From Sesamum alatum (Eukaryota; Streptophyta; Magnoliopsida; Lamiales; Pedaliaceae), in the NCBI GenBank assembly GCA_034509735.1, contig JACGWO010000006.1, forward strand, positions 3,859,001 through 3,923,000: DNA of 64,000 bases. Direction: 5' to 3'. The position numbers and the translations under genes were made by a program. Shown here in pieces: positions 1 through 64,000 of the stretch. The number at the start of each line of letters is the position of its first letter. The first letter of the stretch is position 1. The notes under the pieces are model-generated. The model ran no database searches, was not told where the DNA came from, and saw only the letters and a program-made list of their open reading frames with translations.

Positions 1-3000
1 CGAAGGATCACAAGGAAGAGGCTTCGTTGTGAAGAACTGAAAAGAGATGCCTCATAAATACAAAAATCACGAAATGATTCTTGATCGACAAATAAAATAA
101 AGGAAAAAGATGAACATAGATTTGTTCCAAATGACAAAAAGTTTTCAAGATTCAAACACACATCTCCAACTTGAAGCGTAAATGTTATCCAACAGAACAC
201 CTTAACGACATTTCTGTCACTGAACATGCAATCGGAAACACAAAGCACCTGTTCCTACAACCTCCTCCATCAAAATAGGAACTCGGTAAGCATTTAGCAT
301 CATCATAACCACTTAGGCCCCGTTTACTTTGAGGACGAAATTGATTATCTTGAACTAAATGAATGATTAAAAAGCCCTGTATAAATTTAAGGTATTTACT
401 TACATGTACCATTAAATTCTCATAAAATCTGTGAAGTATTTACTTTGTTGTATTTACTTATGTTAGATGGCAAAATTACCCATTAACCCTTCATTCAAAA
501 AATTATAGAGATAAGATTGGTAGGTGAGCTGTCCCAATGCCATGTACCACTATTATGGAGGGTAAAAAGGGCATTTGTCAAAAGCATTTATTGTTGTATT
601 ATTCACATGATAACTTATAACACCACATTCGGTGGTATAAGTTATGCAAGTGTAACAGTAAATAATACAAGGCCCTGTAACTGTACAGGCCCCCAATACA
701 TGAAAGTAAACAATATATTATCCTATACTAACTTTCTTATTCAGGCTAATACATCAAAGTAAACGGGGTCTTAATGGAAAAAGCAACTTCTTGAGAACTT
801 AGGCTACATTTATTAGTCAATGGCATCAGTTACAGTTCGTTTTTACACCCTGATTTAGCTTAAACATTATTAGTTATTCGCAAGTTTTATATAGATTGCG
901 GCGTAAAAGTTCCAATATAAGCTCAGCAGCAACAGTTATAATAAACCACACTACTATCTTAAGTAACTGTAATCCGCTACTACTCCAGCATCAGAGCAAC
1001 CGTTGCAAACCTATGCTTTAGAATAAAAATCCTTGACCTTTCTCAAAACTAACGACTCCTAATCGAGCAAAATTTGGGACTTGAATCTGTCGCTGATAGA
1101 AGATGGAGTCCGTTTTACTGTACCAAGAATATCAGTCACTCAAAATTTATACACAAAACTTTTAATTTGCTTTGCTGAAACACATGATTCACGGTGATTT
1201 ATAATTTCATATGATATAAAGTAGACCACCTAAATAGCGTAGCAGCTTCTGAGATCAGAATGATCAATGGTCGAAATTATTTCAAGATGACCACATAAAC
1301 TTCTGAGGATTGGGAAAGAAGGAATGCAACTTGGGAGAAAATGGAAATTGCTGGAGGGAAAACGAGTTTTACCTCACTATGAAGTGCGGATGTTGTCGTC
1401 CCTCTACGCTCTGGTTCGAAAGCGAGGAGAGATTCCAGAAGCGATAAAGCAGAAGGAGGAAAGTCCTTGAATGTCTCAGCCACGCATCGTCTATAAGGAT
1501 GTTGAGGTTTGAAGATTGTTGCATGCGGTAATTTTGATATTTTCCAGTATTCTTCTGAGGGTGAACCGCAAAGTTTAAATATTTTGTGCAGTTGTTCCAC
1601 CTGCATGCAAAGTCGAGCATTTCTTTCAGCAAAAAGTCAAAATTATGAACATCAACAAAGAGGAACTCTCAAAACTTGCATATAAATTATTTTAAGAGGT
1701 AAACAAAGTAAAACAGAAGGAAAAGGCTTCAAAATCAGATAAATACTTGTCTTTGTCCTTTCCTTGTATATCTTTCCGATACTTGAGTTCACGTAAATCA
1801 GCACCAATTTCATTTTCCAACCTAAATCCTCACTGCTCAAGAGGATCAACGTATCTCTCATATGTTCAAGCCACCACTAAGTTTCCAAGATTTTTCATTT
1901 ATTGCCACTGTTAGCAAAAAATAGTAGATTTTCTTGATTGAGATCTTATGTTATCTAATGCACATTATATTCAATATTTGTTAGAATTTTAGATGCTCTT
2001 AACTACGAAGCACAAGGAAAATGCATAAATAAAACATTGATTTAAGTCGAAGTTCCTAAAACTTTCACCAGGAGAAGAGAATGGAAGGGAGGGGTATCTA
2101 AACTAATGGTATGCCTTTAAAACACTGGTGGTTTAGGCAAGACTAGTACACTTAACCGGACTATACTCGTAAATTTTAAAAAAAAAAATAAAACAAATAA
2201 TAATTATAATAAAATGTCAAGAAACCATCTAAATTTTGAGAACCAAGCAAAACTAAAAAAAAACTAAGATCTGAAAGACAAATATATTACGTAGATGAAA
2301 AAATTGGAATAACGTGCTCGAGCATATATACCAAAAATTGAATCAGCTGCAAAGCAGATCTTTGCAGCGTTCAGGTGAATGATGCCAGCAATGCCATAAT
2401 TGCACGGATGATAATTAGCACAAAAAAGAGACAGAAACTAGATATGAATATCCGTTCTTGATAAAAATGTAATCTCAATAACAGGTAACTGCATAGAAAT
2501 TTCACTTTGTGCTCTCTATTTTATACATGGTAGCAAGGTAAATAACCAAAGGTAATGAAATCTGCCACCTACATGCTCAGAAGCTATTTTAGGTGTTCTC
2601 TTCAGCCCCTTCATATGTCACAATCACAGAAAACGAACCGTGAAGTGAAAAATATAAATATTAATTAGCACATAATTATTCAAATGCCAAGAAAATATTA
2701 TCTTTTGGCCATCTCTACCCAATCAGAATTGAGCAATTATAAATTAGAATACAGTCAAGAAAATCCAGAATTATATAAGACCAGATGAAAGAATTTAATT
2801 CTATTCAGTTGGAGTTTACCTCTGTCCTTCCGGGCATAATTGGTTTTCCGGCAAACAGTTCAGCAAGAATACAACCTGAACTCCACAGATCTACAGACAC
2901 TCCATAGTCTGTAGAACCAAGCAAAAGCTCGGGAGGTCGATACCACAAGGTTACAACACGACTAGTTAGAGGCTGCTTTTTATTGGCGTGGAAAAAAGTC

Positions 3001-4639
3001 GCCAGCCCGAAATCGCCAATTTTCAGATTTCCATGGTTGTCAATCAGAAGGTTTGAGCCCTTAATATCACGGTGCAAGACTCCACGATTATGACAGTGTT
3101 CAAGTCCACGAAGCATCTGTTGCATGAAGCATTTGATCTGCTTGCCGATTGCATAAAACAAATAAATGAATCACTTGACTTGATCCAATTACAAACAAGA
3201 ATAAGATTAATAAACATTATCAGAAGCAGCAATACTGTGGAAAGAGAATGCATAAAAATTACAATGCACGCTGATAGCGGCAGTGTCTCGAGGATCTCGT
3301 GCCTAAGGATAGCTAGTGTATTTCCAGGAAAAATAAGAAATAACGCACCTGTGGTTCGGTAAACCTAACAACCGGTGAAGCTGCAAGTCCAGCAAGATCA
3401 TGCTCCATGTATTCAAACACAAGGTATAAATTGCCTGAAACTCTGGAAGTGACGAGACCTTCAAGCCTCATGACATTTGGATGATCCAGCCTACGTAGAA
3501 TAAGGATTTCCCTAGACATGAAACGCACGCTTTCCGGATCCATGTTGACAAATCGCACCTTTTTCAGCGCAACAATTTTTCCTGTTTCAAGGTCACGAGC
3601 TCTGTACACACTGCTATATGTACCTTGACCAATCTGGGAAGTTGGCAATACAGTTGAAACAATTTAAGAAAATATAAACTTATAGAGAAGAAGCATAATT
3701 TAATCAATGTAAGTATGTCATAACAACATACACAAAAATTCTGCAGAAGCTGAAATCAAGTTAATATAAAGTAGAATGACATGCATTGCTGCGGAGCCAC
3801 CAAGAACAACAACAAAAGATTAAGGCTCTCCTAGGAGTTCTTTCAGAGCACTCTAAAGGTAAATGGCACAATGTCAGGAATCTGAACCATAACGAGTAAC
3901 AAGAAATGAAGAATTAAAAAATTCCCGACTTCTCAACCAAAACACAAAGAAACTTGGCATGTTCGCACATCAAATTAGTTACACTCTTCACCTAAAAAGG
4001 CTAGTTTGCAAGTCTACTCCACTATACAACAGTTGCTAAGAGCTTTTATGGATATTTCTTGCAAATATACAAGCAACATGAATCCAGATGGGCGTCACAC
4101 ATGCAAAGGCCAACATAATAACTACATTAAATTTAAGCAGCAGGAACACACAAAAGGAAACAAACAGAAAGGTGAATGAATCAGACCTTATCCAACTTCT
4201 CAAAAGAATCCGCCTTTCGAGGTATCCATCCTTTGATAGCTTCCCCAGCTACAGAAGTCAGCCATGATGGCCACCCAGCAACAACTTGCGCCCCATCTAC
4301 TCCATTTCGGACACTGAATACCCTACACATCTGAGGCTGCCCTCCTTGCTTTCCAGGCTCTAATGTCGCCCGTTTTTGCATTTGGGGCACTTCAGGCTTC
4401 TCGAAAACCATAGGCTTCCGATCCCCTTCCTCCCACGCGGCCGGGGTGGAGCCAGCACTTTTCTCCGCATTCTCCGTTGATATAAGCCTTGCAGTTGCAT
4501 CATTGCCTCCATTATCAACCTCCACCACAACCTCCTCCTTCCTAGACGAAGCTACCAATTTTTTTGAAGATTTCTTCAACCCTTTTTCCTTCTTGACTTT
4601 GCCCTCATCGCTTCCCCCTTTGGAGCAAACGCAGCCCAT
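1..4639 (-). CDS. CDK-like Ser/Thr protein kinase (IBS1/At1g54610 group), 3' end cut by window
   Basis: Exons by phase and splice sites: 4639-4187, 3633-3349, 3137-2820, 1600-1373, and about 37-1 continuing off the window; all junctions are phase 0. The chosen start gives MGCVCSKG, an N-myristoylation and palmitoylation signal, so the kinase is probably membrane-anchored; an in-frame Met at 4735 would bury that signal and is less likely. Residues 1-145 are a charged, low-complexity head. The kinase domain begins with FEKLDK then the glycine loop IGQGTYSSVY (152-161), VALKK lysine about 175, the PSTAIRE-like helix PESVRFMSREI, HRDIKGSN with catalytic Asp about 270, DFG Asp about 288, and LWYRPPELLLG in the activation segment. 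The last visible residues (FFTTKPLPCDPS) match the family just after the kinase domain. Members are plant-specific CDK relatives; one is linked to priming immunity in Arabidopsis. The exact paralogue is not determined. Introns hold a MITE (316-770). Confidence 0.92.
316..770. mobile_element. Tourist/PIF-Harbinger-like MITE in kinase intron
   Basis: The ends are inverted repeats: GGCCCCGTTTACTTTGA on the left, and TCAAAGTAAACGGGGTC on the right. The insertion is flanked on both sides by the trinucleotide TTA (313-315 and 771-773), the target duplication expected of PIF/Harbinger elements. There is no coding sequence. It sits in the last visible intron of the kinase gene. Confidence 0.75.
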
Positions 4640-5700
4640 ACCGCATGAAAGCTTAAGCCCCTTGTTTTTCTTAACAGGAAACTTGATATTCCTAAAACAT
4701 AAACCTAATTTATTCTTCCCCAATACCCGCAACATTGGGCAGAGGCCTCAACAGCATCCTCAGCATTCAAAAACAATTCCAACAGATCAGAGATCCTTAA
4801 TTAGTACTTCAAACACCTACACCTTCATACATACAACTCCACGGATACCCTATCTATAGAAACACAGAAGGCGATAAATATTCTAAAATTCAAGTTCTTG
4901 AATTAACTTGACTTGAAATCCCAAATTTCAGTCCCTTCAAATTTTAAGCCGAATGCACAAATATTACACCAGAAACGTCGAAATCAAAGAACTCCAACCA
5001 AATTCAGAAACCCTTCACAATCTACAGACGAAATATTCTAAAGTTCAAGTTCTTGAATCAACTTGACTTGAATCCCAAATCTCAGTCCCTTCAAATTCTT
5101 AGCTGAATGCACAAATATTACACCGGAAACGTCGAAATCAAAGAACTCCAATCAAATTCAAAAACCCTTCACAATCTACAGACGAAAGGAGAAATTAACC
5201 GCAGCCCAGATCACAAAATCAGATCTTCTCATCAGAAACCGACCCACATTGCCAGAAATCAAACAATGCAATTGATTACAACAAACAATCCAAAGAACAA
5301 GAAACGGGCAGGCAACTCGTACTTTTTCTTGGGTCAGGAGAGAGAGAGAAGACTGACGGAAAAGAAACTCGCAATCAATCTGAAGCGTGAAATCTCTTTT
5401 GCTTTGAGAACGGCTGAGTTCCTATACTTTCAACTGTCGATTGACTAGAACCGCCGATTTGATTCTAATCAACGATACCCCGCGTTTCTTGAGGAAGAAA
5501 AGAAGATCAAAAAATAGTTTTGAGAAACGGGGGGTGTTGAAGACGGAGGAATGCCTATCTAGAGAGCAGAGAGAGAGAGAGAAAGAGAGAGATTTTCGGA
5601 TCTGAGGAGTTCCTAGGAATGCGAATGACCGATTGATTCTTGGTCCAAACAGAGTACTTGCCAAGAACCCCAAAAACAAAATGAAAATGAAAATAAATAG
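4640..5700 (-). promoter_or_regulatory. Kinase 5' leader region with probable leader intron
   Basis: This is non-coding sequence upstream of the kinase start on the minus strand. It holds an imperfect tandem duplication of 155 bp (4876-5030 and 5031-5187). A GA-rich tract at about 5568-5593 probably lies near the transcription start. I could not fix the leader-intron borders. Confidence 0.4.
4876..5187. repeat. Two-copy imperfect tandem duplication, period 155 bp
   Basis: Copy 1 is 4876-5030 and copy 2 is 5031-5187. They differ at about one position in fifteen by eye. Both carry the landmark AACGTCGAAATCAAAGAACT. They lie in the upstream leader of the kinase gene. Confidence 0.85.
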
Positions 5701-5728
5701 CAGCACCGAAATTTGAAAGGAAAAATCA

Positions 5729-5988
5729 TAAAGATCCGAATTTTATTAAAATGTGATTGGAATTAAACTGAAAATTTCCATCAGAATATATATATATATA
5801 TATATATATATTTCCCATCAGAATATTCCCTACAGACTTTCAAGAGAGAGAGAGAGAGAGAGGGAAATTAATTAAAAGATCCAATTTTTTAAAATGGGAT
5901 TGGAATTTTAGAACGAAAACTCCCATCAAAATATTCTCTACATGCATACAGATGCAGTCTTTTGAGAGAGAGAGAGAGAGAGAGAGAG
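5729..5988. repeat. Diverged tandem duplication ending in GA microsatellites, with an AT microsatellite
   Basis: Two related blocks (about 5729-5862 and 5874-5988) each begin AAAGATCC, include a CCATCA-ATATTC segment and end in (GA)n at about 5839-5860 and 5963-5987. The first block also holds (AT)n at about 5786-5811. They lie just upstream of the kinase leader. Confidence 0.7.
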
Positions 5989-6234
5989 GTATTCTCGTGA
6001 GGAAGAAGGAAGGAACACAGTAAGAACCGTAGGGCCCACATCAAGTAATCACACTCACGACACGAAGACACGTGGCGTCATGGGACATGCAGTAGGACCC
6101 ACCAGTACTAGGTGACAACACAAATATCTAAAAATTTGGTTTTGCTGATTTGTAGAATGTGTACGATTGATTCTTAAAAGGCCGGAAAGAAAATAATAAA
6201 CAAATTTTATTAAAAAAATAATACACAAATATAT

Positions 6235-6449
6235 GATAAATTATGCACCACATCCCTGAAATTATGTTTAATTACACAGACACCTCTTATTCTTTATAAA
6301 ATTATAAATACATCTTTGATGGGATGTTAGTGCAATGTACCCAATTGCGCAGAATTTCGTCATTGATTATGAGGTATACTTGTAACTACAACTACAATTT
6401 TATATTTGTGTAATAGACGTAACACCATGGGGTGTCAATGTAATTTATC
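6235..6449. mobile_element. MITE, family B (TIR near GGGTAAATTACATTGACACC)
   Basis: The left end GATAAATTATGCACCACATC and the right end GGGGTGTCAATGTAATTTATC are inverted relatives of a terminal sequence seen again at 13419, 52007 and 52799. No coding content. Confidence 0.55.
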
Positions 6450-6459
6450 TTAAAAATTA

Positions 6460-6737
6460 GAAATAATTACATTTACACCCCCTAAACTATGATCTGTTAT
6501 ACAAACCATCCATGTCTTTTGAATAATTACACATACACCATTAGAATGTAACCACCATTTACACAAACTACCCCTAATGTTTTTTAAAATACACTTACAC
6601 TCCTCAAAAGTATCGACATTGTTACACAAACTATCCCTATTTTTTTGCTATCAGGGGTGGTTTTTGGAATTATGCAAAAGGCATTGATGATTTGTGTAAA
6701 TAGACTATAGGTCAGGGGGTGTAAATGTAATTATCCC
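6460..6737. mobile_element. MITE, family A (TIR near GGGATAATTACATTTACACC)
   Basis: The left end AATAATTACATTTACACCCC is mirrored by GGGTGTAAATGTAATTATCC on the right, with inner halves such as TTACACAAAC / GTTTGTGTAA also inverted. The same termini recur at 10679-12210, 29902-30036, 36527-36810 and, left-truncated, at 51669-51917. Flanks read TTAAAAATT and TAAAAAATA, a decayed 9-bp duplication at best. Confidence 0.7.
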
Positions 6738-6748
6738 TAAAAAATAAT

Positions 6749-7272
6749 GGGATAATTACATCAGGTTCCCTTTATATCATAGGCCTCGTATGGTTGGAAA
6801 AACATACGATACCCCTGAAGTTTTGCTTTCGTCTAATAAACAAGTCCATCCACTAGTCAAATTTTGCAGAGTTTGCTGATATTAACGAACAAAAAGAATT
6901 GGACGAAAATCTAAATTTCGCTCAATTGACTTATTACTGGTTTATTGCACGTCAAACAATTATTTTTTGTGATCGAACTACACTTATACATCTTCCCACA
7001 TTAATGTGTACAATATCTTCACCCTTATAAAGGTAGTTTACTAATACAAGATTTGTTTTACCTGTAATAAGATAGTAATAAGTCAATCAAGGTAAATATT
7101 GATTTTCATTCAACTTTTTTTTAATATCAATAAATTCATTGAATTTTGACTAACAGATGGATCTATTTGTTCGATAAAAACAAACATCAAGGATAATAAA
7201 TTTAGTTTTTTAAACTGTAAATATTTATGTGTAATTACATCAATTTTTAGGAGATCGCAGTGTGATTATTCA
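6749..7272. mobile_element. TIR element, family E (decayed)
   Basis: It begins GGGATAATTACATCAGG and ends with a weak inverted copy near GTGTAATTACATC...GTGATTATTC. The interior phrase TTTTGACTAACAGATGGATC recurs, with one change, near 57575-57594. No coding content is visible. Confidence 0.45.
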
Positions 7273-7588
7273 AAAAATCATTGCAAATATAAAATAATAT
7301 ATGTATAGATAGATGTTACCGTCATGTTCTTGATTTTGAATTGTGATTGCGCATGTGGACTGGTGTAGGGGCAACATGCTTTCATCTCATCCCAATGGAC
7401 CACTCTCATTTTTTATTTTGAAAACTTTTATTAATTATTGATTAATGTTTTACAACTTTGATATATAATTTTATTTTCTATGGTCCAAATTGACACTTTT
7501 AAGTGAATATTTTAGCAACTTCCTATTTGGGATTTAAAATTTACAGGACATATATCTGAAAAATATTACACGATTTAATATTTTATAG

Positions 7589-8033
7589 AGTAAATTATAA
7601 ACTGCCTTCATTAAAAATTGACATAATTATGAATATCTCCTTGTTGTTTGGAAAAATTTAAATACCCCTTTCAAATGGAAAATAGTTATATTGCCCCTAT
7701 GCGATGAGATAAAAAATACTACTTTACTCTTGTTGAATTTTTTTTATAAAAAAAAAATACAGAAAAATAAGAGGGTAGGGTAAAACAAATAATCCATCGG
7801 GCATATTAGTGCGTAAAAATATTTTATAAAATTCTAAAAAACATGTATATTTATAATCCAAAATAGCATTTTGGTCAGTTTGCCACAAAATTTTAATAAA
7901 AACTTGATGGAGGCTAACGGAATAGGCTCATTGTTAGACGGACGTTAAACTTAAGGGGTATTTATAATTTCTCAAACATCAATAAGATACTTGTACTTAT
8001 GCTAAACCTCAAGAAATGTGACTGTAATTAACC
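7589..8033. mobile_element. TIR element, family C
   Basis: The left part (GTAAATTATAAACTGCC, then TTGACATAATTATGAATATC) and the interior phrase GTTAGACGGACGTTAAACTT match the repeats at 17157-17579 and 22172-24296. The right end GTGACTGTAATTAACC is an inverted relative of the left end. Non-coding. Confidence 0.55.
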
Positions 8034-8895
8034 ATATTTTATAATATGTTTTTGGAACTTGTGAAATGTCTGAAATTATTTAAAAAAATAAATTATTGAA
8101 ATATTTCGATAAGACAAGTTGTTCGAGCTTATAGGATATTGGAGGGTGTTTTCTACTAATCTTATTCGAAGCATCTTATGAGGAGATATTTTAAAAGTTA
8201 GAAAATGTTGAATCTTATTTTAAAGATCAATTTTTAAAGTATTGGAATAAATAAGATGTTTGGTATAATAAGGTTCTCGTATTTTTACAATGATCTATAA
8301 GCATTTCTAATTGGGGCACGAAAAACATTATCTACATAAAGGATAAAAGTGAAATAGTGAATGTGTTGTGCTCGCTTAGATATTAAACTTAAATAACTCC
8401 GACTAAAAAGAAAGATAGAGTTACCTTATCTTTTTTATAAGATTCTAAATACCTTATTTTGGGATTTTATAAGCCCTATAAGAAAATCACCAGACTGTAT
8501 TATAAAGCTTATAAATTCAAAATCATCTTACCAGATTTTTTTAAAGTTTACGATACACCGTGTTTGTTTTCATTTTCGGTCCATCTCCAGCCTAATGTTT
8601 GCATTTGGTTCGAGATACTTTAACTGGGCGTTTTTAGCTAATTGTGGCCCATTTATATATGTATATATACAATTATAAATACATATAAAAGAGATATGAT
8701 TTTGATAATGAACAGTGAAATTTATTTCATAGGAAACAAAACCAAACATACAACACAAATTTTTCACTATTTTAAATTATCTCCAAAAATCAATTCATAC
8801 ACAATATTTATAACTTATACTTATTTATCTCTATTTTTCTATCTATATATCCACAAAACAAAGCAAAGCAAACCAAAATACTTCAAAAATAAAAA
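8034..8895. other. Intergenic AT-rich DNA
   Basis: No gene, RNA or complete element recognised. Scattered A/T runs and short ORFs without family features. Confidence 0.5.
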
Positions 8896-8900
8896 CAAAC

Positions 8901-9262
8901 GGATGGAGGAAAGAACCAGCCAAAAAGAGAAAATGTCATCATTCCCGGAAGTGATGGTGCTGAAAAATGAAAGAAGTCAAAAAAAGAAAATGAAAGGTTG
9001 ACACTATCCAAAAAAGATACTAGTCCAGGTTCAAGAGGATAAAGTATGAGGCCTTGAAAGGAGTCCAGGTTCAAGAAGATAACGCAACGCGATTCAAACC
9101 CACAATTAGTGCAACAATAAATGACCAGCCACTATATAAGCTCTACCGGAAAGAAAAGAATGTGGGAGGAAAAAGATAGGCTTGTATTATATTCTAGTGT
9201 AATTGTGCCAAATTGCAATTCCGATTAACAAAATTTTAGTTAATATTATTTTTGTACCATCT
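8901..9262 (+). repeat. 5' LTR
   Basis: 362 bp. The start has mutated from TGATGG to GGATGG and the end from CCATCA to CCATCT, compared with the other LTR. A TATA box (TATATAAG, about 9133-9140) suggests transcription starts shortly downstream. Confidence 0.9.
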
Positions 9263-9265
9263 ATT

Positions 9266-9283
9266 TGGCGTCGTCTGTGGGAA
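9266..9283 (+). other. Primer-binding site of the LTR retrotransposon
   Basis: TGGCGTCGTCTGTGGGAA follows the 5' LTR after a short spacer. The usual plant form has C where this copy has T at the sixth base, which fits CpG decay. The cognate tRNA is probably tRNA-Arg; this is from memory of the family, not tested. Confidence 0.7.
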
Positions 9284-10161
9284 CTCAGATTTTTCTCTTG
9301 AGTGCGAGAAATATCCTAAAAACTCGAATTCATTCCGTTATTACAAGGCTCTGCCGGATCGCCTTGCCCGGCCACCAGGAATATTTTTCGATACGTCTTT
9401 GGCCACGCGCCCTGCCAATCGGATCGCCATCCGCCGATCTACATGAAGTTGCCGCGCGTGTCGTCGTCCGGCACCCCACGTGTCGGCAATCGCTTATCGA
9501 CCGCCAGTCGCCCCCCTTAGATATGCTTTAGTTTTTTGATCCGTCCGCTGCCGTCTCTGCAACCCAGGCCGCGGACGATCACCATCCGACTCCTTTCTTC
9601 ACGGCGGTCATTTTGAGCCGTCACCCATCTACTTTGGTCAACACTCCGGCGAGAGACATTCCTTCCTCACATGCCAACTTCCAACCATCATTTTCAAAGA
9701 TTTCCTATCTTTATTCTCTTATTACCACTACATTTACATTTGGAACAATAATTCAATTTATCCTCATCGATTTCTATACTCTCTTTCTTATGTGAAGGAA
9801 AAATTTAATTTGTGGCAGGCCTTAGACAATAAAGGACTCCTTCAACTTTGTGGATGGACAAAGCCATTGATGGGAGATACAGTTCCATTAAATCAATTTG
9901 TTAAGTAAGTGCTTTCTGAATAAAAAGGTAAGATGAAGGGTCCAAGATTTCTCATGTCTCCCGATAGCAGCAAGGAGAAATATTGATAAACAGAGCTTGT
10001 TCTTATATTTTCTCCCCTAATTCATTAGTCATAATGCTTGGGGAAGTTAACATTTGAAGGCCCACATTTGAACAGAGTGTGAATAATGAAGACACACACC
10101 AACCCACGGGAGTATTTTCCTCCAAATGTTCGACAAAATGCCTAAATGAGGTGTTCTTTCA

Positions 10162-10448
10162 TCTATATTATTATTATATAAAAGAAACCCTCTTTTTACT
10201 CACAAATGGCGATTAATGATACCGACGCACCACTTTTTGTAATGCCAAAAATAACCCTCAACTGATATGATAACTACTTTATTCAACTTTTCAAATTTTA
10301 TATTAATTGATAAATTAGATTTTTCTTTATTTTCTGTTTTTTAATGTAATGTGTTAGTTTATATATTTTACTCTTATTTATAATATACTTTAAGTGTAAA
10401 AAAAATATTCATTATATGTACGCAGGAACGACGTGCCACAACGGTTAG
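10162..10448 (+). mobile_element. Small Helitron-like element (outer-Helitron family)
   Basis: It begins A|TCTATATTATTATTATATAAAA, matching the 5' end of the Helitron at 14902, and stays similar to it throughout. The 3' end is weaker: TTAG|T at 10445-10449 instead of CTAG|T, without a clear hairpin. This copy keeps the uninterrupted site (between 10376 and 10377) that is filled by another Helitron in the copy at 14902. Confidence 0.55.
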
Positions 10449-10678
10449 TATAATTCTATATAAAGGCAACTGAGAACTTTTTTGCTGCGAATGAGCAAGG
10501 GATTTTTGTTCCAGATTAGCACGAATTTGCTACTCGTGTTTTTTGGGCAGGAATTCTTGAAAAGTTGATTGAGTGGTGCTAGAAATCGTGATGGATCTCA
10601 ATCCTTTCATGCTTTATACCCTGATATTAATCGGATGTGTTGGTTTTCTAGTTTATGCCTGCGATTGTGTTTTTTTAA

Positions 10679-12210
10679 GAGATAATTACATTTACACCCC
10701 TCACCTATTGTCCATTTACACAAACCACCCCTTTTTTTTTTGGAAAAATTACAGAAACCACCCATAACAGTCTTTAAAATCCAAAAATACCCCTATTGAA
10801 TTAGTCAAACTTTAATATAAATTTTAAAGGACCAAAATGCCCTTAGGGGTGTTTCTATAATTACCAAAAGATAGAGGGGGTGTTAATGTAATGTTTATGA
10901 TGATGAGTAATATGACCCCATATATTTTTTTTATTATGTATATCAATCATACATTTAAATTTAAATTATTTTATTAACTTTTTTAAAATTGAATCTCCAT
11001 ATAAAATTACAGTTTCTAATAATTAAAATATTAAATTATTGAATTAATATATATTTCTAAAATTAGTTACTAGATTATAAGTTTAAATTAAAAAATTATC
11101 ATACTTGAATACATTGTTTGAAATTATTAAAATTAAAAAAATATTTATCCTCTATTTTTATTTATAACTAAATTTTATTAAAATTAATATATTATAATTT
11201 AAAATAATTTATGAATTTTATATAAATCATATCATAATTAGTAAAATACATAATTTATTTATTAAAAATATATTTTAAATTCTTTTTTTTAAAATTATCA
11301 CTCACCCCCGCTACACCGCTTGCGCCCTCCTCGTCGCCTCCCCGCCTGCACCCGACCCCTCTTCCGCTTTCGCTCGCCTTCGTTGTCGCCCTCCTCCACC
11401 TTCGTCCACTATCTAAATATGTATTTACAAAAATATAAACATATATTATATATGTATAAATATATATTTTCTTATATATGTATAATTTATTAATTATAGT
11501 AAAATTTAGATACAAATAAACATAGTGGATAAATAATCTTTTAATTTTAAAAATCTAAAATCATTTATACAAGTGTGATAATTATAATTTTAATGTATAG
11601 CCTAGTAACTAACTTTTTGTAATGTATTAATTGAATAATTTAATATTTTAATTATTAAAATGTGTAATTTATGTAAAAATTCAATAAAAAATAGTTAATA
11701 AAATTATTTAAACTTAAATTTAATTAAGTTTGATATAATTTATTAATCTTAATTATAAATACAAATAGAGGATAAATAATTTTTTAATTTTAAAAATCTA
11801 AAATATTTATACAAGTGGATAATTATAATTTAAATGTACAACATAGTAATTAACTTTATAAATATATATTAATTGAATAATTTAATATTTCAATTATTAA
11901 AATCTGTGATTTCATATAGAGATTCAATTAAATAAAGTTAATAAAATAATTTAAATATAAATTTAAGTTTTATATAAATAATAAAAAATATATGGGGTCA
12001 TATTACTCATCCTCATAGACATTACATTAACACCCCCTCTATCTTTTGGTAACTACAGAAACACCCCTAAGGGCATTTTTGTCCTTCAAAATTTATATTA
12101 AAGTTTGACCAAGTCAATACTGCCAAGGGTGGTTTCTGTAATTTTTCAAAAGACAGAGGTGGTTTGTGTAAATGGACAATAGGTGAGGGGGTGTAAATAT
12201 AATTATCCCT
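10679..12210. mobile_element. Large fold-back element, family A termini
   Basis: The two arms (about 10679-11220 and 11670-12210) are long inverted repeats: ATAATTACATTTACACCCCT at the left is mirrored by GGGGTGTAAATATAATTATC at the right, and the match continues through landmarks such as ACCCCATATATTTTTTTTAT. The right arm side also has a direct tandem duplication (about 11527 and 11770, period 243 bp). The centre holds a short GC-rich, pyrimidine-rich island (11301-11410) unlike its surroundings. The flanks share TTTTTTTAA (10670-10678; 12212-12220), a possible 9-bp target duplication, but in a T-run it may be chance. It sits inside the LTR retrotransposon. Confidence 0.7.
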
Positions 12211-12258
12211 TTTTTTTTAATACAGAAATATTTTCTGAAAGTTCATCTCATCAATAGC

Positions 12259-12556
12259 GAAACTCCTACGAAGTTCCTTTAAACTTCGACTAAATGAATT
12301 CCTGAGAAGTTTCAAGTGACGCTAAAAAATACGGTCGAAGGAACTCCTACGAAGTTCCCAAAAAATTTGACTAAAGGAACTCCTAAAAAGTTCTCAATCG
12401 ACGACCAAAAATTTGGTAAAAGGAACTCCTACGAAATTCCCAAAATATTCAACTAAAGGAACTCCTAAGAAGTTCCAAGCGCGCCCAAAAAATGGTCAAA
12501 TGAACTCCTACGAAGTTCCCAAGATATTCGACTAAAGGAACTCCTAAATTCCAAGC
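12259..12556 (+). repeat. Tandem repeat with palindromic core in retrotransposon interior
   Basis: Four units of about 79-82 bp start near 12259, 12340, 12422 and 12501. Each holds one or two copies of GGAACTCCTACGAAGTTCC, a near-perfect palindrome able to form a hairpin. Tandem repeats just upstream of the 3' LTR are common in Tat/Ogre-type elements. Confidence 0.8.
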
Positions 12557-12780
12557 GATAAAACGTATAACAAGACACCCTAGATCAATATTTCCCATTT
12601 ACTATTGTTTTACAATGGATCTAGTTATGGTGATCGGGCTAAACCCATGTTGAAATTATTTTGGTACATAACTTTTAAATTTGTTTTTTCGGCATCTTAA
12701 AACAGAACCAGTCTACAAAATAGCCCATAATCCACTTTAATTCCTAAACATCCTAAGGATATTGAGGAATTTGGGGTTAT

Positions 12781-13142
12781 TGATGGAGGAAAAAATCAGC
12801 CAAAAAGGGGAAATGTCATCATTCCCGAAAAGGAAGGTGCTGAAAAAGGAAAAAAATTAAAAGAAGAAAGGGAAAGGTTGACACTACCCAAAAAAGAAAC
12901 TAGTTCAGATTCAAGAGGATAAAATACGAAGCTTTGAAAGGAGTCCAGGTTCAAGAAGACAACGAAGCACGATTCAAACCCCTCATTAGTGCAACAATAA
13001 ATGACCAACAACTATATAAGCTCTACTAAAAAGAAGAGAATGTGGGAGGAAAAAGATAGGCTTGTATTATATTCTAGTGTAATTGTGCTGAATTGCACTT
13101 CCGATTAACAAAATTTCAGTTAATATTATTTTTGTACCATCA
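12781..13142 (+). repeat. 3' LTR
   Basis: 362 bp, with intact TGATGG...CCATCA ends and a TATA box (CTATATAAG, about 13012-13020). It is preceded by a weak purine-rich stretch (GAGGAATTTGGGG) that could be the polypurine tract, and followed by the target duplication CAAAC. Confidence 0.9.
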
Positions 13143-13147
13143 CAAAC

Positions 13148-14146
13148 ATAGTGTATAAGTGCAGGCAAACAACTTCTCAGTTGTACTATACTTAATTTTG
13201 ATTGTATTGGCGAAGATACGGTGATTACCTTGGGTAATATTCCATTAAGTTTCAACCAAACGAGCCATTTCATGGCGGTCACCTTCTTTTAATTGGGAAA
13301 ACGACAAAAGATTTTACCCAACACAATTTTTTTATAAATAAAATTAAAAATAAAAAGACTTATCAGTGATTTCAAATAAAAATAAATAAATAAAAGGCAT
13401 TTCAGAAATACAGAGCAAGGGTAAATTACATTGACACCCATTTAGACCAGATATAATTGCACAAACAATCTCTATCTTTTATAAAATTACAAATACACTC
13501 ATGAGTTGTTAATTATAAATTTATAATTACAAATACACCTTATATTCAGTGACAAGATTTTACACAATCACCATTTGGATACATTTCACTAACACCCGTC
13601 AGAGAATGTACCTGTTATTTTATAAAAATAACAATAAAAATGCTTTTATAATTGGTATATTCTTTAACGGGTACGATTTAGACCCGTAGTCATGCCCAAG
13701 CGTTACTCTCTTGGAAGACTCCATTTATCGGGCCCATTAAAGTTGGGCCATCCATATTTTGAGAAATTTTCCAGGGACATAAAATGACGTTTTTATTTTA
13801 TTTTTGCGACAATTTTCACGTTTTCAATTAAAAGATAAAAAATCTTTCGTGTATATCGTGTTTTACTTTTTAGACCTATATTTTGGAAATATTTTGAAAA
13901 AGTATCAGTATTTGTAAAATATAAGCTTTGGTTTCATATTTAAAACATAACTAAAATTTGAAATTTATTTAATTTTTGAGCTTACACGTCGATTGGCGAG
14001 AGCTCACACATTGTTCTCAGAAAACAACTTGTATTTCTCCGAAATTCTAATATGATTTCATATAATTTATTTATCAAGTAAAAGATAAATTTAATTAATT
14101 GAATTTTACAATTACTCCATTAAGATACATCCATTTTTTATTTATT
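13148..14146. other. Intergenic DNA with a truncated family B MITE
   Basis: A family B terminus (GGGTAAATTACATTGACACC) begins at 13419 and related sequence runs to about 13610, but no matching right end is visible. Nothing else recognised. Confidence 0.4.
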
Positions 14147-14817
14147 GGGTAAATTACACTTTCGGTCCCTATACTCAAGGCCAACATTGATTTTGGTTCC
14201 TAAATATTTTTTGGTACAAGTTTGGTCCATAATTTTTTCAAAATGTTGTGATTGTGGTCCAACCGTTAAAATTTAGGGCAAAGTTAATGGAATTTGGAAA
14301 AGACGGCCGTGTTCTTTACTTAGTGCGATAATCCGACCACTATCACAATTTGAGAGTCCATCCTATGACGGTCATTTTGCACCCCTACCCATCGTCGAAG
14401 ACTTTGCGACTTTCTTCCGTTTGTAAACCATTGCCCAAGATCCTCTCTCTTTCACCTGTTTTTTGCCACCGTCCACGTCCCTTTGTTGGCGCACCATTAT
14501 TTAAAAGCTCACTCCACAACGATCATTTTTCACCCTTACCCATTGCTGTCGATGAGATCTTCTCCTCTATTTTTATTTTTTTTTTTGCCGCCATCCCACC
14601 TCTCTTCATTCCTCTGTGTAAAACTTTTGAACACGATCGTGTTCTCCAACATTGTTTGATCATGTTCTTCAATTTTGTTAGTTTTAATTCCAAATTTCAC
14701 GGGTGGACCAAATTGTAATGTTTTGAAAAGATTACGCACTAAAATCATGACTCAAAATATTTAGGGACCAAAATCCACTTTAACCTTAAGTATATGGACC
14801 AAAAGTGTAATTTACCC
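14147..14817. mobile_element. TIR element, family D, with a GC-richer insert
   Basis: Inverted repeats of roughly 140 bp: GGGTAAATTACACTTTCGGT on the left, and ACCAAAAGTGTAATTTACCC on the right. Between them, 14290-14620 is pyrimidine-rich and GC-richer than the flanks; it may be captured host DNA but no gene was recognised. Flanks TTATTTATT and TAATTTATC are an imperfect 9-bp duplication. Confidence 0.65.
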
Positions 14818-15115
14818 TAATTTATCCAAGCTTTCACAAATATATATATGTAACATTAAATAAAGTTAAGGGGTAAAAAGTATATACTTTATCTGTATTG
14901 ATCTATATATTATTATAAAAAAGAAAGACCCTCCAACTCACAAACAGTAGTTAATGACATTACTACATCATTTTTTGGTAAAGCGAAAATGGTCCTTTAA
15001 CCGATAAGATAATAATTAACTTATTTAACTTCCAAATTTACATTAATTGATAAATTAGTTTATTTTCTTTCTTTTTTTTTTTAAATGTGATGTATTGGTT
15101 TATATTTTGCTCTTA

Positions 15116-16780
15116 TCTATATATAATAAAACAGAATCATTGCAACTATCCACCTAAGCGCCATATATACGCAGATGTGGACAACCTCAATGAGCTCCAT
15201 GGTGCCAAATATAAATTTATAATTTTTTAGATAAAATGGATAAAGAATATTTGTACTTGTCCAAATGAATCTAATCAATATTATCTGTTTATCTATTTTT
15301 TAAAGTATATAAAAACATGTTTATACAAAATGTATATATTTATTCAACAGATAAAAGTTCATTTGATTCAAAATATCATTAATATAAATATCAATTATTG
15401 TTCATTATATCCAATAATATGAAATATAGTCTGAATTAATTATTCGTTATAGTTTCTTATAATATAGCCATAATATTTTATATGTATCATAATGGTTTAT
15501 TTATAATATTCTGTATAAGATATTATAAGTGATATGACTACTGAATATTTGATGCGCAATAAACTAGAATATCTAAATTTTATGTATATAGATAAAAATA
15601 TGAAAAAGCTATAGATTAGTATATATAAAAAATGTTATATTTATTGACAACATAATAATTTCTTCTTTTATAATTATTAGTGTTTATCCAAAAAATTCTA
15701 ATCATCATAAGGAGAATGTTCATAATTATCAAATTAGAAAATTCAAATAATTTTAAAATTTTCATTAATGATACAGATAAGTCAATTTTATGAAATCTTA
15801 CATACTATTGCCATTAAAAATTTGAAATTCTAAATTACTTAAGATAAAGTTGTAATGTTATAAATAATGAGTTTGCATAAATAGCACCAAAATAAATAAT
15901 AAGGTTGTGAAATTTTACTCTACACTAGCACGGAATTTTTCTCTTTCCACCTTCATATTTTTTCCTTTACTTATATTTTAAGTGAGATTTTAAAATTTCA
16001 CAGGGTTAATTTTTGAAATTGTCGGTGAAACCAATATGTACATATATGTATTTTATATCAATGGTAATGTCAATGATTTATAATTCAATATCCATCGACA
16101 AGTTCAATGTTTATTCAAAATTTTAATTACCGTCTTAATAAGACACAATTTCTCTAAATTTTTTTTCTGAATATCTAACATTATTAATTTATTTTGTCGG
16201 TTATTGCACTAAAGAAATGCATTAATAAAAATAATTATTAATCAAGGAGATTGTTATGGCATTTCAGAAATCATGAATCCCTCCTATTTGTCCTCTTCTT
16301 TTAATCAATTTAATTTTGCATTATTTATTAAATACTAATTTTGTTTTAAATTTAAATTATTTGTCTTATTTATTTATTTATTATTAAAGCACATGTTTAC
16401 TTGATGATAGCTATTTTTGAATTTTAGTTTGCCACTTAATGAAATAAAGTACTATTTGTTTAGGTAATTATTTATCTTATTTATTTTTATTTTGAAGCAC
16501 ATATTCATTGTTCATTTTAAAGCACATATTCATTGTTCACCTTTATCCAAAAACTTTACTTATTATTTTAGGTAATTATTAGTTAGCAAAGAGTTTAACT
16601 TAATTTTTATATTCAATACACGTTTGTATTTCTATACTTATTAATTACTTTAACTTTAAAGTTTAGATTCTTTATTGTTTGTTTATTTTTATATTTTAAA
16701 TTTCAAATTATTTGTAAACTTATTTCTTTATTTTATTAAGAATACAATTCTCCCGTGCCTTGACACGGGATACTAACTAG
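15116..16780 (+). mobile_element. Inner non-autonomous Helitron nested in the outer one
   Basis: It starts A|TCTATATATAATAAAACAG and ends with the hairpin TCCCGTG-CCTTGA-CACGGGA (16751-16770), spacer TACTAA and CTAG|T (16777-16780). The host sequence reads CTCTTA before it and TTTATAATA after it; the related copy at 10371-10385 reads CTCTTATTTATAATA without interruption, giving an empty site. AT-rich, with no coding for Rep or helicase. Confidence 0.88.
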
Positions 16781-17156
16781 TTTATAATAATACATTTTAA
16801 AGCGCGAATAAATATTTATTATATGCACACAGAAATTACGTATTTCAACAGCCAATATAAAAAATAAAATCACTCATCACTCACAACAACAAATCACTCA
16901 TCACTCACAACAACAGTTTGCGACACTATAACTCTAAATTTTGGGATACCCTTAAATATCTATAATCTATACTTTAGTATACATACTTTATTATTGTTTA
17001 TACTTTATTATTATGGGAGACCACCAATGTGGTGTCTCCCAAATTTTGATATGCAATTTAATATTTATTTTAATTATTTATTAATTCCCCACCTCCCATT
17101 ATCTTTGATAGTTGTTTTTTTTGTTTTTTTTTTGATAGGTTGATAGTTGTTTTTCA

Positions 17157-17579
17157 GGGTGAACTATAATGACCTTTCCTGATGTTGACATAATTACGGA
17201 TACCCCAAAATTGTTTAAAAAATTATAAATACTTGCCACAAGGTTTGTAATTTTTAATCAAGGGCCTGAAATGGTCCATTTTGCTCTTGATTTTTTTTTT
17301 AAATTCTAAAAAAACCAGCTGAGATAAATTATATTATCAATTATCTGTGTAAAAAATATAAGAAACCTCTCCTTCCGTATTTTTGTCCAAAAAAATTTAG
17401 AGATTTTAAATTATTCAATTTGTATGAAAGCATTTGGGTCAGTTCAACCATAAAAATGGATAGAAATAAGTTATTTAATAGACGGTTACAAATCTCAGTT
17501 GAGTATTTGTAATATTTAAAACAATGAGGGGATATTCGTAATTCTGCCAAACCTCACAAGAGGTTATTATAATTTACCC
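17157..17579. mobile_element. TIR element, family C, within outer Helitron
   Basis: GGGTGAACTATAATGACC on the left is mirrored by GGTTATTATAATTTACCC on the right. Interior phrases (TGACATAATTACGGATA) match the copies at 7589 and 22172. No clear target duplication. Confidence 0.65.
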
Positions 17580-18151
17580 TATTTTTTATGTTATTTTCAT
17601 TGTCTTTTTTCACTCTATAATATTACATCATTACTTCATACATATTATCAAATAATAATTATTTATTTGAAGTAATCTTAAAAAACTATGCACGCACATA
17701 GTGTGTGCACAGAATTACTAGTAATATAATTATTCATTTATCCCAAATGCTTAATGCCAGTTTTTAACGGCCAATCTACTATCACAACTATTTCCCGCTT
17801 TCAATCATGTATTTATGTTTATCATTTACTGTACTTTTAATTATGTATTGATTTTTATTTTTTATATTTTTATTATGTCAATTTGATTATACGACACGAT
17901 TATTTGTACTCCTAAATTACGAGCGATAATAATCAGAACTACGATTTATGATCGAATGAAAAATAAAATAATTAGACTATTCTAAACAAAAAATAAATAA
18001 ATAAGGATTTAATGAAAATTCACATTATGCAAACACTCAACAAATTTTTGGTTTATTTATTAAATAATAAAATAAATACAGCTTCAAGACTTAATTAGAT
18101 TAATTGTTTTATTTTATTTTTTCAATTTTTGTAATAATGAGTTTTGGTTTA

Positions 18152-18905
18152 TTGGCTGGCGACAGGCTGTCAGCAACAAAGTCCCACTCTCTCTCTCTCT
18201 CTCTTACAAGACTAGTCCTCCCTACCTTACAATGTTTTCTTCTCTCTCTTCTCTTCTCTTCTCTCACATACACAAAACTTCAAACTTCTCTCTGTTGTTT
18301 TTGCCTTCAATTTCTTCTCTCTCACTAGGGCATATTTGCTCGATTTCAGATTCCTCCTTTCAGCTTGCCGGATCGTTGATGCGCAACTCGTAAGATTTCT
18401 CCTGATCCCCTTTTTTCTATTTTTTTTGGAGTTTAATTTTGTTTTCATGGTGAATTTAGAGTGAGTGTTTTTGGTTTTGTATTTTGGTGATGAATGTGCG
18501 GATTTTGTGGAGGCTTCGGGGATTCTATTGTCTCCACTTGTTTTAGATGATTCTTCTTCTTTGTTGTTGTTGTTGTTGTTGTCGTTGTCATTTTGTTTAT
18601 TTCTTCTGGATGAGCTGTTCTGCATGTATGTTTGTTTGAGTTTTTACATGGCATTTGGTCTTGTTTTTCAATTAAAATGGAAGTTTGAATTATTATTGTG
18701 CTGGTTGAGTACTGTTTTGTGTGGTGAGTTTATTTTTTTACATGAATTGCTTGTATAAATTTTCCGGGAGGATGATTACTTGCTTTCATGCTTTATTTAT
18801 CATGAGTTTAAGTGAACTTTAAGCGAATGGGATTTAAAGTAGTTTGCAGTTTCAAAAATCCTTTGATATGGATGACTAATGGATTTCTGAAAATAATTGG
18901 ACTTT
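18152..18905 (+). promoter_or_regulatory. Promoter, leader exon and start of leader intron, homologous to the ISA2 leader
   Basis: The first exon of the seven-span gene ends at 18389 (CAACTC|GTAAGATTTC). From GACAGGCTGTCAG (about 18160) through CTCTCTGTTGTTTTTG, TTTCAGCTTGCCGGATC and the donor into the intron (TGGAGTTTAATT, GAATGTGCGGA, CATGGCATTTGGTC, GGATTTCTGAAAAT), the sequence aligns in the same order with the reverse complement of 47555-48211, the ISA2 leader. The exon has long CT tracts (about 18186-18205 and 18237-18265). Confidence 0.8.
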
Positions 18906-20349
18906 ATGATTTGGTCATTCCACAATTTAGAAATGTAGACCTATTGTTGAAGTAACTCGGAACCAGATAAGATATGCATTGGACACAAGTTCTAAGTCCC
19001 AAGAGGAATCTGAATTACGATTTAAAGGTCTTAAGTTGGCCATACAACAATGTGCAATAAACTTCACGACACGAGTGCTTTGTAATTTGATTGCTGTAGG
19101 CAAATTTTTTGGTATGGAAAGTTAATTTGGGACCATGGTCCATCGCTTACCAGTTGCGCACATCGTTACAGGGTTTGGTAAATCTCGATGAGGTTGTATA
19201 AAAACACAAATTGCTTTTATCTTGTCTTTTCTGCTTGATATGTACTTTTTAAAATTAAAAGGATGATTGTATCCGACAGTTGTCTTTCTCTACGTCAATG
19301 TTAGGTTGCCATGAGGATGTACATTGACCTACAATGTAAAAGGTTATTTAAGATGTTGGCTGTGTCGCTCCTGGAATTAATAAGAAAGCTTGGATGCTGA
19401 AAATATGTGTTTTTGAGAGATATTAATGTAATCTCGGAACTGCAATTTTGCAACGTGGGGGTTATCTTATGTGTGAATCTTGATTAGAACAATGCTAGTT
19501 GGAAAGGGGCTTGCTTCAGCATATGAGGTGTGTCCATCTGCATATAATCAAAATTTAATTGGTTTCCTTTTCAAGAACCATGCCACTTCTTTTGCTACTT
19601 TTTCTAGTTTTTTTCATGAAGTCATGCAATAAAAGTGAAGATTTCTACAAATTATGTTCGACCAACTTTTGGCTTTTCGTACCCAATTCCTCTGGACTGG
19701 TGTATGATTTTGCTCCAACGTAATTATTACCTTATTGTTATCCGCTCTGAAATCCAAACAACTGAGTCATTTAAGTAATTATGTTGCTGATGATAATGAT
19801 GGGAGCAACTCTCTTTTCTTACTTGATCGAATTTGCTAAAAGTCTTAACTGTGCTGAACTTGTGGTACATTCACAAAGAGTTCGTTTCAGATATGATTTG
19901 TTTTTCCTTTGTTTTATCACTAAGGACCTTGCTGTCTCTGGTTTGATGTGCACATTTGGCAATTTTGGGTTTCGCCATAATTGCTGAATTATGCAATTAG
20001 ATCTTCAAGCTCCTTTTCTTGCATTGTCTTTTTTTCCTTTCTTGATTGTCTCCATTTAATTTTGATCATAGTGAATAGTTCTGGCAGAATCTGTTGCGAC
20101 TGAGATTCTTTTCATGTCTGTGTGTGCTGCTTTATATCTCCAAAAATAGATCATTCTTGTCGCGGCATTTCTAGTGCGTTATATATGCAGGTATAGCACG
20201 CCATGTACACTGTAATACTAACACTAATTATGGATGGACCCTCTTATATCATTTCCAGTTTTGGCTTATTTTCCTTAAGCGGAGTAGTTAAGCTGTCTCT
20301 TCACTTTGGTTGAGAACTACTGATTTTGAGTTACTTGTTCATGTTGCAG
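18390..20349 (+). other. Leader intron of the seven-span gene
   Basis: Donor GT at 18390-18391, acceptor CAG at 20347-20349 (TTCATGTTGCAG|GTTGC). T-rich, typical of a plant leader intron, with a TTG microsatellite at about 18555-18580. No coding in the interior. Confidence 0.65.
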
Positions 20350-20594
20350 GTTGCTATTCCAAGGTTGAAAAGTTCAAAGCAATTCTGTTTCTCCATTCTT
20401 GCTTTTGCTTTGGGTGAATCTAATCAATCTCTCAAGTGGCCGTGTATGATTGTTTTGGAGTAAATAGGAGCCTCCGCTGATTTCTTTCGACTTTTCTCAG
20501 TTTGCTTGCACTCTCTGAGGAGTCCTTTACTCGGTGGAGGTTTTTCTTGTGTCCATGCTGGCGGAGAGCATGCGTGGATTCTTTGCTTTGGGTA

Positions 20595-21779
20595 ATGCCC
20601 CTGACGAGATTTGTTGCTGATGCACTTGATGTGGTGACAATTTGTCTTGTCGCTGTGTTTGTCCTTCTGGGTTTGTTTTGCATCGTACATTTGTTTTACT
20701 TCCGCAATGAGATCCGCAGTCAAGGTCTTGTCCAGCTTAGTTTTTTCAATGGTCCTTGGATTATCAGAATTACATACATCTTTTTCGCTGTCTGGTGGAG
20801 CATTGGGGAGATTATTCGGTTGAATCTATTGAGACGCAAAGGAAGAATCTTGAATGCCCTCAATTTGAAATGGCAGGAAAATGTTTGCAAATGCTACATT
20901 GTCTCCAACCTGGGATTTGCAGAACCATGCCTGTTTCTGACTCTCATTTTTCTTCTTCGTGCATCGTTGCAGAGGTCCGGAACTTTAAATCAGAATTGGA
21001 ACTCGAGAACAGCTGGTTTTGTTCTTCTTTTTTGCTTCCCAATGGTGATTCTTCAGCTTGTAATTATTTTAATCGCACCGAGGTATAAGGATAAACGCAT
21101 CCTGAAGCTGCCTTCTTATTTCATCAATGCGGCTACTTCTTCCAATACAAAAGATGATGATGTTGCCCTCTGCACTTACCCATTATTGAGTACCATCTTT
21201 CTTGGTCTTTTTGCTACTGTGCTAACTGCCTATATGTTCTGGCTAGGAAGGCGAATTCTTCACTTGGTCATCAATAAGGGTCTGCAAAAGAGAGTGTATA
21301 CATTAATCTTCTCTATTTCTGGTTTTCTCCCGTTACGAGTTCTTCTGCTTGGTTTGTCCGTCCTATCTAGGCCGGAGAAGGTTGTGTTTGATGCCATTGT
21401 ATTCTTGGCTTTTCTTTCCCTTTTATGCTGTGCCTGTGTGGGTATCTGCATGCTCGTCTACCTCCCGATTGCAGATTCTCTAGCTTTGAGGAATCTGCAT
21501 AAAGACACAGAAGCTACGACCGGTGATGAGTGCAACGACTCCGCATCACTAATTGCTAATCAGAGCCCTGTTGAAGGAAGTCCCGCACGAAACTCATCAG
21601 CTTCAACAAACCGCGGATCAATTTCTTTCCGGACAAAGGAAAAAGACAATACTTCTGGAGCAGGTTTCGTGGAGCTGAGCCTCTTCACACCGAGCCAGCA
21701 CTCTTCTCCACCCGGGTCGCCCAGACTTCTCGGCTGGCCGATGATCTCGCCCTCGCCCGCACAAGGTCAGGAACCCTAA
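20595..21779 (+). CDS. Plant-specific seven-span membrane protein of unknown function
   Basis: Single coding exon of 394 residues. The start MPLTRFVADAL fits the family; an upstream in-frame Met at 20502 would add 31 residues with no membrane or targeting feature and lies in the leader. Hydrophobic spans lie near residues 12-35, 55-77, 102-123, 140-161, 195-217, 232-257 and 262-290. A short conserved stretch (KWQENVCKCYIVSNLGFAEP) sits between spans 2 and 3. The last 95 residues are soluble, Ser/Pro-rich and probably cytosolic or disordered. I place it with the Arabidopsis At1g10660/At5g62960 group, from memory; these are uncharacterised, with a resemblance to TOM1/THH1-like or GPCR-like topologies. 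The 5' leader is spliced and shares its promoter-proximal sequence with ISA2. Confidence 0.87.
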   Translation: MPLTRFVADALDVVTICLVAVFVLLGLFCIVHLFYFRNEIRSQGLVQLSFFNGPWIIRITYIFFAVWWSIGEIIRLNLLRRKGRILNALNLKWQENVCKCYIVSNLGFAEPCLFLTLIFLLRASLQRSGTLNQNWNSRTAGFVLLFCFPMVILQLVIILIAPRYKDKRILKLPSYFINAATSSNTKDDDVALCTYPLLSTIFLGLFATVLTAYMFWLGRRILHLVINKGLQKRVYTLIFSISGFLPLRVLLLGLSVLSRPEKVVFDAIVFLAFLSLLCCACVGICMLVYLPIADSLALRNLHKDTEATTGDECNDSASLIANQSPVEGSPARNSSASTNRGSISFRTKEKDNTSGAGFVELSLFTPSQHSSPPGSPRLLGWPMISPSPAQGQEP

Positions 21780-22235
21780 ACCCTTCTCCTGATGATGAAA
21801 CCATTTTTGTGGTGGGAACTCACTGTTTGTATAGGAATTACTTAGCATTTTAATAAGGATTGCTAATTTTGTTTCTCTTTTTTCCCCCTTTTTTTGGGTA
21901 TTTGAGATATAGTTGGTTTGCTTGTTATCCACCTCTTTTTTTCTGGTGGCACTTTTTAATCTGTATCTCTTAAATTCAGCCTCTTTATGACAATTTTACA
22001 GCTGTGCTGACTATCAAGGCTGCTTTTATTTCAAAGAGTTTCTATGTGTATCTGTATATTTTTCCTTAAATGATTTCAGTATATTCACACAAGTGCCAGT
22101 GCACACCTAGGTAACGTACATTGCAGCTTAAATTAAGCAAGTACATGGCCAACCTGGCAAGGTAAAGTATAGGTAAATAACGGTTATTTTCGTGAGATTT
22201 GACATAATTATATATGCTTTTTGCCATTTGAAAAA

Positions 22236-22897
22236 GGGGTAAATACACTTTGTTTCTCTGAATTATCCTTGATGCAAAACTTACCCTCTAAACTATTAAA
22301 TGCAACATTTACCTCCTGGTTAAGTAAAATTACTCCTCATGTCTTGAATAATTATTTGATTCTCAATATATTTTATTATTTTGCACATTAAACCATCATT
22401 AAATTATTTTTTTTACTAAATAGAATTTTTAGTAAGTGAAGAATTTAAATTAAAAATGGTGTAATAAGTTAATAGATACACAACAAATATAATATCTCGG
22501 TAACTCATATATATTTTTGAAAAGAAATTGACAATGTATATGCATAACCAACATTTAAACACATTTAGGAAGAAAGATCAATAAACATTTTCTTTTCATT
22601 TTCTTAAAGAAATTATATTAAAATGGTAATAATTATTCTTTTCTAAAAAATTAAATAGTTAATAACTTAATTTTATGATCAAATTAATAAAATCTTTTTA
22701 CATAGTTTTTTTTATTGTATTCATTCATTACTTGATGTTGAGTCTATAAAATAGTTTAAATATATTGATAATAATATAACTAATCAAAGGTATGAGGGAT
22801 AATTTTGTCTTATCAGGGGGATAAGTGTTATATTTGTTAGTTTAGGAGATAAATATTACAGCAGGAATAGTTTAGGGGGGCAAAGTGTATTTAACGC
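22236..22897. mobile_element. Mutator-like MITE with perfect 9-bp target duplication
   Basis: TIRs GGGGTAAATACACTTTG and CAAAGTGTATTTAACGC. The flanks are both TTTGAAAAA (22227-22235 and 22898-22906). It is the same family as 26413-27386. Non-coding, AT-rich interior of about 600 bp. It interrupts a family C element. Confidence 0.85.
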
Positions 22898-23210
22898 TTT
22901 GAAAAATTACAAATGCTTCTCTCAAAGAAAAATATTTATATAACCTCTAAACGGTAAGGTGAAAATTATTATTTTATTTTTGCTGATTTTTTTTTTTTTG
23001 AAGAATGTAAAAAACATTGAGGGTGGGTAGTAAATGGGTATATTAGTTCATAAAAATATTTTAGAAAATTCTTAAAATATTATAAAATTATAATTTGTAA
23101 TTCAAAAGTGCATTTTTGTTAGTTCACATAAGAATTGGATTGAAACTTAACGAGAACTAACGGAATGAGCTCGTTGTTAGATGGACGTCAAAATTATGTG
23201 GTGAAAATTT

Positions 23211-24214
23211 GGCAACATTGCAAAATGAGTCCTGTATGTATGGGGGTGTGGCAAAATTGATCCTGTAACTATGTACTGGCAATTTTAGTTCTTTATGTTT
23301 AAAATTTGTAGCAATTTTAGTCATTCCAGCCGAAAGTGGTTGGAATTAACAAAACAAATTGGGGCTTAGGATTTCAGCATCCAAATAGACATCATTTGCA
23401 CAATCAGCATTATATGTGGATGCCAATGTGGTTTACTGCCCACCACCACTCACCACCATTGCCGGTCGTCAGAATTTTTTTCCAGTGAGTCTCCGACCGC
23501 GCACACCATCACTGAACTCACCGTTTGACGCTGATTCCAATCCCGCAACGCGTGTCTCAATCGGAGTTCAAACGCTCCCCCAATCGTCGATTACAAGCTT
23601 GCTCTAAAATTTAGATCTACTTTCTCTCTCTTCTTGATTCCCCGTCGTCCAGGCTACCCATCGTTCGAGACCACCACAAATGGACTCTCCATCTTCTGAT
23701 GAGTCAAGCCCATCCATTTTCGTCCATTATCTGGCCGGTTTCATTTTCACCATTTTTTAGGGCTGCCCCACCACTATTTTTCACCGTATCACCGCCGCCA
23801 ACGATCATCTTGTCGGCAGACTACCACCCCTGTGTTCACCTCCACGGGGCGCACATCCTTCCGACCAATTTCTTTCAGTGGCATCATTATCAAGGCCTCC
23901 TCATCGGTTGACGTTCTCCCATTTCTTTTTTGTGAGGATGTGGTGGGAAAGAGTGCCTTTTTCTTTTTTTTTTTTTCTCCCTTGCCCATTTGGCTTGCCC
24001 AACATCGACGTAGGATGCCATGTGTTTTAGTCGAGTCCAATTGGCAGGCAAAACCCTAGTCCCTAATTTATCCGATTAATTTTCGGCCATTTTTGATCGG
24101 AATGGCTGAAATTGCCACTAAACTAAAATTTATAAGACTAAAATTACCAATTCGATATTTACAGGACTAGCTTTGTCACTCTCTTATATACAGAACCAAT
24201 TTTGCAATTTTGCC
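23211..24214. mobile_element. TIR element with GC-richer insert
   Basis: GGCAACATTGCAAAATGAGT on the left is mirrored by CCAATTTTGCAATTTTGCC on the right, and the inverted match extends about 60 bp further in (CCTGTATGTA / TATATACAG). The centre (23430-24060) is GC-richer with C/T-rich stretches and short ORFs and could be captured host DNA; no family was recognised. It sits inside a family C element. No clean target duplication was seen. Confidence 0.6.
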
Positions 24215-24296
24215 TTATAAATTTTTTTTAAAAAAATAAATATTTATAATTATGTCAAATTTTAGAAGAGTGGATATAATTTATCCTAAAATGTAT

Positions 24297-26403
24297 ATGA
24301 TATACATGCTACTTGAGACATGGTATTTGAGATGAGTCTTGGTACCGCTTGTTCAACTTCAAATGGTTTAACAATAATACATTTTTAAGTACAAAAACAA
24401 TTTAAAACTTAGCAGAGAGTCTGACTCAAACTTAAATAACACTTTATTTTCGAGTACAATGAACCATAAAATTATGGAAGGCTCAGGCCCAAACCAATTC
24501 TCATATGGGATCACCTTGGTTTTAAATATAATTTTGTTTGTCATAGTAGACTTATAATTTGATTATAAGGGAGTAATTTTGTATCACATTGACACAAATA
24601 TGTTTGATACATTAGTTGGATCAGTAAATCAACATCACTAAAGAATTAAAAAATATATTACAATAAATTCACGTAAAATTAGGTAAACACTTATAAATTC
24701 GACGTGACTCAAATTAATAACATCAAACTTATTCATGGCACATTAATTTTAACTGATAAATGAAATATATTTTGCAGTGGCTAGAATTGTTATTAAAGAA
24801 TGAGTTGTTCTTCCATAGCCCTTTTTGCCTAAAAAAGTTTCTTCTACGAGCGACCGTCTAGTGATTCGAGTTGAGCTGTATGTAGCAATCTTCAATTTTG
24901 TTTGAATTATATCGAGCTTCACAAGTTGTGTTTGAATTTGGTTTGATTGTTGATTTAATCGAGTTCAAGTGAAGTTTAATTGAATCAAACACAAATTAAG
25001 CTTGAGTAAATTGATATTTTAAATTATATTTTATTATTTTTATAGTTACGAAATTGAGCTCGGAAATTACCCAACGATTATTTTGTTCGAATTTAATTTA
25101 TTAAATGAATATAAATGGACTTTGTTGAGATGAGAATGTCCTCATAAAGTTGTTGGGTTTTTTATGGATCTTCGTAGATCCTGTTGTGCCATTCATCAAG
25201 CACCATGTTGGCCATTTCAATAGGATCACTTTGGTGTGCTCATTGATCCATTCGTCCTCGATGACACAACCAAGATGAAAATATGTTTTTTCAATGTATG
25301 GGGAATTTGAACGAGTTGTTGGAGTGTTAATTGGTTTAGCATAAGAAGTTTTTGCTACATCTTTGTAGGTTTGGGTGAGTTTGAAGGGAGCAAGAGGAAT
25401 TGGTTTCCCAAGGGAGTGAATCTGTTTGCAATTTGGACTGCAGTATAACAATTCTTGAATGGTTTCAACAAAATCACAAATGTTACAAGACCTCCACAAT
25501 CCTTGGAAAAGAGATCAATTCCCAACAAGAACAATTTTTGCTTGAGAAACAAAATTTAGCTGCAAGACAAGCTCAAGCGTCTACCAAGGAAGACATGGAA
25601 AAAATTCTCCAAAAACTTCAAAATGACAAATAAGACTCTCATCTCCAGTAAACCTTGCAAAAGAAACGAGGATGACTGCTTCGAAATATTTAGTCCAATT
25701 CCATAAAAAAATTTCTGTTGCAAATTTCTTTCAATAAAAGAATTGTAACATTTACTATTGTATCATAATTTCTGTGCAAGCAGTAGTTCCAGACTTTAAA
25801 AAAAAATAAAAAATGAAAATGAAAAATCATGAAAATGTGAAAAAAATGAAAAATTTGGAAAATGAAAAAAAAAATAAAAATTCGTCTGATATCCAACGGG
25901 AAAGAATAACAGTCATTATTGGCATTCTTATCCTTGACATCCATTATGACAGTTCCATCTTATCCCTAACATCCACTACAACAGCTGCACCACTCCACCA
26001 TGGTGAATTATGGTCAATGTGCTTGACAGCCACCAACAAAGTTTTGACAAAACAAATGATGCATTCTAAGACTCAGAAGTCCATCAAGTTCAATAAATAG
26101 ACTCAAAAGGAAGAGGCATGATAGAACTCACCTTAGAGCATTTTTCACACACTCTTCACTACTCTTTAGTAACTCAACAAGATAATTGTAATATTCAGCA
26201 AACAGAAAAATGATGTTTTTGATAATTCATATATATCTGAACATCCCATATTTATGTGAAAATTTCATGTATCCTTCAAAATTCAAAAAAATTATATTGA
26301 ATAAGTTTTTGATTCTCATATTATTTTGGATTCATTCTCCTTGATCCTCATTATTGTTTAAATTCTTTCAATTATATATTTCTTTTGAAGATCACACAAT
26401 TCG
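24297..26403. other. Intergenic DNA with one unrecognised, coding-like segment
   Basis: Mostly AT-rich. The stretch 25100-26100 is less AT-rich and has open frames on both strands (minus 25101-25499, 132 codons; plus 25400-25633, 77 codons, ending in a Gln/Lys-rich, coiled-coil-like tail), but no start context, splice pattern or family motif that I recognise. It may be a decayed retroelement. The GC content then falls towards the MITE at 26413. Confidence 0.35.
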
Positions 26404-26412
26404 TTTATTAAA

Positions 26413-27386
26413 GGGTTAAATACATTTTGCACCCCTGAACTATACATATAGTCTCATTTAGGCCCCTAAAGTATGAAATGTAACAAAAAGGCACCCTAAA
26501 GTATGAAATGTAACAAAAAGACGCCCTAAAATATGAAATGTAACAAAAAGGCCTCTGACAAAATAATTTAATATTAAAAGGACAAAAATGCCCTTCACAC
26601 TTATCTCCTATACATTTCATTTTATTCCCTAAAGGTATGTTTTATTACTTTATCAAAACTACTTTTAGAGATTTAAAATTTTACTCAAATTTTATTTAAA
26701 AAATAGTATTTAAAATTTATAATTTTTTTATTAATTATGTAATACAAAAAATATTTACAATCGCACTTTATGCATATATATTTTACAAAGTAAATTATTT
26801 ATGTTAAGAAATACATGTAAATATGTGTTAATAAATGATGCATATAATTTTATAAAAAAGTATGTTATATAACCTATAATTTTTTGTTTAGGTATATGTA
26901 CGCATAATTAAATGATCTCATATCATTATTCAAAAGATTATAGAATATTATAGATTAATTATATTATAGATTTGCATATTTACAATGTATTATGTTCGAT
27001 GTAATATTTTTAAATTGTATCAAAAATATTATTTTTTTTAAAAAATCAACATATATATAACAACACAAGCAAAAATTATGTAAATTTTTAAACATTATGT
27101 AAAAAATATAAGGTCTGTAAATTTATAAAGTGTTATATAGATTTTATACTAATTATAAAAATAATAAATTCTGATAGTATTTATGTTAAATATATTTTTT
27201 ATAATAATTAAAATTATGTCTTAGGGGAATGATTGAAATAAACATATATTAGGGGGTAAACAATAAGGATATTTTCGTTATAAAAAAAAAAATCCATGTT
27301 ATGAGGGGTCATTTTGTTACATTTTATAATTTAGGGGGATAAATACACTTTATGCATAGTTTAGGGGTACAAAGTGTATTTAACCC
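26413..27386. mobile_element. Mutator-like MITE with perfect 9-bp target duplication, upstream of cytochrome c
   Basis: TIRs GGGTTAAATACATTTTGC and the inverted ACAAAGTGTATTTAACCC. Flanks are both TTTATTAAA (26404-26412; 27387-27395). The left subterminal region has three tandem 30-bp units (26464, 26494 and 26524) around TATGAAATGTAACAAAAAG, mirrored once on the right. AT-rich, non-coding interior. Its right end lies 288 bp before the cytochrome c start codon. Confidence 0.88.
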
Positions 27387-27674
27387 TTTATTAAATTTAA
27401 TAAATTAATCAAAATAAATATCAAATAATTTAATTATTTTTTCTCTCAACATGGGGACTTGACCAGCCGCAGGGGTAGAAAAGGGATTTCGACACGAGAC
27501 GCCGCCTTAAAAGTCGTGTTCCTTTTACCGAGTCACAATCGCCTCCTCGAATAAATAAATAAATAAACGCCTCTGCAGTAATACGAGAGTTCTTTTTCAC
27601 TTCCGACGCCGAAAACAGAAAGCATTTCGAAACCCTAGCGCCCCAAGTAGTTTCTTCCTTTTGGCCGAGAGGAT

Positions 27675-29472
27675 ATGGCGTCGTTCAATGAGGCACCGCC
27701 GGGCGACGTTAAATCCGGTGAGAAGATCTTCAAGACCAAGTGCGCTCAGTGCCACACCGTTGACAAAGGCGCCGGACACAAGCAAGGTTTTTTTCTGAAA
27801 ATAATTACGTTTTAAATTCCGAGTTTGAGAAGTCATTCTTGTAGTGTTTTTTTTTTAAATGTCTGTTGATCTATGTCTGCGAGATCTGATTATGTTTGAT
27901 TTATTTACTTTTGTGGTGTTGTTAGTATGGATCTACGGTTAGTCATTGTGTGTTTCTCTTCCCTCTTGTATGTTTGGCCTGTTTGTTCATGCCTTATTTA
28001 ACCGGAGGTCGTTGTGTATATGTGATGGTTTTTGTTATGTGATTAAGTAAGCAAATCATGATTGAGTTCAACAATTTCCTGCTCTTTCTTTTTCATTTTT
28101 TCTTCGTCACAATTGCAAACGGTGTTTCAGCTTATTGATCCGCAATATTTGGTGTTATTGGTAGAAATGTTGTTCGGTCAGCATCTAAATAGTTGGCAAA
28201 AAATGTTAATGTATTACTTTGTGTTCAAGCGGTTTGCCAGACGATGGTTTATATGATATATCTGCTTGCATTTTCAGTGGAGCTTGTTGTATTGTAGATT
28301 CAGAACTTGCCTTGTAGACGTATTATATTATTTGTTGCATTTGCTTGTTCTTTCTTATTGTCTTTCTTATAGCTTTAAGTATATGCTCATGTCCTTGAAA
28401 TCCAGGCCCCAACTTGAATGGCCTTTTTGGAAGGCAATCTGGCACCACCCCTGGTTATTCGTACTCTGCTGCCAACAAGAACATGGCTGTAAATTGGGGA
28501 GAGAATACACTCTATGATTACTTGCTTAATCCTAAGAAGGTATGTGGTCATGTGTGCTTGCCTTTTTGCAGGAGCTGGGTTTACTTTCCAGTAAAAGTCT
28601 TTGTCAAGGTTACTGCACTCTTGAACTAATTTTTTCCAAAAGACAAGTTCTTTTGGATCGGATTCAGTTATGTGATGTCATATTTAGATAGTTTGGTTTA
28701 TATTGTCTGGATATCGATATGCGGACCTGGATTCTCTTGTAGTTTCCACGGAAATTGGTTTTGTTAGATGTTGTCTGTTTTGCCAATATTTGGTAAAAAC
28801 CAAAATTTATTGCTCTTGTTTCCAATTGGAATGTCTGAAATAAGGCTTATTTCCTAAGACGTCACCCGAACCACATAGCACACACTTAAAACTCTCATTT
28901 TCTACTTCCAATGCAATATTTTAAAGGTATATATGAAACTTTATATCCGAACTGTTATCAGAAACTCATTGTCAAGTCAAATAAGAGCTGTAATATTGGG
29001 AGAAGGGGAGTATTATTTCTACAGAGCTTAAATTTTTTTAGGATTCCAACTAATGGGAAGTTAATGGCTTCCAGGCAAACGCATATGTTTCTTTCTTTTT
29101 GTGAATTTGGTTTCTCTTTCCTCTGTGGTGGTTAGCCCTAACATTTTTAAGTAGTTAATTGCTGCTTAGCTTTTAGCTTTTCTTTGTTGACTTGTAAATT
29201 CCCCCTAGAGTTCTCTGTGCTGCTTGTATTTCATTTTTCTAGCTTTTCTTTGTTGAGTTGTAAAATTCCCACTAGAGTTCTGTATTGCTGCTTGTATTTC
29301 ATTTTTCAATATTGCTACTACTGCTGAGAGAGAGAAAAGTTTAATGACATCTGAAAATGGGTGCGTTTTGTTGTTGCAGTACATACCTGGCACTAAGATG
29401 GTCTTCCCTGGACTGAAGAAACCTCAAGAACGTGCAGATCTAATTGCTTATCTCAAGCAGGCAACTGCTTGA
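27675..29472 (+). CDS. CYTC: Cytochrome c
   Basis: Three exons: 27675-27786, 28406-28539 and 29380-29472, 112 residues plus stop, the usual plant length. It carries electrons from complex III to complex IV in the mitochondrial intermembrane space. The plant-type N-terminal extension ([11 protein letters not shown]) precedes the haem-binding CAQCH (Cys23, Cys26, His27); the axial Met is in GTKMVFPG (about residue 89), and the C-terminal [15 protein letters not shown] is conserved. Exon 1 ends inside a Gly codon (CAAG|GTTTTT, then CAG|GCCCC); intron 2 is phase 0. The initiator context ATATGGCG is good. Intron 2 contains a 66-bp tandem duplication (29175-29306). The upstream region has an AATAAATAAATAAATA stretch near 27550 that could serve as TATA. 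Confidence 0.97.
29175..29306. repeat. 66-bp tandem duplication in cytochrome c intron 2
   Basis: Two copies (29175-29240 and 29241-29306), both beginning AGCTTTTCTTTGTTGA and ending TGCTTGTATTTCATTTTT, with a few mismatches. Confidence 0.8.
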
Positions 29473-29901
29473 AGATTATTTAAACGACATATTACTTTTC
29501 CTGAGAGTTGGAGACAATTGGGTATCTGTTCAGGCGGTATTTTTTTTCCTAGTAAACATAGCTGAACGATACTTTGTTGAATAATAGCGTCATATTCTAC
29601 GCTGTGCTGTTCTCTTTGGCCTTTGCCAGCAGTAGAGAATTTTGTTGCCAGTATAGGCTTTGTCAAGACATTGTTTTATTGACAAAACACGGACCAAGTG
29701 AGATTAATTGCGAAATCTAATAGATTTCATTTGCCATTTGGTGTTCAAGATTAGTTAAAATTTGGTTTGATTGACAGTAATCTGATATCTGTTCCAGGAA
29801 TTTAGTTTGTTTTACACTTTTTAGGCCATGCTTGGAGGATTACATCTGCAATGATTAACATAGGCTTAATGCTTTTCTTCTCCCTTCATGTGTAAATATT
29901 T

Positions 29902-30036
29902 GGGATAATTATATTTAAACCTAAGGATAGTTTGTGTAATGATGTTGATGTTTCTTGTGAGTATATGTGTAATTTTTAAAAGATAGGATGATTTGTACAA
30001 GTAAGGTATAAGATAGGGGATGGAAATATAATTATC
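29902..30036. mobile_element. Short family A MITE
   Basis: Begins GGGATAATTATATTTAAACC and ends GGAAATATAATTATCTC. Flanks TAAATATTT and TAACTATTT match at 8 of 9 positions. It lies about 430 bp downstream of the cytochrome c stop. Confidence 0.6.
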
Positions 30037-31230
30037 TCTAACTATTTATATTTGGTATGTGATTGGATAAAGACGGGTAAAAGGTTGGTGAACATCTTTG
30101 AACCTGAACCTAAAGGTTTAAATTAACAACGTAAAACTTAACCCAGAAACTACTTGGCTATTCCAATGGGGTATAGTTTAGAAAAAATGACCAATCACAT
30201 GACAAGTATATCATACTTACCCTTGATTAATTTGATTCGTCCAAATTCAATCCGAACAAGAATTTTCCTCTGCTCCCATGTACAACTGTGCTTTGCGTCT
30301 CTTTCACGTAGATGGTGCATCCATGTCAATAATTATTGCAGTTTGGGAAAGAATATAGCAACAATAAGCCTAACTAAAATACAAAATAAAGAAAAGAATC
30401 ACAATTCCTAGTGCTTGTATGGTTGTAAGCCATTTCAATTTTAAATTATAACTTGAATTACACACTTTTTCTCCTGATTTTTTTTTTAATAACAAAGCAA
30501 TCTACTTATACCTTTTTATTTTTTTTATGCTTTATAGGATCAAAATGAAGATAAATCCTTTCATGGGCTTATTTCCTTTTATATTTTTTTTCAAATAATA
30601 AGTGTACTGAATGATATACATTCTAATGTTCACAAGAAATGATGTCATTTGTGTACAAATTTTAAATAATTTGTACCAACATTGATGTCGAATTTTGTAA
30701 TGTTGAATGAGAGTCATTGTTATATTTATATATAAAATGATCTTAAATAATAATAATAATCCAATTACGGGTTTTAAAAAAATGAAATATTTTGAAAATC
30801 CCAAATTTAGTACTATGAGAATGTGCAATAAATCCAGTTATACAATTGATTAAAAAAGTCCTCCATGCTTTCAAACACAATTATTACAACCTAAATTACA
30901 TTCAATTTTAATAATTAATGCCACCCCATCCATGACCACAAAGGGAGAGTACAGATGCCTACGTGGCACAAACCCACTAGCGAGTACAACCAATACGCCG
31001 TAACCGCGACAAGAGTACACGCACGTATAATACATTTCCCCCGTGTAACTCGGCACCATTTTCAAACGTTTTTCTTTTGCTTTCTTTCGAACTAGAAGCA
31101 CGAGGAGTATCCATCTTCCTAGTATACTGTACTGCGGTGTACAAACCGATACATACACGTGTCCTGTATCTACATGCACCCAAAACGTTCAAGTGGGTGG
31201 CGTTAATGGTGGGGCTTTGGAGTTGGAGTA
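30037..31230. other. Intergenic region, including promoter of the DUF707 gene
   Basis: No gene recognised. GC content rises after about 30880; a TACGTGGCAC element (about 30959) and ACACGTGTCC (about 31154) contain ACGT cores of the G-box type, plausible in the DUF707 promoter. Confidence 0.4.
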
Positions 31231-31451
31231 AGCGGCGTGGTTGAAGAAGGGGAAAAAAGATACCTTTATTGCCTTAGTTCTGTTGGCTTTCTCTTTATTC
31301 TTTGCTTTTCTCAGGTGGGCTGTTCGACTTTCTTCTGATTAGTTCAAAAGTCCGAAGAAAAGGGGAAAAAAAGGTGGTTTTTTTGGTTTATCTGGTCGTC
31401 TCTGCGGCCAACCGTTCCTGGGATTTCGTTGGAGTTGAATTCTCATGCACC

Positions 31452-34400
31452 ATGAAGTCATACAATTGTGTAATTTTCTCTATCTTCTATTTTTCTTGTC
31501 CTCTCTCTCTCTCTCTGTCTCTCTGTTTGTGTGTGTTTATTTGCTTTCTTGCATGAATTTAACTTAAAATGTCTAAATGGGTATCTCCGGTTGTTGGGGT
31601 GGGGTTGGGGGAAGGGTTGCGCCTTTTGCTTGCTGAGAAACAGAAGCTAGAATTTATGCTGATTTTGTATGAGTTAATTTGATGTTAAATGTATCAGAAA
31701 CTTCCTTAATTTGTTATGAAAATTATTCTTTGCCATTGATGTGATGATGTTCTGAGTTTGGTTTAGTTAAGACTTTGTTATGTCTTCCCCTGTTAATACC
31801 TGATGAAGTTTTGGTAAGTCTGTTGCCGTTGGCTGATAGTCATACTCGTGGTCGTGGGCATCAAGTTCTGCAAATTAAATGATTCCAGCCTTTGCCTGCC
31901 CTTTGTAGAGAATGTCTGTTTGTTTTCTGTTTTCTCCATGTTTCTCTGTCATTCAGATGTTACTCTTAAATTGACGGTGGTCGCCGACATGGTTCCAGGT
32001 AGAATCTTGTTATAGATTCTTATTTATCCGTGAAACACTTTGGCCATTCGGGCACCATGATTCTTTTCAAATGGACTGGTTTTTATTAGGCCTTTGATTC
32101 ATCTTGGCAATGATTTCTGTCATTTTCAAGTTCATGTGGAAATTGCTAGTTGATGTTGATTTCATTGAATCTTATGTAAACTAGTTTTACGATTTTAGGC
32201 CAACAGGATGAATACTGATTAAATTTTCTGTTTTGTTTTTTGAGTAAATTGGAATGTTATCTCATACCATCAAATTGTGTTTCATTGTCAGGCTTTACCC
32301 TTATCAGATCCTAAAAGCAGGTCATGTCTCTGCAGCCTTTTCATAACGGTGTCCTTGATTTGTGGCGTTTACTTCATCGGGGGCGCATGGCTGAGGAAAG
32401 ATTTATTCAAGGTGTGTTCAGTGTTCATCCTAATTTTCCTTATTTTTCTGAATTGTTTAACTATATTCTTAATCACACACAAAAAGGTTGAGCACTCTTC
32501 GGTTGAATTTTTGAGTTTACTTGTGCATATAATTTTTAAACATAGTAATTACTACTTTTTTAATTTTGGGAGGAGGAAAGAGATCATTTTCATTTGAAAA
32601 TACAATTTACTATATTGAAATCTTCTAATCCATCTTCCACTCTTCTAATCCATTTTCTTTGTTTTTGTTATAGTGTGTCTGACTTGGAAGGTTATGAGAC
32701 ATTCCACATCAAATAGTCAATATATTTAAATGGCGAACTATGTCTGGACCGAACATATGCACAATTGTTTGATTGAGTAAATAAGCGCCTATTCTGTATA
32801 ACTTGAATGATCAGAAAAATAAAAAGATTGAGTTGTCTTTACCTTTCTGGCAGTGGAACAATACCTTAGTGGAGACTGTCGAATCTCTTAATTGCTTATT
32901 CTTTTTCCTACCATGATAAGAACAATACCTTAGTGGAAACAGTAAGTCTTTATACTGTAGCTTTTCAGAGTTTGTAGTATTGTTTTCTTGTTTCTTAGCT
33001 CCAGTCTTGCATTCTGCAACCTTCTGAGGCACATAAGATGCGACAGACTCAAGCGACATCCTGTTAACTTATTTGTTTCAGAGCGATCAAAAAACTTTTC
33101 TAAAGCATCACCTTGCATGTTTCTTGTGTTAAATTGGATTCTGCTAGTAATGCACAGCATATTGTCAATGCAGTTATCACCTGGATTTGGACTGAACACG
33201 ACACGGCGACATAGAGACTTGGATAGATGCGAGGTAGTGCATTATTTTCGTTGGCATCCAAGTATTTGACAATTGCAAGTTATAGTCAACTTTAGAAAAT
33301 GAAGTCTCTCATATTTTGCCGGGTGTAGGAAGGTGGAACCTTGCAGAACTATAAATGTTTAACAGAATACGGGAAGAAATCGGTTCTAGTAGAAAAATTG
33401 TATCCAAGTAAGGCCCTTGTTATAAATCCTGAAACAGTTTCTGAAATTTGACATAGAAAAGGGATTTGTAGTTACCTGAAGTTCAGATATGAATTTCCTA
33501 GACAATTCTTGCTCTAGGAATTAAGCATCCGAACGTGGGATCTGGAATGTTGATTCTCTCAAGAAAGATTGCTTTCTTGAATCGGACATGCCGTTTGTTT
33601 GAGGTTTTTAAGGATTCATCCATCATGAGCATTAGTGAAGTTAAAGAGTCATTTTTCATAGGCACCGTCCATATAAACTTATTATGCATGACGCGGAGAT
33701 CCTTCTATGAAGGTATACTCACTGGATATAAAAATCAACAATACCAGAGAGAATGCACACCTCGAAAAATGCAAAGTTTGTCGTTTCTTCTATTTTCGTC
33801 CTGTTTCTCTTGCATGATTATTCTAATCACTTCCTGATTCTAACTGAAAGACTTTGTTTTTCGTCTTAGGGGAAATGCAGGCCAATTGGTACTGAAGCTT
33901 TGCCTGAAGGCATTATTTCCAAAACGTCAAACTTGGAAATGCGCCCTTTGTGGGGATCTGTTTCAGAGGATGTATGTCTAAGTTACACTACAATTTTCCG
34001 TTAGATTGAAAGAGTCTATAATGATGGTTTGCAACACCTTATAAATAGTGTAAGAAAGTCATAAACTCAATGTAGGGGAATAAAATCAATATTGATGAGA
34101 TGATCTTTAGACGAACTTTGTTTTGCTTCCCATGTGGCAACTTTCTTTATTTTCTTCAGGTTGTCGTTCCTAATGGTCTCTATCGACTTATATAATTCTT
34201 CTTGTGATATTGTTTCTCGACTTTGTACTTCTTTCATTTACCATATATAGTTCATTTGCACAGAACAAGTCAAAGAATGCAATGGGTTTGTTGGCCATCT
34301 CGGCTGGGATAAGTCAAAAGAGATTGGTGAACGAAATAGTTAAGAAGGTGGTTTTTGTCTGTCCTTCTCTTTTTCATTGTTATTGAACTCCATCAGATGT

Positions 34401-37400
34401 TTCACTTCGCATGGGATATGCAAACATTGATATCTGGCGCTTGGATTCTTGCAGTTTCTTGGAGATGGTTTTGCTGTGATGCTTTTTCATTATGATGGAG
34501 TTGTGGATAAGTGGCGTGAATTGGAATGGAGTGACAGAGTCATTCATGTCTCCGCCACAAACCAAACCAAATGGTTTCCTTAGAGCTTCTCCTCAATTGA
34601 TCAAACTTTTCCGTTCATACAATATGTCCTAAATGAATCAAATTACCTCTTACATTCGTCTTGGAAATGGACTTTATTTCACGTGTCTGAAATCTTTGCT
34701 TAATGGAATAGGTGGTTTGCCAAACGTTTTCTACATCCGGATATCGTGGCGGAGTATGATTATATTTTTCTGTGGGATGAGGACCTCGGAGTCAAAAATT
34801 TCCATCCGGGACGGTATGAGTCTTGTCTTATTCTGGATTTTAGTTAGTTTGTTGAAGCGCTCATGAAACATACATTAACTTTTCTCTGCTGTATAAGCAT
34901 TCCTGTGAAATGTTAGGTTTCAAAGTTTCATCTTTTAAACATATGAGTAAGTTCGAGAAGAATACGAAGTTGATAGGCGAAGACATTGACGGCTATGAAT
35001 CCCAAGATATTAAGTGTATAATTGCACGCTTTAATGACGACTTCCTTTTCGTGAAGAATGTTTTTGTGAACTACGTTCTTGAAAGAATAGATCTGTTAAC
35101 TTCTATGGTGTTTGAGAGTTACAAAGTTATTTAGGAGACTCGATGGTAAATTGTTTTGCTTGCAACTAAATGTTACTTCAGAATTTTGTGGTAAAATTGT
35201 TCTTGTTTGACAGGTATCTATCTATTATCAAGGAAGAAGGCCTTGAAATTTCACAGCCTGCTCTCGATCCCCGTAAATCTGAAGTGCATCATCCCATCAC
35301 CGTACGCAGGTGGAGATCAAGGGTACACAGGTTAGTAAAATTGAGTCGCTATTTATTGGGTTGAAGCACGGAAATGGACGCACTTTATACTTTTGACAAA
35401 ATTGGAAACCTTCACATAACTGCAGATTTTAAATCATAAATATTCACAGATATCAGAAGTGTCGGATTTTAAATCATAAATATTCATAGATATCAGAAGT
35501 GTCTCATCATATGCCTGCAATAGTTGACGGCGAAAATGTTTACATGAATAACTATTGACGTCAGAGTTACGTCGGTCGACCTTCATGCATAGACTTGGTA
35601 ATATTTATGTAGACGTCTGACTCTATTAATATTCCATGAATAGGCGATTCTATAAGTTCAAAGGCGGTGGAAGGTGTGATGACAACAGTACATCTCCGCC
35701 CTGTGTTGGGTAAGCGTACAACTCTTATCACATTTCTCTATTTATTCGACTCACAATCTTCGGTCAAAAGTGCAGACCAAAAGGAAGAATGTACTCGTGT
35801 GGTGTTCACTTTTATTTGCTTAGAAGATTAATGCTTGTGGCTTTTAGATTAGAAGAGTCATGTATCACCTGCTGTAAATATAGCGCCCTTCTCCGTTTTT
35901 CTATAAGCTGAAAATATGCTTATGCACTAGCTGCAAATGTTTTGGTTAAACACTAGTATTTGCTAATGGTGTCCATTGAAATGCGTTTGCAGTTGGGTAG
36001 AAATGATGGCTCCTGTCTTCTCGAGAGCAGCCTGGCGATGTGCTTGGTACATGATCCAGGTATTCAATCTTTCTGCACGCTTCGTTTGTTGAATCATAAT
36101 TACACCGGTGCTCTTAACTTGTAGGATAACTGTGATTTTTATTCAAATATACGGGCAGAGAAACAAACAAACTACAGACTACTCGATACTTGATTGAGAT
36201 CAATCACTAAAGGCTAATTTGAGCTTGGGTCCTTAAACATAAGAAATCATGCTCGAAGATGTTTTTTGTTCAGCCAAACTTGAAAACTCGGCATGGGCTC
36301 GACTTGATTAGTGAAAAAATAGTAAATTATGTGTGTAAAGTCAAGGTACTCAAGCTCAGCTCGTATTCGACTCGATTAAAGTTTGTTTTAGCTCGATTGG
36401 ACTAACAATCACAACAAGCTATACTTTTTGAAATGACAAAGATTCAAAAAAGAGTAATGTGTTCAACGTGATTTGTTTCTACATCTGTTCATGTATTAAA
36501 TCACATGGAATGAAGTTTAAGATATAGGGATAATTACATTTACAGTTCCTGCCTATGGTCTGTTTACACTAAACAACCACCCCCACCTTTTGCGTAATTA
36601 TAGAAATCACCCCTGATAGGCAAAAGGCAGGGGTAGTTTGTGTAATGATGTTGACGATTATGGGTGGTGTATGTGTAAGTTTTCAAAAGGCAAGGGTGGT
36701 TTGTGTAAAAGATGTTCACCTTTCTGGTGAGTGTAAGTGTAATTATCCAAAAGGCATGGGTGGTTTGTGCAAATAGACCATAGGTCAGGGGTTGTAAATA
36801 TAATGATCCTAAAGATATATTTGAATGTTCTTGTTAGATTAGCTAATGCATCAACTGCCCAATTCATTAGTCGAGTTCTTTTTACTTGCCCGAACAAACA
36901 GTAACAGAGTACGAGTTGCTCAGATATAAAGGTTTTCCAAGTCTATGAAGGTTCCCTGTCTGCTTCCACGCGGCTACTATTGTAGTCCTTTTTCATTTCT
37001 GTAACCTCGTTATTCTTGTTATACTTCTCCACAAATTTGGAAACTAATCGTCATGGCCTCGACAGAATGACTTGATCCATGCTTGGGGCCTGGATATGAA
37101 GCTCGGATATTGTGCACAGGCAAGTTCACGACCAGCGTATGATCCTACTTGTCTAATGCCGTTTTCATGTAATAAAACTATGATCTTGATCACAGGGCGA
37201 TCGGATGGTCAAAGTTGGTGTGGTTGACGAGGAGTACATTGTTCATCTTGGTCTTCCTACACTTGGCGGCTTTCCGGATAAAAATAAAGTATGCATCTCC
37301 TATCCCTTGGTCTTTTCCAAGACACTTTGGTTATGGATTTACGAGGAATTTACAGAAACACTCCCTGAGGTTCTGGCATATTACGAAAAAGCTCTTCAAT

Positions 37401-38069
37401 TTGGGGAATTTACACGTACACCCTCCTACATTATGTCTTACGTTACTGATTTCCCGATCATCTGGTCTTCAATGTGCTAGCTGAGCTATAAAATACGATT
37501 GTCGTGTGCTTTTTTAAGATCGAAGGATTTTTTAGTAATATGATGAGAGCTGAGGGAGTGTTAGTGTAATTACGCCTTTTACTTATTCATTTCAATGAGT
37601 TTGATGCGCCTCTTGCTTACGCTAGTTTGGGTGGTTATAAACGCAGACGAGTACTGAATCGCTTGATCAACCTCCACGTTCAAAGAGCTTGTCGGATTCA
37701 GAACCGTTGGTATGAATCTAGATGCAAATTTCATGTTACTACTACGTCTTGCCACCGTTGATCTTACTCAAAAAAATTCCGTTACAAATTGCAGGCAGCT
37801 GATATGTACAGATTCGACAACAGATCCGCGGTAAGTTTCTTACATGTTTGTCACAGAAAATGGACAAGAATCAGTGATTATCATCACATAGACAACTCCT
37901 GAGGTTTCAACATTTGCTGTACATGTTTCACACAGTGCATGATCTTATTACATATATGCAGGTGCGACGACAGTCCTATAACGAAATGATGACTTTTAGG
38001 AAACGATGGAACAAGGCCGTCGAGGAAGACGAGTGCTGGATTGATCCCTTCAAACAACGAACCACGTAG
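31452..38069 (+). CDS. DUF707 family Golgi-type membrane protein, 14 exons
   Basis: Exons: 31452-31469 (least certain), 32292-32411, 33870-33971, 34264-34347, 34455-34573, 34712-34813, 35214-35330, 35644-35709, 35993-36059, 37066-37119, 37196-37288, 37647-37709, 37795-37830 and 37962-38069; the phases join to 382 residues plus stop. A single N-terminal hydrophobic anchor (SLFITVSLICGVYFIGGAWL, residues about 23-42) suggests a type II protein. Family landmarks: GTEALPEGI, LEMRPLWG, GLLAISAGISQK, FHYDGVVDKW, WWFAKRFLHPDIVAEYDYIFLWDEDLG, VEMMAPVFSRAAWRCAWYMIQ, NDLIHAWGLD and FPDKNK. The IFLWDEDLG segment looks like a glycosyltransferase acidic motif, but the reaction is unknown. Old databases call it lysine-ketoglutarate reductase trans-splicing related, a label not supported by anything here. 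The donor after exon 10 is GC, not GT. A family A MITE lies in the intron after exon 9. Confidence 0.9.
35425..35504. repeat. 40-bp tandem duplication in DUF707 intron
   Basis: Two copies beginning GATTTTAAATCATAAATATT, differing at one or two bases. Confidence 0.85.
36527..36810. mobile_element. Family A MITE in DUF707 intron 9
   Basis: GGGATAATTACATTTACAG on the left; GTTGTAAATATAATGATCC on the right. Flanks TAAGATATA (36518-36526) and AAAGATATA (36811-36819) match at 8 of 9 bases, which supports a Mutator-like origin. Confidence 0.75.
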
Positions 38070-38845
38070 CCGACGAAGCAAAGGAGCTCGAATCCTAGTA
38101 CCTGTACAGAGATACAAACATACACATCAAACACAGTGGAGCTGCTGTACATTCTTGTCTGACATCATGGGTGTCTGAAGAGCCCTGCAAACAACTTGAC
38201 AAACAACCTCTGCTACTGGAGATTCAATCGATCGATCGTTTATTTTTATTCTTATTTTTGTTATTTTCTACTTATTTTTCTCATTTTTCTTGTAAGTTAC
38301 AGGAATCAGTTTTCTTTCTGGGGAAATTGGAAGTTGAGGTATTGTTTTGTTCCATGTCCATCTTTGTGTGTTTTATATGTGAAATGTGTGTTTACTGTGC
38401 AGATATGTACAGGTCCATAGGGAAAATTGTGTATGACACCGGTCGTTCGGTCGTCGCATACAGTACTTGTGCGCATATAATTTGATGGATACAGTGCACT
38501 GTTTTAGAAATAGCTCAAGTCATGATTAAAAGTGGAGCGAGTGATGAAGTAAGAAGCTTATTAATAATTAAAAGTTGGTATTTGATTAATATGGAGTGAA
38601 AATGAGAGACAAATTGATGGTCTAAAGATGATGTGGATTATTTGCAAGAAATATAATTTACATTATTGTGTATTTAAAATTATGATTAGTATTAAAAATT
38701 TATATTGCAGTGTGGTAAACTGTCATTTGTAAATGAGAAATGATTAAATATTTTATATATACTATATGAATAAGAGGGGTAATATCAAACATAGATTTGG
38801 AATTTAGATGAAATGACTCAAAATGATCAAGATTCTTCCAGTTAA
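38070..38845. other. DUF707 3' UTR and intergenic spacer
   Basis: Contains the 3' UTR of the DUF707 gene. A TATATGTGAAATGTGTG-type stretch near 38370 and T-rich tracts could be polyadenylation signals. Nothing else recognised. Confidence 0.4.
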
Positions 38846-38855
38846 GCTTCCTTAA

Positions 38856-40179
38856 GGGAAAATTTTATTTTTGGTCCTTTATCTTAGGTTATGTTCATTT
38901 TTAGTTCTGATCATTACGTAAATTTCACTTTTGGTCCTTTATTTTACTTTTTGTCTCATTTTTGGTTCCCTGTTAAGTTTTTTAACAGAATGGCCACGTG
39001 AAAATCACATGGCCGTTAAGTCTCGGTAGTGGAGGTATAAATTGGCTGAGTTAGAGACATAAATGACATAATGCACAATAATAATATTAAAATTGTACTC
39101 TCTGGTACATCTCTTGCCCCTCCCTAAGCCCTCTCCTTCCAGATGTTCTCAACTTCCTCAAATGTCAAACCCTTCATCTCCGGAACCAAAATTGCCAAAA
39201 ATGCAAACATAGCAACGGCCACTGCAGCAAGTATCAAGAAAGTCGGGCCAGTGCCGACAACCTCCGCCATCAAAAGAAAACTTTGTGCTACTATGAGATT
39301 TGATATCCAATTCACAATAGCTGACATGCCTCCGCAAAGTCCTCGATAGGCTTCCGGACATATTTCTGAGTTGGCGGTCCACAGCACAGGGCCCATGCCT
39401 GGTGCAAAGAAAGCAATATAAAGAGCCAAACCAATGACTGCAATCCAACCGTAGAGCCCGTTCATCGAGCTATATGGTTCCAAAATAAATGTCACAGCAA
39501 GGATGATAAGAATTAAGGTCACTCCAGACAAGCTACTGAGTGCTAATTTCCTACGGCCAACATGATCGATGAGGTAAATTCCAAGAATTGTGCCGAGGGC
39601 ATTGATGAATGCAACAATGAGGGATAGCAGAAATGCTAATTGGTTGGAACTAAAGCCAGCCACCTGAACGATGGTTGGGCTGTGTAATACATGACAGTGT
39701 TGATGCCAGTGAACTGTTGGAACGCCTGCAAAATCAAGATTCAAGTTCACTACCTACAACATCCTGCGGAAAACAATTATTGCTACAGAAAGTAAATAAC
39801 TTAACCACTTTGACCTATCTGACTTGAAACTGATTTGGTAGATAATCCATGCCTTCCCTTCTTTTGAGCTTCAGATGGATCAGTCCAGTTATATGCAAAA
39901 AAATAGGTTGAGAAGGGATTTCTGCGAGGAGGAAGAAGTTTGGGAATGAAATTAGGATTCTTCCTTTTTTCCCCAAATATGCGAATTCAATAGATTTGCA
40001 AAGTCAGCCATTTCATTTCAGACTTAACGGCCACGTGATTTTCACTCCGTTAAAAAACTTAACGAATGACCAAAAATGAGACAAAATGCAAGATAATGGA
40101 CCAAAAGTGAGATTTACATAATGATTAGAACAAAAAATAAACAAGGCCTAAGATAAAGGACCAAAAATGATATTTTCCC
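38856..40179. mobile_element. Pack-MULE-like TIR element carrying a host gene fragment
   Basis: The inverted repeats are about 165 bp long: GGGAAAATTTTATTTTTGGT at 38856 is mirrored by ACCAAAAATGATATTTTCCC at 40160-40179, and the match continues through landmarks GGTCCTTTAT, TCTCATTTTTGG and TTAAGTTTTTTAAC to GGCCGTTAAGTCT. Both flanks are GCTTCCTTAA (38846-38855 and 40180-40189), a perfect 10-bp target duplication. Long TIRs and a 9-10 bp duplication are the signature of Mutator-like elements. There is no transposase; the interior holds the 3' part of an inositol-transporter gene (39124-39725) plus an intron-like stretch (39726 to about 40010). Confidence 0.88.
39124..39725 (-). pseudogene. 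Inositol transporter (INT1-like) C-terminal fragment, captured and frameshifted
   Basis: The fragment begins just after an intact splice acceptor (TTTTGCAG|GCGTTCC) with [14 protein letters not shown], then a two-base insertion shifts the frame before [10 protein letters not shown]. From there it stays open to WKERA and a stop at 39124. It shows the major-facilitator sugar-porter signatures DHVGRRKL, the [17 protein letters not shown] motif and the [14 protein letters not shown] tail, with about six membrane spans. INT1-type proteins are H+/myo-inositol symporters, in the tonoplast in Arabidopsis. The N-terminal half is absent and the piece lies wholly within a TIR element, so it is a captured fragment, not a gene relic in place. 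The long open frame suggests capture is recent or under some constraint. Confidence 0.87.
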
Positions 40180-40607
40180 GCTTCCTTAAAATACAGTAAG
40201 GAATTTATTGGGATAATTATGATTTCGGTTCTCAAATATAGTTTTTGGTTCTCAAATAAATTGAGGATGCAGTTTTTGTTGTCAAATTATTATTATTTTG
40301 ATAATTTTGGTCTTTTTGGTTAGTGGATTGTTAACTTCGAAAGAATTGTGCATATGTCATGCATGTGCGGCCAGTTTGGAAGGAAAAAAAACTATTATTT
40401 TCCTTCAATTTTGTAGTCTTTGTCAAGTTTTATTCTAAAACACCAATTTCCATCATTTTTCTTCATGTTTCTGACGGCACGAAATCTATAAAAAAATGCA
40501 AACGAAGCTTATATTTTGATATCATTTTAAGCTATTTTGAGAAATATAGTGTCAATATTGCAAATTATCCTAATTTATGGCACTAAAAATTGCAATTTTT
40601 TTGTTGG
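40180..40607. other. Intergenic DNA with a TIR-like left end
   Basis: At 40219 GGGATAATTATGATTTCGG looks like the left end of another TIR element of the family D type, but I could not find its right end. Otherwise AT-rich with no gene. Confidence 0.35.
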
Positions 40608-40986
40608 TAAAATTATATTTTTACTTTTGTAACTTTAGATCGCTAGCACTTTTTGTCCTATAACTTGCTTCGTTTATGCATTTAGTCCTTTTTTTTTGAC
40701 AAATTTAATCCAACACATCGAATTTGGATATTTTTTGACAAATTTAATCATATGTTGACAAATTTGATCATAATGACATACAATTATAAGTACAAAAAAA
40801 TGATATCAACTCGAGTGAGAATGAGAAAAAAATTATCAACACATGATTAAATTTGCCAAAAAAGCATCAAATGTGAGATGTTCAGGACTAAATTTATCAA
40901 AAAATTACTAAATATATAAATGAAGAAAGTTATGGGATCAAAAATGCTAACGACATGTAATTACAAGATCAAAAATATAATTTTAC
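40608..40986. mobile_element. MITE with about 100-bp TIRs, upstream of the PPR gene
   Basis: GTAAAATTATATTTTTACTT on the left is mirrored by GATCAAAAATATAATTTTAC on the right; the match continues inwards (GCTAGCACTTTTTGTCC / TCAAAAATGCTAACGA). Flanks TTTTTGTTG and TTTTTTATT match at about 7 of 9. It ends 191 bp before the PPR start codon. Confidence 0.65.
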
Positions 40987-41177
40987 TTTTTTATTTTTTT
41001 TTCTTTTTGTGGTAGAAAAACGCACACACAGTGAGAGTGTGAGGGTGAGTGGGTTATATGAGCAGAGTGTCTTCTCCAACAAATTAAGGGTTTAAGCTTT
41101 CTCCGGTCTCCAGCTAGGGTTTCTATATCTCTACATACACACATTCTATCTCTATCTCCACCACCACCACCACCACC

Positions 41178-43523
41178 ATGTCTCTCTGCCGCCTCCTCCT
41201 CCTCCGCTCCCTCCGCCGATACTCCTCCTCCTCCAATCCCTTCCCATTCCATTCCCCCTTTCCTGCCTCCCCCAATCAGGAGCCCCAATACCCTAACCCT
41301 CCCTCCGCCCCTAACCAATTCTATTCCCCGGTTTCTGCCGCCGGCGATGCCTCAAATTACCACTACAATCCTAACATCACGCCCCCTTCCGCTGAATCCT
41401 CAAATTATTATCACAACCCTCAATTCTCCAACTCCGGGGCTCCTAATCAGTTCTACTCTCCCGTTTCCTCCGCCAATACAGCCGCCGATGCATCAAATTA
41501 CCATAACAATCCTCACATCCCTGCCCCTTCCCCAGAATCTTCAAATTATTATCAGAACCCCCAGTTTTCAACCTCCGCCCCCACAAACCAGTCCCAGTTC
41601 CAAACTTCCAACACCACCAACTCCGCGGCCTCTAATCATTTCCAGTTCCCCATTTCCTCCACGACCAACAACGCCGCCTCCCCTGCTTCGGCGCCCTTTG
41701 TACCCCAACGGTCGTACGGATTCTCGTCCGCGGAGGAGGCTGCTGCCGAACGACGCCGCCGCAAGCGGAGACTGCGGATTGAGCCCCCGCTCTATGCCCT
41801 CCGGCCCAACCCGCAAACCCCTCCGCCCAACGCCAACAATCCTGACAAGCCCCGCCTCCCTGATTCCACCTCCGCTCTCGTGGGCCCCCGCCTCAACCTA
41901 CACAACCGTGTTCAATCCCTTATTCGCGCGGGAGACCTAGATTCCGCCTCCTATGTTGCTCGTCAGTCTGTATTCCAGTCCATACGGCCCACTGTCTTCA
42001 CTTGCAATGCCATAATTGCAGCAATGTATCGCGCCAAGCGATATGATGATGCTAAAGCCCTGTTCCAATACTTTTTCCGCCAGTTCAATATCATACCGAA
42101 CATTGTTTCATATAATAACCTCATTGTTTCTCACTGTGAGTCCAGTGAGGTAGAGGATGCACTGAAAGTTTATGAATACATTCTAGAGAATGCTCCCTAT
42201 AGCCCATCGGCTGTTACCTATCGCCACCTAACAAAGGGCCTGATTGATGCGGGACGCATTAATGATGCGGTGGATTTACTTCGTGAAATGTTGCACAAGG
42301 GTCACGGTGCTGATTCTTTGGTTTATAATAATGTGATTCTTGGTTTCTTGAATTTGGGCAATCTGGAGAAGGCTAATGAGTTGTTTGACGAGTTGAAGGA
42401 GCGCTGCACAGTTTATGATGGGGTAGTTAATGCAACATTCATGGATTGGTTTTTCAATCAGGGCAAACCAAAGGAGGCAATGGAGTCATACAGGGATTTG
42501 ATGGCTAGGAATTACAGGATGGTCCCTGCAACGCGAAATGTGTTGCTGGAGACATTGTTGAGGCATGGGAAGAAGAAAGAAGCATGGGATTTGTTCCACG
42601 ACATGTTGGACGATCACACACCACCCACTTTCCAGGCAGTGAATTCGGACACATTCAATATGATGGTCAATGAGTGCTTTAAGGAAGGGAAGGTTGAAGA
42701 AGCAATGGATGTTTTCAAGAGGGCTGGGAAAGGAGTCAAGTCAAAGCCGTTCCAGATGGACGTGGCTGGTTTTAACAATATGATGGCAAGGCTGTGTGAG
42801 CTTGAAATGATGGACGAAGCAGAGCAGTATTATAAGCAATTATGTGATAAATCATTATCCCCTGATGTTAATACGTATAGAACATTGATTGATGCCTATA
42901 TTAAGGTGGACAGGGTTGATAATATGCTGGAGAAGTATACAAAGATGGTTGAGGCAGGTTTGAGGGTTATCCCTCCTTATGCCAATAAGTGGTTTGGGTT
43001 CTTAATTGAGAAGGGCAAAGCTGCTGATTGTTTGCCCATTTTGTCAAAAATGGTTGATAGAGAACCAAAACCTGATGTGACGACTTATGATATTGTGATA
43101 AGGGGTCTAGTGAAGGAAGGCAATTTTGATGCCACTGCCAATTTGGTAAGAGATATGATGAACCAAGGTATTGGAACTACTGCTTCGCTTAAAGAATTTG
43201 TGTTGGAAGTTTTTGAGGGACTAGGGCGACGGGCAGAGATCGAGAATATTTTGAACAGGTTTCCAAGTCCTTATCCACCTCAGAGGCCTTTCCTAGGACA
43301 ACGAGGTCCACCAAGGGTAGTGAGGCCACCTGAAATGGTAGAACAGGGAGTAAGAAATCCTGCAATGCCATGGCAAACATCTTCTCCCCAACAGATGTCT
43401 TTTCCAAATCAATTTACACAACAAACCTATCAACCCCAGATGACAGAACATGTGGCACGTCCACATCCCATGCCGGAGCAGGAAGCAGAGTTTCCTCGCG
43501 TGGCTGGACAAAGTGCTTCTTAA
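41178..43523 (+). CDS. GRP23: GRP23-like pentatricopeptide repeat protein
   Basis: Intronless, 781 residues. MSLCRLLLLRSLRRYSSSS is a typical mitochondrial presequence. Residues about 20-170 are Asn/Pro/Ser-rich with a 44-residue internal duplication. A basic patch (RRRRKRRLRIE, about 188-198) precedes the PPR tract (about 255-697), which has around ten P-type repeats of 35 residues, for example PTVFTCNAIIAAMYRAKRYDDAKALFQ and PDVNTYRTLIDAYIKVDRVDNML. The C-terminal tail (about 698-781) is Pro/Gln-rich. This order and the sequence match Arabidopsis GRP23, needed for early embryogenesis and, in later work, linked to mitochondrial RNA editing, with a tail first reported to bind an RNA polymerase II subunit. 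There is no DYW domain. The leader has a CCA repeat right before the ATG (41158-41177). It is transcribed towards ISA2; the two genes converge. Confidence 0.92.
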   Translation: MSLCRLLLLRSLRRYSSSSNPFPFHSPFPASPNQEPQYPNPPSAPNQFYSPVSAAGDASNYHYNPNITPPSAESSNYYHNPQFSNSGAPNQFYSPVSSANTAADASNYHNNPHIPAPSPESSNYYQNPQFSTSAPTNQSQFQTSNTTNSAASNHFQFPISSTTNNAASPASAPFVPQRSYGFSSAEEAAAERRRRKRRLRIEPPLYALRPNPQTPPPNANNPDKPRLPDSTSALVGPRLNLHNRVQSLIRAGDLDSASYVARQSVFQSIRPTVFTCNAIIAAMYRAKRYDDAKALFQYFFRQFNIIPNIVSYNNLIVSHCESSEVEDALKVYEYILENAPYSPSAVTYRHLTKGLIDAGRINDAVDLLREMLHKGHGADSLVYNNVILGFLNLGNLEKANELFDELKERCTVYDGVVNATFMDWFFNQGKPKEAMESYRDLMARNYRMVPATRNVLLETLLRHGKKKEAWDLFHDMLDDHTPPTFQAVNSDTFNMMVNECFKEGKVEEAMDVFKRAGKGVKSKPFQMDVAGFNNMMARLCELEMMDEAEQYYKQLCDKSLSPDVNTYRTLIDAYIKVDRVDNMLEKYTKMVEAGLRVIPPYANKWFGFLIEKGKAADCLPILSKMVDREPKPDVTTYDIVIRGLVKEGNFDATANLVRDMMNQGIGTTASLKEFVLEVFEGLGRRAEIENILNRFPSPYPPQRPFLGQRGPPRVVRPPEMVEQGVRNPAMPWQTSSPQQMSFPNQFTQQTYQPQMTEHVARPHPMPEQEAEFPRVAGQSAS
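41311..41580 (+). repeat. In-frame tandem duplication in the PPR gene, period 132 bp
   Basis: Two copies (41311-41442 and from 41443) encode NQFYSPVSAAGDASNYHYNP and NQFYSPVSSANTAADASNYH, each followed by SSNYY and NPQFS. The second copy has gained a few codons. The duplication lies in the disordered N-terminal region. Confidence 0.85.
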
Positions 43524-44892
43524 CTTATAGGTGAATGTTTAGTTCAATTGGTCCGTTCTGGAGTATTTAAAGGTACTTATTAATGTTACAGCTTGAGCAA
43601 CTATTTTTTTGCTCGATAGAGACTGTGAATCAATATAAATATGATCAAGAGAAAATTTTGTAAGAGTTGTGGACCTTGTAGTCATACCTGTCGGAATTTG
43701 CAAAAACGATTCTTGCATTGGACATGAGCATTTACTATATTTGTAATTCGTTAGTATACTGGTTAAAGGTCTTATCACTGATAATGATTATGATTTTCTT
43801 TTTATGTTTCGTAGTCATTTTCTTTGCATTTAATTCCTTTTCAATATATAAGACTGTTAATATAATCTTGCAGGGCTAGACTCAATTTATATTTGGAATG
43901 GAGTAGATTAATGAGTTAGCAAGAATGACAAATAGGTGATTACTTTTCAAGTACCCTTGTTGATTTTATCTGAAATTGGAACTCAAATTCCATGAACTTG
44001 TATATTTCTATTATGCACTTTGGCAATCAGTAAGGCTTAGTGTACTTTCATTTAAAGCTACCTAGAGATTGCAAGTATGTGTTATTTCACTATTTGCTGC
44101 GTGAATACTGTGGATGATCCATTCCAAGTAAAATGTTAGCCTCAATGTATTCTTGCATGTCATTTTCAATTGGAAATTCGCAAGTTTATATGCGAATATT
44201 TGCACTAGTTCTTGACTGTGAAATCGTTGTTCTCGCTGTGCATCTATTGTATTCAGTTAGGGAGGTAAGTGGTGGGAACAATCTGTAGACCTCTTTCACT
44301 TCCAAACTTTTGTTCTTGAACCAAGTCTTGAGTTTCTTTCATTCAAACAAAATAGGTAGATCCTTGTCTTTTCATTGATTATTTCCTTCCAAACGGTGCA
44401 CAAATGTGTTGTTACTATTGTCTATCTTGCTATATGCTCTGATCTTTTTTCCCTTTTTCTGGTTATTTCTGGGTTTACCAGTCTTGATGGGGTGCTGCTA
44501 ATTTTTTACAAATATGTACAGGTCAAACATTGTTTCTCTTATATTAAGATTTCAAAGATGGAGTAGAAAGTGCTCGGGAAATGAAATGTTAACAAGGGTA
44601 GCTGATGGTATAGTTTCAACAAGGCATTTTGATAGTCATAGCCATGAATGCAGCCTCAAAAAATCATAAATGAAGATTTATCACACATATTGATTAATGT
44701 AAGAACAGACATGAAACCAAGTGTGAACAATAGAAGACTACTTTTTTATCTTCCGAAACTTATACTTTAACTCTCTATTTACCTAATCCAGATGTAAACA
44801 AATAGAGCAAATAGCACACTCTTTATTTGAGCATTAACGGACAAATGGGGACAAATATACAAACCCCTTGTAGAAAATTTTGCATGAGGCAA
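43524..44892. other. Convergent spacer between PPR gene and ISA2
   Basis: Tail-to-tail spacer of about 1.4 kb that holds both 3' UTRs. AT-rich. No element with defined ends recognised. Confidence 0.5.
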
Positions 44893-47463
44893 CTACAATT
44901 TTCGAGCTTCAAATAATATACAGCTATGAGACCTCATCTCATATGTTGCTAACCCGGGTTCAAGGGGAACGCCATCCACAGTGAAAAAACCAGGAAAAGG
45001 AAGTGCAGTATCGACCAGACGAACCCAAGTGGAATCGACTGCAGGTTGTGGGAGAGCAACTTTCTGTAAATGACTGGCACTGTTGAAGGCAACGAATAAA
45101 TCACCACCTGCATCTGGAGAACCAGATGTCGACTGGCTTGATTGTGCATCAGCCTTCAAAGTCATAGCTAGAAATTTGCACGACGGGTCATCCCACATTG
45201 GTGGGGTTTGATCAGTTCCATGCCATTCGATGTTATCTTCCTTTAAGAAGCTCCTCCTCTGGAGGATATCGCTTCGCCTTCTTCTCAACAAGCTCAAAAA
45301 TGAAATGAACTGTGTGATCTGAGTACCAAATCCTGATCTCAAAGCATTCCAATCCAAAGGTTTCCGGTCAGCGTATTCTTGGGAGCCTCCAGTGGATTGG
45401 CCACACTCGTCTCCCATGTTAAGGACGGGAACGCCCAAAGAGATAAACAAAATGAAGAGGTAATTGCGGATCTGCTTAAGTCGCCTCTCCAGCACAAGAG
45501 TTTTATTCGTCGGGCCCTCTTCCCCACAATTCCAACTCGATTCTGATTCGAAACTACTACTACTGAAGCTGACTAAGTCCACAAGAGTAAGTCCAACATT
45601 TCTTGTAATAAAATTGACAGAGAATGCTGGTCCTCGACCACCCAGAAAGAGATCCCCACTACCACAAAGCCGAGTTGCAAGGTTGCTTATAGGACCTTGA
45701 CCTCTCAAGAAGTTTCTCACGTCTACACAAAATTTTGCATTCATCTCTGCCCATCTCTTCCAGTGAGGGAACACTATTTCCTTTGTCTCCATGCCGCGTG
45801 GATCCCATGAGTCTGCTATTATCTTAGCTTTTGAAAGTACGGGATCAAAAGCAATAGCTTCAACCAGAGGAGGGCGTGAAAGAAACTCGCCATGGAACCC
45901 TCTCGTGAGATGAGATGCATTGATAAAACAGAATCCGTCAACATGAAACTCAATCACCCAATAACGGAGACTCTCTAAGATCATTTGTTGGACGATGGGG
46001 TAGTTGCAATTTAATGCATTTCTAGATTTCAAGTCGTCTCCTCCTTCAATATGATAATAAGAACTATCAATGTCTATTAGTGCGCCACCCTCACCTGTAT
46101 GGGTGAAAACAACTTCCAGTAAGACCTCGATTCCACTGGCATGCAACTTCTTTACCATCTCCTTCATGAATTTAGCAACAGTGGTTGGGTCGCCGGTAGG
46201 TCCACATGACCTTTCAGGAGAAAAGAAATGCAACGGAAAATAGGGTCCGTTTTCCTCATTGAAAGGGAAGATTGGCTCTAATAAGATGGCATTGACACCG
46301 AGATCTTTGAAATGATGCAATTTCTCAGAAATACCGGAGAAAGTTCCAGCAATATCACCAGGTAACTTACTAGACTTGTCTTTGGTGAAACCAGTAATGT
46401 TCAATCTATAAATAACTAAGTTCTCCATTGGTAAGCTAGGACGGAATTCACCACTCCAATCAAATGCAGGTTCCTTGTACAATTTTCCAAGGCATTTTCG
46501 TAGCAAACCCAACCCTAGGTCTTCAATAACCTTAGCATATGGATCCAACAGAACATGATGCCCTTTGTCGTCAGTAGCACTCCTGCAACGATAACCATAG
46601 CTCACAAAGGGCATAGAAGAATCTATTGATGCATGCCAAATATCACCTGAGCGATTGACATATGGATCCAGATCAATCTCTAAAGCAGGTTTCTCTACTG
46701 TTTCATCCGTATATAGACATAGAACAACACGTTCGGCACTGCGTGAGAAAAAGGCAAAGTTTATGGAACCATCATCTGAAAAAGAGATGCCCAGTGGGGA
46801 GGGATACCCTGAGCCAAAACCAACTGGCACAACAAAATTTGTTTTCCTTTGGCTTCTGATAGTTGAGATCTCTGAATTAGGACCTAATTTTGATTTTAAT
46901 AGAATTGAGACATAGAAAGGTGCTAAACTTTCCTCAAAATCCAACTCAACAGCTAACCTACCATCAGAATCCTTCACAAATGGGGTCTCGATGGTACTAT
47001 ATTTGCTATCAGCACTTGCTCGTTGAAAGTCCAACGGCATAAAACTTGTTGAATCAGCTCTAAACAGCCCCCAGATCATAACCAGCTCACCCTGTCCCTC
47101 ATAAAGCTGCAAGGATTCAACTTCAACATAAAGTCCATATTTGTTATTACGCTTCTTTTTAACGAGCGCTTTCAATTGACCACCAATTTCCATCCAAAAT
47201 CGATATGTAGCCATATTTTCTGACGCTTTCACAACAGAAACATCTGAATTGGCCACTGATTTCAATACGTGAGGCCCATAAGAAATCCTTTTTACATATT
47301 TCACCAGTCGTCCATTGAACATCGTTTGTTCAAGGTCCAAATTTTTAGGACCACTTACCACCCTTTTCCCATAATTGCCACAGTTGGCAGAAAACAACTT
47401 AGTTGATCCAACTATGACACTGCTTGGGCAATGCCACTGCATTAGACACGGTACTGGATGCAT
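44893..47463 (-). CDS. ISA2: Isoamylase 2, catalytically inactive starch-debranching subunit
   Basis: Intronless coding exon of 856 residues, as usual for ISA2. ISA2 forms a plastid complex with ISA1 that trims pre-amylopectin; ISA2 gives substrate binding and stability rather than catalysis. The N-terminal 60 or so residues have no acidic cluster and are plausible as a transit peptide. The CBM48-like domain is at about 225-330 (PSPLGISFSDDGSINFAFFSRSAERVVLCLY) and the GH13 barrel follows. The catalytic carboxylates are lost: DGFRFD becomes DGFCFI (nucleophile position Ile514), AEPWD becomes ADSWD (acid/base position Asp551), and HD becomes RN (Asn622). Region I also differs (EVVFTH, usual NH). 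These replacements are the family signature of ISA2 and argue for a functional, non-enzymatic subunit. The 5' leader is spliced and shared with another gene here. Confidence 0.96.
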   Translation of the reverse strand: MHPVPCLMQWHCPSSVIVGSTKLFSANCGNYGKRVVSGPKNLDLEQTMFNGRLVKYVKRISYGPHVLKSVANSDVSVVKASENMATYRFWMEIGGQLKALVKKKRNNKYGLYVEVESLQLYEGQGELVMIWGLFRADSTSFMPLDFQRASADSKYSTIETPFVKDSDGRLAVELDFEESLAPFYVSILLKSKLGPNSEISTIRSQRKTNFVVPVGFGSGYPSPLGISFSDDGSINFAFFSRSAERVVLCLYTDETVEKPALEIDLDPYVNRSGDIWHASIDSSMPFVSYGYRCRSATDDKGHHVLLDPYAKVIEDLGLGLLRKCLGKLYKEPAFDWSGEFRPSLPMENLVIYRLNITGFTKDKSSKLPGDIAGTFSGISEKLHHFKDLGVNAILLEPIFPFNEENGPYFPLHFFSPERSCGPTGDPTTVAKFMKEMVKKLHASGIEVLLEVVFTHTGEGGALIDIDSSYYHIEGGDDLKSRNALNCNYPIVQQMILESLRYWVIEFHVDGFCFINASHLTRGFHGEFLSRPPLVEAIAFDPVLSKAKIIADSWDPRGMETKEIVFPHWKRWAEMNAKFCVDVRNFLRGQGPISNLATRLCGSGDLFLGGRGPAFSVNFITRNVGLTLVDLVSFSSSSFESESSWNCGEEGPTNKTLVLERRLKQIRNYLFILFISLGVPVLNMGDECGQSTGGSQEYADRKPLDWNALRSGFGTQITQFISFLSLLRRRRSDILQRRSFLKEDNIEWHGTDQTPPMWDDPSCKFLAMTLKADAQSSQSTSGSPDAGGDLFVAFNSASHLQKVALPQPAVDSTWVRLVDTALPFPGFFTVDGVPLEPGLATYEMRSHSCILFEARKL

Positions 47464-47554
47464 GGCGTCTCAGGCGTATAGAAAATATTAGGTCACAAAT
47501 TCGGAGTTTGACCTGATCATATATCCTTGAGTCGTAATCTCTTCCTGCCGAGAA

Positions 47555-48211
47555 CAAGAACATTGGATAATTTTCAGAAATCTATCAGCCAACTATATCA
47601 ATAGTCTTAGAACTGCAAAAACTCTTTGCTTAATTTATGATAGATAAAGCACGTAATCAGTACAAGCTCTGTACAAGCAAGCATACCTTCGAGCGCATAA
47701 TTCATTCATTCTATCTAAATCCACCACGCAAAACAGCACAATAACAATTCGAAAATTTACATTAATTGAAAACAGGACCAAATGCCATGACAAAACTCAT
47801 AGAAACGAGACATGCATAACAGTTCTCCCACACACACAATAAAAAAAGCAGATGACATCAAAGAAAAAATTATCCAAAACAAGACACACAAAAGAAATCG
47901 CAAAAACCTCCAGAAAAACTCCGCACATTCTTCATCGAAATGCAAAACCAAAACTGCACACTCTAAAATTCCACCATAAAAAAGCAAAACAAATAGAATT
48001 AAACTCCAAAAAAAAAGGGATCTGGAGGAAACTCACGACTTGCGAACCAAGGATCCAGCAAGCTGAAGGCGAAGCCCAAAATCCAGCAAAGAACCCTAGC
48101 GAGAGAGATCAAATTGAAGCCAAAAACAACAGAGAGAAGTCGGTGAGAGGAGTGGGAGTGAAGTCTATTTAAGAGATAGAGGTGGGGGATTTTGTTCCTG
48201 ACATCCTGTCA
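47555..48211 (-). promoter_or_regulatory. ISA2 promoter-proximal region, leader exon and leader intron
   Basis: On the minus strand the leader exon ends at 48037 (CAAGTC|GTGAGTTTCC) and the intron probably ends with CTCGGCAG at 47545. A TATA-like TTAAATAGAC lies at about 48160-48170. The whole stretch is homologous, in the same order, to 18152-18905 in front of the seven-span gene. Confidence 0.75.
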
Positions 48212-48368
48212 GCCCCTTCACCAAGAGCTGGTGGCTAAATTAAATATATATATATATATATAATTTATTTCATTCTTGATTCAGTATCTTATATTTAATT
48301 ATAATAAATAAATAAAAGGTGTTGAGTATCTTTATCTTTATCTTGGAAATTAGTGATAAGTAGTGGGC

Positions 48369-49981
48369 AAATTACGATTTTGGTCTTTATACTTGGATAT
48401 TTATGTAGTTTTCGTTTTTAAATTTTTAGGCTTAATACTTTTAGCCCTCAAACTGTCAATTTTTGACAATTTTGATCTTTTTCGTCTGAGGCCGTTAGAA
48501 TTGACAAAAAACCTTACATACTGATGGTGTAAAATTCGAGAAAGTGTAGCCTAAGCACGTACACACCAAAACAATTCGAGAAGTTAAAGGAATGTAATGG
48601 AAAATGTAGATGTAGTTCTTCTTATTCATGAAAAAGATAAGTTTACAATGAATTCACCCCCTATTTATAGTAAATTTTAGGGGGTGAAATTACAATGTTG
48701 CCATTCGATCCTACGACCTAAAATTGATCCGCGGAGGGCATTTTCGTCATTCTGCTAGCCCACTCTCTTTTCAACTTCCTCCTCCTCAACTTCCCTCAAC
48801 TCCTTTTAACTTCCTTTTGGGAATCTTTGGGCTATTATTCATAAGTTGGAGGGTTTTCTTGCAAAGTGGATTTTTTCTCCACATCACATACACATCTCAT
48901 GAGGCAACTTTCCCGTCTTCAACTTGGTTTTATTCAATTATTGGTTGAAACCTCCATTTTTACAATTTTCTTCAAGCTTGGACAATTTATTTAAGAGGGA
49001 ATTGACCAGAAAATGAGTTCAAACTTTTAAGAATAAATTTTCTTCCCATTTTCAAGAAAATTAGAAGCTTGAGTGTATTTAGGTTGTTAATCATTTCCAC
49101 AAGAGATGTATTTCAACATACTACATCTTTTGTGTATAACATCTGCATCAAAATTGTAAACGGGTTCACTAATTTGCAGAAAATACATCTTTTGAGTATA
49201 ATATATGCATCAAAAAACTACAAACATGTGCACTAATTTGCTGAAAATACATCTCTTGTGGAAAAGATTAACCACCGAAATACACTCAAGCTTCTATATC
49301 TGCATGAGAATGAGAAGAAAATTATTCTTAGAGTTTTGAACCCATTTTTGGTTAATTTTCTCTCAAATAAATCGTCCAAACTTGAAGAAAATGGCGAAAT
49401 GAAGGTTTTCAACCAATAACTGAGAAGATCAAGTTCAAAGCGGGAAATGGAGGTTTTTTTCCCTACATTGTTGCCTCAGGTGCTGTGCATATGAGGTTTT
49501 CAATCTATTTTAACGGCCCTCAAACGGAATTGATCAAAACTGACAAAAACTTGATAATTTGAGGATTAAAAGTGTTAAGCACCGAGTCCTTTTGGGCTGC
49601 ACACTAGAGGAGAAAACATCTTGATGTCACCTATAGAGCGTTGCTTGCATCTTTGGTGCATCATATATGGCAAGAGCGCAATAGAAGATGTTTTCAATAG
49701 GAGTCTCGACCACCGAAGTTGTTAGCTCATTTAGTTTTGGAGCAAATTCGAAATAGGATTTTGAGCTTGAATAGGACACCTACATTAGAGGTGATAGCAA
49801 CCTATAGATTATGAAAAATTGCTTGGCAAGTATAATTTGGCATAGCAACACCCGAGCATATTGTACATAATTTTTTATTAATGCAATTTATATTTATCCC
49901 AAAAAATAAAAAGTGTTCAGCTTGTTTAGTACCTAAACAGCATAAATGGTTAAGCATAGGGATCAAAATCATAATTTTTCC
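48369..49981. mobile_element. Composite TIR element with internal long hairpin and a LINE fragment
   Basis: The outer ends are GGGCAAATTACGATTTTGGT and, inverted, ATCAAAATCATAATTTTTCC. An inner inverted pair is stronger: CTTAATACTTTTAGCCCTCA at about 48431 against GAGGATTAAAAGTGTTAAG at about 49562-49580, with about 70 bp matched. Inside this, 48945-49110 and 49215-49425 form another long inverted pair (ACAAGAGATGTATTTC / GAAAATACATCTCTTGTGG, CAAGCTTGGAC / GTCCAAACTTG). A 5'-truncated LINE piece follows at 49590-49920. Confidence 0.6.
49590..49920 (+). pseudogene. LINE (L1-type) 3' fragment
   Basis: A broken frame on the plus strand reads ASLVHHIWQERNRRCFQ, stop, then LLAHLVLEQIRNRILSLN and an end with several Trp. 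This is the look of the C-terminal zinc-binding region of plant L1-type reverse transcriptases (HHIWQERNRR). It ends in A-rich DNA near 49905-49915. 5' truncation and stops make it a dead copy. Confidence 0.6.
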
Positions 49982-50153
49982 TAAATAAAAAGTGTTCAGC
50001 TTGTAAGAGGGTAAATATGATATGTATTTAAGTCAAAAGGTGTAATTGTCATAAAATGTTACCTCCAAATTATTGTCATAAGGTTGATTCATAAAAACTA
50101 GCCATATTAATAATTTATACGGAATGTTGAATGAGTGTAAAAGTATAAATTTG

Positions 50154-50190
<37 letters not shown>

Positions 50191-50889
50191 TTCTTAAGTC
50201 AGTATTTTTCATCCAAAACTTAATGAAAGGGATGTAATTGTAAACCGATATTATTGAAAGGGGTGCAAGTGTTTTTTTTTTTATTTAGGAAACATATAAT
50301 TTTATATTTTTTTGATGGTGCTATGTGTAATTAATTAACCTTTCTTAAATATTTTGATATATTCCTCAATAAAAATATTTAATGTTTTTGTTTACTTTTA
50401 TTTCCTTCCTTCATGGGGTATTATTTTAAGGAAAAAAATTAAGATAAATGTTAATTCCTTAATTTAGTGCATAAAGTACATTTAACACTTTATTTTATCA
50501 TCATGCTACATAGATATTATATAAGGATTAAATAAATAAATAAATAACGAATTCGTTTTGATGATTAAATTGTCAAAATTGATTTGATATTTTATTAAAT
50601 AGATAAAAAAAATCAAGTTAAAATATGATTCTAAAACACGTGGTTGTTTGTTTTTGAAAGCGAGGTATGAGCTCTTAGAAATCAACGTACAAATTTAAAA
50701 AATAAAAGTTTAGATTTAATTAATTTTTAAATGTGAAACAAAATGTATTTCTTTAAATGAACATTAGACTTTGTTGCAATTTCAATATGACTTTTTAAAT
50801 TAAAGCTGAGATTTTTAGTAATAGAATTATTTAAATAGTGGTTTCTACCCATCCAAATTCTAATCACTCTCATTACAACCTTATTATAT
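49982..50889. other. Intergenic AT-rich DNA with an (AT)n(GT)n microsatellite
   Basis: The microsatellite is at about 50153-50192. A direct repeat of AATAAAAAGTGTTCAGCTTG occurs at about 49906 and 49985, flanking the end of the composite element. No gene recognised. Confidence 0.45.
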
Positions 50890-51510
50890 GTCACAAGTTC
50901 ATGTTAGGCCTTGCCTCGAACTTTCATTTTTGTTGCGATGACTGCCATGGTAACTGTTAGGGCGATTGCGGACGCTTTCTAGCCTAGCCTTTGATTTCGA
51001 CAGTAAAGGTAAGGAGATAGGCGATCAATAGCGCATAGAAAACATTCTATTCCATCCATTACTTTGATGCAGATCTATAATTCTATATCATATCCCAAGT
51101 TCTTGGGGTTTGACGATTGAATGCATTTCTAGAGATCCTCTTGCATTGGAAGAATTTCTTTAGATGGGAGTCAGTGCGTATGAATGTGGGTATGCCCTTC
51201 AAAGCACCTTAAAGCCTTTACTCACATTTTTGGACCCCGGAGCCATCACATGATTGAACTCACACAAAGCCTTCTAATGATTCCGTTAAGGAAAATATTC
51301 CATAATAAGATATACGAATAAGACGGATCAGACCGAATTTCCCATGCATTCTTTCCATCTCCACCGAATCGCCCCTATGCATAGCTCCTTCCCTCTTCTG
51401 TGAAGTTGAAGTGAGGCAAGCGAACCTCTCGATTGAGGGAGACCGATCTGAGTCAGTTTATCCAGTATTTTAGGAAGGTGCAGATTTAGAGGTTGGCCTA
51501 GGCAAAATAT
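50890..51510. other. Possible organelle-derived (mitochondrial) DNA insert
   Basis: The base composition is clearly GC-richer and less simple than the flanks, and phrases such as GAGGGAGACCGATCTGAGTC and AAGGAGATAGGCGATCAATA have the style of plant mitochondrial intergenic DNA. No complete organelle gene is present. The assignment is from general appearance, not from a match. Confidence 0.35.
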
Positions 51511-51522
51511 TTGAACCTTGAT

Positions 51523-51659
51523 GAAGCAGAATTTCTTTTAATAAAGGGACACTCCACCAGCGCAAAAATACTATAGATGCAAGATACAAGGCGGGCGGTG
51601 CGAACTCTGATTCGAACCGGGTATTCAATCCCGCCGCTGAGATGCTCAGTTGACTCCTT
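51523..51659 (-). repeat. Possible tRNA-related SINE-like insert
   Basis: Read on the minus strand it has GGTTCGAATC, a good polymerase III B box, in GC-rich DNA next to a CGGCGGG stretch. The segment is flanked by the 9-bp direct repeat AACCTTGAT (51514-51522 and 51660-51668). There is no convincing A box and no A-tail, so this is tentative. Confidence 0.3.
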
Positions 51660-51668
51660 AACCTTGAT

Positions 51669-51917
51669 ATGTTTACACAAATCACCTTTAACTTTTGCAT
51701 AATTACAGAAACCACTCTTGATAGTTAAAAAATAGAGGTAGTTTGTGTAATAATGTCGATACTTTTGAGGGGTATAAGTGTAATTTTCTAAAAAAAAAAT
51801 AGGGGTAGTTTGTGTAAATAATGCTTACATTATAATGGGTGTATGTGTAATTATTTAAAAAACGTGAGTTGTTTATGTAAACAGGCCATAGGTTAGGGGA
51901 TGCAAATGCAATTATCC
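51669..51917. mobile_element. Left-truncated family A MITE
   Basis: It starts within the TIR (TGTTTACACAAATCACC) and ends with a full right terminus (GGGATGCAAATGCAATTATC). The first 35 or so bases of the element are missing. Confidence 0.55.
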
Positions 51918-52798
51918 CTTTTATCAAAGGTCGTAGCTTTGAGTATTGGGTTCTGGTTCCATAAATGTCGGCGTCCTTCTACTTCTATAGTAAATTTTAA
52001 ATTTAGAATAAATTATATTGACACACTCTGAAATCAGGCCAAAATATACAAATACTTAATATTTTTTGTAAAATTATAGCTACACCCCCTGAAGTATGTT
52101 AGTGTAATGTTTTTTAGGAGGTGATGGTACAGAAAATAGTTGGGGGGTGCCATTACTAGAATATAATATAATATCATCAATTGCAATACAATATCTCCCC
52201 TTCACCTTTCTCTTTCTCCTGGCAAAGTTTATATAGAGGTGGAATATTGATTGCTACATTGAAAAAGGGGTTGAATTGTGCTCCATTGTCTCCTTGAATT
52301 GTACTCTATTGTCTCCTTGAATCTGGACTCTTTTTTAGATTTCATACATTATCCTCTTGAATTTGAACTACTTTCTATATTTTATTCATTAGAGACAATA
52401 ATGTCACTTACCCTTATATATATATATATATATATATATACCATTTTTAGGAAATATCAACCCTTCCTATTTTAAATTGTTTTTCCAGCTTCAATAAACG
52501 TGTTAGGGACTAATAACAAAAGCAAAGGTGTTCAGCTAAATTTATTTATAAAATCTTATAAATTTATATATCTTATAAAATGCTTCTAGAGTTTATAAAT
52601 ATTAAATTAAAATAAAACCTTAAAATATGAAATAAAATAAAACTATGAAGCTTATGAAATGAGAATAACAAAAATTTTATAATTAATATGGTAAACATAG
52701 AAGGCGTTCATTAAAAAAATAAATAAATTACTCTTAACTTTTTTCTATAAACTCATAACATCTTATTTCTTGACGTTGTAAACTCCTTATAATTAATC
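51918..52798. other. Intergenic DNA with a decayed family B MITE
   Basis: A family B left terminus (AATAAATTATATTGACACAC) is at about 52005; its right end is lost. (AT)n at about 52416-52440. No gene recognised. Confidence 0.4.
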
Positions 52799-52991
52799 GG
52801 GTAAATTATATTGACACCCTCTAAAGTTAGACAAAATATACAAAGACCCCCTGCCTTTTGCAATATTACAAATACACACCCCTTAAGGTTTATTACTAAT
52901 ACCCTTTAGGGAATGTAGTTATAATTTTGCATTAAATAGGAAGTGTTTATGTATTTTGGCTTAACATCAGGGGTGTTAATGTTATTTACCC
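52799..52991. mobile_element. Family B MITE
   Basis: GGGTAAATTATATTGACACC on the left; GGGTGTTAATGTTATTTACCC on the right. Flanks TAATTAATC and TAATTAATA match at 8 of 9. It lies about 320 bp past the end of the glycosyltransferase gene. Confidence 0.75.
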
Positions 52992-53312
52992 TAATTAATA
53001 TGGTTAGAAAGACTAAGATGACGACGACGACAACATCAACAAAAAAAAAAAAAAAGCAAAAAAAAAAAAACAAAAAAAGATAACAACAATTCAATCAACA
53101 GATGTGGTTTTAAGGTTATCTCATCCATTCATCACAAGAACTATGTAATTTACCATCCCTCAAACTATCAATAGCAACTGATAAATCTACATTTTCTGAG
53201 GGACCAAAACTTCTTCTTTGTGTTCTATACATTTGGCTACAAATGGCGGTAAACAAAATCGCAACGAGTCGAGAGATCTACTGATCTCTGGAGCTCGGAG
53301 TTTTAAAACGCT

Positions 53313-56300
53313 TCAAAATCCCATAACTTGGGACGAAAAATTCAGTAAAGGCTCTAAAGCGCTGGGATCGAACTTTCTAGCAAAGAGATAGCAGATAGGC
53401 GTCTTACCCGAGTTGTACGAGCATGTTCCGTTGTTCCTGAGCGACTGTATGAACCCTTCCGTCACATTAGCAGCTGTGAAGCTTGCTGGATGTGGGGCCA
53501 TTTCCGACCAATCAACGTAAGTTACAGTCCGGTTTGAGTTAAGGGCGCCATGGAATTTGTGCAAATATGTTGGGATGTAATGCTCGTCTGGGTAGCAAGA
53601 GGGCTTACAGTACTTCCTGAAGAGCATGTAGTACTTGGTGTCGGCAACTATCTTGATGGCTAGCGTACGGTGCATCTCGAACCACTGAGACCCTTTCCTC
53701 CATTCAGAAAGTTTGATGTCGGGTTTCATCCAACGGCTGTATCGACCACGGCCGTAACGAGTTGGGTCGTCGTATGACTCAACAAAACTGTGGGCAGACT
53801 CCACGAGGTACTTGTAGACGGTTGGGAAGTTGTAGATAGGGACGCAGCTCTCTGATAGAAGAACGAACCGCTCATTTGAGAAGTCGAGCAGGGCGTTGGC
53901 TAAAAGCCGTTTCTCCGCGTCGACCAAGGAGACTGAGCCCCATTCAACATGCTGCAAAATTTGGACAAAAGAACACTTGTTCATGAGGACAATATTGTCG
54001 CTACTGGCAGCATACTAAACATATGTTACAGAAAGTAAAAACTTGCGATTGATCCGAAAGAAACATGAGACACAGACGGCATCTTATTACCAATCATAGT
54101 CTGCATGAGTGCAGATATTCCATACTCTAGGAGACTAACTGTCGTGAGCTTTATAAGGTTGACATAATCATTCTGCCTCGGTTCTTACAATCTACGTTTC
54201 CTAGTACTGTTCAAGCTCGTAAGCAACTTCAGTCAATGTCCGGACTATCCGGACACTTGGGGTCATTCAGAGATATCATCCAATTAACTTCCCATAGAAA
54301 TCAGTCGGTCATATTTCAAACACGACGACTTGGAGGCATACCAGAACTATTACACCATAAATCCATAATATGAAATCAGCCTGCATGAATAAATTTGTAC
54401 TATACGACTCCATGTTCAATTAAAGGGTCGAAAGGTAAGGAGGCTTAGTTATAGCTAAATGAAGTGGAAAGCATTAGTCCAATAGTAGGGGTGAGCACAG
54501 TTTGGTAAACCAACCTAACTGTGCTGAAACGAAATTCGGTATGACTTTTTCTCGAAATTTCGATAATCAGCTCAATTTTTCAATTTTGGTCCGGTTAACC
54601 GAACTGAATATTGATTTTTTAAAAAATATATACATGTAATATCAATTTCAATTCGGTACGCATAAACCGAATGCACACCCCTACGCAATAGTGTTTTCCC
54701 AAGAAAAGTAATACAACTTATGAGGATTATTATTTCAATTTTTTTTTCATATCCGAAGACAAAAAGTTGAGACCCGTCTCTTTCTCTGAAATCCCTTATG
54801 ATGTTAATTAAATCTCTTTCCTCATTTCTTTTTGAGGAAATGTCTCGTGTGTCAATCCGAACGTGTTCGCTTTTGTCATTTTTCTAAGATAATTTTGAAA
54901 AAAAAGAAATTACAAAAAAAGGCTAGTTTCCGTAAACGCTTCAGTTCTATTTGGTGCAACAACTTGCTAGAAAGCAGAGTGCACAGCATCAAGTTTTACT
55001 GACATTCTGCCTAATGCAGGCTTCATGCTCAGCAACCATACACTCACATGGCAACGTGAGCCCGCTCCCGACTCGTTACTAATATTTGTCAGCCTCTGTC
55101 AACCTCGAATAATAAAGCAATCCAAGACACACGTTTGTAGGAAGGACAAGGCTGAGAATAGAACAGCTGATTGCCTACATTTCATTAGCAAAACAAATTC
55201 CACCGTATGTATGTCTACCCTTCACCATGTTCATAGTCAACACTACCTCGTCTATATTGTACATCTGTAAACAAAAGTCACATATTTCTCGACAAACAGG
55301 CGCAATAGTTCTGATTAATAACAGCTAAAGTAAGAGACAAATCATAGTCTAAACAGATCAGCCATCCACTTTAATTCTACAATCTCAATCTATCATAATT
55401 GTTGTCTAATGTAAGAACGTATACGAGCAACTGTCTAGAATGAAGTACTTCAAGTGACTAAGTGCCTCTTGTCATCCGTTCCTAAAACTAAGAGAAAAAG
55501 GTTACAAAGGTAAATCAACTACTTTCGTATATATACTTTAATAACGTCCTCGTGATATATAATCCTAAATTATCAAACGGAACTACCAAGAGAAGCATAA
55601 TCAACACAAGTATCACATAGATAAGCATCAAAATCCATACCTGACTTGGAATCTGGCGCCCGTAAAAGACAGACGAATTGGACACTTTGAGCTCATACCC
55701 AGGAAGAGCATGCACATAGATCGAATACATCTCCACCTCTTGCCCACTAAAGAACCTCTCCCACAACGGCAACATGGGCAACGGCCCTCGTGTCAAGAAC
55801 AGGAATGCCACCCTCGGCACCCTCCTAAAAGGAAACTCTTCCTTCTGAGGCACCAACGAGGCCCTCCAGAACAACTCACCGTCCGTCATTCTATGGCTCA
55901 AATTTCTCCGCCCGATGAAACTCCCTATTCCCAACGAACCATCCCCCTCACAACTTACCACCATCTTCCCATCAGGGCTAAATTGCTCGCTATCGAAATA
56001 TACATTCTTGAAGTTAAACTGGTCACTCTGGAAAGTAAAGTACCTATTAATATGTGAACTAGAAACTAATCCTACAACTACACCCACAACAAAAATTATC
56101 AAAGTTGAGATGAGTTTGAACAAACTGAGTGATGAATCCGCCACTGATCTTGACACTTGAGAATTGAATCTACTCTCAAGATCTTCTTTCTCCCTACTCC
56201 TAGCCATCTCTTCCTCCCTCTTTTCTCTTCTTTTTTCTTCTTTCCCTTTCCCCTTTTCCTCTACCAAATCTAAACGTCCCGGATTGCCAAAATCCACCAT
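53313..56300 (-). CDS. GT14 (core-2/I-branching, BC10-type) glycosyltransferase
   Basis: Two exons: 56300-55641 and 53951-53313, joined at Gln (CAG|GTATGG ... GCAG|CATGTT), 432 residues from the first Met or 401 from the Met at 56207, which starts MARSREKEDL and is equally plausible. It is a type II membrane protein: one anchor at about 60-82 (FKLISTLIIFVVGVVVGLV), then a lumenal stem and the DUF266/GT14 catalytic domain. Landmarks: PRVAFLFLTRGPLPMLPLWERFF, YSIYVHALPGYEL, HVEWGSVSLVDAEKRLLANALLD, RFVLLSESCVPIYNF, GRYSRWMKPDI, WRKGSQWFEMHR, YCKPSCYPDEHYIPTYLH and VTYVDWS. Rice BC10 of this family is needed for cell-wall strength and arabinogalactan-protein glycosylation; the donor and acceptor for this paralogue are not known. 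The C-terminus (FARKFDPSALEPLL) is complete. A hAT-like MITE sits in the intron. Confidence 0.93.
54486..54683. mobile_element. hAT-like MITE in the GT14 intron
   Basis: TIRs TAGGGGTGAGCA and TGCACACCCCTA, 198 bp. Flanks TCCAATAG and CGCAATAG match at 6 of 8, consistent with a decayed 8-bp duplication. The interior is itself palindromic around TTCGGT / ACCGAA. Confidence 0.7.
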
Positions 56301-58587
56301 GAAACAAGCAAAGATTGCTTCTTTTTCTTAGTTTCTAACTTCTTCACGACTAATTTCAAGAACCCACAATCAGAATCAACCGAAACTACGCAAAAAACCC
56401 AGCCCACGAAATCGAGTTGGAAATCAGAAAGTTGTCATAGTGCATGAGATGAGAGTAGATTCACCAAAAACACGAAGGGGGAACTCTACCTTGGAATACT
56501 CGAATTCGGACACGAAATCAGTGGAAAACAGTCGTGCCCGTTTGGAATTTGATCCGGATCTCAGTTAACCTACAGCGACTTGCTGAAGAAATGGAGAGAA
56601 AACCCAAGAAAGAAGAAGAATGGTGCAAGAAAACAAAAGGGAAATACAATGGAAAAAGGGCTCCGCTGAGAATCAACTTTCCGTTATGTTTGAGGTGGAA
56701 TTCAATGTACAGTGTCAGAAACAGCAAATCTTGACGTGAGATTTTGTAATTTGCAATGTACCTTTTCCTTTTTCGGTGATCTCAGGTATTTATACGTATA
56801 TATTACGAAAAAAGAATCAAAAAAGAAAGAAAATTTGTTTTATAATGGAGGCGGCAAGTATGAAGTTTGACAGAAAATAGTGATCTTGTCTTAGTTTCGT
56901 GGGTCAAACATTGGGGAGGATATCCTTATACTCAATCAAACGTTGATCTCCGAGATTGTCTGAATCTAAGGATTCTTTGACGTTGAATCTTATGTCTTGA
57001 AGAACGAAAAGAGGGTTCGAGTTTGATTTTCTATGTAGAAGTATTGATTTTAGAGTTCATTACATTTTCAATCATTTTTAAAAAATTGTTTTAATGTTAA
57101 TTTATTTTCACTCTTGTTTGTAATTACAAAAGTTTTGATATTATTTGAATTTATCAAATCTGAATGTCAGTCGGTTGATTGAGTTGACATCACCCTCATT
57201 TTTTTAAGAAGATGGTACTAATTTAAACTAAGATGTCCCCCGCCCCAACAAATGCAAAGGGCTGGTGTAACTAAACTTATATTTCTTTTAGTTTGAAAAG
57301 TTATACCTAATACTCCTGGTATTTATTTTTGTCAAACAAATAGATTCACTTGTTAGTACAATCAACGAAAGTTGAATGATAAATTATATTTATCTCCGAT
57401 TGATTTACATGCTTATTGTATAGGTCAAATAATTTTTTTTCCTGACCAAATTACCCTTAGAAAAGTGAAGATACACCACGTCAAATCCATTAGTGTATGA
57501 AGATGCAATCCATCGGGCTAAATTACGAATTTTTATTCAATTTTTGTTGTTGATATCAGCAAATTTTGTCAATTTTGACTAACAGATGAATCTATTTGTT
57601 GGACGTAAACAAATTTTAGTGATACTATGTGTAATTTTTCAAACCATTTAAGGTCTATACGTAATTACATTAAACATCCGGGGAGAGTGTTATTACCCAT
57701 GTTATATTTTATGTTATATTAAAAATGTAATTGAATATTTGTAGTATTTATTGAGGAAAAAAGGCCTGTAATAACTACCACTGTTCATTGGATGATGACA
57801 CGTGTGTGGACCAATAAATCTCATTCATGAATATTTGAGGTTAATTCATTTTATTAATTTTGGTTAGTCATTTATTTTACTTTTTTTCATTTAATTAAAT
57901 AAGTATAATAATTACAAGTCAAGCGTACCTCAAGCTCTAAATCCATAATCTATATTTTTTAAGTTGGAAATTTTATGAAGTTCCACTTCAATATTTCAAT
58001 GGTCCATGAATATTTCAAAACATTTCAATTTAGTGATGATCATAATAGACCAAGCACAAAGATTATTGGTGCACTAAGACATATAACAATAAAAACTATT
58101 ATTATTATCATTTCCTTTCTTGAGTGAATAAAAATCACGCGAGACATTTCTTGATTGGTCAGATTGATGTCTCGTATATAGAAAATTGTGAATTCGAGTT
58201 CCATGAATGTAGGTGTGTATGTCTACTGTCACAATAGTTTCTTAAGTATTTATTTTATTTTAATGAATTTATTAATTCAAATTATCGATGTCTTAAATAA
58301 ATTTTTAAATTTAAAATATTAAATAATGTAACGAATCTCGCAGTACCAAATCAAAAAGTACACACATGTCATGATGCCAAGTGCAACAACTTTGGCAATG
58401 TGGGAGATGTGAGTTCTAAGAGGTTGTGATGCTAAAGTTGAATTATTAGATTTGGTGGTTGAAAACATGATCACACCTTTGAAGTTACATGCAAAGTTTT
58501 AGCTACACTTTCTCCCTTGTTGCACTATGTTTTCTCTTATTAATTTATTTATTTATTAGATTTCAAGTTTTTATTAATAGAGTTAAA
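56301..58587. other. GT14 5' leader and intergenic spacer
   Basis: 56301-56740 is probably the leader and promoter of the GT14 gene. A family E relative lies at about 57380-57705 (interior phrase TTTTGACTAACAGATGAATC; right end near CGGGGAGAGTGTTATTACCC). A tRNA-like stretch at about 58146-58215 has GGTCAGATTGATGTC and a B-box-like ATTCGAGTTCC and may be an old SINE. No gene seen. Confidence 0.4.
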
Positions 58588-58596
58588 ATAATTATA

Positions 58597-60694
58597 GGGA
58601 TAATTATACTCCCCTCCTTTGAGGTTTGGTGTAATTACACGTAGACCTCATGTAGTTTGAAAAATTACACATAGTACCTTTACTTTTGTTTTCATCCAAC
58701 AACTAGATCTTTCAATTAATAAAATTGATAAAATTTGCTGACGTTAGCAAAAAAGTTGAATAAAAATCAATTTTTCCCTTGGTTGACCTATTGTAGGTCA
58801 AATAAATATTATTTTGACCAAATTATTTTTATACATTTCACACACTTATGCATATGGGTTTGTACTTATATATAATTAAATTAAAATATAAGAGTAAATA
58901 GTTAATATATTCAATAAATTGTTAGTTTTACTATTAAAGCATTATTATATTAAATAGTTATTAATTAGTAAATAAATTAGATTGGTAAAAATAAATTAAG
59001 CTCTTAATATATATATACATTATAAAACTATATATATTATATTATGTAATTTAACTAAATATTCTAGAAGACATATATTATGATAACTCGATCATAACAA
59101 TCATATCGTGTTGGAAAATCCACAATTTGTCGTAGAGACAATCGTAGTAATCGTTTTGAAATATTAATCAGGTTTTACAAACAGTTTTGAAACCAAAACA
59201 CAAGAAATACGTTGGAACCAAATAACATGAAACAGTTAGAAATACTATTATAGCGATAAAGTAAAACTTACAGTGAGAATTGTATCGTAACAAATCTCAA
59301 TCCAATGATATGAACAAACCGAATCACAGATATAATCTGCTTGCCTTGAAGAAATTATACGTCCCGTACCAAATGTGCACAAGGGTACTACGCAACTTCT
59401 TCCAGGATAAGACGGTTTCAGTTCTAACGGTATGCACTTTACCGAAGAACACCTCAAAACAACACTCGATACTTGGAAAAGTGGATCTCAAAAACTCAGA
59501 AATTGCAGGACAAACACTATTGGATTTGATAGAGGAATCTGAGAAGAGCGCAAAAGAGAGAAGAATACGTGTTGTTCGTTTTCTTCGTTATATTTTCCTT
59601 TGAAGTGAGTCTTTGCAGCCTTTTATAGGCAAGGCTATCAGCGGTTACAACTTCCGCATTAATTACCATCATTAGTGCAGCATTTAACCACCATTAAAGC
59701 TGGCATAAATAGCCATTAATGGCATTTAAAATGGTTTTAAATACAGGTTTTTAAATCATTAATCACTATTAAAACTAACTATTAAAGCCAGCCTAAACAG
59801 CCATATAAATACAGGAGTTTCAGGTTTGTAATAAATCAGCATTTAATCCAGGTTTGAAAATCTGGTATTAAAGCACCACTAAACGAGTTTTAAAACAGAT
59901 TTTAAAACCATTTGACAGTCATAAATGCACCGGGTTTTATCAGATATATCCAAATGTTTTTGCTGCAGAAAGATAGATACTGAGACTGAGACATAAGAGC
60001 TCGCACCCACGCCCGAGCTGGAGCTGGGTGGCGGCGGCGCGCGTATGGGGCAACCCCATGTTCACTCTAGTCTCCATAACACTTCAAACATATATCGAAC
60101 ATTGAACTTGATATAAGGAGTTTAAGTTATCCTTAAACTTTCAATGTGGGGACAACATTCAATTTAAAACACTCATATCCACATACACCTTTATATCCTT
60201 ATCAAAGCTCCACACTTTCCCATCATATTCCTATGTAGGACAAGTGTAATCCCGCTATTTCTCTCACTATCTAATCTATGGATTCATGTGTAATTGAACC
60301 CATATTTTAGAACAATTTATTGTTACAGATTAACATTATAAATATCAATTACAAGATATCGTTGTAATAATATAAATATAGTATTTACATCCTTGTGATA
60401 TTTTAATAATAGCAAAAAATATTTCCTTGCGGTTTTGTCTTTTTATTCTAAAGCGTCTGTTCATTTCGATTTATTTCTATACATATAAGGCAATTTTGTA
60501 TTTTTAGTTTTTCAATTTTTCATGTTTCCTTTTTTTTTCTTGACCACTTAGTATGGGTGTAAAGGTAAATTGATTACTTTTGTTATGGATCTTGACATCT
60601 TTTATAATTAGGGGTACTAGGTGTGATTTTTCAAATCACAGGGGGTCTATGTGTAATTACACCAAACCTTAAGGGAGGAGAGTGTAATTATCGC
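58597..60694. mobile_element. TIR element of 2.1 kb, family E, with 9-bp target duplication
   Basis: GGGATAATTATACTCCCCTC on the left; AGGAGAGTGTAATTATCGC on the right; further in, GGTTTGGTGTAATTACACG is mirrored by GTGTAATTACACCAAACC. Flanks are ATAATTATA on both sides (58588-58596; 60695-60703), perfect but AT-simple. The interior includes an LTR-like stretch beginning TGTTGGAAAATCCACAATTT at 59109 and ending near 60090 or later, with a GC-rich patch (60000-60060); its ends and any target duplication could not be settled. Confidence 0.65.
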
Positions 60695-60703
60695 ATAATT
60701 ATA

Positions 60704-61720
60704 TTATATTATTAATGTTAATTGTTAAAGGGATGTTTTTGTTTATTTATGAGTAAATTACAACGAATTTTAGCATAATTATAAATTTCTCACCGTTGTT
60801 TGAAAAATTATCAATACCTTCTTAATTAACGGACGTCCAACAATTAAGCCCAATTTATTAGTCTCTATTAAATTGTCTATCCATTATTTATGGTGAATTA
60901 ACTAAAACGCTCATATGGTATGAATTATATTTTACTTATTTTTTAATTTTTTCAAAAAAAGTTTTGTATGGACTAAATAGATATTTTCTTTTTTTACAAT
61001 TTTGTCCATCACATCGTCCAATTTTTTTACAAAATTTCAAAAATTTTAAAAGAAAAAATAATGCTTATGGTAACAAGGTCAATCTAAGGAGAAAAGTCAA
61101 AGTTTTCCACACAAAGCAAGATGTAAAAAAGAATTGTTATGTAATTACCAAATTTTTCCTAGTCATTAAATTGTACCCATTAACTAGTGTTTGGTAAGGG
61201 AGCGAAATTGTCTTTACGCCTATCCACATTTATGATTTGTTTAGTATAAATAATCCATAACTTCATTGTAAAAAGGGATTTTTGAAAGAGGAATAAAAAG
61301 AGAGGCTCGGAGTTTCTGACTTAAAACGTGTGAAGCGTGCTTTGGTCATACTTCCCAATTTCTTCCCTAGCAACAGTAAAGGTTGAATTGACAATTTTAG
61401 TCATCCATTTAAAATTACATAATTTCATTGGATATTGGTTTATTAATAATTTTTTAAATAATAAAAAATTATTTATAATTATATTAAATATTAAAAAATT
61501 TGTTATAATTTTATTTTTTATTTTTTATCTTTCACAAGAACAAGGTGTCCGTAGTTCGATTACTAGAGTGGTGTATTTGAGAGTTCTAAACGATATTTCA
61601 AACCATAATTCTATAGGCAACGGAATTCTATTAGTCAATTGCTACAACATTACGACGTCGTCTGCCCTAATGCCCCAACCGCCACTGTAAAATTTGGAAA
61701 CGCAGTTCATTGTCTTTCCC
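60704..61720. other. Intergenic spacer upstream of MTR4
   Basis: A decayed family C terminus is at about 60752-60830 (GTAAATTACAACGAATTTTAG, then ATAATTATAAATTTCTC). Otherwise AT-rich DNA; promoter elements of MTR4 were not identified with confidence. Confidence 0.4.
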
Positions 61721-62057
61721 TCTTTTCCGCCTCCAGAAGAAGCCGCCGAGGGCAAAAGCTATAAACGATTTTCCTGCCGCCGCCGCTGACAGGTAAACTC
61801 TCCACCGTCTCTTTGCTTCCCCGCCGCCTGCACTGTTACGAATTTGAAATAAGTATTCACACGTAAAAAGTTATTGTAACCCACTCTTCCTAACTTAAGG
61901 AGCTTTTTTGAGTCACCGGCGGCAGTAATTACGAAGGAAAGCCCTTAATTTTTCGTATGAATGCGGAATGTATAATTACTGCGAACGATTGGATTGTGAG
62001 GTCTACACACGGTTGCTATTTTACTGATTACTTTGTCCTTCTTTTGGAGTAGTAGTA
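61721..62057 (+). promoter_or_regulatory. MTR4 leader with probable leader intron
   Basis: CCGCCGCTGACAG|GTAAACTC gives a donor at 61793 and the intron probably ends at TTTGGAGTAG (about 62052), just before the start codon. The leader exon is GC-rich. Confidence 0.5.
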
Positions 62058-64000
62058 ATGGGTTCAGTGAAGAGGAAGTCATTGGGAGAGGCGGGGGAGG
62101 AATTTGATGCTCCGCCGCTGAAGCAGCAGAGAGAGAATGGTTCAATAGGAATGATGGATGAGCCGGTGGCTTGCCTTCATGACGTATCGTATCCGGAGGG
62201 GTATGTGGCTCGTGCGTCGGGTTCCAGTTTGATTAACCAAGAACACTCAAAGCCGGCCAAGGAATTTCCGTTTACTCTTGACCCTTTTCAGCTGGAAGCT
62301 ATCAAGTGTCTCGACAGCGGGGAATCTGTCATGGTACTCTTACTGAACACCACTAGAAAAATGTTAACGCTTTGTTATAATGCTAGGTTTTGGAGTGAGA
62401 GGTGGGGGTGGGGAGTAGGTTTTATTGTTGTTATTTCTGTCCAGAAACAGAAGAGGAAGTGTTTGCCTGTATATTTCTTTTTAAATGAAATAATATGAAA
62501 GTGGACTCAGCTTTTGAAGATGTTATCAGGTCTCTGCGCATACATCTGCAGGGAAGACAGTCGTCGCATTGTATGCCATTGCTATGTCATTGCGGAATAA
62601 GCAACGTGTGATATACACATCCCCAATTAAGGCTCTTAGTAATCAAAAGTACAGAGAGTTCAAAGAAGAGTTTTCAGATGTGGGGTTGATGACAGGTGAT
62701 GTCACCATCGATCCCAGTGCTTCTTGCTTGGTGGGTTGATATATCGCATATGCTTGTCTAATGTGTTCTTTTGAATCATTTACACCGCTAAGTTTTGGAA
62801 TGTTATTTCAGGTGATGACCACGGAGATTTGGCGAAGCATGCAATACAAAGGATCAGAGGTTACAAGGGAGGTAGCTTGGATTATTTTTGATGAAGTTCA
62901 TTACATGAGAGACAGAGAGAGAGGTGTAGTTTGGGAAGAAAGTATTGTTATGGCACCAAAGAACTCTCGATTTGTTTTTCTCTCAGCTACAGTGCCCAAT
63001 GCAAAGGAGTTTGCTGATTGGGTTGCGAAGGTGCTTGTGACTTGTTTTACCATTTTGCTCAATTTTTTACAGATGCTACAAACTTGAAATGTTGCTGTAT
63101 TCTAATTCTCTTTGAGTAAATAGATCAGTGAAAACAAATTTCTCCTCTGTTTTCAATGGCCTGTATCAACGCCACTAGACAATGGATCTTTCTTGAAGCT
63201 ATCTTTTATTAGCAATAAGCTATAAAAATGGAAAATCGGGTGCTTATTTTACTGAATTTTTTGGTTAGGTGGTCTGCTGCACAGACCCAAGATGCTCCTA
63301 ATAGTATATGAACTGACATTCCTTGTACTGGAGTTTTACTGTCAGGGATGTGTTTTAAGTTCCTCTCTTTCTTTGAGATGGCTTTATGTGTGATGCTTGG
63401 GAAGAAAATGACATTATCTGAGAATAGAGATCAGAAAAAAAATCTGGCAAGTTTCTGTCGGAGGGAGGCTGGAAGAGTGGAAAAACAAGGGGAAAAGGTT
63501 TATAAATGACTCCTTTGAGAATTCTGGTGATGATGTTGACTGTTGCAGACCTCTTTTTGAGACTTGATCTAAACAGAAGGGTTCCACATGTTTTCTTGCT
63601 ATGTGCTTGACATCTTGCTGCACATTCCTTTAGTTGTTTGTTTCATAATAAAAGTTCGCCTCTACTCTGTTTAACCACTCTTTCCACCTTACTTGTTTCT
63701 TCTCTAACTCAAAATTTGCTTTTAGTGAATTGCCTACCAAGCAAACACCAGTTGTTTAGGGGTCTCTTTATGAACAATTGCCTTAAATATTTAAATTTTC
63801 TGAGAGAATCTGTTAGAGTTTTGTACTTGAGTCTCCTAGTTTAGACCCTAGAAGCATTTGAATGGACTAATATCGTCACCACAATGCAGGTACATCAGCA
63901 ACCTTGTCATATTGTTTATACGGATTACCGGCCTACACCACTTCAGCATTACGTCTTCCCATCTGGAGGTGATGGTCTTTATTTAGTGGTTGATGAAAAG
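62058..64000 (+). CDS. MTR4: MTR4 DExH-box RNA helicase, 5' part
   Basis: Exons: 62058-62333, 62530-62730, 62812-63030 and 63890 running off the window; all introns are phase 0; 269 residues visible of an expected 990 or so. MTR4 is the nucleolar/nuclear exosome helicase that unwinds rRNA precursors and by-products for 3'-5' decay. MGSVKRKS at the start is a family hallmark. Helicase motifs: HTSAGKT (motif I, about 96-102), [11 protein letters not shown] (Ia), [10 protein letters not shown] (Ib), FDEVHYM (II, DEVH at 186-189) and FLSATVPN (III). The sequence through [22 protein letters not shown] agrees with MTR4 rather than its paralogue HEN2. A Trp replaces the usual Leu in [12 protein letters not shown], next to motif II, and may be a lineage change. 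The intron before exon 4 is 859 bp. Confidence 0.95.

Follow-up and report, generated by a model that had tools for sequence, protein, structure and literature searches.

Results

The ISA2 and 7TM-A genes and their leaders

The window, that is, the whole stretch of Sesamum alatum DNA that was analysed (64,000 nucleotides), includes the two genes compared here, in opposite orientation (Table 1). The gene on the minus strand encodes a protein with the Pfam domains CBM_48, Alpha-amylase, and ISOA1-3_C. Its best PDB match is 9xvi_C (Isoamylase 2, chloroplastic; residues 83 to 853, E = 2.9e-301), and the best chain named isoamylase 1 is 9j60_A (E = 1e-92). By its higher similarity to isoamylase-2 than to isoamylase-1 chains, we identify this starch gene as isoamylase 2 (ISA2). 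There is one full copy of ISA2 in the 527.7 Mb of genome searched; the only other match spans 54 residues (42%, E = 1.9e-4). An exon of a Core-2/I-branching glycosyltransferase (Branch, E = 9.2e-62) lies at 53313 to 53984, about 5 kb upstream of ISA2. Rfam gave 0 matches over the whole window.

The gene on the plus strand is called 7TM-A here, after the label "seven-span" of an earlier note on this DNA, which was given without a membrane-span prediction. The family PF27754.1 is a precomputed assignment on the 120 homologues listed of 618, and the Pfam copy that we used for scanning gave no family. Labels among the listed relatives, as they stand in the sources, include "G-protein coupled receptors family" and "plasminogen activator inhibitor." The public model Salat_1637400 reads 19492 to 19527, within the leader intron, as an exon, which gives a 72-residue extension before MPLTRF. 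This extension is absent from the four relatives compared (P0002, P0003, P0005, and P0006), and the extra exon is probably a misannotation.

Table 1. Positions of the 7TM-A and ISA2 features within the window
Feature	Position	Strand	Remarks
AT-rich stretch upstream of 7TM-A	18035..18147	+	18035-18102 matches ISA2 upstream 48327-48261
Promoter core of 7TM-A, 39 bp	18148..18186	+	Identical in 7TM-B (C77:18359661-18359699), diverged in ISA2
CT-rich promoter edge and putative leader exon 1 of 7TM-A	18187..18389	+	From homology; GT donor at 18390
Putative leader intron 1 of 7TM-A (GT..AG)	18390..20349	+	Only 18390-18896 common to ISA2
7TM-A coding exon	20595..21779	+	394 aa; 100% match to Salat_1637400 of Sesamum alatum; precomputed family PF27754
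ISA2 coding sequence	44893..47463	-	856 aa, one open frame
ISA2 5' UTR in exon 2	47464..47544	-	81 nt before ATG; no similarity past 47563
Putative ISA2 leader intron (GT..AG), 492 nt	47545..48036	-	48036-47564 copied; last 19 nt, including acceptor, not common
ISA2 copy of promoter edge and leader exon 1	48037..48327	-	From homology; GT donor at 48036

A homologous control region precedes non-homologous coding regions

The earlier note had claimed that the leaders of these two genes, at 18152 to 18905 (plus) and 47555 to 48211 (minus), are homologous in order and that the coding regions behind them are unrelated. Both claims held. The two ranges, the second taken as its reverse complement, aligned in the same order with a score of 365, compared with 29.3 ± 3.9 (maximum, 49) for 200 pairs of dinucleotide-preserving shuffles of the full ranges. 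Each piece also scored above all of its own 200 shuffles: the upstream edge (46 versus 16.0 ± 2.7; maximum, 30), the leader exon (112 versus 20.5 ± 3.2; maximum, 38), and the first and second parts of the intron (122 versus 29.7 ± 4.6, maximum 51, and 74 versus 21.8 ± 3.0, maximum 36). The leaders are CT-rich and AT-rich, a composition that might produce similarity by chance. However, a real score of 365 against a shuffle maximum of 49 rules out a chance or low-complexity match, and the donor and intron matches are collinear; we regard coincidence as having practically no probability.

The full homologous span is collinear from 18035 to 18896 (plus) in the 7TM-A leader and from 48327 to 47564 (minus) in the ISA2 leader. 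It includes an AT-rich upstream extension from 18035/48327, beyond the ranges first proposed (49 versus 24.8 ± 3.4; maximum, 37). The strongest common stretch is 18284 to 18389, and the GT donor is present in both copies. Over 647 aligned columns of a single pairwise alignment, the Kimura two-parameter distance (K2P) was 0.39. The homology ends at 18896/47564, leaving 19 nt between its edge and the start of ISA2 exon 2. Past this edge, 18897 to 20360 and 46900 to 47563 showed no similarity (22 versus 23.8 ± 2.4 for shuffles), and the 7TM-A intron would continue for about 1.45 kb, as judged from the GT and AG at its two ends.

An in-frame search of the window with the ISA2 and 7TM proteins returned only self matches, with next-best E values of 3.1 and 1.5. 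The Pfam scan found isoamylase domains in the ISA2 protein and nothing in the 7TM-A protein. A homologous control region thus stands before non-homologous coding regions. Neither self-comparison of the window nor the protein searches found a 7TM coding remnant beside ISA2, which suggests that the copy was partial. Whole-gene inverted duplication is therefore unsupported.

A third leader copy stands before the paralogue 7TM-B

Genome searches for further copies, which skip very common words and therefore give lower bounds on copy number, found one more leader. The ISA2 leader exon region (48040 to 48211) matched two places, both in the window. The query 18284 to 18720 gave six rows: 7TM-A, ISA2, C77:18359784-18360003, and three short rows on C85 and C86. 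These three fall within the TTG-rich stretch 18548 to 18604 and were discarded as simple repeat. The nearest paralogue of 7TM-A, 7TM-B (78% identical; a third, distant paralogue is 33% identical), is found on another contig, C77, where the matched leader sits about 2.2 kb ahead of the 7TM-B coding exon. Each of the copies found, at least three in all, stands before a 7TM gene or ISA2. The introns of 7TM-A and 7TM-B (A and B below) match again at 19950 to 20054 (41 versus 27.1 ± 2.6; maximum, 35; 100 shuffles). In the AT-rich upstream stretch, A and B do not match (24 versus 21.2 ± 2.5 for shuffles), and the comparison of ISA2 with B is borderline (32 versus 20.9 ± 3.0; maximum, 30).

The earlier note had also considered that both genes took up a common repeated leader. 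The third copy found, being the leader of a 7TM paralogue, speaks against this. An inverted pair at 48430 to 48520 and 49490 to 49580, with arms of about 90 bp and 1.15 kb from end to end, resembles a small DNA element; self-comparison of the window found no match to it near 7TM-A. Placed about 100 bp before the ISA2 cassette, the pair has the look of DNA-element ends, which could suggest that a mobile element or multicopy leader family seeded both 7TM-A and ISA2. However, it lies outside the cassette and does not bound it, and the searches, counting at least three copies with common words skipped, returned only A, ISA2, and B beyond simple repeat. We consider such seeding very improbable. A transposon-borne leader of the Pack-MULE or Helitron type was likewise not supported: the copies found, at least three, all precede a 7TM gene or ISA2, and no element ends were seen around the cassette.

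The surroundings of 7TM-B are a paralogous block. C77:18324001-18404000 is collinear with the window through a protein-kinase exon and the next open reading frame (3.3 to 4.7 kb), the 7TM gene, and cytochrome c exons (27.6 to 29.5 kb); the remaining matches are scattered repeats. For the sugar transporter, PPR, ISA2, and core-2/I-branching genes, which make up the ISA2 side of the window, 180 kb of C77 offered no convincing counterpart. That comparison gave the leader matches, short AT-rich or low-scoring pieces, and one PPR stretch of 20% identity (E = 1.8e-5), which we take as another PPR gene. Collinearity breaks within 30000 to 36000, past the cytochrome c gene and short of the sugar transporter. 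Either loss or rearrangement may account for the break, with ISA2 lost from the C77 block or moved beside 7TM-A.

We built a protein tree of 29 rows. Of these, 28 were hand-picked among the 120 homologues listed (of 618) and one was 7TM-B; 7TM-A was entered without its first 71 residues. 7TM-A falls in a clade with Paulownia_005035 (support 96/97) and 7TM-B in a weaker clade with Paulownia_002227 (87/79, below the tool's star). Because A and B pair with different Paulownia paralogues, the A/B duplication seems to predate the Sesamum-Paulownia split. The Sesamum radiatum paralogue P0006, expected beside 7TM-B, grouped with 7TM-A.

The ISA2 leader exon and intron nest with 7TM-A

To read the direction of copying, we compared the leader exon plus intron of the three copies (508 to 552 columns) under four MAFFT settings. 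With three leader sequences, the topology depends on a clock or an outgroup leader; here, a clock was assumed. Across the four alignments, K2P was 0.33 to 0.39 for A-ISA2, 0.50 to 0.67 for A-B, and 0.50 to 0.76 for B-ISA2. The A-ISA2 distance was smaller than the A-B distance in a bootstrap share of 1.000 in all four (500 replicates each). The leader exon alone is weaker than the intron, with shares of 0.87 to 0.90 in three alignments and 1.000 in one. With the genafpair setting, the distances were 0.326 (A-ISA2), 0.502 (A-B), and 0.504 (B-ISA2), which is what a clock would give for an ISA2 branch that left A later than the A/B split. In that one alignment, the A-B distance equals the A/B coding Ks (0.507).

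The clock likelihood was higher for ((A,ISA2),B) than for ((A,B),ISA2), by 16.6, 17.7, 11.9, and 30.3 log units in the four alignments. Against free rates, a clock on ((A,ISA2),B) gave p values of 0.085, 0.099, 0.935, and 0.046, the last a marginal rejection, whereas a clock on ((A,B),ISA2) was rejected in every alignment (p about 1e-6 or lower). Under the assumed clock, then, the ISA2 leader exon and intron nest with 7TM-A. In one alignment, the indel runs past 18284 single out B 16 times, ISA2 13 times, and A 6 times, so that the longest branch is B. Because a third copy precedes 7TM-B and ISA2 is closer to A than B is, the leader belongs to the 7TM lineage. Most likely, then, part of 7TM-A was copied, inverted, to ISA2 at some time after A and B had duplicated.

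The promoter core is conserved between the 7TM genes and not in ISA2

In the promoter block (18140 to 18283; 75 to 78 columns), the order of the distances is opposite to that of the exon and intron: 0.17 to 0.23 for A-B and 0.35 to 0.49 for A-ISA2. Taken alone, this block favors ((A,B),ISA2), with a margin of 5.7 to 6.9 log units. Its 39-bp core (18148 to 18186) is identical at 39 of 39 positions in A and B, whose introns are 61% identical; the chance of such identity is 5e-9 at one place and 3.5e-6 over 700 starts. In the core, ISA2 agrees with A in 28 of the 36 aligned positions, with a 3-nt gap besides; this rate does not differ from that of its intron (72%, p = 0.58). Most simply read, the core is under strong selection in the 7TM genes, whereas no selection was seen in ISA2, and we read the reversed grouping of the block as constraint in the 7TM genes.

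The same grouping of A with B, ISA2 outside, would also be expected if the leader had originally been that of ISA2 and had been copied to the 7TM gene before the A/B duplication, with a later ISA2/7TM-A gene conversion that rejuvenated the exon and intron. Gene conversion between inverted copies in the window could mimic the nesting of ISA2 with 7TM-A, and an ISA2 intron that ends 19 nt past the homology edge suits an ISA2 origin as well. This is the best rival for the whole pattern, and yet we judge it improbable. It requires an extra conversion limited to exon and intron, as the ((A,B),ISA2) clock is otherwise rejected at p of about 1e-6 or lower, and selection alone can explain the 39/39 core. 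In addition, the longer Sesamum protein branch is that of A and not B, so a generally faster B is not indicated.

The earlier note had suggested that the shared leader could co-regulate a starch gene with a membrane protein. As the core is kept letter for letter in A and B but has drifted in ISA2, the sequence does not support this proposal, and strict ISA2/7TM co-regulation would not be expected. The drifted core also fits a cassette that is a decayed duplicate unused by ISA2, whose transcription would start elsewhere, for example in exon 2. This concerns the use of the cassette and overlaps with copying from 7TM-A. We hold it to be unlikely, because ISA2 retains the GT donor and has an AG immediately beyond the homology edge, 81 nt ahead of its ATG, and because the exon plus promoter edge has diverged less than the intron in the same pairwise alignment (K2P 0.31 versus 0.42, a small difference).

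Discussion

A proposed capture of the 7TM-A control cassette by ISA2

The earlier note had proposed that a duplication moved a promoter and leader cassette in front of another gene. Our comparisons support this proposal and give it a likely direction: ISA2 probably captured its control cassette from its neighbor, with 7TM-A as donor and ISA2 as recipient. In this model, the pair 7TM-A/7TM-B would have formed first, before Sesamum and Paulownia separated. A piece of 7TM-A about 0.8 kb long (its upstream edge, leader exon, donor, and the first 0.5 kb or so of the intron) would then have been copied in inverted orientation about 29 kb away, most likely by local duplication during break repair. 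The copy would have joined 19 nt upstream of the first base after the acceptor, before the ISA2 coding exon, and replaced an older ISA2 promoter. In plants, a promoter, a donor, and the proximal part of an intron can act to drive expression and enhance it. ISA2 may thus be transcribed from the 7TM-type promoter in the cassette, with splicing from the borrowed donor to the ISA2-side acceptor giving a complete leader. Afterwards, the ISA2 copy would have diverged at about the rate of the intron, including the block conserved between the 7TM genes.

The clock fits place the capture at about 0.52 to 0.65 of the age of the A/B duplication (0.61, 0.60, 0.65, and 0.52 in the four alignments). If the A/B duplication is about 70 million years old, the capture would have occurred roughly 35 to 45 million years ago.

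ISA2 acts together with ISA1 in starch synthesis, and Arabidopsis ISA2, of the same enzyme class, is activated by FHY3/FAR1, which bind CACGCGC (review PMC6000157). This motif is absent from both strands of 47560 to 49200 here. Its absence would fit a changed ISA2 promoter, though it does not demonstrate a change or a loss. Somewhat short of an even chance, in our estimate, is the fuller history in which ISA2 of the sesame lineage, a single-copy gene that takes part in forming starch granules, lost an ancestral light/FHY3-type promoter, ran for tens of millions of years on the borrowed inverted cassette, and then evolved its own regulation within it. Since ISA2 works with ISA1, a changed ISA2 promoter would bear on the timing and site of starch synthesis in this lineage of oilseeds.

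Relation to known captures

Some organelle genes that moved to the nucleus copied the promoter, leader, or presequence of resident genes. As in those transfers, the donor here keeps its leader and the recipient gains a copy; unlike in them, ISA2 is an old nuclear gene, and only the noncoding part is common. In our judgement, a promoter capture can rarely be polarised with ease from a single genome. Here one genome holds the recipient and the donor together with an independent paralogue of the donor, which lets both direction and relative age be read from sequence.

At the tomato SUN locus, as outlined in PMC6762207, a Rider-mediated duplication landed in DEFL1 an estimated 200 to 500 years ago. 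There, as proposed for sesame, a duplication put a gene under the control region of an unrelated gene. However, a retrotransposon moved the gene at SUN, whereas the sesame control region appears to have been copied locally and inverted, with no carrier element found. The sesame event also appears old compared with the recent SUN event (A-ISA2 K2P, 0.33 to 0.39). The titles and abstract beginnings searched, mostly from outside subscription journals, hold nothing on this ISA2/7TM case. In our view it adds a case to a known phenomenon, promoter capture; the case is new and polarised, appears well resolved but not without precedent, and comes with an unusual recipient and a relative age.

The three leader copies also expose the 39-bp core, seemingly under strong constraint in the 7TM genes, as a concrete and testable element. 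By eye, this core holds an inverted repeat, GACAG-G-CTGTC.
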